This document shows positions 1 to 64,000 of a stretch of 64,000 nt of DNA, piece after piece. Origin of the DNA: Massospora cicadina (lineage: Eukaryota; Entomophthoromycota; Entomophthoromycetes; Entomophthorales; Entomophthoraceae); NCBI GenBank assembly GCA_022478985.1, contig JAKSZP010004223.1:52636-116635 (forward strand). The letters are read 5' to 3'. Position 1 is the stretch's first letter. Each line of letters opens with the position of its first letter. A program made the position numbers and the translations under genes. Under the pieces are notes generated by a model. It was given only the letters and a program-made list of their open reading frames with translations. It made no database searches and was not told the origin of the DNA.

Positions 1-1477
1 AGTAGCGTACAACCTCTGTTAATAAGGTAGTGCCTAATAGTATCAAGTTGACTATGTGTTTATTAGATGGTGAAATAATACAGTTACAAGCAGTTGTCAC
101 CAGTATAAAGTATTAACCCCACTTAGGAGACTACTCAATTAAGTGCATAACATCCTTAACTCCCTAATTATTTGGTAGGTAACCTTGTCTTGTTTTATCA
201 CCATTGACATGTTATATGCGACAAATTAGACACCCCTTGCCTAGACCTTATCATGTAATCACAAGGCAGAATCTAAATATGCCATAACTGATGTGACCTA
301 GGCAACTTCAATAAACTGAGTCCATGGGAGAACTTTACGGGCTTATGTCCCCCTAAGACAGAATCCTGAGGGGGCACAGTCAAAAGTCATGATAAGGAAA
401 AAATGGCTCCATCTATGACTGATTCAAAAGTCAGAAAATTATGGTGAATAGTGATTTACTCCAACATTACAAAATTGATTGGAATAGATAGCAGCTAACT
501 TGCGTAAATTTGAAACAGATAAATCAAAGTGATTAAAGTTTTTAATTTGAATCACTTATTGAAATATTGCAATCAATTTAACAAAAGCATTATATTAGTT
601 TCAGATTCTGAAACCCCGGCATACAAATCAGGTAATGCTATATCAAGGGAAGAAAAAAATGAAACAAAAGGTAAAAGCAAGAAAAATAAGGGTTACCTTT
701 TGAAAAGTTAAGTGTAAAGTTCCTGAGAAGGAGAACAATAGCTATTTGAAATGCCAATGAAGACAAAGAGCACAAGAGATAATCTTCTGTCAATACAATT
801 AGAAAAAACACTTAATAAATTGACCATCCATATATTTTTATATAAAAGTCTTTTTATTTTATTTTAATTTAATACTTGTAGCACATTGCCAAATTTTAAT
901 CATGGATGACCTCCTGATAATCCTTCTTGATGTAATATTATATACTCTACTATTTAACCAATTATCTAAAATAAGTGAGTTATTTCAAGAATTTAGCCAA
1001 CTACAATTTAGATAATTTATAAAACCTAAAGTTTCCTTACCATCTTAACCAATGTAATATGCTAACAATTGAATGTAGGGATTAAATGATAGTTTATTGG
1101 TTGGAAATACATGTAAAAAGCATTAAAACTTTTGTATTATACTCACTACCTAACATCTGATGATTATACTTGAATTTTTTACCTTCACCTAATACTAAAT
1201 TATAAGAGGGGTTACTTTTTAATAATACTAATAAACTTTTACATGGGTGATGGAGTATGGATGGTATCATGCTAGGATTTACCTTTTAAGGTTAAGCTCC
1301 AGTCTGGTTGAGTCTCAATACCTTACCATGGAAAGGTGACTAAAATGGGGCTACACACCAATAGTAATTTAAAGCAGTAATTTGCACTGTAAAGTATAAA
1401 AGCTATCCAGGATACTTAGATTTATATTTATCAGGATTTTATTCTACATTTTAGCCTATGCGTGTTGAAAGCTACTG
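1..1477. other. AT-rich flank, no gene recognised
   Basis: No convincing coding region, RNA gene or repeat with a partner elsewhere in the window was found here. Short open frames, such as a lysine/asparagine-rich one near 529-711, have the composition of random AT-rich sequence. The switch to GC-richer sequence at about 1478 marks the start of the LINE. Confidence 0.6.
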
Positions 1478-1929
1478 TGATGGGAGCTAGGTAGGGTAAG
1501 CTGGGGCCTTCACGTGGCGCAACTGAGGAAAGCTTGTGGAAACAAGAGTGAGTAGCCAACACCAGAACTCAGAGAGGCGCCCTGGAAAGGTCCAGTAGTG
1601 GCCTGGATGGGGAGTGGGATGGAAGCTAATGACTGTTACCCAACCTGTTCTTGTGGGTGCTTCCACTCTCCTTTTGGGGGGAATATGGGCAGGAAGGGGG
1701 AGGCAAGAGTCAGGCATATCATCTGTCACACTACTTTCCTACGAGGTGGGGCGCTGCAAAAGCAGGTCTCAGCAACAAGGGTGGGGCAATCCTGATTGGC
1801 TGAGCTTTGGCTCACCTGTCTACAATAATCACCGCGGTTTTCTAGGTTGGCCTGAAACCTGGATAGAGGCCAGTAGCTTACGTGGGCTTACACTGGTGTA
1901 GCAAAAGGCGAGAGCACTCATGTACCAAA

Positions 1930-3383
1930 ATGATGGACCAACCCAAAAGGGCTGCGATGGTTCCCACACAAAAAGGGCCCAGAGAGCAAACTTCGTCACA
2001 AAATCAAACCGGAGAGACCAACTCCATTAACAAATCAACAGCGGGGGTGGCTTCTGCTGCAGAGGGGGCTTTGGTCTCCTTTGCTGCGGTGGCTGCTAAT
2101 GGATTTGGTCTCAGAACCAAGCTTTTTGAAGCGGGGAACTCTGGCCCATCCAAGGATCTGACGGTGAGCATGGTGGAGAGCCTCAAGAGGGTTCACGCCG
2201 TGGAAGTGAAGACTGGATGGTCTAAAGAGATGCTCATGGTCAGGGTGATTGAGGTGTGTGGGTTCGCCCCACTCCATATTTCACGTTTGGCTCCTGGGTT
2301 GAAACTTATGACCTTCAGTCTAAGCTTCAAAAGGAACAGGTTTTGGCTGCCAGTTTGAGCACAAAGAATGAGGAGGCCGTATGTCTTGACATCAGCACCA
2401 AGATCAGAAGGTTCATTCTGAGGGACGTACCACCTGTGATCACTAGAGGGGCCATGATGTCTCAGCTGAAAGGCTTTGGCAGAGTGATCTCCTTTAATGA
2501 GAACAAGCTGGTAAAGAACTTGAAGCAGAAGGATGGTAGCTTGAAAAAGTTCACCATAGGATCTGGGGACTGGGTTTTGAAGGTTGAACTTTTGAAATCA
2601 TATGGGGAGTTACCTCATTCAGTCACTGTGGGGACCTGGAGTGTCCCTGTGGTACCGCTGGACAGGTGCTTCTTGTGTGGTGCGAAGGGGCACATCAGAG
2701 CCAAATGTCCTCAGGTTCAACCTCCTGCGGCAGTGGCCAAGCCTAGTGGGCCTAGCGCGGGGGTGCCAGTGATGGTGCCCTCTGAGAAGGAGAAGTTGGC
2801 TCTCCAGAAGGCGTTGGAGAAGCTGACTGAGATGTCAGCCAAAGCAAGGGAGGAGGCTGCGGCTGGCATCACTTCAGAGGCGGTGACTGGAGTGCTGAAA
2901 AGTGCGAGGAAGGTCAACAAGGAGTCAAAACGCTCCCAGAAGGTGAGGGAAGCAATGAGACTCCAAATTGAGCTGAGTGGCGCTTTGGCACAGTCCGCAA
3001 AGGACATTATGGAGGCGGTCGCCTCCCAAATGGATGGGGTTCTCCCCATCACTTGATTGCATAAGAGGCGGGCGACCATAAGGGATGTGGGTGTGACAGA
3101 GCGCGCGAGGCCCATAGGGGAAGAGGCGGAGGTGAGGGAGGTGTTGCCTGCTAGCAATAGTGGGCCAATGCCTTCTAACCCAATGCCTCCAACTGAAGTG
3201 GAGGGGTCTATCAAGGACCCTGGCAATGGCAAGATTCTGGAGGATGCTGTGACTGAGCAGCCTCCACCCCTGGCTCAGTCTAGTACTGAAAAGGGGAGGA
3301 AGAAACGTGGTCCTGCTAAACCAGCTGAGGTGGAAGAGGATGGGGACCCCCAGATCCTGACACTGAGGCCTCTTCAGTTTTGA
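1930..3383 (+). pseudogene. LINE ORF1, gag-like nucleic-acid-binding protein (broken)
   Basis: The frame starts at tandem ATG codons near 1930. An alanine/serine-rich N-terminal part is followed by a conserved central region and a single CCHC zinc knuckle at 2667-2708 (C-x2-C-x4-H-x4-C, CFLCGAKGHIRAKC). A lysine/glutamate/alanine-rich helical tail follows. ORF1 proteins of this type bind element RNA into a ribonucleoprotein. The frame changes near 2256-2290, and a single in-frame TGA at 3054-3056 separates the main body from a proline/glutamate-rich C-terminal segment ending at 3383. The large opposite-strand open frames here are composition shadows. The LINE role is secure; the exact start is not. 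Confidence 0.75.
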
Positions 3384-3387
3384 ACCT

Positions 3388-6300
3388 ATGGCGATCAGGG
3401 TTGAATTTGCTAACGCGCGGGGTCTGAATAGACTCAAGCAGTGGCAGTGGGTGAAACTCTGATTGCAACAACATGGGATAGATATTGGCTTCCTCACTGA
3501 GACTAAGTCCAAACCTGGGGTGGAAGAGGACTGGGCTTTCCAGTTCCCCTGAAACAATCATTTTACTCTCATTTGGTGGATCAACCAAACTCAGACTCAC
3601 CCTTAGGGGAGGGAAAGAGGGAGGGGGAGAAGCCAAGGGGGGTATCTTGGTCTGGTGGGCGGACAAGGTTAAGGTGTTGGATAAAAGGGTATTGGTTCCT
3701 GGAAGAGCAGTGGCAGTAATGTCACTGTTTGGAGAGGAATCAATTTGGTTTATTGGCATATATGCGCCCAATTCTGGATCTGAATGGAAGGCCTTCTTCC
3801 AGAAGGTCGGCCTAAGGATTCAGGAGGAAGGCATTGGGGGGTCAGTAGTGCTGGGGGGAGACATGAACTGTGTCTGCTTTAGGGATGACAGGGTTGGGGC
3901 TTCAGGCAACTGGAGTTCTGATCCTGGAGCCCACGAGTTGGCCAGTTTAATGATTGACCTTGGCCTACTGGATGTGTGGAGAGCTGGCCGTGGTGAGGAG
4001 GGAGAGACTGGGTGGACTCACATCCAGGGGGATCATTTCTCCCGCATTGACCTTGTGTCAGTGCCCCAGCCTCTCCTGAGTCGCTGCAAGTTGATCCTTC
4101 AGAATCATGATCCAGGTGCTTCAGACCACAGGCCCCTGGAACTGCAGATCAGTGACCCTTGGGTTGCTTCTGCAGGGAAAGGGATCTGGAGACTGAACCC
4201 TGAACTCCTGAAGTGGAGTCCACTTCAGGATATCATGAGGAAGAAGGTGAGGTGGTGGAGAAGCCAGATTGTGGGGAAGCCAGATGCGCCAGTAAAATGG
4301 TTGCAGATGAAGGCTGATCTCAAGATGGCTTGTGAAATCTTTGGGAGGCAGCTAGGGGCCATGCGTTTGAGGTATGAAACCTTGGAGAGGAGCTTTGAGA
4401 GTACCTGCAAGCAGGCCATGGTCATGGGGGCATCTGCCTACACGGCCAAGGCTGAATTGTATGCGAAATTGATGGGAGCCTTCATGGTGGATCGCCTCAA
4501 ACAAAGGAAGTCTAGATGGGATGAGGATTCTAACAGCAATGTGGCCCTACTCCGCAAGGCAGTAGGGGCATTCAGACCTTCAGCAAGGATCTTGTCACTT
4601 TGTGATGGGGGAGTTGAGGTGAAGGATGCAGCTCGCATGGCTGAGGTGGCCAAATCCTACTATGAGGACCTTTATGGCCCCTCTGAGAATGACCCAGAGG
4701 CATCCAAAGTACTCTCAAGCGGACTGGGGGTACTGCCAAAGGAGACTCAGCTGCACCTATGTAGCAAGATCTGCAAATTGGAGGTGTCAGACGCCATCTG
4801 CAAGGGCAAGAATGGCAAGGCTCCTGGGGAGGATGGGTTGATCTTGGAGCTCTTCAAGTTATTTTGGGCAGAAATGTCTGAGATGCTTGCTGAGCTTTAC
4901 AATCAACTCCTAGCCTCTGGTATAATTGAGCTGGCATTTTCAAAGGGTGTAGTGGTGGTGTTGTATAAGAAGGGCGATCCCTCCCTCATGGGGAACTATT
5001 GGCCTTTGACTCTGCTTAACGTTGACTATAAGATCTTAATGAAGATCCTAACCAATCGACTAAAGGGGGTTGTGGCAGATGTTGTTGGGAAAGAGCAGAA
5101 TGGGTTTATCCCAGGACGCTCAATTACTGACAACTTGATGCTGCTTCACCTGATAGAAGAGTGGGCAAGTAAACAGTATGACCAGAGGGGGTGGCTACTG
5201 TTTCTTGATCAAGAGAAGGCGTATGATTGGGTGAATCATGAGTTTCTTTGGGAAGTGTTAAGTAGGGTTGGAATCAAGGGGCATTTGTTGAGACTGCTTA
5301 AAGCGATTTATGAGAAGGCCTCATTGGTTGTCAATATCAATGGGGTCCTCTCCCACCCCTTTAGGTGTGTGTAGGGGCGTGCGTCAGGGAGACCCTCTAT
5401 CTCCCTTGTTGTTTGTTCTTGCAATAGAGACCCTTTCAGTGGCTCTCAGAAAGTCAGACTGGAGGAAACTTACCATCAATGGCGAGGAGTACTCTCATTC
5501 AATGTTTGTGGATGATATGTGGATTTATGTTTTGTTGGAGGAGGAGGAGAAGGTGGTGATGAACATTCTGAAGATGTACCAGAACGCAAGCAACGCTAAG
5601 GTCAATCTGTCAAAATCCAGGGCTTGGCCCATTGGCAGAATGGCGACGTTGGGTGTGGCACCAAAGAGCTCAATCCCCTGGATGGCAACAGGGGAGGAGT
5701 TTCTGTACCTTGGGTGTCCCATCCCTGGGTGGGCGTCGCCGCACAAAATTTGGCTCAAACTTGAAGCAGACCTTAAAAAAGTGGCTTGGAAGTGGCAATG
5801 GCTCAACTTATCTTATTGGGGCAGGGCCATTGTCATGAACACTTTCATTCTTTCCAGACTATGGTACATTGCCAGATTTGTTCCACCGCTGGCATCTTCC
5901 ATCAGAAGAATACAGAGTTCAATCATCCAGTTCATTTGGCGAGGGCGAGCGTCAAAAACCAGTTACTCTAACTTGTGTCAGGAGGTGAAGAAGGGGGGCA
6001 TCGGTCTGATTAACTTTGGGAGTATGATCAAAGCACTGCAGCTGAAATGGATTGCATGGGTCGCTTGGGAGGGAAAATCCATCTGTTGGTCTCCAATACT
6101 GGAGGACTACCTCTCTAAGGCTTGCAAGGACAGTTTGAACAAGGATCTTGGTGTTAGCTGGGGCATCAATCAAGGGGCCATTCCAAGCGTGGGGAACCTA
6201 CCAGGCTACTGGAAGATTACTTTAGAGCTTGGGCGGGCAGCAAGGGTAGATTAGAGGGTGGAGAGTGGACCATTGAAAAGGATCCTGGGCAATTCCCCTT

Positions 6301-7369
6301 TGGGGAGGAGCTTGGGGACTGGAGATGGAACCTCGTCTGCGCAAGGCCTTCAAGCACTTTATTGGGGCGGTCCACTGGGGGGACCTCCTTGATGGCGATG
6401 GCTGGAGGGTGCTTAGGGTGGAAGCAGCTAATAATGTTGCCAGTACCTCCAAGGTGCTGGTAAGGAAGGCATGGGATGTTGTGGAAGCAACTGAACTGCC
6501 TTCTTGCTGGAGGGAAGCAATTCCTTCTCTGGCTGCATTAGAGGCTGGGGAAGCCTGTTCAGAAGGTTGTGGAGGGCAGGATTGGCGGGTGTTCCCATGA
6601 GGAAGAGAAGGCTGGAGATACTCCAGATGGGAAAGCCTCTTCGTCCTTTGGGACTGGCTCAAGGTGGGGGGAGGTAGCGGTGTCTGCCTCTCAGATTTCA
6701 CAACTGCCAGGTTCTGGAAGCTACAAGACAGAGAGCTTTGCTTGATGTACTTGTCCAGATCACTTGCAAAATGTGACCTGGCCTGATGGACCTGTGGGGG
6801 AGGAGGGTTAAGGGATGCTGGTCTATACCAGTTCAGAACTTTCTCTTCCAACTCCGCAGCAACATCCTGGTCACTGGGGCGACTCTGCAGAAGTGGAGTA
6901 AGCATAAGGAGGATGACCTTCTGTATGCCTGTAAGGTATGTGGAGGGGAGGAGATGGCAAAGCACATCTTCACAGAGTGTCCAGCAGTGGATGCTGTGTG
7001 GAGTAGTGTTCTCCTTTGGTATGAAGCATACCAACCAGGGTGTAAGTTATCCTCTGGTCATCTCGCATGGCCAGAGATCCTGACTGTGTATGCCCCACCA
7101 AGTCTGCTTGCAGACAAGGAGGGGTTCAGGGTCTGGTGCACGATATGGGGGAGGTGATGTATGGTCTATGGCTTGCCAGAAACCAGCGTTGCTTCCCTTC
7201 AGAAGGAATCCAGGCAACAAGCTCCCTGGCCATAGTCAAGCGACGGCTAGAAATAGCTGTAGAAAGCTATGGCAATCCTCTTTCCTCAAGTAAGTCCAAC
7301 TTGGGGGTCAGTCTGGTCTCATTCCTTGCAGTAAGGGATGGGAGGCATATCTCTGAACTGGCTGGGTAG
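3388..7369 (+). pseudogene. LINE ORF2: endonuclease, reverse transcriptase, Cys/His C-terminus (broken)
   Basis: The ATG at 3388 opens an EEP-type endonuclease with IYAPN (near 3760), GGDMN (near 3856) and SDHRP (near 4120). Reverse transcriptase follows, with NGKAPGEDG (near 4810), a QNGFIPGRS block (near 5097), RQGDPLSPLLF (near 5380) and a catalytic FVDD at 5505-5516 where most relatives have YADD. A C-terminal region resembling the zinc-binding domain found after some LINE RTs is at about 6786-7160, with C-x2-C near 6930 and H/C residues near 6965-6980. Damage: TGA at 3460 and 3550, a frame change near 3600-3630, another near 5370, and further breaks at 6254, about 6600 and 7157. The protein would nick target DNA and prime cDNA synthesis, but this copy cannot. 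Confidence 0.85.
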
Positions 7370-7660
7370 CCTTTGCTACCTGGTATACCAAACAGTGAAG
7401 AATATGTCAGTTTAGGGGTGGTGTGAGCCACCCCATCCGCGGTCAGGCCCACTTTGGTGGTGCTTAGATTTGCGCAGCCCCAGTGCGGTGGGGGCAGTAC
7501 CCCAGGTTTCATCCTGCAAAGTTGCCTGCACTGGGTGCCCTAACGGGCACACAAAAACTCAAACCATTGGAGGACTTTTGAAAGTCTATAAAAGGCGGGG
7601 TAGACTGCCATTTTGTCTTAGTAAAGATGGTTCAAGTACCCAAGCAACTTGGTTTTAAAA

Positions 7661-9850
7661 AATTTTCTTTTAATATAGAGTAATGGCCCAAGTTTAAGTA
7701 AATTGTAAAACCTTTAAAATAAGTTGTCTGACAAAGTAAAGTCTCCATTCTTAACCAAACATAAAAATAGCATATAACTAAATTTAAGCTTCAGAGTATT
7801 GAATATGGAGACATCAAACTTTAAAAGATATAGATTCAACAGAAGGTTTAAAATATAATTAAAATATAAGGCTGTATAATTTACTGAAAATTGACCAGTT
7901 TTTAGATACAAAACTTACTAGGAAAAAAACCTCTTTCAAAAAGACACTAAAAAGCATAAAATAATCAAGAAATTTAAATACTTGATAAAACCCTTTTCTG
8001 AAGTCAGTGCCATGTTTTAATCTGAATTATAATAGCTATTTATAGAATACATAATCAGCACTGTATATTCTAAGTTGCATGTATTTATACTTGAATCCAA
8101 TCCAATATAAGCTCTAGTTTGTATTTGTGAGCAAAATTCTATAAGTCAGGTTGGAATATGGTGCTGACTTCAAAAAAGGTTTTATTGAGTATTTATAATT
8201 TCTTGATTATTTTATAATTTTTAGTAACTTTTTTGAAGGGTTTTCTATCTTTTTTGAAAGCAGTTCTTTTTTTCCAATAAATTAGTGTGCTTTTCAAAGT
8301 TGGTTCTTTTTTCCTAATTTTATTTAAAAAATCACAATCTCTAAATTATTTTTTTCAAACTCACTATTTCTATAAGAAAATTAAAATCACTATATATATT
8401 ATGTATATTACTTTATAAAAAAATATAAAAAATAGCTAAACTTGACATAAATATTTATGACTTTGAGAACCATCTGAGGCTTTTTTCATTTTTCTTAATT
8501 ATAAAAAGTTAAACAATCAATTTTATTAAAATACATCTTAACCTGAAAATCCTTCATACAGTATATAGTCTTTGATAATCATCTTTTAAAGGTAAAACTT
8601 ATATAAATAGCTTTGTTCAGTTTGATAAAAAAATAAGGGTTTTGTCATTCTATTTTTTTAATGGATCAATTTATGATTTTGGTAGAATCTGAGAAACTAA
8701 GGCAATTGGGGCAGATTGTATAGCATTATTGATAGTTATTTTGGTGGAACATGGAATTACAATGAATTTGAAATGTAGCTTGCAAACCTAGTTATGGTTG
8801 ATTTGAGGGTTTGACAGCTCCACAATAACATCTAGGTTTGAAGGCTGTGGGTGGGTTTTTTTATTATTTAGGAAAAGTTTAGCAATTGTAGATGCTAAGC
8901 TCTCAGAGGATTGATTGAGGTTTTGATTTGCCAATACTTTATAGCATCAAGACTAATTGAATTGTTTAGTCAAGTTTAATGATTAAGATCAAATAATATC
9001 CATTATAGGATGATTGGCCGGTTGGAATTACATAATTTTTAATATAAAAAAGTGTGGTTTGAAGCTATTGATTTGCCAATGCTAGACTTAAGTTTTCTGG
9101 CAATGAATGTTTCTCACAATTGAAATCCATTGCCTCCAATCCATTTAATATATATAGAGAATTACTGGTCAGATACTGGATCAATCCTTACAATATTAGA
9201 ATGGGATCTAAGTTTGAGCATAACTTTTTAAAAAATCAAAATTAACCAGTAGTTTTAGAGTTATGCTTAAACAAACATAGAAGAAAAGTAAAAAGCATAG
9301 ACAAGTCAAATTGGTAAACCTTTTTCCTTTTTCAAAGTTGGTAAAAAAATTGTCTGGAAACTGAAAAAAAAAATTTTGTTTGATCCAGAAAAATTTATTA
9401 AGGTGCCTTACAGTGGTAACCAAAGGTGAGTTTAGGTGAAAGTGAACAAAAACCTACAAAATTATAACTAGTTCTAATCTTTACTAAAAAAGAAACTGTG
9501 ATGGATACTGATTTAAGTCAATAATATACCAAATGCTCACTTAGAAAGTCCATAAAAATGTATAGAAGATTAATATTAAGGTGACTTTATAAACCAAATT
9601 GCTAGCCAGTTTTTTAGCCATAGCCGCAGAGTTTAGGTTCCCTTAGTTTCATAAATTTTAATGCTAAAATATTTATTAGATGTAACAATAGATCACATAG
9701 CAACTTTGAGGCAATATGATTTTTAGCCAATGTTTAAAAATAGATCTTTCCCATTATCACTTTAAATTAGCAACCTTTATTAATAATGAATATACTTGGA
9801 TTGGGCCTCATGAGTACTAAACAAGAAAACAGTTAACCTTAAGGTTGGTA
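7661..9850. other. AT-rich spacer with no gene
   Basis: This stretch is strongly AT-rich with many homopolymer runs. Apart from the foldback element at 7921-8276, described separately, I see no coding signal or RNA gene. Short open frames are explained by composition. Confidence 0.6.
7921..8276. repeat. Foldback / MITE-like element with long imperfect terminal inverted repeats
   Basis: The left arm (about 7930-8015) is matched in reverse complement by 8158-8245. Shared blocks include AAAATAATCAAGAAATT and TGAAGTCAG near the inner ends. The arms are about 85 nt and a ~145-nt spacer lies between them. An A-run/T-run pair at 7921 and 8276 may extend the match. No open frame lies inside, so this would be a non-autonomous element or a remnant foldback. 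Duplications at the borders are not clear. Confidence 0.65.
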
Positions 9851-10775
9851 AAAACGTTTTATTTTGCAAAATTCACGATTTTTCAATAGATTATTGTATT
9901 GTCATGGGAGATATATAAGTGTGCCAAATTTTAAAGCTCTAGCTAGTCTGGAAGGTAGTCAAAAATCAATTGCAAGATTCCATTATAGATAGACAGACAG
10001 ATACCACAGTGAGCCAATAACAAGATAGTATAAAACGTTTTTATAAAATTCACAATATTCACAATTCTTCATTGGATTATTGTATTGTCATGGGAGATAC
10101 ACTTGTGTCCAAATTTCAAAGCTCTAGCTAGTCTGGAAGGTAGTTAACTTGAACCTTTTGAATCAACCACATATCAAACTGCATAGCCATAACAATAAAC
10201 AACTACCATCAAAATATATAGGATTTTCACTTGCTATATATAAAATTACTATAAAAATTAACTTTTTCTATGGATTATTGTATTGTCATTGAGATACATA
10301 AGTGTGCCAAATTTCAAAGCTCCAGCTAGTCTGGAAGGTAGTTAACTTGAACTTTCGAATCAACCAATCATCAACTGCTTGGTAAATCCAAACTAAACTT
10401 ATCAAAACTACCAACACCCACCAATAACTTACCAAACCCAATTACTTATCGCATTAACCAATCACTAACCGCTTACTAAAACTATCAAGCTTATTAATCA
10501 ACCTAAAACCACCAACCGCTTGGTAAAACCATTGAAACTATCGAATCAAATATCAAACTGCTCGCCCGTAACGATATACCAACTACCATCGAAACATATA
10601 GGATTTTCACTTGCTACATATAAAATTACTATAAAATTAAATTTTGCAGTAGATTATTGTATTGTCATCGGAGATACATAAGTGTACCAAATTTCAAAGC
10701 TTTAGATAGTCTAGAAGGTCGTTAAAAATCAATCGCAAGTTCCACTACGAACAGACACCACAGCGAGTTGAGAAA
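9851..10775 (+). repeat. Array of four copies of a dispersed repeat upstream of the JMJD6-like gene
   Basis: A core containing GATTATTGTATTGTCAT, then AAATTTCAAAGCTC and TAGTCTGGAAGGTAGT, recurs at about 9851-10015, 10040-10150, 10195-10345 and 10600-10775. Two copies end in a stretch like CAGACACCACAGCGAGT. The links between copies are also related: GGATTTTCACTTGCTA plus TATAAAATTACTATAAAA precedes both the third and fourth copies. The 10380-10560 link is strikingly G-poor on this strand. An inverted single copy lies downstream of the gene at 13555-13690. No coding capacity is evident. Confidence 0.8.
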
Positions 10776-11013
10776 GTTTTAAAAGGGGTATTATTCTCAC
10801 CGTAACAGGTTTTATCAGGCCAAAATAAAAATTCTTGCGGGGATTTTTATTCGGTTCAAATTCAAATTGTTCTCAAATTTTAGAACCAAAGTAGTTTATC
10901 CGACGAAAATTTTGAACCTAACTCGAAATTGGAATTCAAGGTAGTTAAAGGAAAACATAGCTCAGATGTAACCTCATAGAGTTTTAGAGTGGGGAGTCAA
11001 GGTTGGTATAAAA

Positions 11014-13172
11014 ATGGGATCAGAGGGTTCAACTTTAAAGCGCAAGAGCCACAAGAAAAAAGTTGGATCCACCAAGCATCGGAAGGTTCACGCAAATGGG
11101 AAGCATTCAAACCGAGCTGGTCAGTTTAACGGAATCCTCTATTTTAATGTGGTAACTTAATTAAAACCTACCGTTTAGTTTCACCCGTCGAAGAGGTACT
11201 CCCCCTAGAGAGTTGGCGTCGGAAAGCTCTCACCTCATTTCTAAGGCGTCCAAAAGTTTAAATAATTTTGTTGGGCCTTTGAGTAAGGCATCCGATGCGG
11301 TCAGCGAAACTCCTCTATTTCTATATCCCCTGAAGTCAAAGAAAAAATTAATCGTGCAAAAGTTAAGGCAAGATCAGGTATGGTTCTTTATTACACCGAC
11401 ATCATAAGTTTATCTAAGGTCTCCTCTAGTTCAAAACTTTTTGAACTTCTGTTTGGCCTTAGATTTATATAAAATGTGGTTTGGAACAAAACAGATGCCC
11501 TATAGTGCTAATTTAATCAGTGACGGGATTTAAGAATTCATTTGGAGTTTGGGCCTATGCTGTCCCATGAATTTAAAATTTGTGTATTTTATATCTTTGC
11601 AGCCTTTTGGACCAAGTTGTTAAGCAACTGGATTCTATACGATAAACGCCACAATTTTTTGCCACGGGAAAGCACTTACAAAGAAAAAACAACTTTCATC
11701 TAGTACTAAAAAAAAGAAAAAACACCTTTAAGCCAAATTTAAATTTTAGTGGTTTTTAATTAAGAGAAGCTTGAAGCTCATTTCTTAAGCATCTTTACAG
11801 AAAGCATACTTACTATCACATTAGAAATCGGTTTATATGACTGGGGGAAGAATAGATATTGCACGATGGAATGGGGAACTAGGCCCGGCGTTGATACCTT
11901 ACCACGGATCAGTTACGGCTTGACTTCTAGGCAAGAGTTCATTGATAAATCCGAGCGGCCCAATCTACCAGTTATAATCTGCGGTTTGACTAAACTATGG
12001 CCCGCACACGTTCATTGGAACGCCGAGGTATTGTTTTTACTATGCGGCCTAAACCTTTAGAGCCTATTTCGGAACTACGGGAACCAGAAGTTTAAAGTTG
12101 GAGAGGATGATGGTGGCAATAACGTGTATCTCAAACTCAAGCACTTTCTCCCCTATTCGGAGCATGAGGCGCCTCACGATGATAGCCCGCTATATGTGTT
12201 TGATTCCGCTTTCAGTAAAAGCCTCTATTTCAAGCAGCCTAGGCCATCCAAACTAAGCAAACTTGATAAACCGATGGGGCTGGCTAAAGCCAGACTTCTG
12301 GATGATTTCTTTGTACCCAAATACTTTGATATTGACCTGTTTGAATTGACTGGATCAAGGCGTCCTCCACACCGTTGGTTAGTTATGGGTGGCGCTAGAA
12401 GCGGTACACAGTACGCTCACTCTATAACTATATTCTAACCTTCCAAAGTATCCATATAGATCCTTTGGGTAAGCGTTTGATTTCGTTGGTGAGGTTTTGA
12501 TCTGAACCAGGGACCAGTGCATGGAATGCGCTGATCAGAGGGCACAAGAGGTACCCTTCAATTATATTTGAGGTTAATTTTACAGGTGGGCCCTTTTCCC
12601 ACCAAACACACCCCGCAGCTTGATTGATCCCCCAAGAGAAAGCGGCGAGGCAGAAGGGATCACGTGGTTTGCAAAAGTGTTTCCCAGATTTCGTTTTCCA
12701 GCTACCATTTCAAGCAGGCTGACACCTGAACAGTTTGGGGATCCAATTTTAGACCCAACTTTAGGCCAATGCTTGGGTATGGTTGAGGCCTTACAGCGGC
12801 CAGGTGAAACTATATTTGTTCCTGGTGGATGGGCGCATGTGGTTATTAATTTAGGTTGGTTCTCCTTAGCTACGCATACTTAGTTTTGGTTTAGACTTCA
12901 CTATTGCCATCACTCAGAACTTTTGTTCGCCAACGAACTTGGAGTATGTATACCTCAAGGCTAGATTCTCACGCCCCAAATTTACCGCCAAGCTACTTTT
13001 AAAACTTGAATGGTTGGCCAGCTTATCCCCTAAGGATATCCAACCTCCCTACAATTACTATCCGCCCATATTTTATCGGAGGCTGGTTGAGGATATTCAT
13101 ACCCTCCAATATGTTCCAGCCCTATTTACTTCCTCTGAGGGTTCATCTTCCTCCTCTGATTCTGATTCTTAA
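11014..13172 (+). CDS. JMJD6: JMJD6-like JmjC-domain Fe(II)/2-oxoglutarate oxygenase (eight exons)
   Basis: Exons: 11014-11119, 11288-11377, 11825-12027, 12061-12410, 12449-12468, 12511-12550, 12586-12854, 12895-13172. All introns are GT-AG, the lengths sum to 1356 nt and the frame is kept (451 residues). A basic N-terminus is followed by the family signatures NQKFKVGEDD, DDSPLYVFDS, RRPPHRWLVMG, RSGT then HIHIDPLGTSAWNAL, GHKRW, GITWF, PGETIFVPGGWAHVVINLD and TIAITQNF. H252 and D254 (the HxD motif) and H354 are the expected iron ligands. The C-terminus is a short serine/aspartate tail, as in animal JMJD6. Family members are nuclear lysyl hydroxylases of splicing proteins; arginine demethylation is also reported. 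The exon 1/2 junction is the least certain part. Five introns are 33-42 nt; introns 1 and 2 are 168 and 447 nt. Confidence 0.92.
11680..11729 (+). mobile_element. Micro-retroposon R1 (16-nt insert) in JMJD6 intron 2
   Basis: The insert CATCTAGTACTAAAAA (11697-11712) sits between two 17-nt direct repeats, 11680-11696 and 11713-11729, which differ at one position (AAAGAAAAAACAACTTT versus ACCTTT at the end). It carries the same 3' end as the inserts at 32222, 33163 and 60014. Direct repeats plus a terminal A-tract are the hallmark of target-primed reverse transcription. The A-rich target makes this the weakest member taken alone. Confidence 0.65.
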
Positions 13173-13554
13173 CCCAACCTATTAAAATATTGTTTTAGTA
13201 GAGATGCTGTAACTGGAACCAATACTGTGCTACCCCTTGCTTAAACTATCTGTTTAATTCCATTTGTATCGCTTAAAATGGTTTACATTTAATTGCATAT
13301 GCTAGCAATTGCCCAACTCAAGTTTAGAATTATGCTTAGGGTTATAGGATTGGGATATAATATGTGAAGTGGTTGAGCTTAAAAATTGACAAATTTGGCC
13401 TGTGTGCTATACTAACATTACATTATTTGATTTTAGTTTACCTTCTCATTATTAAGCTAAATTGGTGTTTGATCCGCCAATTTAGGAAACTGGGCGCCAA
13501 TATTTCTAGGGCATGGTCAAATGACTATACCTTTATACTTTTTTAATTTTTTTC

Positions 13555-13690
13555 TACTCGCTGTGGTGTCTGTTTATGTGGTGGAATCTTGCTATTGATT
13601 TTCAACTACCTTCCAGACTAGCTAAGCTTTGAAATTTGGCGCAATCATGTATCTTTCATGACAATACAATAATCCATTAATAAAATTTAA
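13555..13690 (-). repeat. Inverted copy of the repeat family that lies upstream of JMJD6
   Basis: Read on the - strand, this contains the same core as 9851-10775: TGGATTATTGTATTGTCATG, then AAATTTCAAAGCTTAGCTAG and TCTGGAAGGTAGTTG, ending with CAGACACCACAGCGAGTAG. The JMJD6-like gene therefore lies between oppositely oriented copies of one repeat. Confidence 0.8.
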
Positions 13691-13762
13691 AATGTCTTAA
13701 AACGTTTTCTTTAATTATAAGCTTGTTTAAAAATTCAACTCACTTAAATGCCCACCTTTCAG

Positions 13763-13895
13763 TTTATCAAAATGTAATAGCATTTTTATAGTTTTAAATA
13801 TCACTTTCTCAAAATACAATGAGATTTTTTATAATTTTGAATATCAGTTTCTCAACATGTATTGATGATTTTAATAGTTTTAGATATCAGTTTTT
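13763..13895. repeat. Short degenerate tandem repeat, about 50 nt x 3
   Basis: Three imperfect units follow each other. Each has a TCTCAAAATRYAATG-like start, then a run of T/A containing ATAGTTTT or ATAATTTT and ending in AATATCA or GATATCA. The units start near 13763, 13811 and 13850. No function is visible. Confidence 0.5.
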
Positions 13896-14435
13896 TGTTA
13901 CTATATTTAATTAGCTATAGTTTAAACAAATATTTACTATACATCTTAGTTATCCACCTAAGGCTGTAATGAACAAATTACTTACTCACCAGGTTAGGCA
14001 GTAAACCTAATAATGTAACATTCTAAGCTAGTGTATAGTTTGGTGGGACTGGGATTCTCTCAAAATAAACTGGTTAGGAGTACTGGCAGCACACAAATAT
14101 TCTGGAACCTAAGTTCAACCAAATGATTAGGTTCCTGATCCAAAAGTACAATCTGCCCCAAATTTCTAGTTATTTTAAACCTGATAAATTATGATTGTTT
14201 AATATATTAGAAAGCCCAGAATAGATAAAACCTATTTATTTAGTAACCAGAATAAAACTATCTATATATAGCTTTATTTTTGAAGATGTTAAGAACAACT
14301 AATATAGGAAGTATATTGTGGTTAAAATAGTTAAAGGGGATTGGTGGGGTTGAAATACTTTAAAATTAAATGGTTTAATAACATTAGCCTATGGATCCGA
14401 TAAAGCTTATAATGACACCTTATTGCCATACATGC

Positions 14436-14808
14436 TGTTGTAAAACTGCAAGATTGCCAATCTAGTGGTGGTTGTTCTTTACCTTGACCTATCCCTTTAG
14501 CCATTTATTCTTTTTTTAGATGCTTTCCCGTTGAGACCCTAAAAACCCTTTTCCCTTGAATATTTTTGATTAATCAGATATAAAGCCTGCTCACAAATTA
14601 CAATGATATAATGAAAACACTTTGCATCTACTTTTCTTGTTTGTAATTCTTGGGATTAATCCCCACCTAGCCATATCCAATATTCTGGGTGAATGCACTG
14701 CTGCTCAAGCCTATCAATGATGATGCTGAAACCAGATAAAGTGAAAATCTGAGGTATTGCCCAAACCACCTGTTGTGATGAATTCAGGATTTCTGAGCTC
14801 TCATGACA
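14436..14808 (+). repeat. G2 5' LTR
   Basis: It starts TGTTGT and ends CATGACA. It matches 23341-23712 in order, for example ATCCCTTTAGCCATT, TTTTTGATT, AATGAAAA and CAAATCTGAGGT. A primer-binding candidate, TGGTGATCCTGACAGG, starts at 14812, three bases after the LTR end. Confidence 0.8.
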
Positions 14809-15325
14809 AAGTGGTGATCCTGACAGGGATGACACCCTGGAACCTGCACTATCTGACCGGGTAGCCTTGACCTTGGAAGAATATGCTGCCAAAGGACCAC
14901 ATCTTGAAGAAAATTATGTTGCTACCACAAAGCTCAAATAAGATTTTTGATGAGTTACTGAATGTAGAATCCTTAAAAACACCCAAAACTCAAGTCACTA
15001 CCCCAAAGCCACAAAAATAACTTTGATTTGATGATTGCAAATAAAACCCCACAAACCCAATTTCAACCTATTAATAAATAAGTTTCAGATTGTCTCCCTT
15101 GCCCAATCAACCCATGATCATCCACCTTCCCAATTCAACTCTTACCTACGCATCAAAATTTTTCAACATATCCAATTTCTGGATATCTCCAGGAGCAAGA
15201 AAATAATAATTGCTTCAAATGATCCAGAATTGTGAAGACAATATCAAGCAGAATGAAGCAAACATTTCTTTATCAAATTTGGGGCAGCATTACATTGACG
15301 TTGAGGACACTAAACCAATCACCCA

Positions 15326-15912
15326 ATGGCCCTATTGACTACCTCAAGCTTTGAACACTTTGTTGAGACTAAAAAAGGGACTCACCAGTGGGCTTATTTG
15401 ATCATTCAGTCACAATGGGCGTTTCTAATGGTTATGGTGCCCAAGAAAAACTGGAAGCTCCAGATATGTGTTGACTATATCCTGTTGAACAAGATTATGA
15501 ATAAGATATTTATCCCCTGCCTCTAATTATTAACATTTTCAGTACCATGAGGAGCCCAAATATTTACCAATATCAACCTCTTCCCTGGATACTACCAGTT
15601 AAGCATGACCAAATAATGATTGAGAAAATAATGTTCATCTCAAATATGGTCAGTTTGAGTACACCCAAATTCTCTTTAGACTTATTGGAGCCCCACAAAC
15701 CTTTTAAAAATCATGGATGGCCTATTCTATAATCTTCTTAACTAATGTGTAACTGTTTATCTTGATGACATTACAGTTTATTCCTACAACTTTAAGAAAC
15801 ATCTTCAAGACCCAAAGATGTTTTTTAAATGAAACAAAAAGGCCAACCTCAGCATTGATGGATATAAACTGTTCATACACACCAGAGAGCTCAAAATGTT
15901 AGATCACATACT
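15326..15912 (+). pseudogene. G2 reverse transcriptase, N-terminal part (decayed)
   Basis: Recognisable RT pieces are MVMVPKKNWKLQICVDYILL (the PVLFVPKKDG...R.CVDYR block of gypsy RTs) near 15435-15490, followed by weaker remains through stops. The segment ends inside the block before FLGH/TP.G at the G1 insertion point. It cannot be functional. Confidence 0.7.
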
Positions 15913-16584
15913 TTTAATAAACAGGTTTGTGCCAATATGTGACAAACGAGTTGGGCAGCACCAGCCATGTCACTGACCACATGACTGATAATCCTGTGGA
16001 GAACCACCCTCCAACCCGCATGCCATTTCAGAATTCTTGACATACCTGTGGACTAAAGTTCCGTTGATGCTGCAAGCAAGCAGTAAGGCCTGGCCCCAAG
16101 ATAGTACCACAAATGAGGCCAATGCCTGGCCTAGCTCACTTGTTGAGTTCATCATTCTGATTGTTCTAACCAAAATTTCAATTTAAAATAAAACTAAATT
16201 TAAAACAATCAATCTGAAATTTTATTATACTTTTCCTTTTGAAAAAATGAAATTATATTTACAGTTGCTGTTCCCTCATTTTTAAAGCATTTTGATAGTT
16301 TAAATTATTAAAATCCTAGATTAGGCTTTCAAGTGACATCCAAATTATTGCTTGCAAAAGTCTCATATCCCATAATAAAAATTTGGAGGTTTCAAGACAC
16401 CAGTCATTCAATACTCTGGATCAATCCTCAATCTAAAATCCCTGAATTCTTATCTACAATTTCCATCTCTAGTGGTTTTTCTGATTGGTCCAACTTTCCA
16501 AATCTGACCTTTGAATCTGTGTGCAAATTTAAACCAATATTCACAAGGTCAATGAGCGAATCAGGCTGGCCCCAATCCAACACA
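15913..16584 (-). repeat. G1 3' LTR
   Basis: This 672-nt copy matches 20803-21473 along its length, for example GAGTTGGGCAGCACCAGCCA and TCTAGTGGTTTTTCTGATTG. The last ~52 codons of the G1 polyprotein frame lie inside it. Its low-coordinate terminus has drifted (TTTAATAAACAGG against TGTAATGCACAGG in the other copy). Confidence 0.9.
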
Positions 16585-17002
16585 TCACCCTCTTGTAAAT
16601 CCAGAAACTTTCTGATCTTCTCAGGGCAGCGTGCACACTCCTCTGGTGTTTGCCAGGTCACCTCCTTCACTGGATATCCTTTCCATTTTACCAGAAATTT
16701 CTGGTGACCCCTGACCCAACGCTCCCTCGGAATTTGCTTGTTCACATATTCCTGGTTGTCCTCTTCCCATGGGTTCAGTGGCCCAGGCACTCTGGTCCCT
16801 GCCCCCAGAATCCTCAAAGTTGTGAACCATGGATAACTGAATGAGCCCTCAATCCTTCCAGGAGGTCCAATTCAAATGCCACCTTGTTAACAACCCAAAT
16901 CACCCTATAGGGGCCTAATAACTTCAGTCCAAGTTTCTGGCTCTTTACTGGTACTGCATAATTCTTTGTTGCCACCAATACCAAATCCCCTGGAGCAAAC
17001 AA
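16428..17002 (-). pseudogene. G1 integrase C-terminus and chromodomain
   Basis: The upstream part has the integrase C-terminal fold signature (PGDLVLVATKNY ... KLGLKLLGPYRVI) at 17002-16870. A frame change near 16815 leads into a chromodomain: KFLVKWKGYPVKEVTW, then EKIRKFL. Chromodomains on chromoviral integrases steer insertion to marked histones. The frame runs through the polypurine tract and ends at 16428 inside the 3' LTR. Confidence 0.85.
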
Positions 17003-17020
17003 TGGGTCTGGCGCTCTTTG

Positions 17021-17942
17021 TCAATCTGCATACCATTTTTGCCATACTGTGGTGCGCTCCTGGTTGTTTTGCAATTTTCTTCCAATTTTGGTCATTCTTT
17101 GGGATAATTCGTTTACCCCCTGGCATACTCCACCGTTTGATCCCCCATCCAACGCTGGATTGGATCCATGATTAGCAAAAAATGGTGACATTCCTGTCAA
17201 CAATTGGTGGTGGTCATTGTAAGCAAACTGAGCAAGTCTAATCCAGGTAATCCAAACATCCTGCCAATCTGAGATATAGCATTGGAGGTATTGCTCCAAT
17301 ATCTTGTTTATCCTCTCTGTTTGCCCATAGGACTGGGGATGGTATGTCAAAGCCCTACATGGGCGAATCTTAAAATTAAAAGCAGACTTGACCAGAATTT
17401 TGATATAAATTAAGTTTGCAATCCAAAATGATCTCTGCCATTAGGCCATAAAAGGCAAATATCTCATAGATAAAAACCCTTTCAGTTATCCTAACTGAGA
17501 ATTTTGAGGTACATGGGAAAAACTCAGCATATTTTGTTAACTTATCAACAACAACTATTATTGCATCCTTCCCCTGGATCTTAGGTAACCCCATAATGAA
17601 ATCCATGCTAACTGAACCCCACGGCTGACTTGGAATTTGGAGTGGGACTAATTTACCTGTGGGCTGCTTTTGTGAGGGCTTCAAACATGCGCAAATCAAG
17701 CACTCTTACCACATATTTTTAATATCCTTTTGCAGTCTGGCCCATGAATACTTCCATCGCGTCAAGTCAATCATCTTCACAACCCCTGGATGTCCCACCA
17801 GCAGGTGGTCATGCGATGCCTGCAGCACTTCCCACTGCTGTGATGGGTTCAGAACCCATATCCACAAGTCATGATATATAATCCCATTTTTCTTTTCATA
17901 TGTATGATGATGGCTGTGCCATTGGCCCTCCGCCATTTCCAC
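17021..17942 (-). pseudogene. G1 integrase: zinc-binding and catalytic core (broken)
   Basis: The N-terminal part (17942-17706) contains the HH region (HDHLLVGHPG). The core follows at 17699-17376 (PWGSVSMDFIMGLP, first catalytic D) and 17350-17021 (YHPQSYGQTERIN with the catalytic E, then LAQFAYNDHHQ). The middle D block around 17390-17440 is decayed, reading LDCKLN where relatives have SDRGP. Frame breaks lie near 17700 and 17360. Confidence 0.85.
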
Positions 17943-18255
17943 CTATTAATTACTGTCCAAATAGTGTCCTCCTTTGCTTTCTTTGGATCTCCCCTTCCAG
18001 TTCATCCTCTTCACTCACAATCATGGCAAAATTGATCTTCCTGTAACATGGTTGCTGTGTTATACTTCTCTAACTCAGCCTTCTTTTAGGCTAGCCCTGC
18101 ATCCCAGCTCAACTAATCTGCAATGGTGTTAACAGCTTCTGGATGGTATTTCACTCAGAAATCATACTGAGCCAGCTCCACGTGCCAACAGGCTTGGCGC
18201 TGATTCATTTTGCTGGGCTTGCAGTAATATTCCAGTGCACAATGGTCTATACATG

Positions 18256-18642
18256 CTACAAAAGGATGATGGGTGTACAACAAGTGGTGCTGCCACTTCT
18301 GCAGCGCTGCAATGACCGCCAGTAGCTCTTGTCATATATTGGGTAATTTGTTTCCTCAGGAATCATTTTCCGGCTGAAATAACACACTGGTTGCTCCAAT
18401 ATGTCCTTCCCCTTCTGTAAGAGGACTGCTCCCACAGCAAAGTTTGAGGCGTCTGTCTCAACCATGAAAGGTTTTCCTGGATCTGGATGGGCAAGGACCA
18501 GCACCAAAATGAGCTTCTCTTTCAGAAGGTTGTATGTCCGCTTTTCTTCCCCCCATATGAACAGTACAATCTGCATTAGTCGTGTAAGTGGCAAGGTTAA
18601 CTTCATTAGATTTTTGATGAACCGCCTGAGGAACTTTACCAT
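18256..18642 (-). pseudogene. G1 RNase H region
   Basis: It shows FLRRFIKNL, then LAHPDPGKPFMVETDASNF (first RNase H catalytic D), AVGAVLLQ and YFSRKMIPEETNYPIYDK, the usual end of RT plus RNase H in gypsy elements. The frame fails after about 18320. It degrades the RNA strand of the hybrid in an active element. Confidence 0.85.
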
Positions 18643-18704
18643 TCCCAGAAAACTTATTTTCCTGTCTGATCAATTGGAGCCTTCCATGCATGCACCGCCT
18701 GGAT

Positions 18705-19510
18705 CTAATCTGGGCATACCTCCAGGCCTTTTCCAAATATCACATCCCCTAGGAACTTGACTGACTCCTGGTTAAACTCACATTTTGAAGGCTTCAGCTG
18801 TAATCCTGCCCCAGCCAATGCCTTCAGGACCTCCCACACATCCCATACATGAGCCTCCTTGGAACGTGAAAACACCAGGATGTCATCCATATTAGAGATA
18901 CAACATCAGCCAATTAACTAACAGAGTATTCATCTAATCATTCATTGAAATACCGCTGGGGCATTGCGCAGCCCAAATGGCATAACTTGATATTGGAACA
19001 TTTCAAGGTGGCACTTGAATGCCGTGTATCTTTGGTGCTCCAGCCTCACAGGTACCTGGTTGAATGCGTCTGCTAAATCAAGCTTGGTGAAAATGTTACA
19101 TCCCATGACAATTAACAAGAATTCTTCCATTAGTGGCATTGAGTAAGGATTCGGCTCCATGACTGCATTTAACCTTTGGTAGTCCATGCATGGCCATAAC
19201 TCTCCACTTGCCTTGGGCACTAGCAACACCAGAGATACCACATCTGATTTTGATGGATCAATAAAACCTTCGCTCAACATTGAATTTATGTGGTCTCCAA
19301 CGTAGCTTTGGCTCTTTCATTCAACGGATAAACTGGGTATCCACGGGGAAGTTCTGAACCTTCCTTAAACTGGAAAGAGAATGCAAATAGCTCTGTGTGG
19401 GAAAATGGCGAATCCCTTTTTGGACCAAAGACACCCACAAAATCTTGGTATTCTGCGGGTAAGACCTCTTCCTGCATGGCCCTCAGGGTTTGAGTCATAT
19501 CTGAATTCAT
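18705..19510 (-). pseudogene. G1 reverse transcriptase (broken)
   Basis: The linker PAEYQDFVGVF ... GYPVYPLNERAKATLE (19510-19286) precedes RT blocks LVPKASGELWPCMDYQRLN, FTKLDLADAFNQVP, YTAFKCHL and MPFGLRNAPAVFQ (19280-18942). A ~50-nt disrupted stretch follows, then MDDILVFSRSKEAH with the catalytic DD near 18885. A frameshift separates the palm motif from the preceding block. Confidence 0.88.
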
Positions 19511-19564
19511 GTTTCACACTAACATCCTCCACCTCATTGGTGGACCCCTCCTTGGGTATAAGAG

Positions 19565-19860
19565 TTAAGGTACTGGAAGGCATATCGATCTGGGGTCTAA
19601 CTGATGCCACCACCACATCACAAACACTACTGGGTGGGTCAGGTTCTCAATTGCACAAAACTGCGTCCAGAATTTGAATGGGGCCTGCTGTACCTTCACT
19701 GAGGGGCATACGCGCCATGATGGCGCCCTCTGTGAGGCATTGGCAAATACCACCGCCAGTCCTTCCTGCACCTGCAGCTTCAAAAGATCTGACAATGCCA
19801 GTTCAAAATAATTCTATTCTGCCCCAGTATCTATCAGGGCCATTGCCCTTTCCATTTCCA
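19565..19860 (-). pseudogene. G1 aspartic protease (in-frame stop)
   Basis: The catalytic motif ALIDTGAE is encoded at about 19820-19840 and is followed two codons later by TAG (19813-19815). LALSDLLKLQVQEG and a hydrophobic flap-like stretch come after. The G6 protease (LVDTGAEENYLDYGLAKKM) has the same spacing, which supports the assignment. It would process the polyprotein. Confidence 0.75.
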
Positions 19861-19916
19861 CATCTATATGCAACTCTATGGGGATAAACAGTCAGGAATA
19901 AAGCAAAGAAGGCAAT

Positions 19917-20629
19917 TTATTTTTGAATGAGTCTTTCACTTGAAAATTGGATGATGGAGGATTTTGACATATTCCCTTGTCGCCCTCCCCCTTGAACATT
20001 TCCCACATTTTTTTGGGATGAGTGCCACCGCCCTTGACTGGAACGGCCACTTACTGGGGATTGTCTCTTCCCTGGTAACATTAATTCCTCCCGCCAATCC
20101 TGTGCCAGTGCTAAATGTTTTTTGACTTGATCTGCTAAGGCCACTTTCTCCCCCAGCGTAGCTTAGACCTTTGCAGCCACCAAGGTTGCCAGAAAATTTT
20201 CCTGCAACCCCTGGCGGAACATTTGTGAGGACTGGTAATCAATAACCTGAGCTGCCTTTGCCAGTGGATGGAATACCCGCGCATACTCCTCTGCAGAGCT
20301 ATAACCCTGACTGACTGTTAATAGTGCCAACCAGGCCTCATCTTTTGCTTCATCAGAAATGCCACCTGGTCAATTAACTCCATATACTCCTCCATAGAAT
20401 TTGGCAAACTATCCTGTTCCTTGATGATTCCTGGAACCTTCCCACTAATTCTGGGGGTAATGCATCCACCACTTGGGCTAGTTGGAGCCCTAGAGGGGAT
20501 ACCCCCTGTCGCCTGTGCTAACCATGCCTGGAAGCGGATCTGCGCCATTACTTGGTGAAGTTTATCCAACGCCTTTATGGATAACGCCACTTGAATGGTG
20601 GGTGATTTAGGTTTCGCCTGGATGACCAT
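19917..20629 (-). pseudogene. G1 gag region (broken)
   Basis: The N-terminal segment (20629-20318) has the IRFQAWLAQATGG motif, which resembles VKLQAWLTTASGG in G6 gag. A second segment at 20144-19917 is basic. No CCHC knuckle is visible. Frame changes separate the parts. Confidence 0.6.
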
Positions 20630-20802
20630 GGTTTGCTAAGTTGTTGCCCCCTTAATTGTCCCACTTCACATAACAAAAATGCAACAAAAATCCCACCATA
20701 ACCACGGTCAAGAGATGTTAGTTCCATTTCTCTCCATTGGTAACCACCACTTCTTCCTGGGGCCCCAACAAGATGGAGAGAAAGGTATTTGAGTTTTGTT
20801 TA

Positions 20803-21473
20803 TGTAATGCACAGGTTTGTGCCAATAATTGACAAATGAGTTGGGCAGCACCAGCCATGTCGTCACCCACATGACTGATAATTCTTCAGAGAACCACCCT
20901 CTAAATCATGCGCCATTCCCAGAATTTATGATGTATTTGCAGACTAAGGTTCCGGCAATGCTGCAAGCAGGAAATAAGGCCTAGCCCCAAGATAGTGCCG
21001 CAAATGAGGCCAATGCCTGGCCTAGCTCACTTGTTGAGCTCATTATTCTGGTAAATTTGACTGAAATTCCCTTTAAAAGTGAAACTAAATTTAAAACAAG
21101 CAATTTGAAATTTTATTGTAGCTTTCCTATTGAGATGATGAAACTGTATTTACAGTTTCCATTTCCTCATTTTTAAAGCATTTTTTCTAGTTTAAATCAT
21201 TAAAACCCTAGATTAGTATTTTTAGTGATATAAATTGTTGCTTATGAAAGTCTTGTATCCCACATAACAAAAAGTCAGAGGATTCAAGACACTGGTTGTT
21301 CAATATGCCAGATCAATCCTCATTCTCAAATCCCAGTTCCTTACTTGATTTCCATCTCTAGTGGTTTTTCTGATTGGTCCAACTTTTCAAATCTGACCTC
21401 CAAATTCGTGCATAAATTCAAACAAATATTTATGAGGTTGATGTGTGGATCAGGCTGGCCAAGATCCATCACA
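20803..21473 (-). repeat. G1 5' LTR
   Basis: This 671-nt LTR runs TG...CA on the + strand (TGTAATGC to CATCACA). The bases just inside it, read on the - strand, are TAAACAAAACTCA. This is not a TGG-type tRNA primer site and resembles the same position in G6 (TTAGATAAAACTCA). Confidence 0.9.
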
Positions 21474-21478
21474 ATACT

Positions 21479-22120
21479 TACTCCTAAAGGAAAATCAAGT
21501 GACACTGAGAAAATTAGAACTATTGTCTCCTGACCCTATAGCCAAAATACCAGCAAAATACTCAGCTTCCTACAAACTTTCAGTTACTACTACTCCTTCA
21601 TTCCAAATTAAAGTCAGATCTCTGCATCATTGTGATTTATTCATAAGAAAGGAGCCACATGGAAACTTGATTGCACTGAACAGCTCAGTTTTGACAAAGT
21701 GAATAAAGCAAAGACCTGAGCTCTCATATTAAATTTTCTCAAATTTTGAAGATGCATTTCAAGTATACACTGACATGAGAAATTTTTGCCCTTGGAGCCA
21801 TATTGACTAATTCTTATATGAAAAATATCTGCTTATCAGATATATTTTTTAAGAAATTAAGTCCCATCAAAATCAATTATTCTACATTTGAAATGCTTAA
21901 TTGCCATTGTTTATGCTCACCAAAAATTCTGATATCATTTGCTGGATTCAGGTGTCACTACTTACGCTAAGTATCTAACTTATTCTTTTTATTCAACAAC
22001 CCAATCCCTAGCAGCCACTGAATATGATGGAGATACAAACTAACGGAATTCATTGTAAAATTTGTACACCTCTCTGGGAAGCTGAACACCATGGCCAATG
22101 GTCTCTCTCATATCCTTCCT
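21479..22120 (+). pseudogene. G2 end of RT and RNase H (decayed)
   Basis: Reading resumes with TPKGKSSDTEKIRTI, the block after FLGH in gypsy RTs. SFIPN-like remains follow, then an RNase H remnant ending EFIVKFVHLSGKLNTMANGL at 22048-22107. That matches the usual RPGKLN.MADGLSR end of RNase H. Many stops are present. Confidence 0.7.
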
Positions 22121-22329
22121 TTTATCAAACCAGTCCCAGCTTACCATATAAAATTCATAAACTTGGACCTGAGTTGTTACAGATTCAACAATTCTTCCAG
22201 ACATTTGAGGTCCCTGAGGGAGTAACCAATGGATGACAATTCAAGTCTAAGTGCACCAAGTTTCTGGTTATTGTTGGATGACTATACCTACAAGGCAAAA
22301 ATACCATCCTTTAAGCGGTTCTTAAATCT

Positions 22330-23320
22330 TATAAACTTGAAATAACCCAAGGAAGTTCATGATGATGCTGGGAACTTCAGAAATCAAGCAACCTGGAACA
22401 ATTATTCTCCTGTTACTGGTAGCCAAATGCACATATTAATTTCTGTAACTATGTCACCACCTGTCATGCCTGCCAAGTCTTGGAAATCAGCTCTGGACGC
22501 AGAAGTTTTTCAACCCCATTATCACCTCATAACCTTTTGAAATCTAGGGCATTGACTTTGTAGAATCCTTCCCTGTAGTCAAGGCTGCAAGTATTTCTTA
22601 GTTGCTACTAAGTATTTTATTAGGTGTCAGATTGCTAATGCCATCCCAAAGCTGACACCTTAACGCCCTCAATTCTTTTTTGAAGAAAATAGTACTCCTA
22701 TGGAACCTTGCACACCATCCTATCCAGCAAGGGGTCACACTTTAACATCAAGCTAGTCACCAAAACAGTTTCTCAAGTCCATATGAGACACATGATGACC
22801 ACCTCTTAAAACCCTCAGAGCAACAAATTAACTGAATGGCTCAACCAAACCCTCATACATGACCTGGATAAAAGTTGTATGGAAAATCCCAAGAATTGTT
22901 CAGAATGAGTGCCTACTATTCCGTGGCTTACCAAACCAAAAGTCACTCTACCACATGAAAAAGACCAAATGAACTTATAAGACTAGGTATCAGCCCAACC
23001 CAACTATTTAGCACTTAAAGACATTATTCCCATTGATCTAATTTGAACAGCTGTTCAAGTAATTTCACAGGACTGAGCTAATCAAATGAAACTCTAGTAT
23101 GATGAGCAGCTCAAAAGACTCCAAAATTTCACAGAAGGGGATTTAGTTTTAATTTTCTGAAATGAATTGCTCAATTCCAAAATCTGGAAAACTAAACTCC
23201 ATTTCAAGGGACCATTCCAAGTCTCAAAGCTCCTATTATACGCCAATTACAACTTGGAAACCCTCAACTGAGTTCCCTACCAATCAATAATCAACAGAAA
23301 TTGACTTGAATTATATCAGC
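22330..23320 (+). pseudogene. G2 integrase (decayed)
   Basis: The C-x2-C half of the zinc finger is seen in YVTTCHACQ near 22445. Fragments of the core follow (FLVATKYFI-like at about 22590) and then remains of the C-terminal region to a purine tract, GAATAGAGGGAG, directly before the 3' LTR at 23341. Catalytic residues cannot be assigned with confidence. Confidence 0.55.
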
Positions 23321-23340
23321 ATGAAATTGAATAGAGGGAG

Positions 23341-23712
23341 TGTTGTGGAACTGACAAGATTGCTAATCCATTAATAGATGTACCCTCCCTTGTCTTATCC
23401 CTTTAGCCATTCATTCATTATTAGCTGCTTTCCCTTTGAGATACTAAAAAACTTTTTCTTCAAAGATTTTTGATTTAACAGGTATAAAAGCCTTCCCACA
23501 ATTTATAACAAAATAATGAAAATACTCTCCATTTACTTTTCCTGTTTTGTATTTCTCAGGATTTATCCCTGCCCATCTGTATCCAATAAATTGGGTTAAA
23601 TGCTTTGCTGCTTGAGCCTACTGACGACGATGTGCCACCAGATAAAACGCAAATCTGAGGTGTCATCCAAACCTCCTGTTGTGATAAATTATGATTCCAA
23701 GTTCTCTTGATA
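23341..23712 (+). repeat. G2 3' LTR
   Basis: It begins TGTTGTGG right after the polypurine tract and matches the 5' LTR at 14436-14808 in order and length (372 versus 373 nt). The two have diverged considerably. Confidence 0.8.
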
Positions 23713-26330
23713 GTATGAGCCATTTTGTTTAGTACAATAAACTTATCTACCTTTTAGTGGAAAACTTTATATTCAATAGTTAACCTTTAACAGCTAATTG
23801 TGATTTAGATAATGATAGGTTTATACAGATTTAACTTTATTGAAGTAAATGACCCTTTTAATGATTAGTTATCTATATACCTATTATAGTGTTAATTAGT
23901 TAAAGTGCAGGTTTTTATAATTTATCTGAAGCCTATGTATAGCTTCATTTTCTAATACTCTGATATTGTAAAAGCATCACTCATATGATTTTAAGATCCA
24001 AGAAGTTCTATTGGCCCTCTGTTATTGCAGCATACCCAATTAAACCCTATCCCCATTTTTTTATAAGAGCATCTCAATAATTTTTAATAGGTAACTTTTT
24101 AGTTTTATTTAAATGGTGCAACCTCCATTTTGATAATTGGTTATCATATTATTTTAAATCAAGGGATAAAAATAGATCCTTAGTGTAAGCAATTTGTAGA
24201 AGTTAGATTATAGCTGTTAAACTTAAGTAAAGATATAGTACAACATATGTAATAGTAAGATATGATATATGATCTATTAATAATTATCTAATAGATTCTC
24301 AAAGGACTATCTCTTTGATATGAGATCTTTAGTATGATTAATATCCCCAATGTATGCTAAGATAAATCTTTTTTTATAATAATGGTCAAGAGCATAAGTT
24401 ATCCTTCATGATCCTTTCAATAAGTTAAAAATTATGTTTTAGTTTTTATTCCTAAAAATAGATGTATATATCCATATCTGATTTATTAGTAAATTGTAAT
24501 AAAATGAGAAAGTAAAAATCTAATATGCACCAATTCACATCTGAAAAATATATGTACCTCAATCCCTTAACCTATTTGCTATTCTTTAATCCATACTTTA
24601 AAGTTACTGTCACATGCTACATAGTGTGGTTTGGTCATACTTGATTAACGTCCTAAAATATCTACCCCAACTTCCCAAAGATATAAACTTTATGTGTAGG
24701 ATAGAGAGAACTTTGATACTAATTTCTATGTATTACAATTCAGTGAACATCTCATTATTCCATTAGCAAAAAAACTATAGTGGAGACAGTATATCAAATG
24801 ATTTTATCATTATACCAGGATTCTTATGATATATCAGTATATTGAATTTAATGTTAGGTAATAAGCAATACCATATATTATAAAGATTGATACTATATAA
24901 AGGCTCTCAGTAGGACAGACTTAAACTAGAATCTCCCTGTATGAGAAATTGTGAATAATAGAAGAAACTTCTATATAGAATGATTACCTTACATGGAATA
25001 CTTATACAAAAAATTTACATTTAAAAATTAAAATTACAGCTTAAACATAACTCTATATAGAATAGATCACTATCAAAGCAAGGTTTATTAAATAATAATA
25101 TTTTTTGAATTTACAATGCTTATATAAAACTGCTCTTTTACAATAGCAACAATTTACCTGGCAGACAAGCTGACTTAATCTGAGAATTAAAGAAGTTACA
25201 ATTGATATAGAAGGAGTTTATTAGATATATAAAAGCCTGAGTATTCATCACCATTATCTAAATCTTAATATGGGGTTATAAGAATAGTTATACTTAAGCA
25301 CAAGTTTTTTATTGATATCCTGTCATTAAAGATGCCAATTTATACCAACATCTAGCTTAGCCAATAACGCAACAGAAAAGTGTACTATATATTATATTAA
25401 TACCAATAATAATTGGCAACAAATGCCAGTATAATTTTAAGGATAATTTATATCATTAAGAAAGAAGGCTATTAAAGTTTCTATACTTAGTAGTGCCCAT
25501 ATAATTGAAAGTATGTGTAAGGTAGATAAGTTTTTGTGGTAAAATCATTATACCTATAAGGTCAATTATGGCTAACCTTTTATGATGAGATCTGATATCT
25601 AGATATTATAAAAAACTGGGCAAGGTCATTTGTTGTTGTAGATGATGATACACCAGTGATGAAAACTAGTAAGTAAAAACTTGTAAAAATGGTTTTAATT
25701 GGGTTCTTGCTGGTACATTTTAAAAATTTTGCTTTGGCTCCAATTTTATATAGAATTTTAACTTATAATAACTTGCTCCCCTAAAAACACAAAGTTTTTA
25801 TATAGCTGATGTATCTGGTTAGATTAGTCTAGAATCATACCTAACTTAAGTCAACTGTATTTTAAAGATGGGGCTACTTTATCTAGGCTAATGAGATTAA
25901 AAGGTACATAGATTCTTAACTAATGCTTCCACGTCTTTTGTAAGTCCAACAAAATCTCTCAATTGTCACGAACAGGAAGTAACTTTGGATCTTTACAACC
26001 CCAAAAACTTACAAAAGTTTGAAGTGAAGTAGGAATAGCAAGAAGCCTTTTGAGATGGTAAAAAACGCAAGAAACATAATATCAGTATAGGCTAAATTCA
26101 GATAATGGAATAAACTAGACTGTAGATTATTTTATATTATTTCCATATACTGGTCAAAAATCTTCCTGAGACCTACTAGCAATATCTAGATACACACTTC
26201 CTTAAGCTTTAAGATATAAAAACAAAATGGCAGATCATTATTTGAATTTAAAAATTATAGATTGTTTAGAAACCAAGCCTTAAATGATGTCAGGGTTAAT
26301 TCTTGGTATGTCTAATGAATCAAAAACATC
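23713..26330. other. AT-rich spacer, nothing recognised
   Basis: No open frame with recognisable motifs, no RNA gene and no repeat with a partner in the window was found. The sequence is strongly AT-rich throughout. Confidence 0.55.
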
Positions 26331-26660
26331 CCAGTTTTCGACCGCCATCTTGCCTTGGCAATGGGCGCCAAATGTTTGTCTGATATGAGGTTCCCTTGAG
26401 GTAAGTGCTTTGATTTGTCATACTCACCAATTCAACATTGGATTTTGGGAAATTTGAAAAGTGAGAAAAGATGACACAGGTAAGCGAGGATCCAACCCTG
26501 AAATTAGCCTTGTTTTATTTATTATCAAAAATAAACACGTGGACAAATTCAATCCTGATGACTTAGAGCACCACAAACGAGACATAAAAAACCAGGGTAT
26601 TTGGTGGAATCTAGGTTCTCGACGCCAAATCCCATTATTTTGTTGAGGATACAAAATTTA
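26330..26660. other. GC-richer segment of unknown type
   Basis: Composition rises abruptly around 26330. GGCGCCAAATG near 26367 and CGACGCCAAAT near 26619 are related words at the two sides of a ~250-nt block, possibly an LTR or other repeat whose partner is outside the window. No coding motif is seen on either strand. The hairpin cluster follows directly. Confidence 0.35.
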
Positions 26661-26718
26661 TATCGCCGCGGGATACCAGGTAAGACAAGGCAAGGGCGGC
26701 CCCGAGGCCACCAGAGAA

Positions 26719-26949
26719 TCCCACATGAGAGTGGGAAACGAGGAAAAATTCTGAACTGAGTTCAGAATCACGTGGGCTCGACCTTTTAAGGTCGCCCTTC
26801 CGGGAGCCCCTCCTGCACTGTTCTTTAGGCCCCTAAGAGCCTAAGAATAGTGCGGGAGGGGCACAGCCCAGTGCTGGACCCCACATAAACCTCAAAAAAC
26901 CCAAAAAGTGATTCGACTCGAGATTCGGAAATCTGAATCTCGAGTCGAA
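26719..26949. repeat. Cluster of five hairpins
   Basis: Five inverted repeats follow one another. (1) 26719-26736, 6-bp arms, 6-nt loop. (2) 26748-26768, 10-bp arms around one base. (3) 26779-26794, 7-bp arms around TT. (4) 26806-26862, arms of ~24 nt with one bulge and two wobble pairs. (5) 26912-26949, perfect 15-bp arms (TTCGACTCGAGATTC), 8-nt loop. The block is GC-richer than its surroundings and has no coding signal. Confidence 0.8.
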
Positions 26950-29900
26950 ATGTAATGATCAGTTTAACCCAACCATTACAGTATGAGCCTTACTTAGACA
27001 CCTTCATTTAAATCTTACTTTTATTTAGCCATCTTTACCTATTCTATATCTATTGATGCTCAACAATTGCAAAGAGATATATAGATAGAGGCTCTATGAT
27101 GTAACTGTATCTATAATTTGACACCTTTAAACTTTTTGTTGCATAGTTCAGCTAGACTAAAGATAAAAGTTAGAAGCTTCAGTCATTTTAATGCTGCTAA
27201 TTATTATCTAAACTTTGGGTATTATTTTACTATATACTATTTTTAAGGGCTTTTTGCAGCCCTTCCTTGAAGTATCCTTGAAGCGATTTATAAAATTATT
27301 TACCTTCTTAGATTGTATAAATTTCTTTGGCCCATTAGATAACAATTATTGTATTGTAAATTTAGAATTCTCAATGACCTTGACTTGATACTACTCTATT
27401 TTGTGCACACCCTAAGGTTCCTGGACATGGCCATCAAGTTGGACAGACCAGTATATCCTTTTTGATTAATAAAGGGTACTAATTCAGAGGCCTTACCACT
27501 AGCCAATATTGAGTAGTTGAGTTATAACCTCAATGAGTGATGCTCAGCTGCTGACCTGCCTGGTTTATACCCCCATAACCACTAAAAATTAGTTAACCAA
27601 AACACTTTTTTATCATAGAACCAGCTGCATACCATCTATCTAAATCAAGGATGTTAGTTGTGAGCTATGAGGTGTGATCAATGTTAATATGTAAAATGAG
27701 ATAAATCAGCAGGAACAAGCAGACTTCAGAGATCAAATGAAGACCTTGGCAAAGACAAATTGACTGTATAGAGACTCACCAATCAGATTTTTTTACACCT
27801 GGGTCTGCATTTGGTGAAGGGAACGAACATATACCATGTTCAGTTTATAAGTTATATAAAGAGAGTATAATTAAATCACCAAGTGGTGAGGTCATAAAAG
27901 ACTATTCTGATGGCTTAAATAAACATCAAAGCCCCAGAATATAGCGCCAGTTTGACCATGGCTCTTAGATTATCAGTACTATAACTTAGTAAATTAGGAT
28001 TTATTCTCAAATTACTTCCCCTATGCACATATATTTATCCAGCACCCTGCTAGTATTAGGGTGTTGGTTTATTATGTTATTTACTTTGTTCAATACATTA
28101 AAAACCTACTTACTGCTTTTCTGAAAATAGCACTCAAAGCTATTCCATCTCCTGAAACTACCATTCTTAAGCCTTTAAAGGGGCCACACTCTACTAATAT
28201 GTGGTTGTAGTGGCTATCTCTTTGTTAGTCACCATATTAGCTATCATTAGCGGTGGTACTTAAAAAGTTCAAAAAGGGGTTCCCTTTTTTAAGAAACTCA
28301 ACATGTACAAGCAATTTTTCTCACCAAGATTATATCACCAATGACAATGGACTGAACATTTTCAAATGCAAATAAAACACCTCTAAAAAGAGTTTACATC
28401 ATATCTAAAGTCCAAGAGTGACTTAAAAGGAAATATTTTTAGAGAAAACTAATAAGCACCTCTCAATAACAAGTTCATAAAGCCTTTTAAAATATTTACT
28501 GAGTTGAATAAAAGCCTTAACATTAACACAATTGCCATTGTTTGAATTAGTGTTGGTCTTTTATTCAATCCTGCCAATGATTGAAGTGATGAGCGGTTTG
28601 AAAGCCCTACTATGGAATCAAGCCTTGAAAAGATGATTAAATTGTCGCCTAATAAATTGATGACCATAAATGGGAAAGAAAAAATTAAGTGGTTTTGAGA
28701 TTACATAAAAGATTTAATCCAGACTGGGCCACCAATTGAAAACCTTGGTGAAACTGCATCCTAAATCATAGATTCACAACCTGGAAGCCCCAGGACAATG
28801 GGACATTATAATCTGGGTGTCAGTGGAGGAGGATGACCACTTCTTGACTTTTATAATGGATGTTAAGGGAAGATCCTGATTTTTGGAGGGCCCAGGCGCT
28901 CTATACATCATATGGCCCCCATTCAACTTAGAGATTAAAGAATTTTGACAAAATAAAAGTACTTATGAATTATACCTTATACTTAATTTAACATATGATT
29001 TATCTTTTTTTAAAGCAAAGAACAATAGCAATAGAAGTTTTGACAACAGTGGTTGCCAGTTGAATATTATACAAAACGAAAAAATGATTAGCTGACACCT
29101 TTCAGGAGCCATTCCGCCACATAGTGCCATCCCAAAGGAAACTAGAATCTCCAAACAAAACATTCCCAGGAAATCAAAAAATTGTTTTCTTTGGATTTAC
29201 TATACTGGTGAAGATGAGAGATATAATTTGAAAGCAACAGCAACACTCCTGTTTGGGAAACGTGAGCTCAATTGCTTCAAGTTTTGAGTTGATTGGTTGA
29301 TGAAATGATGGTAATCATTGTACAACTCTTCCCCTACCTTTTGAACTGTGTGTCCTATTCACACACCATCATAATGGTGGTGCCTTGTGGGCTGTTGATG
29401 CTATTGTGGGTACTTAAGTATCCCTGATGGCAGTTAGTCTTTTACTTTGCCATTACATGCCTAGTAATTCTCATATGTAAGATAACTGTTTAGTATTTTT
29501 ATCTTCTGTCACTAATATTAATAGTGGAAAATGGTCTTGTATGCCTATTGCTTTGAGGGGCATTACTAAAGAGTTTTATATGATGTAATTTTAATCATAA
29601 CAGTGGTTAAAATGCATTCAAAAACCCTAGGTCATATCAGTATCAAATGCACTTCATTACCAATGTTATAGAGTTGCAAAGGTCTCTAATTTTACTGGAG
29701 TTTCCAGCCTATAAAAGCCAAAATATTAATGCTGGAATATAGTCCTTGAAAAAGACTAATTTAGCTTTTTAAGGAGGATATTCGCACCTAAAATTACTGT
29801 ACTTTACATACCCATTCTCAAAAAAGTTTCCTTTGTTATATATTTTATGTATCTCATGAATGCTTTTAATATAGAATTCATTAAGATGTTACTTTTGTTT

Positions 29901-30787
29901 ATCTCCAACGCTAGCAAAACACTAGTGATCACTCTATGTTCATAAAAATAAAGCTAAAGTATAGCTGTATCAAGTTTCCCTTAGTATAATGTCCTTGAGA
30001 TAGTTATCCCATTACACAATTTTGGAGTAAGTATCAAGTCCTTATAATAATGAACCTGCCTTTCCAATACATTGATTTGAGATAAAATAGTGTACCAACA
30101 CCTTATAATCAAGCTTTTCATCTTTACAATCTTGTAACTCTGGACACACCACTTAGGCATCACCAATTGTAGTTGAAGGAACCTATCATTTTTTGACAAT
30201 TTGTCAAAAAAATTCAAGATCATTTGTTATAATAGACCAATCATTATAGGTGATACCAGATCCCAATAAGCGTTACATATTTTTGCTTTTAAGACCATGC
30301 CATATGAAAAAAGGGCTATTAAGTTCATTAGAGTAGCATAGATTAGTTAATTCTCTTAGTCTTGAATTTACTAGACTTCTCTATCAATACTGCCCTATTT
30401 ACAAGCTAAGTCAAACATGAGTCACAAATTTGTGCAGATGTTTGTTATATTTTACAATAGTTCAGATATCAAGTTATCACAACACTAAATTTTGTAATCT
30501 GTAAAAATAACAAATCCATGCTATTTCTCTCTATGGCCCCTATTACATATCTGTTATTATACTTAGGAGATCACTAAAAGTAGCGAAACCCTGGCTCCAA
30601 ATAATCATAGAGGCAGTACACACAGTTTCATCTACAAGTTGCAACAAGATAGCGCGAAATATCTGTGCATAACCCTTATCTTTCAAACAGCCCTAGTACG
30701 CTCATTTCTGGGATTTAAAAACTATTTTATAATTTTAGATCAGTCTGAAATTGTTTTATTTCATGCTCATATTCATTTTCAAGCCAT
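26950..30787. other. AT-rich spacer, possible decayed coding near 28100-28900
   Basis: Mostly featureless AT-rich DNA. Between about 28130 and 28900 the + strand contains fragments that read like an old degraded protein (for example IPSPETTILKPLKGP), but there are too many stops to assign a family. No RNA gene is seen. Confidence 0.4.
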
Positions 30788-31410
30788 GAGCTCTGCTGCT
30801 GGTGGCACCAACAGTCTAAAAGGCTAGTTCATCTTAGAATGATTAGGTGGTCATTAAGAGGATTTAAACTTTAATGTTCAGCGGCCTATTTACTAATCCT
30901 ACATGATTTAACCTGATGAAGGAGGTTCAGAGGTCCTGATGAAGGCTATTTACCTGTGGTTCTTAACCACGAAGTGGTTCAGAGGTCCCAATGAAGGCTT
31001 GTTAGGAACTTAACCTCATCAACAGGTTAAAAGGTTCTTTTCAATATTGGTATGAAGGAACTAGATCTAAATTAAGGTTTTAAGGTCTCACAAAACTTTA
31101 TATGAAAATAAATTAAGAGGATAAAAAACATTTTTATAAAAAGTAGTTACATTATCTTAAGTGATAGCTAAGGTGATACTTTATAATATTTATGCATACT
31201 TTAATAGAGCTTAGAAAAGATCTTAAAGATTTGTTATTCTAATGTAATTGTTGGGTCACTTAATGATTCATATCTAACACTTGATAGCAATTTTGTAAAC
31301 TAATAGATTAGGTCTTTCAGCATATCGCATATCAATAAATATAAAACTAATGGAAACTTGACATATCAAATAATACATTTTAATCTAGAGTCAAGGATTC
31401 ACATGAACCA
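30788..31410 (+). repeat. Direct repeat pair, copy 1
   Basis: It shares with 34650-35275 an ordered series of words: CTCTGCTGCTGGTG, TACATGAT, CTGATGAAGGAGGTTCA, AGGTCCTGATGAAGGCT, TTAAGAGGATAAA and TGGAAACT. Inside it, GGTTCAGAGGTCC...ATGAAGGCT is itself repeated. It could be an LTR or a dispersed repeat; terminal TG...CA was not fixed. Confidence 0.65.
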
Positions 31411-32207
31411 TGGAAAAGCGTGACAGAGCCCCCTTAAGCCTCAACTGGTGGTGATGCATTGCCTGGGTTGAATAATTTTGCATTCATCATTAATGGCTTG
31501 GGAGTATCTTTGAACTTTGTTTGCCCCAGGCGGTACCAAACATCAGGTTTGAGAGTATATGTCAATAAAATGCTTTGGTGTAGTCTCCCTTAGATAGAGT
31601 AAAGTTTTTGGTATGATGTCAGAACCTAGTACTAGATTGAAGCATGGCAAAAATCTGGGTTTTGGGTGATGCACCACAATAGATAGTTCAGTTATGCATG
31701 ATTCTGTTGTGGACAAAGTAGAACTAGTAATTTTTGAAAAAGGGTAATACAGATTTGAAGATCATCTTACCATTAGCCCCTGGAATTCTAGACCACCAAA
31801 AATTGGCAGCAGCGGCGATGAAATCCATATTATTCCACCAAAGTGGGCTTGTCTTTCTGCTTGAACCAATTAACTACCTCACCGCCCAAAATCTTAAATG
31901 GTAAAGTTGGGGGAGGTTGACTAGGGCATTGCAATATGGAGCATGGCTTGGATCTTGCTAAAAATTTTATGATCCCTATGGCTGAGCTTGGCGTGCTTCT
32001 GGGATATATTTTTGGATGGTTCAATACCAGCCACTTTATATAGTTTAACGCTAAATTGGGGAGGCCTCTAACTTGGCCTGACATTTAATAGCCTAACCTT
32101 GTTTTCTTCAACAATGATAAGATTTAAAGGATCTGAGGCAGATTTTACACTTGTTAATTTTAAGGTTTTGATAAAGTGGCTTGTATTTGATATAAAACAT
32201 TAATCAA

Positions 32208-32266
32208 CAGACCAAGCTGTGCCTTGGGTTGGGACCATCTAGTACTAAAAAACAGATCAAGCTGTG
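32208..32266 (+). mobile_element. Micro-retroposon R2 (31-nt insert)
   Basis: The insert at 32222-32252 starts CCTTGGGTTGGGACCATC and ends AGTACTAAAAAA. It is flanked by CAGACCAAGCTGTG (32208-32221) and CAGATCAAGCTGTG (32253-32266), 14 nt with one difference. Its 3' end is identical to R1 and R3, and its upstream part matches R4. Confidence 0.85.
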
Positions 32267-33145
32267 ATTAGTTCAGTCTGAGATATAGCTTAGTTGATCA
32301 CTTAATTTAGGTGTTAAATTTAGCGATTTAGCTGTCAGCTCAATGTGGTTGAAAATTCATAGAGTAGAACTGAATTTTAGTTCAAATTGGCCCAATAATT
32401 GGCTAGATATTTTTTATTTTTTTATTGTATGGTTGGTCCTTCAAATCAACCTAAGAGCTTAGATACTTTAATTCTAATCTATTTTTAGATGATATTTTCT
32501 CATAAGTTAGGTTTAGATGATTAACCACCATTTCAGACTGATTTTGGGAATTAACATCAAAGTATGGTGACTGAACGAATTGGCAATTCAAATCAAAGTT
32601 CCTTTTGGTTAGATAGAGTGGATTTGTTTTAAATCAATGGGGTAGTTGATATTATAGGGTAAACTTTTTAATCCTTAGATTAAGCAGCTTTGTCTCTGGG
32701 TTGGCAATTGATTGGCAGCTTTTCAAAACCATTTCAACCCATCAGAGGTGGGTTGTGGGACTTTACTCCTTTGTGTCACAGTTTATACCAAAATCATTAA
32801 TAAAATTAAACAATAATAAAAAGGTTGTGATTTTAAAGGATTGGCGAAGGAAAACAATTTGTTCCTGGAAGCTTTTATTTCAGTTGATCCAGTATCATTT
32901 AAAAACCAAATATGGGCCTCAACAAAGAAAAGTGCATTGGATGCAGATACATTCAACGTGGCTAATGATTATTTCTTTGTTATTCTGACCAGTTGTAGAA
33001 ATTTGGGAGCTATATGATCAATTACCCTTAGTAATTAGCACCAACTGTATCTTCCAACTGGGATGCTCTCCTTGGCTTCCAATCCCAATGTAAAAATTCT
33101 TAAAGAATGCGTTGATTTTATAAATATTGACCAAATCTGGGTAGT

Positions 33146-33200
33146 AATAGTATGAAGACTATGGGACCATCTAGTACTAAAAAAATAGTATGAAGACTAT
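33146..33200 (+). mobile_element. Micro-retroposon R3 (21-nt insert) with perfect 17-nt duplication
   Basis: The insert at 33163-33183 consists of GGGACCATCTAGTACT plus five A. Both sides carry the perfect repeat AATAGTATGAAGACTAT (33146-33162 and 33184-33200). The empty site can be read directly from the flanks. This is the cleanest member of the family. Confidence 0.92.
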
Positions 33201-34649
33201 TACTTAAGCTGTGTTTTCTTAAATCCACGTTGATGAGAAGTCCAACGCTGAACTGGTGCACGCCCTTCCTATCCTTTAAGGTATCTCTGAAATGGAAGAT
33301 AACTCTTCCCTCCTCTATTCTCTTCTCACAAAGTCCGCAGAAATCTTGATAGCCAAATACTCTAAAAAGGGGATCCTATCCTTAAACTCTTGTTTAAGAG
33401 CCAACTATACAACCAATTTATACAAGTCTAAACTATAAAAGTAATTGCTAAAATTTACTTTATTTTAGGGAAAAACGAGGGTATATATAGGGAAATTGGC
33501 ACCACCCCTGTTAGCGCCCTACTTGAGGAGACATCAGCCGTTGCCATCTGGTTAGCCTTCATTAGGTCGCAACTCATGTATTTCTCATAACGAGCTAGTT
33601 GAGTTTTGTCGCCTTATAGCCCCTGCAAGCTTCTCTAGGTTATCAATAAATGCTTCCCTACATTTATTAATTAGCCTGGAAGTTGTTTTAGAAGCTTCAT
33701 CAGCAGACTAACAACTTCACAAACCCCACCTATCAATCAGCAACAAACCCTAATCTACTTACATGAAAAAGTAAATTTAACATGAGAAACACAGCCTAAT
33801 AATTCACTTACCTTTGGGGATCATACCCAACGAGGATATAATTCAGCATATCAATCCAACGGATCAAACACAGCAGATTACCTAGTATTTGTTAGGACGA
33901 TTTTGCCAAACAATAGCCATCACCTGAAATATGATAACTACCATATCTACTAGCAGAATAATCCACTAGTGAATAAGGGCCTATTGTATTCTAAGCAGCT
34001 GGGTAATAGAGGAATACCATAATCTAACGCCAGCTGTAACAAAGATAAGATTTCATCTGTGGAGGTCCTTTACTTGGTTAATCCACTTATTGGATGATAT
34101 TTTGTTGGTCTTCAGAAGTGACATTAGGTTTTCTAGATTGAACAAGTCCAAGTTTGATTAACTTGTTCCAGATTTTATCAAAAAACAAGTGGGTAATGCT
34201 GATGGTGGCTATTAGTAAATTACACTAGATTAGTATATAAATGAAAGTAAATACTTCTAGAGATTCAAAGGTTGAGATAATATCTTTTTCCTCTTAATCA
34301 TTACTTTCTGATAGTCATAGGGCAGCTTCTTTTGCATACTAGCTAATCAATTAAAGCTGCTGTTCATAGCATACATCAAGTATTCAGTGTATTTCACAAC
34401 TTTCCTTTTCCATTCTCCCCATCCTCATTTTGATCAACCCATTTTACAAGTTGTTTTTGGCTTCACTAACTTTCCTTTATGTTGGAGATTGACCACTAGT
34501 ATTTGAAAAATATCTATATATATACATGTGGTGTTTGGTGGAGCAATTTTGGTAGGTGGCATTGAGCCATTGTTGCTGTTGAGTAAATTATATCCTATAG
34601 GTGAAGTTTAAAAACAACCTAACAGTGAGAACTACTTTTGTGTTGGACC

Positions 34650-35275
34650 AAGCTCTGCTGCTGGTGATGTGAACAGTCTGAAGTCTATCATCTAAAGCTC
34701 ACATAGGTTTTTAGTTGGTAAAACTTAACTTTAAGGTTCAGTGAATCTATTTGCTAATTCTACATGATATGGCCTGATGAAGGAGGTTCATAGGTCCTGA
34801 TGAAGGCTGGTAATACTGTGAAACTTACCAAAATGTGATTAAAAGGTCCCAAGAAAGGCTGGTGCTTAGGAACTAAACCTCAACATTATGTTCAGAGTTT
34901 TTTAATATTGATATGAAGGGACTCAATTTTGATAAGGTTTAAAGGTCTTAGATGGATATAACTATTACAATAAAAATACATTAAGAGGATAAATCTATTT
35001 TGTCAGGTAAATACTAGCACAATTTAATGTGCCAGCTAAGGAATATTCTAGAATAAAATGCATACTTGATAAGAACTTGGTACAAATCTCAATGTGTTCC
35101 TATTCCAATGCAATCAATAGGTCACTTGTTAATTCATATTTGGTTAATTAATATTTTGGAGTCTTATTAAATAGGTCTGGAGGTGAACACATCTTAACAA
35201 ATAATATAAACTATTGGAAACTCAACATAATAATTATTTGAACCCATAGTTGAGGCTTCATTTGAACTAAGGCAA
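34650..35275 (+). repeat. Direct repeat pair, copy 2
   Basis: Partner of 30788-31410, about 3.86 kb away and in the same orientation. The match is ordered but diverged. Confidence 0.65.
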
Positions 35276-35489
35276 ATCCTGACAATTAATATTCCCCTAA
35301 ATTTTTTAGAAGGCCAGCTTTGTAAAATCATTAAAACATCTTCTATATAGGTCTACAAACTTTGTACTGATGGAAATATAAGGCTACTCATGGTCTACTA
35401 CAGCTTATTATAAAACTATGTTTTCTAGAGTATTACTATGAAAATACAATCCCCAATATCTCACAAGGTAACAAGGACTATCTAAGATA

Positions 35490-36850
35490 TTATTGGATGC
35501 AGTGGACCGCGTTTCAAAACAGTCATTCTAAGGATAGACTAAAAGCGCTATTTTGGCTTTACTTATGCAATTGGAAAACTAATGTACAAAATAATAGGTA
35601 TCAGAGTAAATTTCAGTATCTATTAATAAAACTTCTAAGCAAATTCTTCCACAGGATCTGCCATCCCCAAGGATTTCTTATTCCATCTACAGTCATGTTT
35701 ATTACAAGATTCTTCAGATTACAGACTGTATAAACAATGATATCTTTGATGCATCAAATGATCCAATACTCCTGCACATACATTAGGTTTTGCTTTATGT
35801 CTATGATCACATTTAATGATCTGGATCTTGACCTAGATTGCCTCTTTTCTATATATGGTTCTTCCTCTAGAGGATTAAAAATATTGACATACATACAAAG
35901 GCTTTATCTTCATCTTATCATATTTTTGGTGCTTACCTCACTTATTTATGTGGCAGATATGGTTTTGTTATAAAATCCCTGTGGAAATTATGGAAATCTT
36001 AACAATGTGCCGGTGATAAACCTCTAACTATCTTTTTAAAGTAGCATATAAATCATTATGTATATATAAAGCACTTTTTTCATATAGACTATCTTACAGT
36101 TTACCTTTATTTTTAAAAAACTATAAGATTACTAATTTTATTTCTAAGAAGGCCCCTTTTCACATAAATATATTTGTTCTTAAGATGCTCCTGCATGTCT
36201 TCAGTGTTTCATAAAGATAGTAATAATGGACCTCATAGGGACTGCGCTATAGCCTACACAGATGATATCTTGATATAGAATCATAAGCATATATATCACG
36301 CTTAACAATTATTGAGATACTATTTTCTATGACTTCTTTTTTTATTTCAGATAAGTTCAATATTAAAAATGTAATAATCTTTCTAAACAATAACATATTG
36401 AAAAAGGAATGCATTATGTTTTAAAAAAAGACTGCAATACTATATTGAATCTAACTTTACAATCTCCTTTGTATGTGATTATTACTTTAAACTTGTAGAT
36501 GATAAATTATCTATCTCTCAGTTTTTGAGATAGACACTCTATTGTAATCTTTGTAAGGAGATGAATAACTTTGTACTAACTCAAACCAAAACTTAGCTTT
36601 AATGCTCAAAAGCATATCCTTTTCTAAAGCCCTGGCTTACTCATGATGACCCTTTGGTTCTTTAAGTATGGTCAAGGTGCCTCCAGCTTTGACACAGATG
36701 AAACTTTTCTACAGTTGAGTGACATTAAGGTAAATCTTATATTTACTTTTTGTGATTTTTATGGCGCAACTCAACTATAAAACTTTATTATTTAGCTATT
36801 ATAGTAGTAAAAGCTTTCATCATAAGCAAAAACCATATCCATAGCTCCCA
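35490..36850 (+). pseudogene. Decayed Ty3/gypsy reverse transcriptase remnant
   Basis: Near 36180-36280 the + strand reads, through stops, a fragment ending in AIAYTDDIL, the RT palm motif. It is preceded by a block resembling FGLKNA.A.FQ. FLNN near 36387 is the usual block before FLGH. The 35497-35973 open frames are AT-rich and lack family motifs. No LTR could be paired with certainty. Confidence 0.5.
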
Positions 36851-37439
36851 TTGACACTTCACTGGTTGTGTTAAATATCCCACACTTTTGTGTAATGTAA
36901 AAATTAATAATTTTGTTAGTCCAACTTTAGTATGAAATTACAATTATAAGCTTACTATGTTTTATAAAAAATCCCAGTCTTATATTCTCTAGCGTTTTCA
37001 TGAAATCTATCTTTAATACATACCAGCTCTGGTGGATGCCATTAATACCAGGGTAGTTAGTTCTAATATATATGGGACAGCAAAAGTTTGACACTCTTTG
37101 AAACCAAATTGCCTTTTTAGTTATAAAAAGCACTTCTCAATAAATAAACTTATGTCATGATCCCTTTCTATTGTGTATATAAGAATATAGGAGGCCTGTG
37201 ACAACTATAGTACCTTAAGACATCAAAAACCCCAAACTGATTTTCATTTGTCTATAAAAAATGGTGCGTATCTCCATGTAACCTCAGAGCTTAAATAACT
37301 AAGGTTACCATTAATTTCAAACTAAATTTCTTAAAAAAGAATACTGAGAGAATTAGTCAGAGGTGTAAGATAAAGGGCCTCAGGGAAAAAGTTTCTAGAA
37401 TTCAAGTCATTTTAGCATATACTTATCCTAAAGCAAGTT
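36851..37439. other. Spacer without recognised features
   Basis: Nothing convincing was seen on either strand. A short - strand open frame at 36927-37133 has no recognisable motif. Confidence 0.5.
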
Positions 37440-38362
37440 GTCAGAAAATTTATAGTCCTGTAAGTGCATGTCAAGAGAGTGTCTATAACTCTCCAAAACT
37501 TAGCGTGGTGGTGCTTGGTGCACAGGACCTACGCAAGGGAACTCATAGGCATTATTATAATGATAAAAATAGCCCAGAAGAGGGAGCTGGAGCTAAGAAG
37601 ACATAGAGCGAGGGTGTTTTGTGATGTGAAAGTAATAATGATTCGAGTAAGCTTCAGAACTAGGCAGTAGCCCAAAGAGTTGTTTCTAACTGAGTTAGGT
37701 ACAGGGGTAGAGTGCACTGGTGACCAGGTTTTAAGACCTGGTAGGACCAGTGGTGTACCTAAGGCTATGAATATTTTAAATACAATAAAAAGGATAAAAC
37801 GTCACAAGACCTCCTTGAAGAGGTCCTCAAACAGGTGTGCTCAAGTTAACGTATAAAAAACATAAAATGACAATATTGTTTATTGGGAAAGATGACCAAC
37901 AAGAAACGTTGGTATTGAGCAAGGATACTTAAGTTAGATTAAAGAAATTTTGTATTGATGGAAGTGGTCCCAATCCTTGGTGCACCAATAGGTACATGCT
38001 TTCATCCAAAAGGGGCACATACTTCAAAATTGATTTTACTCTAGTAATCAAATGAAGTTGGATCCAACTCAAGCTCATAATTTTGTGAATGGAACAGGTT
38101 TCAAAACCCCCGTTCCCTGATTAACTGAATTATCCCATTCTCATTTGACTTGAAACTTGTTCGTTTCAACCCTAGGGCCAAAACAGGGGGCTGGGCTTTA
38201 AGCACATCACTTGTATCAACCTGGGCGTACCTCACCTGTACCCAGCATTGACAAAGGTGTGCTTAAGGCCAGGAAGGGCCTGAAGTTTCACCTTCTGGAC
38301 CTCCTGACACCCAGCCTTGTCCCTGCTGTTGGTCCCCTCTATAAGGTCATGTAAACATGACA
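37440..38362 (-). repeat. G3 3' LTR (outer limit uncertain)
   Basis: On the - strand a purine tract (AAAAAAGAGGAGAGGGTAA) ends at 38363 and is followed by TGTCATGTTTACATGACC, a standard LTR start. The distal limit is a guess (TGTCAGAAAATTTATAG near 37440), because the partner LTR is not in the window. Nested inverted repeats at 37715-37752 lie inside. Confidence 0.45.
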
Positions 38363-38443
38363 TTACCCTCTCCTCTTTTTTGGGCTCCAAAACCCCCTTC
38401 AGTGGCATCCGCCAAGGAAAGAAATTGTGGGCAGGGGCCAACT

Positions 38444-38612
38444 TCATAGCAGCAACGGTTTGTTAAACTTTGATTCTGCGGCCTTAGGGAAACACTCGTG
38501 GAATAATAAATTTAGATATTGGGTATGGGCGCAATTGTGTGCTGGGACCCAACTGTTCTCTGCTGCATCAAATCCCTCCCAGGATACAAGATACTCAAGT
38601 CTTCTTCTTACT
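38444..38612 (-). pseudogene. G3 chromodomain
   Basis: Reading the - strand from about 38612 gives RRRLEYLVSWEGFDAAENSW, followed by HTQYLNLLFHECFP, and a stop at 38444-38446. YLVSWEG and the downstream W are the characteristic aromatic positions of chromodomains. It ends upstream of the polypurine tract, unlike G1 and G6. Confidence 0.75.
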
Positions 38613-38735
38613 CAACAAGAGACTACATTTTCCTCCACTTCCCAATCTGGTGCCCCATCCACGAGATAAGCTTTAGAGTCTCTGGAGGGGGCCATCAAAC
38701 AACGTGAGCTTGCTTTAATGGAATACTAAAAAGAT

Positions 38736-39900
38736 TCAAAATGAGGGGGAGATTAACTGGTATGAGGCATGGCCCACTTTTTTGACAACATGATATGGCA
38801 TAATCCTCTTTAGTCCCTCTTTTTTAAATGATTTCTTGATAAGGATGTTTTTAGTATCCATCATCACGAGATATCCTACCTTGTATGCAGTTCCAACCCG
38901 TCTCTTACCATCAGCATGCTCCTTGTAAGCCTTTATGGCTGCATCTGAATCCATGCTCACCCCTTGGTTACTTTCTTGATCATTTTTGCAAAGTCAACCA
39001 CCGCTTCCACCTTGGATCCACAACTGGGATCCATATTGAAGGCGGGATTGAAGCCATAATTGGCGAAGAAGGGGGAACAACCGATTGATGCATGTTGTGT
39101 TTTTTGTAACTGAATTGGGCCATGGGGAGATGGGAAACCCAATATGAGTGATCTGCGGCAGTGTAACACCACAAAAACTGTTCAGGGCACTAATTACCTT
39201 GTTCCGTCTGCCCATCAGATTGAGGATGATAGGCATTTGAATAATAGCTATGGATTTGCAGAGTCTTACACAACTCCCAAAAGACAGAGGTGAACTGGGG
39301 CACCCAATCACTGATAATTTCTTGAGAAAACCCATGAAGAGCAAACACATTAGTAACAAAAAGCCCAGCCATCTCCGCTGTGGTGACTGTGATTCTGCAT
39401 GGGATAGAGTGGGCGAACTTTTTAAAATGGTCCAACACCACCATGACAGCATCATAGCCATCAGATACTGCAATTTAACAATAAAATCAACCAATAGGGA
39501 AGTCCAAGGCCCATCAGCCTTTTGAACTGGTACCAACAACCCTCTAAAGGCTGGAAATTAGGCTTCATATGGTTGCAGACTAGGTACTCTTTAAAATACC
39601 TGCCTACATGAGCGGCCAATCCCTTCCAATTAAAAGTGCAGCGGATAAGAAACCAGGGTCTTTACCTTCCCAGGATGACCAACGGTGATTTCGTCATGAT
39701 GGTCCCAAAAGATTCCCAGGCAAAGTGGTCCAGCAGGAACCCATAGGCGCCCCTGAAACCACACCATCTCATCCTTTAGATGATAGCCTCTGGTAATATC
39801 CTCCTGTTCAATGCACTCTTTGCAAGGACCAACACTTATTCTGCTGACAAAGGCTGTGAAAGGACAGCCTTTCTAAACATACCATATTCCTCCACATTAT
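38736..39900 (-). pseudogene. G3 integrase (broken)
   Basis: The order on the - strand is a zinc-finger remnant (near 39600-39830), SLLVDFIVKLQ with the first catalytic D (near 39490), IISDWVPQFTSVFWELC (second D; W replaces the usual R of SDRGPQF) and YHPQSDGQTEQGN with the catalytic E (39190-39444). The C-terminal domain follows at 38960-38736 (AYKVGYLVMMDTKNI ... LKRIMPYHVVKKVG). Several frame changes exist. Confidence 0.8.
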
Positions 39901-40024
39901 CTAGAGGAGCGAGAGCTGGCCCATTGGACAAGGGAGAGGAAAGTTGAGAAAGAATCTTACCCAGCGGAATTATTAAATGGTATTATGCACCTCCACCTCC
40001 TTAGGATTGAAAGCCAGTGCAGGT

Positions 40025-40450
40025 TTACAGCTCAAAGCATCCGCCAAACCATTCCTTGCCCTTGGTAAACTCATAAGTAAACGCAAATTGGGCAAGGGTC
40101 TCATGCCAGCGGGTCTGCCGTGGGGTTAAGACATGAGATGCGCAGTAGTACAGTAATTCATGGTGGTCTGTATGTACGCGGGAGGGTTGGGATGAGCCAC
40201 TCAAATGATGACACCAATAGGTCAGCGACTCAACCACTGCTAATAATCCTTTGTCACAAAATGCGTAGTTAACTCGGGCAGAGTCATATTCCTAGAAAAA
40301 TATCATACCAGATGCTCTATACCATCTTCGCCTACTATAATAAGGCAGCTGCTATGGCAAAGTTGGAGGCATCTGAAGCAACAATGAACTCTTTATTGGG
40401 GTCAAAATGGCGAAGAACAGAAGTGGACAGAAACGTACACTATAATTCTT
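40025..40450 (-). pseudogene. G3 RNase H (broken)
   Basis: FDPNKEFIVASDASNFAIAA near 40410-40350 contains the first catalytic D. It is followed after a disrupted part by HTDHHELLYY and TPRQTRWHETLAQFAF at 40237-40025, the usual C-terminal RNase H blocks. Confidence 0.75.
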
Positions 40451-40475
40451 GGAAGGCATCCTCCAAAATGGGGGG

Positions 40476-41367
40476 CTACTGAAGTACTTTTGCCCCACTC
40501 GCCTTATACAAAGGCGCGGCAACTTCAGAAAGGTTTGGTGTGAACTTCTTAGGGAATGTACATGTCCTCATAAAACTCCTCAATTCTTTAACTGAAGTTG
40601 GAGTGGGCCATTCAAAAGTTGCCTTCTCCTTGTCTGGAGTTATCATGTGATATTGGTCAAACATGACGTTGCCCAGAAAGGTGACCTGGGACTTAAAAAT
40701 ATCACACTTACTGATTTTCAGCGTAAGGTTGGCAGCCCTTAAACGCTCCACCACCTGCTGAAGGTGTACTGCATGGGACTCATTGTCAGGGGAAAATACA
40801 AAAACGTCATCTATATAAGCTACCGCGCATACCCCCAGCATGTCCCCCAAAGCCACATCAATATGACTTTGAAAGATAGCAGGGGCATTTTTAAGCCCAA
40901 AAAGAATAACCCAAAATTGTAAGATTCCTTTTCTGGTATGGAATGCGATCAACCACTCCTGGCCCTTCTTGATACAGATCTGACTGAACGCTATTTTAAC
41001 AATCTAGATTAAAGAAGACCCGCGCCTTATCCACATAGCGTGCAATCTGTGAGTCCAGGGGGGATGGGATGTAAGTCTGGTACAGTGACGCTGTTAAGAT
41101 TCATATAGCCTACTCATGGGCATAAGGTACCATTGACCCTCTCAACAAAGAGAAGTGGGGAACACACATGGGAGGTTCGCTGAAAAATAGCACCCTTGGC
41201 TAACTGCTTTTTAACCCACACATCTAAGGCCTCTTCCTCCCAGACAGTCAATGGGTAAATGGGGGAAGATATATGCACTAGATCCACAGTGAGATTGAAC
41301 TCACAATTAAACTCTGAATGATCTGGTAGTGCATTAGCTGAAGCAGAATCAAATGAAGATTCCAACC
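40476..41367 (-). pseudogene. G3 reverse transcriptase and linker (broken)
   Basis: The linker contains SPIYPLTVWEEEALDVWV and [16 protein letters not shown] (41367-41114). After a damaged stretch come FGLKNAPAIFQ, VAYIDDVFVFSPD with the catalytic DD, ISKCDIFKSQVTFLG and LRSFM (40952-40476). The open frame continues leftward from G3 DNA across 41367 into the G5 LTR only by chance. Confidence 0.85.
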
Positions 41368-41865
41368 TGTTATAAAATTGGCGGTATTCAAGAGATACGC
41401 TGACAGATTTTGCACAGGGTTCAACCCACTGAGCAATTAGGACCAATGATATGATGGTCGTTGTCCTTGAAACAACAGAATAAACTTTTCAAATAAATAT
41501 GGAGCATTAGCTCGCACAAATCTCTTTATTTAATATACTTAATACAGCCAATTCCTGTTTCCTCTTTCTTTAAAACTACTAACAACCTTCTTCGCTTGAT
41601 CATCTCATCTTGCCTATATTGGAGTGACTTTGGATGTAACCACTTCTATGGCTTAGTAATTTAATTCACCTTATCTCATTGGTTCCATCAATTCTTTATT
41701 CATTAAATTACCAATCGCCTAATCTGAGATGATTTCCCAACAACCCAATATCACCTCATTTTTGAGGCACTCAAATTACTGAACTCATATCAAATCTTGA
41801 CAGATTCCATCCGTTCCACCATAATGACCTAGGGCTTGTCATCCAGTCATAACAGAATCATGACA
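41368..41865 (-). repeat. G5 3' LTR
   Basis: It runs TGTTATAAAATTG to ATCATGACA on the + strand, 498 nt, and matches 60460-60959 throughout (TTCAAGAGATACGCTGACAG, TTTATTTAATATACTT). On the - strand the tract GGAGGGGGTAA directly precedes it. Confidence 0.92.
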
Positions 41866-41899
41866 TTACCCCCTCCTTGACTGGATTATGAGGATCTTA

Positions 41900-42246
41900 T
41901 TGCTTATATGCTTGGAGGAACTTTGCATGCACTCAGTTGATGATCTGACCATTAGCAGGGTATTTGATAGTATATGCATCTATATCGGTCTTCTCAATGA
42001 CTTCAAATGGCCTGATCCAGATACTGGCCAGATTATGTTTCCAGCTGAACCCATGTTTATGGAATAGGATTATGTCTCCATCTTTGAACTGTGCTATTCC
42101 ACCCTGCCATAACTGATTGTCAGCCTGGCTTTTGATTCTCTTGGATAGGCTGAATGAGTACATTTTGGTTTGTAATTTAATCAGCATATTTGTTAGGATG
42201 GTCAAATAGAGTTGCAGATCCATACAGCCAGTATCCTCTACAAAGG
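41900..42246 (-). pseudogene. G5 integrase C-terminal part, distal to G4
   Basis: On the - strand this reads VEDTGCMDLQL, DNQLWQGGIAQFKDGDIILF and RPFEVIEKTDIDAYT, ending HAKFLQAYK. The homologous G4 stretch shows VEDT, PFKIIEKIGMDVYT and HAKFLQAYKQ. This proves that G5 and G4 are related in coding sequence and that G4 landed in the G5 integrase gene. Confidence 0.85.
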
Positions 42247-42723
42247 TGTCAGGAAGTTGATATTACTGGACGATATGCTACCCATATTGGTGGATTATAG
42301 GAGGATCAAGATGTGTCTCAAGATTTATGAAAAATGGATACAAAAATTATAATTGAGCAAAATGAGGACATTCATCAAATCAAGAGGATTTATGCCAAGA
42401 TTTGATACAAATGAGAGTAATTTAAAAAAGGGAAGAAGAATAGAAGATTACCAAGCTGAGGATGCATCCGGTGGGGAACTGAGGTATAAAGAGTCTCATG
42501 GAAGATTAAAGAGGGGTTTTTTGAAGAGTTAAGGGTAACGCAGAAAAGTCTTAAATTTATTAAAAAAATAAAGGTAGAAATAAGGGGCGATAGCTCCATA
42601 TATATTTTATCAAAGTTATTAATAAGTCAGCAATCCTCATATTATCCAATTTGGTTACTCAGTGGCTCATACCCCGTGCAAAACCAACTTGGCGGAATTG
42701 AGCTCAGACGACGAGAATTTACA
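42247..42723 (+). repeat. G4 5' LTR
   Basis: It starts TGTCAGGAAG, ends GAATTTACA and matches 49120-49597 throughout. It is followed at 42725 by TGGTGCTCACTACAGGGGGC, a TGG-starting primer-binding candidate. The same site, slightly changed, follows the G5 5' LTR. Confidence 0.9.
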
Positions 42724-45190
42724 GTGGTGCTCACTACAGGGGGCCACTAAGCAGCTGTAGTTGGAGAAACTAAAGCCAAATAATTTACAATGACAAGTAC
42801 TCATCCATTCTGACACAACTTAATTGGATTCCAGGCGCGGTATGCTGAAGAAGCCCAGGAGACTCCTAATCCTGAACCAACATTATTCACTGTTACCAAA
42901 CCAGGAGATGATGAAGTTATGATTAATTTGCAATTTGAGAATTACCCTAGCTGACGACCAACCAACAAGGACGCTCCACAAATGTCACTCCTCAACAACT
43001 GAGAAATATTATGGAATGGCTGTTGCACGGGTATCATCTGTATGAGGATGAGACTGGGGAAAATGCCCTGAGTTTATTCTATAACCAAAGCGATCAAGAA
43101 AATTGATACGCGCTGTAAATGTCTTATTTAGATGCAACTACTATGGGGTTAGCTCTCCGCCTCAGTACCCACAGAATTGAGGAATATTTAGTCATTTATG
43201 AATAACCTTCAATTTGCCAGCTACTGCGTGTTCTGGCTCGTCATAAGATTGAAATTGGAGATGTATTAAAGTTTGCACAAGCACAGCAGCACGATATCCG
43301 CCTTCTGCTTGACTGCCTTGATCATTCGTTTTCAGAAATACAAGGGGCGCTGGCACAGATGGATCATCGTGCTGGGGACATCCGCCATCGATTGGACGTT
43401 CTGGTACCACAGTTAAATTCAGAATTACCTCGAGTAATAAGGGAACTTCTGGATCAGCATGACCTATCAGCGGAGTGGATTCAGGACACAACAACCTTGG
43501 GGAATAATACTGAGCGTTTTATGACAGAGCTAGCTGAATGGGTGGAAGCTCTTGAAGCTGTGATTGGCCAGCTCAAGGAAAAAATGACCCTGATGGAACA
43601 ACAAGTGGCAGCCAAGTTGGCTCTCTATCAACTGAAGTAAACCAACTTCATATTGAATGAAGTAGCCAGCAAACAACTGATAACGCGCTTATCCTTTAGT
43701 CAACATCTCCCAAGTATCTCCAGCTTATTCATCGAGTTACACAACTGGAAGTCATTAGTCAGGCTGAGCCCCAACAAGCCTTCCCTCTTCCAATTGGTGA
43801 GACAAGAGAATATGCAGACATGCAAGGGCGCCTTGATACTCTTCAATGGACCAATGATGAATTGGCATGGGAAAGATCCTACCTTATTAACCAAATAAAT
43901 GCCACCAATCAACAAGCAGAAACCGCAAGTTGACAGCAAACCTGCCTGCAGAATATAATTGAAGAAATTCTTTTGTGAGTACAAGCTGTGGAACAACAAC
44001 TGAACAAAGAAAGGGGAGTCCGCCAGGAATTGCAACAACAGTATGAAATGCTGCAACAGGAATTTCAGGATGGGCGGTGTAAATGTTATTTGGCTAAAGT
44101 GGAGCAGTTGATCAACAAACAGTTCACGGAGTGTACTGGAGCTGGGGGGAATGGGGCAGTTAGTGGTGACTTGGGGAAGGATGTTATAGATCAGCAAACA
44201 AATATCCATCAGGCGGTACAGTGGACCCCCCACATGACGCCACTTCTCCCAATTCCTTTTTGAAAAGTTCAAGTTTCTCTGGCCGGCTGTATGAAATGCA
44301 CCAAGTAATGGTTCCCATAGTCACTCCAACAACAATTCGCCTGCCCCTTGCAGCAGGAGCCTAGAGCAAAGCAAATTTGTTCATATCGAAAAATTACCTC
44401 CTTTCAGTCATGATGGGAACCTACACAGTTACTTTAAATGGTTCAAATTCGCTGTGGAAGGGGCTACTGATCAACGAAAAGCAAAATTGTTGCTGTCCGC
44501 TTTAGATGTGGAAATTATTGATAAAGTGACCTGCTATCTTCCTAACAGCTCAGTATCTTATGCACAAGTAAAAGCGATCATTATATAGATGTTTGGGGGT
44601 GCTACCAAGATGTCTCAATGGAAAGCCAATTTTATGACTATACAATTTATCAAAACGAGACTCTGTCAGAATTCGCTGAGCAGTTTTTGGCGGAAGCACA
44701 CGTTCTACTTGGAGCTAATATTTTAACCACTGAGGATGTAGGTATAGCGATGACAGCGGCTGTCAAACCATATTGGGAACTATATAACGCTATGTCCCAT
44801 GTGTTGGATGGGGATACTGGACTTATTCAAATTGTGAACGCCTTATGTCAGCTCTCCACCACAAACAGCGCCCCCAACGTAGCCCAAAAAATCTATGTTG
44901 CCCCCACTCCAACCCTTGTGGAATATAGGCTGCAGTGACTGGATTATTAGCAACTGGAACGTATTCGTCCCTTACATGAGTCAATAGACCCTTTCCAGCC
45001 CAGGTACGCTTCATCAGTTCACCTGCGACCTTGGAACCTTACCGGTAATATTTGGCCTGGTCCTACTGCCCCAAACTATATATGCGCACCTTTTATGAAC
45101 ACTTGCTTCCAGTGCGGACAAAGAGGGCATTATGCAGCCAATTGTCATAGCCAACCACAAGTGTATGCAATGCCAACTCAGATAATTGAG
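42724..45190 (+). pseudogene. G4 gag (broken)
   Basis: After a decayed N-terminal part come two helical, glutamine/glutamate-rich segments (43359-43640 and 43988-44263) with coiled-coil character. The capsid-like region follows at about 44400-44938 (FAEQFLAEAHVLLGANIL). A CCHC knuckle is at 45104-45145 (CFQCGQRGHYAANC). The whole is spread over several frames with stops. Gag would package element RNA. A 190-residue open frame on the opposite strand (43700-44272) is a shadow. Confidence 0.75.
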
Positions 45191-45645
45191 TAAGGAAAAG
45201 CTTGAGCGGAGTAGAGATGGGACGCTCTATCTCTGCTAAGTTCAATTCACTTGTCCCTAACAATTTCCAAACATCTTTTTAGGCAGACTTTGAACCTCAA
45301 TTTGATGATTTTTTATATCAGCAGCTTTCAGTGGATACCCCTGCTTCCACGTCTGAGAGTAAAAGCTCACCCAATTGTGCCGAGTTCCACCAAGATGTGC
45401 AGAAGCCATATGCGTGGAAGATCCTGGAACAGACTGGTATTAGCAACTCAGATCCTTCGCCAAACGTCGCTCCTTTAGTAGGGGTTAATGTAGCCATTCC
45501 GGTGGAGAAAATCGCTAATGAGTATCCTCAAGTTGGCAAGGGCATTTCTTCCTTTTTTAGTAATACAAAGCCCTTGACCATACAAGTAATAAACACTGAT
45601 GATTCTTCTTACTTGGAATGTACTTAGTGCGAAATATTTGTTCAA

Positions 45646-46023
45646 AACACAAAAATCTGCGCTATCATAGACATGGGAGCACCTGTGAACATAGTCTCCA
45701 CTCAGTTGGTGGCTAAACTTATGTTGAAACTGGATGTGGACCATCGAGTAATATATGGGACCACAGGAATGCACAGCACTGTGTCAGAAGGAGCATATAG
45801 CGCGTTGCCTCTACAATTTGGGTCAGTCCAGGTGTCCGCTCCAGCGGTGGTTTTGCCAAATAACCATTATGATATGTTAATTGGTGCAGCTTTTATGAGG
45901 AAATTTGGCGTTGTGATAAACATGGTGGAAGAAACCCTTACTATGTTCGGCCAACAAATTCAGTATATTTTTCCTCTGGTGGAATCCCAACGGATCCAGT
46001 CCACCCTGGTCAGGTCAATCTAG
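45646..46023 (+). pseudogene. G4 aspartic protease
   Basis: CAIIDMGAPVNIVSTQLV carries the active-site region, with DMG in place of the usual DTG. The G5 copy of the same gene keeps DTG. NNHYDMLIGAAFMRKFGVVI is the distal ILG-like block. A TAG at 45627-45629 separates the frame from the preceding part. Confidence 0.8.
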
Positions 46024-46499
46024 CCTACAGTAACAGAGTGATTCCTGTTTGCTATCAGCAATTGAGTCAGTGGACTAGGATCCTCCCCAAACAAATATAT
46101 GAGTACAAAGGAATCCCGCTTCAAGCAACGCGCGCTTTAAGCCTACTGTCTGGACACCAGAGCTTAGTAGGGACTGGGCTGGAAATCGATGTCCCTAAGG
46201 GGCTGCATGGAGAAATTATGGCGCCTCACCAGTGCTTGCGGCTCAAACCACATGTGGCTCCAGGGTTACTGCTGCCTGGGAATGGGGAGGTGAAGGTGCT
46301 GCTAGCAAATCTACAGAAGAAGGCAATAATGATCTGGTGGCACCAAGTGGTGGCTTACCTACAATTCATCCCTATAGAGGAAGTTCGTCATATTTATGAT
46401 TTTGGCTTATGGGAGGATCTTGGACTATTGGCTCACTCCTTGTTCAGCGTACTGACCGTGGTTCCACGGGAAGAGCTCACGGGATTATCAGTGGAATAA

Positions 46500-47400
46500 C
46501 AAGATAAGGATATGGCATTATTTGAAAAGTATCAGGATATTTTTGCAAATGATAATCGTGACCTGGGGTGTGCTCAAGGGGTGGTACATCGGATAGATAC
46601 AGGGGGATCACCCTCCCATTTGTTCACAACCTATTAGATGTTCAAAAGCAGCGGAAGAGGTTGTCTCTGATGAAGTGGATAAACTTATTGAGCAAGGAAT
46701 GCTAGAGCCATCAAACAGTCCGTGAGCATCACCTAAGCTCATCGTAAAGAAGAAGGATGGCTCAAATAGGGTGGGTATTACCTATTGTAAACTTAATAAT
46801 GTAATGAAGAAGGATTCCTACCCTTTTCTGCGGATTGATGATGCGTTATACCAATTGGGCGGGGCGAACTAATTACCACCATGGATCTGATCTTGGGATA
46901 CTGGCAGATCAAATTGCCATTAGTGGAATGGGAGAAATGTGCGATCATCACCTCAAGAAGGTTTTTCTAGCTGACTCAAATCCCGCAAGGGTTGTGTAAC
47001 GCCCCAGCTACGTTTCAGCATGCCATGGATACAATTTTAGGCAATTAAAAGCTATCCTGCGTTCTCGTTTACCTTGAAATCAATGTGTTTTAGTGGACAT
47101 TTACAGAGCACCTGGCCCACTTGGAGCAAGTGTTTCGGCGCCTCGCTGCCTCTAATATCAAAATCAAGCCACAGAAGTGTCAATTCTTTAAAGCAATTGG
47201 AATACCTCAAGTTTGTCATGGATTCAAATGGGTTTAAACTGCAGCCAGCTAAAGTGGAAGTGATAGGCTAGATGACTCAGCCAGGAATAAGTGGGACATT
47301 CAGGTGTTTCTGGGGATGGTTGGGTATTACCAATGATTCATTCCAAATTTCAGCTGCATTGGGGCCCCGCTTTTCGAGTTATTAACGAAAAACGCTTCTT
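46500..47400 (+). pseudogene. G4 reverse transcriptase (broken)
   Basis: Recognisable blocks are IDKLIEQGMLEPS-like sequence near 46680, KLIVKKKDGSNRVGI near 46735-46780, a decayed palm block near 46960-47010, and VLVYLEINVF near 47060-47085. There the catalytic YxDD has become YLEI. Multiple stops lie in between. Confidence 0.75.
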
Positions 47401-47438
47401 TTGATTGGACAGAATGATGCCAAAACACTTTCAATGTA

Positions 47439-47855
47439 TTGTGTACCGCGTTAGCAAGCACACCCATTTTGCAATATTTGAACTTCGATAAACAGTTCAT
47501 AGTACAAACTGACGCATCCCTCGCTGCTATTGGGGCAGTATTATCCCAGAAGGATGATGATGGCGTGGAACATCCTGTCACATTCTGTAGTCAAATTTTG
47601 AACTGTCACGAACAAAACTACACTGTAACTGAGTGGGAGTGTCTAGTGGTGATCTACGCTTACAAACAGTTTCAGGTATATCTGCATGGGGTGAGATTCT
47701 TAGTAGTGACGGATCACGCTTCCTTGCAACGGCTACAGAATCTTCATGAACCGGAAGGACAGCTCGCACGTTGGGCTCTGAAGCTGCAAGCATATGATTT
47801 TGAAAATTTACACCGACCAGGAGCAAAACATCAAAACACAGATTGTCTTTCTTGA
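47439..47855 (+). pseudogene. G4 RNase H
   Basis: An intact stretch of about 138 codons: LNFDKQFIVQTDASLAAIGA, HPVTFCSQILNCHEQNYTVT, CLVVIYAYKQFQVYLHG, VVTDHASLQRL and HRPGAKHQNTDCLS. The catalytic D/E/D residues appear present. It ends at TGA 47853-47855, where CGA is a plausible ancestor. Confidence 0.85.
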
Positions 47856-49087
47856 TTGCCCACGGTTGCTATCATGGCGGACCTAGCTGATATAATGTAC
47901 AAAAAGATGGTGGCGACCAGATACCAAGATGAGCCGCTGCAGGTGATCAAGGTGTTAGATGGACTCAGGGAGAATACCTTTGTACAAGGGGAAGAACCAT
48001 ACAAGCATATCAGAGACTTGACGTTGAATTTTCCTAAGCCTTCAGCTAGACCCTCAATAATTATGGATGCTCATCAGGATGTTGGACATGGAGAATTTTG
48101 GAAGACACTAGACTTTTTGCGACCCTAATACTTCTTGGAAAGCATGCATTATGACATATTGGAAACGGTTAGTTGTTGCCATCAGTGTCAAGTGGAAAAG
48201 CCTTTCTGCAAGAAAACCACCTACCAACTAGTGAAACCCCAGTTCACATGGCACACCGTTTCCACTGATGTAGTGGGGCCTCTGCTGACTAGTGCCAATT
48301 AATCCAAGTATATAATTGTTGCCATCAATCATTTGACTTGATAGGTGGAGGCTAGGGCTATTAGCAACTTGAAAGCAGTCACCACTGCCAAGTTTATTAT
48401 GGAGTGTGTTATACAGTGGCATGGCTGCCCGTAGTTCATTCTGACAGACAATGTAACCAACTTCAATTCCCATATCCTGCCAAAGTTAAACGAGTTGATG
48501 GCGATTTTCAGGGTTTTGACCACCCCCTATCATCCGGAATCAAATGGGATGGTGGAGCAAGTCTTTGGAACCATATTGAACATACTCCGCAAATTGATAA
48601 TGGATCGGCCCTCAGAATGGAGTGCCCTTCTACCTACTGCTGTGTTCACCTATAATATCAGCTATCATTATGCCACTGGTAAGAGTCCGTTTCAACTGCT
48701 GTATGGTTGACATCTGGCTCTGCCTGCCTTGCTATATTCGTGTGTAGAGGACACTAGTTGTGTGAATTCAGCAATATCTGAAGCAACTCAAAGATACATT
48801 GATTAAGTTGCAAATGGAAGCCTGCTCCAACAGTTTGGCTAAGAAGATTCACGACCAGGCAGCTGACCAGAAGCGCCGGAGTGGACTTCCATTGTTTGCT
48901 GTGGGGAACTATGTTTTATTCCACGACCAGCATGGATTTGGATGAAATATAAAGCTCTAACATTTGGGGTCAGCCCATTCAAGATTATTGAGAAGATTGG
49001 CATGGATGTCTACACAAATAAGGAACTCGCTGGGTGTCAGACTATCAACCAAGTCCACGCAAAGTTCCTTCAAGCATATAAACAGTA
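47856..49087 (+). pseudogene. G4 integrase (broken)
   Basis: Zinc region: H residues near 48070 and CCHQCQVEK near 48175-48200. Core: HTVSTDVVGPL (first D, near 48260), FILTDNVTNFNSH (second D, near 48435) and YHPESNGMVEQVFGTI (E, 48528-48580), then WSALLPTAVFTYNISYHYAT and GKSPFQLLYG. The C-terminal part ends HAKFLQAYKQ at about 49087. Stops and frame changes are frequent. Confidence 0.82.
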
Positions 49088-49119
49088 AGAGCCTATCATC
49101 TAGTCAAAGGGGGGCATAA

Positions 49120-49597
49120 TATCGGGAAGTTGATATGACTGGATGATACACTACCCCTATTGGTGGATTGGAGGGGGATCGAGATGAGTCTCAAGATTTG
49201 CAAAAAATGGATACACAAGATATAATCAAGCAAAATGAGGACATAGGGTGAATTGAGAGGATTTATGCTGAGATTTGATACAAATGAGATAGTTTGAAAA
49301 GGGAAGAAGAATAGAAGATTACCAAGATGAGGATGCATCCAGTGGGGAACTGAGGTATAAAGAGTCTTATGAAAGATTAAAGAGGGGGTCTTTTGAAGAG
49401 GAAAGGGGAACGCAGAAAAGTCTGTGATTTATACCAAAGAAATAAAGGTAGAAATAAGGGGCAATAGCTCCATATATATTCTATCAAAGTTATTAATAAG
49501 TCGGCGATCCTCATATCATCTGATTTGGTTGCTCAGTGGCTCATACCCTGTGCAAAACCAACTCGGCAGAATTGAGCTCAGACACCAAGAATTTACA
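49120..49597 (+). repeat. G4 3' LTR
   Basis: It follows the purine tract at 49105-49119 and matches the 5' LTR over its full length. Its first dinucleotide is TA rather than TG. Position 49598 starts the ACAGG flank and the interrupted G5 integrase. Confidence 0.9.
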
Positions 49598-49602
49598 ACA
49601 GG

Positions 49603-50300
49603 CATATAGGAGGGTGGGCAGAGCGGGGTGCCATCTTTAAAGCGATTGAAATGGGCTTTTCCCTGTGGCCAAATGATAACTAATATTATAAGCAAAGATG
49701 ACAGTAGACAAAAGGGAGCTCCAGTCTGAGGGTCAATCCGCTGCTAATTTATGGAGTATGTTCACTAAAGTACCATTGACCCGCTCAACCATTCCATTAG
49801 ATTTGGGGTGGTATGGGGTTGTCAAAACCCCTTTGATGGTCATTATCTTGTTAAACTTTGGAATTATGTGGGAAGTGAAGTCAGTTCCATTGTCAGTAAG
49901 GATGAACTGGGGACAACCATGTCACTGAATTATACACTCCATAACAAACTTGGCCACCGTTAGCACCCCCAAATCGCATATTGGTCGCACCTCAACCTAC
50001 CTGGTCAAGTGAGCGATTGCTACCAGGATGTATTTGGACTAGTTGCCCTTGTTGGTAAGGGACCCACAACATCAATCAAAATGGTGTTAGGCGAAGTGCA
50101 GCTTCAAAAACTAGTATGAAGTCTTTTGGCGGAACAGCTTTTTCACTTGGCACTGGTGACAGGAGGAGATAGTATCAAGTACATCGAAGTTCATGCTTTC
50201 CCAGTAATACTGAGGTCGCAATAATTCCATGGTCTTACGTACTCCACCATGTCCAACTGCTCATTGTGAACTCATAATAATTGTTGAGCGTGTGGAAGAT
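49603..50300 (-). pseudogene. G5 integrase, zinc finger and core, proximal to G4
   Basis: The - strand reads CHQCQVKKL (near 50160-50135), FILTDN (near 49905), [16 protein letters not shown] sequence with the catalytic E (near 49790), and YHLATGKSPFQ just before the G4 border. It is the same protein type as G4 integrase. Confidence 0.8.
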
Positions 50301-50450
50301 CTTGGGATATTCACGGTAGTGAGGCCTATCCGCTTATATTATTCCCCATTTTTTGGAACGTATTGGCCATTATTCCGTCCAATATCTTGATGAATAGGGG
50401 CGGTTCATCATTGTACTTGCCACTAAGCATTTTATCAAACATGATATTGC

Positions 50451-50900
50451 TCAGATCTGCCATAACTGCAACCGTGGGTATTCTTGATAAACAATTGGCA
50501 TTCTGATGGTTTGCTCCATGTCAATAAGAATTTCAATTTTGTATGCCTGCAATTTGAGATTCCATTGGGCCAAACGCCTTTCTAGTCCTTTAAGGTTTTG
50601 TAACCAGCGTAGCGAGGTATGATTCATTACAACTATGAATTTCACCCCATGCAAATACACCCAAAAGTGCTTATAGGCGTAGGTCACTGCTAAGCACTCT
50701 CACTCAGTCACAGTATAATTGCGTTCATGGCTGTTCAAGATATGACTGCAATATGCTACGGGGTGCTCTTCACCTTCCTCGTCTTTTTGGGATAGGACTG
50801 CCCCTACAGCGGAAAGGGTGCATCCATCTGAACAATGAACTCTTTTTCAAAATTGGGATAGCGTAACACCAGCGCACTGGTTAACGCCATTCAAAGCGTA
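50451..50900 (-). pseudogene. G5 RNase H (broken)
   Basis: YPNFEKEFIVQMDA near 50880-50840 is the start block, with the catalytic D retained. After damage come AYKHFWVYLHGVKFIVVMNH (N replaces the D of VTDH) and LAQWNLKLQAYKIEIL at 50687-50530. Confidence 0.78.
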
Positions 50901-50949
50901 TCAAAAGCGCATTGCTGAAATTCCGCCCATTCAAACGTAGTGTCTTTTC

Positions 50950-51700
50950 TTAATAGCTCAAATAGTGGGCCCCCAATACAGCTGAAATTAGGGATGAAGC
51001 GCTGGTTATATCCGACTATTTTCCAAAAAGATCTGTATATACCACTTGCTGTTGGATGGAGTCATTTTACGCATTGCTTCCACCTTGGCTGGTTGAGGTC
51101 GCAGCCCTGTGGCATCAACCAAGAACCCCAGATACTCCAGATGGTCTTTAAAGAAGTGACATTTCCGGGGTTTGATTTTGATGTTGGACTCAGCAAGCTG
51201 CGAAATACAGCTTCTAAATGGTCAAGGTGTTCAGAGAAAGTTTGGGAGAATACATTAATGTTGTCAAGGTATACAAGGACAAACGATAGTTTTAGGTCCC
51301 CAAAAGAGGATCCATTGCCCGTTGAAATGTAGCCAGGGCATTAAACAGCTCTTGTGGCATCCGAGTTGGTTGGAAAAGACCTTTGGATGTGACTATAGCG
51401 CACTTTTCCTGCTCCACTGGTGGAAACTCGATTTGCCAGTAGGCCAAGATAAGGTCCATTGCTGAGAAGAAATGAGCTCTACCTAGCCAATCCAAAGCGT
51501 CGTCAATCCGTGGTAAGGGATAGGAGTCCTTTTTGATGATGCTGTTGAGCTTTCAGTAATCTATTACTACACAGTTGGTGCCGTCCTTCTTTTTTACAAT
51601 CAGAACAGGCGAAGCCCATAATCTTGGATGGTTCAAGCATCCCTTGCGCTAACAGCTTGTCAATTTCCTCAGTTACTACTTCTTCTGCCACCCTCAATCA
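50950..51700 (-). pseudogene. G5 reverse transcriptase (broken)
   Basis: The block VTEEIDKLLAQGMLEPSKI is at 51697-51600, FSAMDLILAYWQIEFP and LFQPTRMPQELFNALATFQR are at 51495-51310, and VLVYLDNINVFSQTF follows near 51275-51230. The second catalytic aspartate of YLDD reads N. GYNQRFIPNFS near 51020-50980 closes the domain. Confidence 0.78.
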
Positions 51701-51899
51701 GTGGATTGGCCTTGACCTGATGGGAGGATGCTCTACAGTGTCCAGCCTATGAACCACCCCCCGTGCACATCCTAAATCGTGGTCATTTACAGCAAAAATC
51801 CCTTTATATTTTTTGAAATAAAGCGATTGCCCTATCCTTCTGTGGTTCTGAAAGCACCATTAACTTTTCATGCAATACAACGGCCTTTACATTGAGCTG

Positions 51900-53167
51900 T
51901 GGTTTGAAATGCAGACCAAATTACTCCAGCGACCCAAAGTTATGAACTGAACTAACCTCCTCAACAGGGTAAAGTGCAAGTATGCCACTATTTGGTACGG
52001 CGGATTTGCAGTGGTACCATTTGTAAATTTGCAAGCAAAACTTTGACTTCCCCCTGCCCTGGTAATATAATACCTGGGGCCATGTGGGGCTCAAACTGTG
52101 ATTGCTGATATGGCTTAGTAACCTCCCCATAGAGTCTGTCTGGAACTTCTATCACCAAGTCAGTGTTTACTATAACTTGATGCCCAGATGGAATAGATAT
52201 AGGTCCAGCAGCTCTGAGCGGAAGCCCTTGATATTCATAAATCTGTTGAGGAAGGGACCGAGTTTTTCCCTTTAACCAATGGTAACGCACAGGGATCACT
52301 CCGTCGCTATAAGCTAGATTGATATTCCTCATATGCACCAAATCAGTTGGCACTCCACTAGAGGTGAAGTAGATTGGGATTCGCTGACCAATATCTCAAA
52401 AGTCTTATCCATAATGTCAATGACAGCCCCATAGTGTCGCAAGAAAGCAGTTACAATTAACAGATCGTAATGGTTATTTGGTAACACTATAGCTGGGGCT
52501 ACCATGACAACAGAACCAAACTGCAGTGGAAGCACATTGTATACTCCCTCAGACACCGTATTTTCCGCTCCAGCATGTTATATACCATCCAGTGTTCCTC
52601 ATCCGGTTTTAATGACAACCTGGCAACCAATTTGGTGGAAACTATATTGTTGGGGGCACCAGTATCTATGATGGCACAGACTTGGGTCTTAGCTACAACC
52701 TGGTCGCAGTAAGTACATTTGGAGTAAGACGCATCTTGACTGTTTATAACATGGACATCTGAGGAATCCCTGTTTCCAAGGAAACACGAAATCCCCTTCC
52801 AAATTCTGGGGTATTGTTTGATGATAGTATCAACTGGAAGAGCGACATTTACTGCTTGCAAATAAGGTGCATCCAAGGGAGGGTTTAACTTTTCAGGGGT
52901 TACTTGGTAGAACATTTGACAGGCATATGGCTCAACATGCATCTGAGACCCCTTTTCCGCTAAAGTCGCTGAATGTACTTTTGTCAAAACATTCACCCCT
53001 CCAACTGGCTGCTGATATAAAACTGACTCATTGTGCAAGAAAACTTCCGCTGAATATTCTAACTTGGGTTCAGGTGGGACGTCTTGGTTTGGTATAGCGG
53101 AGATAGAGAGTCCCTTCTCTACTCCGCTCTGACTTTTCCCTGGCCGTACTGTTCTGGCTGTACACAA
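51900..53167 (-). pseudogene. G5 protease and protease-RT linker
   Basis: The active site is CAIIDTGAPNNIVSTKLVAR (near 52685-52625). A frame change near 52555 leads to VYNVLPLQFGSV and LPNNHYDLLIVTAFLRHYGA, the same fold blocks as in G4. The linker at 52353-51921 contains QQIYEYQGLPLRAAGPISIP, which G4 has as QIYEYKGIPLQATRALSL at 46098. Several frame changes disrupt the reading. Confidence 0.8.
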
Positions 53168-53757
53168 GAGACCAGTTGATTAGGGAACCATCATGCCAGA
53201 TGCCCCTGACGACTGCATTTAAAATAGCTAACACCATAGGGCTCACGCCCTTGATTAGTGTAATACAAACCACAATGAGAGTAAAGCTGGAAGTGATCAG
53301 CATAAACAGGTCTAGGGCGATTTTTGGCCCAGGGAAAATAAGCAGGAATGGGTTGGACGTTTAACTGCTGATGATAACCTGGTGAAATCTGCACTGGACT
53401 GCCAGTGTTCCCCAAATATGATGATTCAGCAGTTATAGCAGAAGGACTCTGCTCAGCATTAGGTGGAGGGATGTTGACTGATATACGGTGCAAAAACAGA
53501 ACAACTTTAAGCAAAGGTACATCTTCATCTGACAGTGTGGCCATAACGTTATGTAACTCACATTATGGCTTTACAACAGAAGTCATCGCAATACACACAT
53601 CTGATTCAGATAAAATTTCAGCCCCAATTAGCACATGAGCTTCTGCCATAAATTGCTCAGCAAACGCGGTGAAGGTCTCATTCCACTGAAACGTGATGAT
53701 CAAAAATTCAGTCTTCCAATGTGAAATTTTTGCAGTTCCGCTGAACAACCAAAGCAC
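53168..53757 (-). pseudogene. G5 gag, part distal to G6
   Basis: FAEQFMAEAHVLIGAEIL (53690-53630) matches G4 gag FAEQFLAEAHVLLGANIL. Near 53200 the knuckle remnant YFKCSRQGHLA has lost its first cysteine. The piece starts at the G6 insertion point; the rest of gag is at 60078-60459. Confidence 0.8.
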
Positions 53758-54746
53758 TGTAATGGTCAAGGCCTTGCCTGACCATTAAATTGCCCTAATC
53801 TTCCCTAGGGCAATAGTCAGGGCCAGGGGAGAGGGGCTCAAACGAACCAATTATTGTAAATGGCAATCTGATGAATCAGATGCCTCAAAATTGGAAGCAA
53901 AATCGAATTGAAAGACTGACAGGGAAGGGAAGCCTTGGAAATGGCGCTCTAGCCAGCCAGATGATGCCAAATCCAATATTGCTAAATGCGGTGATGAGGG
54001 ATCAGACCCTCAGATGCGAATTTCTGGCCAATCAGAGGTGGCTGAATCCATTGCTTATGGGAGTATTGACAAGGATGAAAATCCTTGTGAATGGCACTCT
54101 GGCCAACCAGATGCCGCCGATCAAAATTTTCCCAAAAGAGGCAATAAACCAATATCAGTGAATTTGGGTGAAAGGAACAGCCTGGGCTTTGAGAGCAAAT
54201 TGAAACTAAATTAATAAATGTGGAAAAGTTTCCGCAACCCTGAGGGTACCCAGCCCAAGTTTGAGAATGGGTCTCAACGCCAAAATCGAGGGTCTAGATT
54301 CTCAAATAGGCCCACCGCTGGGAAGATGCTCACGGACTTTGCAGGAACAGGACCCGCTCTTCCCCAATAAGCTCAGTATAAATCTGAGCAGGCGAAACTG
54401 TGTAAAGCAGTTTCATATTCTGTAATTCAAATAAAACTTAATAAATTCGAAAACTAGTTTTGCGCATTTGCAAATCAGTTTATTAAGAAAACCTGGAAAC
54501 CCCCTCATGGACAGCAGTTCAGACTTTGACAGGGCCATCCAGTCCTTGTACGCCCTCTCTGGGGTCAGACCTTCCTTCTGAGCGCCAGCATTGTCTTGAC
54601 TGTGGCCCAAACCTTCGTGGTACAGTGGTTTCTGCATAGTCAGATTTGGGATCTCTCCACAGCAGGGCTATCCTGCCTGTGGGCACTCACTTGGGCACTC
54701 TTGCCTAACTGCTTTGTAGCAGTTTTCAGAGACCCCATCCGTCACA
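53758..54746 (+). repeat. G6 5' LTR
   Basis: It starts TGTAATGGTCAAGGCC, ends CCGTCACA and matches 59020-60005 closely. The next bases are TTAGATAAAACTCA, with no TGG primer site. Confidence 0.95.
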
Positions 54747-54766
54747 TTAGATAAAACTCATTTAAT

Positions 54767-56089
54767 TTGATGTCTTTATTCCTAGACATGGTGGACAAGC
54801 CATCTGAACGCGCCCTGCCTGCGTGGTATGAACACCCAACCGCATGTTTGATGGTCATCTTCTCTCTTCTATTTCTCCTAAGAGAAGTCGCCCGTTTCCT
54901 TCCCTCCAAGGGGCATACCAACGTCTACTTTCAATCTGAGCAGTCCGCGTCTGAGTTCTGACAGGCCCTCACCCCAGGAGAGTTGAGCACCTTACATGCC
55001 ACCTTCTCGCATGTGAAACTCCAAGCCTGGCTGACCACGGCGTCAGGAGGAACATCCCCAGTGTCACTTCAGATTGCCCAGATAGTAACCGCCCTTCCCA
55101 GAAACCTAGCGGATTGGTTCACTGAGCTACTGGAAACCCAGACTATGCTCCCTCCCACCTTGGAGGAATGTCTTCAACTGGTTGAGAGAGTGTCTATGCC
55201 AAATGACTCCCAAGACGCTGCGTGGTCCGCCCTTCTGAATCTAACTCAATGAAAGATTTTAGTCATTGAGTACGCCCATGTGTATCGCCCTTTGGCCAAG
55301 GCTGCCAAGGTCACCACTACTCAGATAGCACGAATGTTCCGCCAGAACCTCCGCCCAGACATCCTTACAGCATTGGCTGCCACTCGCCTGGGAGCTACCC
55401 TCAATGAGGAGATTTCAATTGCGACCCAGGTGGAGGGCCAACTAGCATTAGCACAAGTGAAGGCCCATACCGGAGCACAACATGGGAAGTTCCGTGGCTG
55501 CTGATCCAAGTCTGAGCCAGTCTCCAACCCCTCGCAGGAGTCCACGCAGGGTTCGCCCTCTGGCTCCACCAATGGGGTAAACCCTTCAGGAAACCACAGA
55601 GAGGGAAACCCTAGTCCCTCCTACAACTTCTGCACCACTCCTGCGCGCGTTGCTACCATCAATAAAGGAAATACCTCGTCTTATCTCTATGTCCCCTATT
55701 CATTACAGCTCCGGGGAAGAAAGAGGGAGGATTAGCTTTGGGCGCTGGTGGACACTGGAGCGGAAGAGAACTACCTAGATTACGGGTTAGCAAAAAAAAT
55801 GAGGCTGGAAATGGAATGGAAGGGAGCTGTAATGCTGGCAGACACCTCAAAAACGGTTAGCAGTTGGAAAATCAAGACCCAGGTGCTGCTGCAGCAGGGG
55901 CCTCACACCTTCCAAGAGTCATTTAGTGCCATTAAAAATATGCCTCATCCCATAGTCCTGGGCATGGAGTGGTGGCACAAGTACTCCCCCTCAGTTCAAA
56001 CTGCAGGAGCGCCTGGTCTTGCTACACCCCAAGAACCAACCCCCAGTGGCACTAGATTCCTTCACCACTGGCAAAGGAAGCCTGGGTGA
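54767..56089 (+). pseudogene. G6 gag and aspartic protease (one frame, four internal stops)
   Basis: A single frame runs from 54767 to 56089, interrupted only by TGA at 54959, 55250 and 55502 and TAG at 55733. Gag shows VKLQAWLTTASGG, LADWFTELLETQTMLPPTLE and IARMFRQNLRPDIL; no CCHC knuckle is seen. The protease follows with LWALVDTGAEENYLDYGLAK (near 55738-55795) and HPIVLGMEWWHKYSPSV, the ILGM block. Gag and protease in one frame is common in chromoviruses. CGA to TGA changes would explain three of the four stops. Confidence 0.85.
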
Positions 56090-57080
56090 ACGCAGTAGTA
56101 GGGCTGGAGACGGAGGCGGACATACCCAACGAATTTCGTGCATATGCTCACCTGTTTAAGAAGAACCAAGCTCCCTCTACCACCCCAAACGGTCCTTACC
56201 TTTTCACCTTCAGGTTCAAAAAGGATGCGGAGTTCCCCAAGGGTTGTCCTGTCTACCCTTTGAACCTTAAGGCGAGGGCGGCCCTTGAGGTCTATGTCAA
56301 GGAAATGCTGGAGCGCGGGATGATTGCTCCATTAATTCGCCAGTGGTGTCGCCAATACTCCTAGTCCCAAAAGTAAGTGGCGAGCTTCGCCTGTGTGTGG
56401 ACTACCGGCGGCTGAACGCAATCACCAAGTCTGACCCCTACCCCATCCCGCTGATGGAGACCATCTCTCAGATGATCTCAGGTAGCCAGGTTTTCACCAA
56501 GTTGGACCTGGTTGACGCGTTCAACCAAGTTCCAGTAATTGCCAAACAACAACAATATACGGCTTTCAAGTGCCACTTAGGAGTCTTTGAGTACAAGGTG
56601 ATGCCCTTTGGCCTCAGGAACGCCCCAGCAGTATTCCAACGTACCATAGACAACGCCCTAGGAAACCTGATTGGAAAATGTTGTGTAGCGTACATGGATG
56701 ACATACTTGTGTTTTCCAGAACCGAGGAGGACCACAAAGGAGATGTGCTAAGCGTGCTGGAAGCCCTCAACAAGGCGGACCTTCACTTGAAGTCATCAAA
56801 ATGCGAGTTCTACAAGGACTTCGTCTCCTTCTTAGGGAACTTAGTCTTCCAAAAGGGAACAGCCATATGCCCGGAAAAGCTGAAGGCAGTAAGGGAGTGG
56901 TCAGTCCCTAAGGATAGAACGGGCGTTAGAAGTTTCCTGGGCGTGGTGAACTTCCTAAGGAGGTTCACAAAAGACCTTTCCAAGATGGCGGCCCCCCTAA
57001 CTCGCCTGACAGGGCAGGTCCTGTTCCATTGGGGAAAAGAGGAGGAGACATCCTTTCAGGCCATCAAGGAGAGCCTATGA
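56086..57080 (+). pseudogene. G6 reverse transcriptase (one frameshift)
   Basis: The linker FRAYAHLFKKNQAPS ... GCPVYPLNLKARAALE is in one frame and shifts near 56340 into the main RT frame. Blocks: LLVPKVSGELRLCVDYRRLN, FTKLDLVDAFNQVP, MPFGLRNAPAVFQRTIDNAL, VAYMDDILVFSRTEEDH (intact YMDD, near 56690-56705), KSSKCEFYKDFVSFLG and FLGVVNFLRRFTKDL. All catalytic aspartates are retained. Confidence 0.92.
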
Positions 57081-57976
57081 AGGCACCAGTACTAGCCCAT
57101 CCTGACGCCAACCGTCCTTTTATAGTGGAGACTGATGCCTCCAACTTTGCAATTGGGGCAGTCCTGCTACAAGAGGGAGAAGATGGGGTAGACCATCTCG
57201 TAAGCTACTTTAGCAGGAACATGCTTCCCGCTGAGACCAACTACCCCATGTATGACAAGGAGCTCTTAGCGATTGTATCAGCCTTGGAGGAATGGCAGCA
57301 CCACTTACTCTACGCCAGACATCCCTTTACTATCAGAATGGACCACCGAGCCCTCAAATTTTACAAAAGCTCAAAGCGCATGAACCAGCGCCAGGCCAGA
57401 TGGCACCTAGAGCTGGCGTCTTATGATTTTAGGATTGTGTACAAGCTGGGGGAAAGCAACCTCATCCCAGATCTCTTAAGCAGGGACCCAAGTAAGTCCT
57501 TCTTTAGGGAAGAGCTGGACGCATACAACACCGCCACTATGTTGCCCTCAAATGTGTTCGCTGTCATCCAGAATGCCACCAAGGAACTGAGGGAAAAGCT
57601 CCAGGCCGCCCAGCAAAGCTCAAAGTATGAGGCAACGCTGTGGAAGGACCTGGAGGAGGGGGTAGAGAACAAGCAACATAAGAATTTCTTTAAAAGGAAA
57701 GGCCTCATTCTCCACAAAGGGCGCCCATGGCTGCCCAACCGCGAGCTCCAGGAGGAGGCGATAAGCACTTTTCATTACCACCCATTGGCGGGACACCCTG
57801 GGAATGAAAAAACAATAGAGCTCCTGGCCCAAAGTTACTCCTGGCTGGGGATGCCCAGCGCCGTGAGAGAGTACATCCAGATTTGTGTCACATGCGCCCA
57901 TTCCAAGCACGTTAGGCAGAAGCCTTTAGGAAAACTCAAGCCCTCCAGATTGCGGAAATACCATGGTCCTCACTGA
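57063..57976 (+). pseudogene. G6 RNase H and integrase zinc finger
   Basis: The RNase H has PFIVETDASNFAIGAVLLQE, YPMYDKELLAIVSALEEW, IRMDHRALKFYKSS and LGESNLIPDLLSRDP, with catalytic residues present. A spacer follows, then the integrase H2C2 finger: HYHPLAGHPGNEKT and ICVTCAHSKHVRQKPLGKL. The frame differs from the RT frame, so a frameshift lies near 57060. TGA at 57974-57976 breaks it before the core. Confidence 0.9.
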
Positions 57977-58778
57977 GTGTGGACTTCATAACGGGGCTTC
58001 AAAATCAAAGGGATATGATGCTGTGATGGTGGTGGTAGACAGAATGACCAAGTACAAGGGAATTCTTTCCTTGTAACTCCACCATCACAGCAAAGGGCAT
58101 GGCGGATATCTTTGTTGATGAGGTGTTCGCCTGCCATGGTCTACCGGAGGAGATAGTATCAGATAGAGGCCCCCAATTCATCGCCTAATTTTGGCAACAC
58201 CTACTCGAAAATCTTCAGATCAAGCCATGCAAATCCTAAGCTTACCACCCGCAGTCTGATGGCCAGACGGAACGAGTTAACCAAGTCCTCAAGCAGTACC
58301 TGAGATGCTACATGACTACACAACAGGAACGCTGGACGGACTGGCTAAGACTAGCCCAATCTGCATATAATAACTTGACCCATTCATCAACAGGAATGTC
58401 GCCATTCATGGCAAACTACGGTTCCACCCAAAGATGGTGGAAACCCACCCCAGAGGTCCAAATTCGGCGGCCAATGACTTGGCAACAGAAATGAAGGATA
58501 ATTTGAAATTCCTGCATGCAAACTTAGTCAAAGTGATAGAAATGCAGAAGAGGAAGGCTGACACTCACCGATCCAAGGCCCTGGAGCTAAAGGAAGGAGA
58601 CCTAGTGATGACCAACGCGAAAAACTACTCAGTGCTGGCAAGCTGTAGGAAATTTGGACCAGTCGCTCTGGGCCCATTCAAAGTCAACCACCAGGTAAAC
58701 AAAGTGGTGTACAAGCTTGAGTTCCCCAAGAGATTGCGGGTGCACCCAGTGCTGCATGTCTCGCAACTTAGGAGTTAA
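57960..58778 (+). pseudogene. G6 integrase core and C-terminal domain (broken)
   Basis: SVDFITGL (first D, near 57980), EEIVSDRGPQFIA (second D, near 58150-58185) and YHPQSDGQTERVNQVLKQYL (E, 58240-58300), then AQSAYNNLTHSSTGMSPFMA. The C-terminal part at 58434-58778 has LKEGDLVMTNAKNY, FGPVALGPFKVNHQVNKVVY and RVHPVLHVSQL. At least three frame breaks are present. The core keeps all three catalytic residues. Confidence 0.88.
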
Positions 58779-58814
58779 AAGGCCCCTCTCCCAGAGAAAC
58801 CAGAGCCTGTCCAC

Positions 58815-59182
58815 TCGGTGGGAAACCCGGGAGAGGCGGAGTACGAGGTGGAGAGATCTTGGAGTCAAAAATCTCACAGAGAAAGCACTGGTACCTTGTC
58901 AAATGGGTAGGCTAACTGGTGGAGGAGTCCACCTGGCTGATGGCCGATGATTGCAGCAACTGCCCACTGAAGGTCAAGGAGTTCTGGAACTGGAGGGGGC
59001 TCTCACCTGGGGAGGGTGATGTAATGGTCAAGGCCTTACCTGACCATCACATTGCCCTAATCTTCCCTAGGGCGATAGTCAGGGCCAGAAGAGAGGGGCT
59101 CAACTGCACCAATTATTGTAAATGGCAATCTGACAAATCAGATGCCTTGAAAATCAGAAGCAAAATCAAATTGAAAGGCTGA
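58815..59182 (+). pseudogene. G6 chromodomain, frame running into the 3' LTR
   Basis: The frame reads HWYLVKWVG, a TAA at 58913-58915, then LVEESTWLMADDCSNCPLK and VKEFWNWRGL. YLVKWVG and the E-STW block define a chromodomain. The frame passes the polypurine tract (GGGGAGGGTGA) and ends at 59182, 54 codons into the LTR. The same arrangement is seen in G1. Confidence 0.82.
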
Positions 59183-60005
59183 CGGGAAGGGAAGCCTTGG
59201 AAATGGTGCTCTGGCCAACCAGATGCTGCCAAATCCAATATTGCTAAATGTAGCGATGAAGGATCAGACCCTCAGATGCAAATTTCTGGCCAATAGGAGG
59301 TGGCCAAATCTGTTGCTTATAGGAGTATCGACAAGGATGAAAATCCTTGTGAATGGCACTCTGGCCAACCAGATGCCGCCGATCAAAATATTCCCAAAAG
59401 AGGCAACAAATCAATATTGGGGAATATGGGTGAAGGGAATGGCCCAGGCTTCAAGAGCAAATCGAAGCCAAATAATAAATGTGGAAAAGTTTCTGCAACC
59501 CTGAGGGTACCCAGCCCAAGTTTGAGAACAGGCCTCAACGCCAAAATTGAGGGTCTAGATTCTCAAATAGGGCCCGCCACTGGGAAGATGCCTGCGGACT
59601 TCGCGTGAACAGGACCCGCTCTTCCCCAATAAGCTCAGTATAGATCTGAGCAGGCGAAACTGTGTAAAGCAGTTTTGTCTTCTATAAATTTAAATAAAAC
59701 TTATAAAATTTGAAAATTAGTTTTGCGCATTTGCAAATCAGTTTATTAAGAAAACTGAAACCCCTCATGGACAGCAGTTCATACTTTGACAGGGCCATCA
59801 GTCCTTGTACGCCCTCTCTGGGAGTCAGGCCCTCCTTCTGAGCGCCAGCATTGTCTTGACTGTGGTCCAAACCTTCGTGGTACAGTGGTTTCCGCATAGT
59901 CAGATTCAGGATCTCTCCACAGCAGGGCTATCCTGCTTGTGGGCACTCACTTTGGCACTCTTGCCTAACTGCTTTGTAAGTTTTTCAGAGACCCCATCCG
60001 TCACA
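59020..60005 (+). repeat. G6 3' LTR
   Basis: It matches 53758-54746 along its length, with many transition differences. Shared words include GGACCCGCTCTTCCCCAATA and AAACTGTGTAAAGCAGTTT. Its last 9 nt are part of the R4 target duplication. Confidence 0.95.
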
Positions 60006-60077
60006 AGCACCATTTTTTTAGTACTAGATGGTCCCAACCTGAGGGGGGGATTCATTGATGTCCGTCACAAGCACCAT
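59997..60077 (-). mobile_element. Micro-retroposon R4 (47-nt insert) at the G6/G5 junction
   Basis: The 17-nt repeat TCCGTCACAAGCACCAT is present perfectly at 59997-60013 and 60061-60077. The insert between (60014-60060) is in - orientation and ends GGTTGGGACCATCTAGTACT plus A-tract on that strand, as in R1-R3. It is the longest member and gives 26 more bases of upstream sequence. The duplicated target includes the end of the G6 LTR and G6's own AGCAC, so R4 came after G6. Confidence 0.95.
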
Positions 60078-60459
60078 CTCTTTAACTTCTTGGTATGTAA
60101 TGGAGCTGCCAAAAATGTAACAGATGACTTGATAAGCACTTTTTGACATTTAAGGAAGAAATCAACAGTTTTACTCTTTGTCAATCTGAAACCCCGCAGT
60201 TGCGATTTCAAATCGCTTAAAGACCCATGGATATTCCCATCACGATTAATTGGGGCAGCTTATTGCAGAAAACCTCCTGGAGCAGCTCATCTTGTTTTTT
60301 AAGCACAGTGTCCAAAGCCAGTTTAAGCTCCACATAGGCTACTGACCCAGAGTGTTGGGTAGAGTTTTTATCTGAACAACATGAATGCAACATAGCAGGC
60401 AACTGAGTTTTTATTATTTTATCACAATTGATCAATGGGCCCCCTGTAGTGAGAACTAC
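60078..60459 (-). pseudogene. G5 gag, part proximal to its 5' LTR
   Basis: On the - strand, ITYQEVKEMVLWLF runs up to the G6 border and continues beyond it as SGTAKISHW at 53750. G4 has VSYAQVKAII ... MFGGATKMSQW in the same place. The N-terminal part (60435-60217) is unmatched in G4, and the G5 gag leader is far shorter. PBS sequence GTAGTTCTCACTACAGGGGG directly follows the LTR. Confidence 0.7.
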
Positions 60460-60959
60460 TGTTTATAAAATTTGCAGTATTCAAGAGATACGCTGACAGA
60501 TTTTGCACAGAGTTCAACCCACTGAGCACTTAGGACCAACAATATGATGATTGTTATCCTCAAAACAACAGAATAAACTTTTAAATAAATATGGAGCACT
60601 CTCTCCCACAAATGTCTTTATTTAATATACTTGATACAGCCAATTCTTCCTGTTTTCACTTTCTCTAAAACTACTAACAACCTTCTTCTCTTAATCATCT
60701 CACTTTACCTATATTGGAGTGACTCTGGATGCTACCGCTTCTATGGCTTAGTAATCTAATTCGCCACATCTCATTGGTTCCATCGATTCTTTATTTGTTA
60801 ATTTCACAATTGCCTAATCTGAGATGATTTCCCAACAACCCAATATCACCTCATTTTGAGGCACTCGAATTACCTTTACTCATATCACATCTTGATGGAT
60901 TCCATCCATTCCGCACTCTGACATAGGGCTTGTCATCCAGTCATATTGGAATCACAACA
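60460..60959 (-). repeat. G5 5' LTR
   Basis: This 500-nt LTR is the partner of 41368-41865, in the same orientation and about 19 kb away because of the two inserted elements. The outer flank CAACC at 60960-60964 equals 41363-41367. Confidence 0.92.
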
Positions 60960-61601
60960 CAACCCCTCCAAACAGGAAGGTAGGGGAACCCCCACAGAGG
61001 GCTCCAGCAATGGGTCAAGACTGTGAGTGTGAATATTGGGCCAGTGGGGCAAATCGCCCTGAAAGTTGGCTTCAGACAAAGGAATAACCAACTTGTGACT
61101 AATCTTCACAGTGAGGTAAATGGTATATTCTTTCAAGTTAGTCCTGACATCAAACTTTTGCACCACTCTACACCCAAAATGATGGGTACAAGAGGTTTTT
61201 GATAGCTTGGGAGTGGTCAGTCTAAATGATATGTGCCAACTTGATAGTCCACTAACCCCAGGATTTTTAGCATGGGAATACATTGAGAAGCCCTCCTCTA
61301 ACCATACCACCCATAAATAATTCAGCTCAAGGTAATCAGCTAGTCTTAGGTCCATAAAATTCTCAGAGGCTTCAGTATCCACCAAAATAGTGGTTCTGAA
61401 TTTCCTTAAAGGGGAGGAAAGGGTAACTGTCAGTTGAAAATAACCCAAATGATCTTTATTTATAGCAGAGAACGCCAACACTTCACCACCAAACTCTCCT
61501 TCAGGGTTGTACATACCCCCAGGGTACATTTTTGCATCATAGAATGGAGAGGGATAATTGGCCACTCTTACTACTGAGGCCACATATCCTGTGGGATCCA
61601 T
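60960..61601 (-). pseudogene. G3 aspartic protease region
   Basis: The open frame starts at 61601. RTTILVDTEASENFMDLRLA (near 61400-61340) is a protease active site in which the usual glycine of DTG is E, followed by YLELNYLWV. The frame ends with PLPSCLEGL at the G5 border and continues at 41367 with ESSFDSASANAL in the same phase. An ATG start here may be incidental, because G7's LTR begins eight bases upstream. Confidence 0.8.
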
Positions 61602-61608
61602 TTATGGA

Positions 61609-62614
61609 TGCCACAAATGTTTTATCAAAGTGAGAATTTTACTTTTTAATAAAAGTATAAAATGATGCTTTATTAAAGTTTTTATGTTTTTTATTGTTTT
61701 AAGCGGGGCAAAGCCAAGAAAGGTCCTTTTCTCAATACTAGGTTTTCCTATTTAAACTAGCTCAGATTTTGAGACCATGGGTATATAAGGCAAAAGTATA
61801 TAAAGCTGAGTCATCTAAATTAGTAAAAAATATAGGCTTTTGGCCTATCAGATCAAAGATAAATATTTTGAGGCAAAACTGACCCGTGTGGTAACAATTT
61901 GATGAATTGTATCCAATCACCAGTGAGTAAAATCTTCTCACCTCAGCGGTGGTCAGACTCATGTGGTAATGATTGGTTAATTTTAACCCTATCATCGTCA
62001 AGTAAAATCTTCTCACCTTAATGGTGGTCAGACTCATGTGGTAATGATTGGTTAATTTGTACCCAATCATCAATGGGTAAAATCTTTGCACCTCGGCGGT
62101 GGTCAGACTTTTATGGTAATGATTGGTTAATTTTTACCCTATTATCATTGGGTAAAATCTTCTCACTTCAGCAGTGGTCAGACTCGCGTGGTAATGATTG
62201 GTTAATTTTTACCCTAACATTGTCAAGTAAAATCTTCTCACCTTGGTGGTGGTCAGACTTGCATGGTAATGATTGGTTAATTTTCACCCTATTATTGTCG
62301 AGTAAAATCTTTTCACCTCGCAGAGGTTCAAATCTGTGCAATATTGAACACCTCAAATTTAACCAAGAATTCAGAATAATCCTATTATTAGTTATTACCT
62401 TTTTAAGCCATTTTTTGTTATAAGCCATATTTTTCCAATAGTTAGGATTCCACCAAGAATCCGCCAAGCTCTTTTTGCCATTTGTACTCATATCATTGAT
62501 AATCACAATATTATTTGAAGATTGGCAGGAGATGGGCCGATCATGGTAGCAGATTTGGGAGCACTAATACCTCCAACATTCTTTTTCTTAAGTTGAGAAA
62601 GAGAATGTCCGACA
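61609..62614 (-). repeat. G7 3' LTR with internal minisatellite
   Basis: On the - strand a purine tract (GAGGGGGGCAA) ends at 62615 and is followed by TGTCGGACATTCTC, an LTR start. The proposed far end is TGCCACAAATG at 61609, giving about 1 kb. The partner LTR is outside the window, so the far end is inferred from the TG and the end of the G3 coding frame. Confidence 0.55.
61875..62335. repeat. 75-bp minisatellite, six units
   Basis: GGTCAGACT recurs at 61951, 62026, 62101, 62176 and 62251, exactly every 75 nt, with a degenerate sixth unit at 62325. Each unit contains GGTAATGATTGGTTAATTTT and GTAAAATCTTCTCACCT. Since 75 is 25 codons, both strands stay open across several units, giving period-25 peptides, but nothing suggests translation. 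Confidence 0.92.
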
Positions 62615-62639
62615 TTGCCCCCCTCAAGAATGTTGGGAG

Positions 62640-62835
62640 GGGTGTAGGGTCATAGGAAGCGGCTATATACCCATTTTATGATAATTTCTATAGCCAAAGA
62701 CTTTATAGAATACTCATTTTCTCTCTTATATATGATGGTTAATGGACCCTCCCAGTTTGATCCAAGTTTTCTACTTTGGGGAGTTATGCGATTGTGGTAA
62801 TATAAAACCCTATCTGACACTTAGTAAGAGAGTAG
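62640..62835 (-). pseudogene. G7 integrase C-terminal remnant
   Basis: The - strand reads VSDRVLYYHNRITPQSRKLG, then SNWEGPLTIIYKRENEYSI, and stops near 62655. A basic stretch, K-L-x-x-x-W-x-G-P and a hydrophobic continuation match the integrase C-terminal domain. It follows the protease frame directly. Confidence 0.65.
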
Positions 62836-62841
62836 AGGAGC

Positions 62842-63309
62842 TCAGAGCTCATTGGCAGATTGGCCTTCTTTAGTAACCATTTTTGTGAGGTTGATATTAT
62901 GTATAGATAAGGCGGAAAGTGGGTACTCGTCCATGCAAGGGTATTCCTTCTTGTTGGGTTCTTCATGGGCTAGAATTAAGGGGACTTCATAATTGAGCAA
63001 TGACAATATCCCTTGCTTCATATTGATAATGCCATCATATACAATCATAAACTGAGTACCTATAAGCATATCATAATTGTTGTTATCCAAAGCTACTGTG
63101 GGGGCCGATAGAATAAGCTTCCCAATATAAATGGGAAGGGATGAGTAAGCACCCAGTGCGCGGGTGTTGTTAGTACCAGCGGTTCTAAAGTCTTGGTTGT
63201 ACTCCAAGTCGAGTGCAAGTTTGATCTTTTTCATCAAATTGGAGGAGATTACGTTCACTGGGGAACCTGTATCTAAGATAGCCATCACCCAAACTTTTTG
63301 GATAACCAC
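62842..63309 (-). pseudogene. G7 aspartic protease
   Basis: VMAILDTGSPVNVISSNLMK is an intact DTG active site. The block YSSLPIYIGKLILSAPTVAL and NNNYDMLIGTQFMIVYDGII match the G4 and G5 proteases (NNHYDMLIG). The frame stays open for 155 codons, longer than most in the stack, and ends at 62842. Confidence 0.8.
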
Positions 63310-63410
63310 TTTGACCTTTGTAAGTATCCCCCCAAAGTGGGCAATAGCGCTAAGACCTCCTTAAGATGGAAATTGGAGGTTAATTTTCATGCGGTGTTGG
63401 GGTAATTTTC

Positions 63411-64000
63411 CTAGATGGACTTCATGGTATGGCCATGCTGGATAGGGCAAATAAGGTGAGACATCACCTCATCTGCATTGCTGGCAGTATCAATAACGAT
63501 TGGCTCCCCTAGAATTTGGCTGAGATACATCTTTTCAGGTATGGTGGCTTCATCCACTCCTCCAGCATTCAAGCGATTGCAGACTTCCACTTCAGCAGGT
63601 ACTCCTACAATGGAATAACCAACCTTATCTGTACCCCCCTCAAAATCATCTACTGGGGTATTGGTAATGCGCGGTACTGACATAAGTTGTTTAGATGAGT
63701 CAGGCACATGAGATTTGTCAGCAATAGGTGTGCCTTTCCCTACGCTGACATTTCTTTTCCCTGTTCCTGTTCCTCAAAATAAAGGATGAATTAAGTTTGA
63801 TAGGAGCTGATCAGCGTCGGTGGCTGTGTCAATAGTTTCCATACAACCTATAACTTGGCGGAGGTAAGTATCCTTAGGTATGGTAGTTTAATCTACTCCT
63901 TCAGCGTTTAGGCGATCAGGGACCTCCACTTCTGCGGGAGTTCCCAATAAGTAGTACCCAGCATCATCATAAACCCCTCAGAGTCGGCCTCAGAGGTATT
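63411..64000 (-). pseudogene. G7 gag-like region, tandemly duplicated (339-bp unit)
   Basis: The - strand reads GVPAEVEVCNRLNAGGVDEA, TIPEKMYLSQILGEPIVIDT and ASNADEVMSHLI at 63620-63440. It reads GTPAEVEVPDRLNAEGVD, TTIPKDTYLRQVIG and ATDADQLLSNLI at about 63960-63790. The two are offset by 339 nt (113 codons). The right-hand copy has an in-frame stop and continues beyond the edge. Position before a protease suggests gag or a gag-protease linker; the fold is not recognised. Confidence 0.65.

Follow-up and report, generated by a model that had tools for sequence, protein, structure and literature searches.

A family of ultrashort retroposed insertions with a common 3' end in Massospora cicadina

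Features of the window

The window analysed here is a stretch of 64,000 nucleotides of the fungus Massospora cicadina, taken from contig JAKSZP010004223.1 of assembly GCA_022478985.1. Along it are found the frames of an L1-like LINE, a JMJD6-like gene, a gypsy LTR element, a tandem array near 62 kb and four very short insertions that end in the same 11-mer, CATCTAGTACT, followed by a run of A.

The LINE frames are located at 2256..6254 on the forward strand. ORF1 contains a CCHC-like motif, identified by eye, and has no Pfam match; the endonuclease-like region reaches a Pfam score of 24.4, just below the cut-off of 24.5, and the reverse transcriptase is spread over two frames. Among solved structures, the best match of the ORF2 frame is human L1 ORF2p (E 2.2e-36), followed by another RNA-directed DNA polymerase (2.1e-25) and R2 proteins (8.6e-15 or weaker). 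Judged from these predicted frames, the element shows that an enzyme of this class is or was present, which makes it a candidate for the kind of enzyme considered below, and it carries no tie to the four insertions.

The JMJD6-like gene extends over about 11.3-13.2 kb. Its approximate protein, read by eye, has 166 protein matches, and among the 120 of them listed the first named one belongs to Neoconidiobolus thromboides, with 50% identity. The JMJD6-like match of Entomophthora muscae shows 68% identity over the aligned part (125/185 positions). Judged by this single gene, the window comes from an entomophthoralean fungus other than E. muscae. When the E. muscae protein is compared with the window, the match is strong from 11824 on and weak at 11317-11391 (E 0.006). 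GT at 11378 and AG at 11823-11824, both located by eye, together with this weak upstream exon match delimit a probable intron 1 at 11378..11824 on the forward strand.

The two LTRs of the gypsy element are located at 53758..54746 (left) and 59020..60005 (right), both on the forward strand; they begin with TGT, end with ACA and differ at 83/982 compared sites. The 5-bp target repeat of the element, AGCAC, occurs at 53753..53757 and again at 60006-60010, where it abuts the left LTR start and the right LTR end, respectively. The search with the gypsy protein returned fungal matches among its results.

Four insertions with one 3' end

Exact CATCTAGTACT is present at four sites on the two strands of the window, all of which are the insertions described here, and an A run and a flanking direct repeat accompany it at 4/4 of them. 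Insertion 1 (11697..11712, forward strand) consists of CATCTAGTACT and five A, 16 nt in total, and is flanked on the same strand by 17-nt target repeats at 11680..11696 and 11713..11729, which differ by one mismatch. By the predicted exon boundaries, it is probably located within intron 1 of the JMJD6-like gene, in the sense direction. Insertion 2 (32222..32250, forward strand) is composed of 25 nt and four A, that is 29 nt, between 16-nt repeats at 32206..32221 and 32251..32266 (forward strand), again with one mismatch. In insertion 3 (33163..33183, forward strand), 16 nt are followed by five A, which gives 21 nt, and the 17-nt repeats at 33146..33162 and 33184..33200 (forward strand) are perfect. 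Insertion 4 is on the reverse strand (60014..60060) and comprises 41 nt and six A, that is 47 nt, with perfect 17-nt repeats at 59997..60013 and 60061..60077, also on the reverse strand.

Note that the target repeats are given as maximal repeats, and that this longest-repeat rule moves A of the tail into the repeat. Consequently, the A tails are 4-6 nt long within the inserts, and form runs of 6-8 nt if the A of the repeat is counted. An earlier note on this DNA had described the four sites, all of which are present at these positions. Its sizes also hold for insertions 1, 3 and 4, while for insertion 2 it had given 31 nt and a 14-nt repeat instead of 29 nt and a 16-nt repeat, a difference that is due to two A being assigned to the repeat or to the tail. 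The agreement it had noticed upstream in the two longer copies is borne out as well, since GGTTGGGACCATCTAGTACT and six A are identical in insertions 2 and 4 (26 nt), preceded by CCTTG and CCTCA, respectively.

The template copied amounts to 11, 16, 25 or 41 nt, and the 5' ends differ in all four insertions. Over the four pairs of repeats, 2/67 positions are mismatched, one each in insertions 1 and 2, and from these mismatches the two may be older than the others.

The target of insertion 4 allows it to be ordered in time. Its repeat is composed of TCCGTCACA, the nine terminal bases at the end of the right LTR, and AGCACCAT, eight bases of the flank, the latter being AGCAC and three more nucleotides, so that the end of the right LTR has been duplicated by the insertion. 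Such a repeat spans the junction of LTR and flank, which is possible only after the landing of the gypsy element, and it is therefore a true target-site duplication. Furthermore, the left LTR has a single intact end, without the insert, after which the internal sequence begins; consequently, the repeat was newly made and not inherited. Insertion 4 is thus younger than the gypsy LTR element.

Comparison with chance

Sites with no more than one mismatch to the 11-mer CATCTAGTACT number five in the window, against a mean of 0.95 in 100 shuffles, and five sites were reached in 1/100 shuffles. The motif count alone is therefore mildly unusual, and it is the repeats that decide that the family is not a product of chance. 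A repeat score of at least 13 is found at 4/4 exact motif sites vs. 11/2000 random positions.

Scans that start from the A tracts or from the repeats lead back to the same sites. Among the A5-8 tracts of the window, 6/332 score at least 13, namely the four insertions and two tracts in the 62-kb tandem array. A second scan, which retained inserts of 8-150 nt with four or more A in a tract and a repeat score of at least 13, yielded 12 rows, five of which cover the four insertions (one is listed twice, with differing boundaries) and seven of which fall within the 62-kb array; outside this array, every insertion retained has the same tail. The same scan on 60 dinucleotide shuffles gave 0 rows in 58/60 and 1 row in 2/60. 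If repeats with any gap up to 8 kb adjoining an A tract are considered, 4/17 rows have an insert shorter than 150 nt, and they are the four insertions.

Sites resembling the tail with no more than four mismatches were also examined, 72 in total, and seven pass the repeat filter: the four insertions, two sites that echo copies 1 and 3 on the opposite strand, and, at 410, a repeat of 10 nt. The last was not counted as a further copy, and no extra copy was accepted from the 72 sites. Exact repeats of at least 13 nt whose copies are separated by 10-200 nt make up 28 rows, among them 18 in the 62-kb array and five in a repeat family at 9.9-10.3 kb. The other rows are one inside an LTR, insertions 3 and 4, and two without an A tail, while insertions 1 and 2 are absent because of their mismatched repeats. 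The two without an A tail, at 8923/9068 and 30924/30976, were set aside; the latter resembles a local duplication.

We conclude that the family is real and has at least four members, all of them ultrashort retroposed insertions, and that one of these can be ordered in time by its target.

Search for a parent

Neither a parent RNA nor a longer copy of the tail was found in the window. The LINE at 2256..6254 was considered as the parent and rejected, its own copy being without the tail. Exact repeats between two stretches around the presumed ends of this LINE do not exceed 9 nt. The exact insert patterns had 0 matches in IMG/VR and in bacterial and archaeal genomes, as expected for a fungal repeat. 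In Rfam, the inserts had no match at the gathering score, and copies 2 and 4, searched at E up to 10, gave weak matches (E 0.32 to 9.9), none of them convincing. Nor did Rfam reveal a tRNA, 5S or 7SL-related head with a pol III promoter, the copies being too short to include a head. Part of the tail may resemble 5S rRNA, a likeness on which we base no claim.

Mechanism and alternatives

The features that characterize retroposons generated by target-primed reverse transcription are found together here: duplications at 4/4 insertions, a common 3' end with variable 5' truncation, and an A-rich tail. A 3' end in common, 5' ends at varying positions, an A tail and duplications of one size class argue for target-primed reverse transcription of the 3' end of an RNA, with an early stop and target duplication, as the best explanation of the four insertions, and we put its probability at about three in four, on an evidence base of four copies in one window. 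The same process with strong 5' truncation had been suggested in the earlier note; it fits the evidence in the window, including the newly made repeat of insertion 4, while the enzyme is a part that we infer.

According to this explanation, the four insertions would be retroposed 3' ends of a single type of RNA, with ...GGTTGGGACCATCTAGTACT and a short A tail at its terminus, the parent RNA presumably being longer than the copies. A LINE-type enzyme, probably L1-like, would nick the target by the chemistry supposed for such enzymes, the A tail would pair with T at the nick, and from there reverse transcription would proceed over 11, 16, 25 or 41 nt of template before halting. With a cut in the opposite strand at a distance of about 16-17 nt, the filling of the gap would then give rise to the target duplications. 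The putative nick sites, read by eye and with boundaries that could shift by the A common to repeat and tail, are TTT/G, GTT/G, ATT/A and CAT/C, none of which matches the L1 consensus TTTT/A. T precedes the nick and A starts the repeat at 4/4 sites, partly by construction of the longest-repeat rule. As for recognition of the RNA, a 3' hairpin is unsupported, since shuffled versions of the 47-nt insert fold just as well (z 0.88).

Since LINE copies are as a rule truncated at the 5' end, the insertions could also reflect ordinary truncation in a normal LINE or SINE family, whose longer copies are elsewhere and of which the window holds four of the shortest; the absence of the parent from the window is in line with this. 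However, all tail-bearing sites in the 64 kb (4/4) are no longer than 47 nt. On average, 23 nt of template were copied, and for this mean an exponential model gives a 95% interval of 11-85. The median insertion lengths in human are 394 bp for somatic L1, 1240 bp for germline L1 and 320 bp for Alu (PMC12016303). Under exponential distributions with those medians, the probability that four copies are all no longer than 41 nt would be 2e-5, 3e-7 and 5e-5, respectively, values to be read as orders of magnitude, as the yardstick comes from another kingdom, the events are four and the window was picked for its oddness. Ordinary truncation therefore appears somewhat unlikely to us.

The short lengths, with the same mean and interval, would also suit a tiny source RNA, some 40-100 nt long and perhaps a 3' fragment left by processing or decay, which was copied fully or partly without an unusually early stop. 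Against such a source, the four different 5' ends mean that no more than one copy is full length, and no Rfam match was obtained, though copies this short would seldom give one. We regard it as rather improbable.

Double-strand breaks could also have been repaired by means of short filler DNA, with no LINE machinery involved. A precedent exists in the short templated fillers of human class 2 templated insertions, but these are described as having neither target duplications nor A tracts (PMC5110952), whereas both are present here at 4/4 insertions along with one 3' end, which leaves this route very little probability. Finally, the motif could be there by chance, flanked by accidental repeats or by local tandem duplications. 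The motif count reached in 1/100 shuffles might speak for this, but it can practically be dismissed in view of the repeat scores at the motif sites, the nearly empty scans of shuffled sequences and the LTR junction case.

Comparison with known systems

Target-primed reverse transcription with an early stop would place the insertions beside the 5'-truncated L1/LINE insertions of human, which likewise have a common 3' end, an A tail, variable 5' truncation and target duplications. The target duplications of human L1 have a median of 13 bp, with quartiles of 10 and 15, and the A tails have medians of 39 nt (somatic) and 34 nt (germline) (PMC12016303). The difference lies in the scale: to the human medians of 394/1240 bp and A tails of 39/34 nt correspond 11-41 nt copied and 4-6 A in Massospora.

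In fungi, AfuSINE2 and AfuSINE3 of Aspergillus fumigatus are also short non-autonomous retroposons, the former with short flanking direct repeats. However, AfuSINE2 is described as tRNA-related and 140-493 bp long, with repeats of 4-14 bp (PMC5063351), while the Massospora inserts are 16-47 nt long and no head is seen in them. The human class 1 templated sequence insertions are similar in that a distant RNA is inserted with a target duplication and an A tract; for these, 10-40 A, AATAAA 10-20 nt upstream and TTTT/A sites have been reported (PMC5110952). In contrast, the Massospora inserts come from one recurring source and have short tails. There is no AATAAA in the 41 nt of insertion 4, and the A run there is 7.

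Truncated retroposition driven by LINEs is therefore known in principle, and what is uncommon here is the shortness of all copies seen, together with their origin from a single source that recurs. Tentatively, they could represent a retroposon lineage whose normal product is about 15-50 nt, the RNA being reproducibly copied for a few dozen bases. In the open-licence literature, as far as titles and the openings of abstracts go, no description of such an ultrashort family was found, and the word SINE does not occur in the main text of the E. muscae genome paper (PMC11105155).

Implications

In the Entomophthoralean group, four genomes are larger than 500 Mb and consist of 71-92% repeats, L1 LINEs account for 6.3% of the M. 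cicadina genome, and the genome sizes of two relatives are 655 Mb and 1.03 Gb (PMC11105155). If the window is typical, with four copies per 64 kb, there would be about 40,000-65,000 copies in genomes of 0.655-1.03 Gb, a figure obtained by plain scaling, which would be an overestimate if such copies are unusually dense in the window. Were this true, these genomes would hold a hidden layer of intronic and intergenic insertions that repeat finders leave unannotated. If the pattern is general, large fungal genomes would gain many insertions in the size range of small indels. Each would bring a duplication of 16-17 nt, and such insertions would be nearly invisible to annotation and could be used as phylogenetic markers. 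As naturally occurring cases in which reverse transcription stops very early, they would also offer material for studying why the copying by LINEs ends.

Other repeats and matches in the window

The Gypsy (Ty3) element, at whose right end insertion 4 of the ultrashort retroposon-like inserts sits, occupies positions 53753-60010 with a 5-bp target repeat (AGCAC). Its two LTRs are different at 83 of the 982 compared sites, and the RT and RNaseH regions are located in separate frames. Two more sets of long repeats, at 15915-21488 (repeats about 4.89 kb apart) and 42249-49597 (about 6.87 kb apart), are perhaps older LTR elements; gypsy-like frames occur between the long repeats of the former set. 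In addition, two repeat copies at 41370-41762 and 60463-60857, which are about 89-90% alike and separated by 19 kb, may be solo LTRs.

The L1-like LINE (2256-6254) contains ORF1 and ORF2, the latter being broken across two frames (3485-5374 and 5310-6254), and no target repeat was found around its presumed ends. A family of short dispersed repeats (9867-10739 and 13582-13691) has several direct copies upstream of the JMJD6-like host gene and an inverted relative downstream of it.

At insertion 2 (32222-32250), 16 nt spanning the left junction (32212-32227) match HBV_epsilon, an Rfam family, with an E value of 0.32 and a score far under the gathering score; this match was regarded as chance. 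The 13-nt direct repeat at 30924-30988 has a gap of 39 nt, lacks an A tail and resembles a local duplication. A tandem array with a 75-bp unit is located at 61814-62395.
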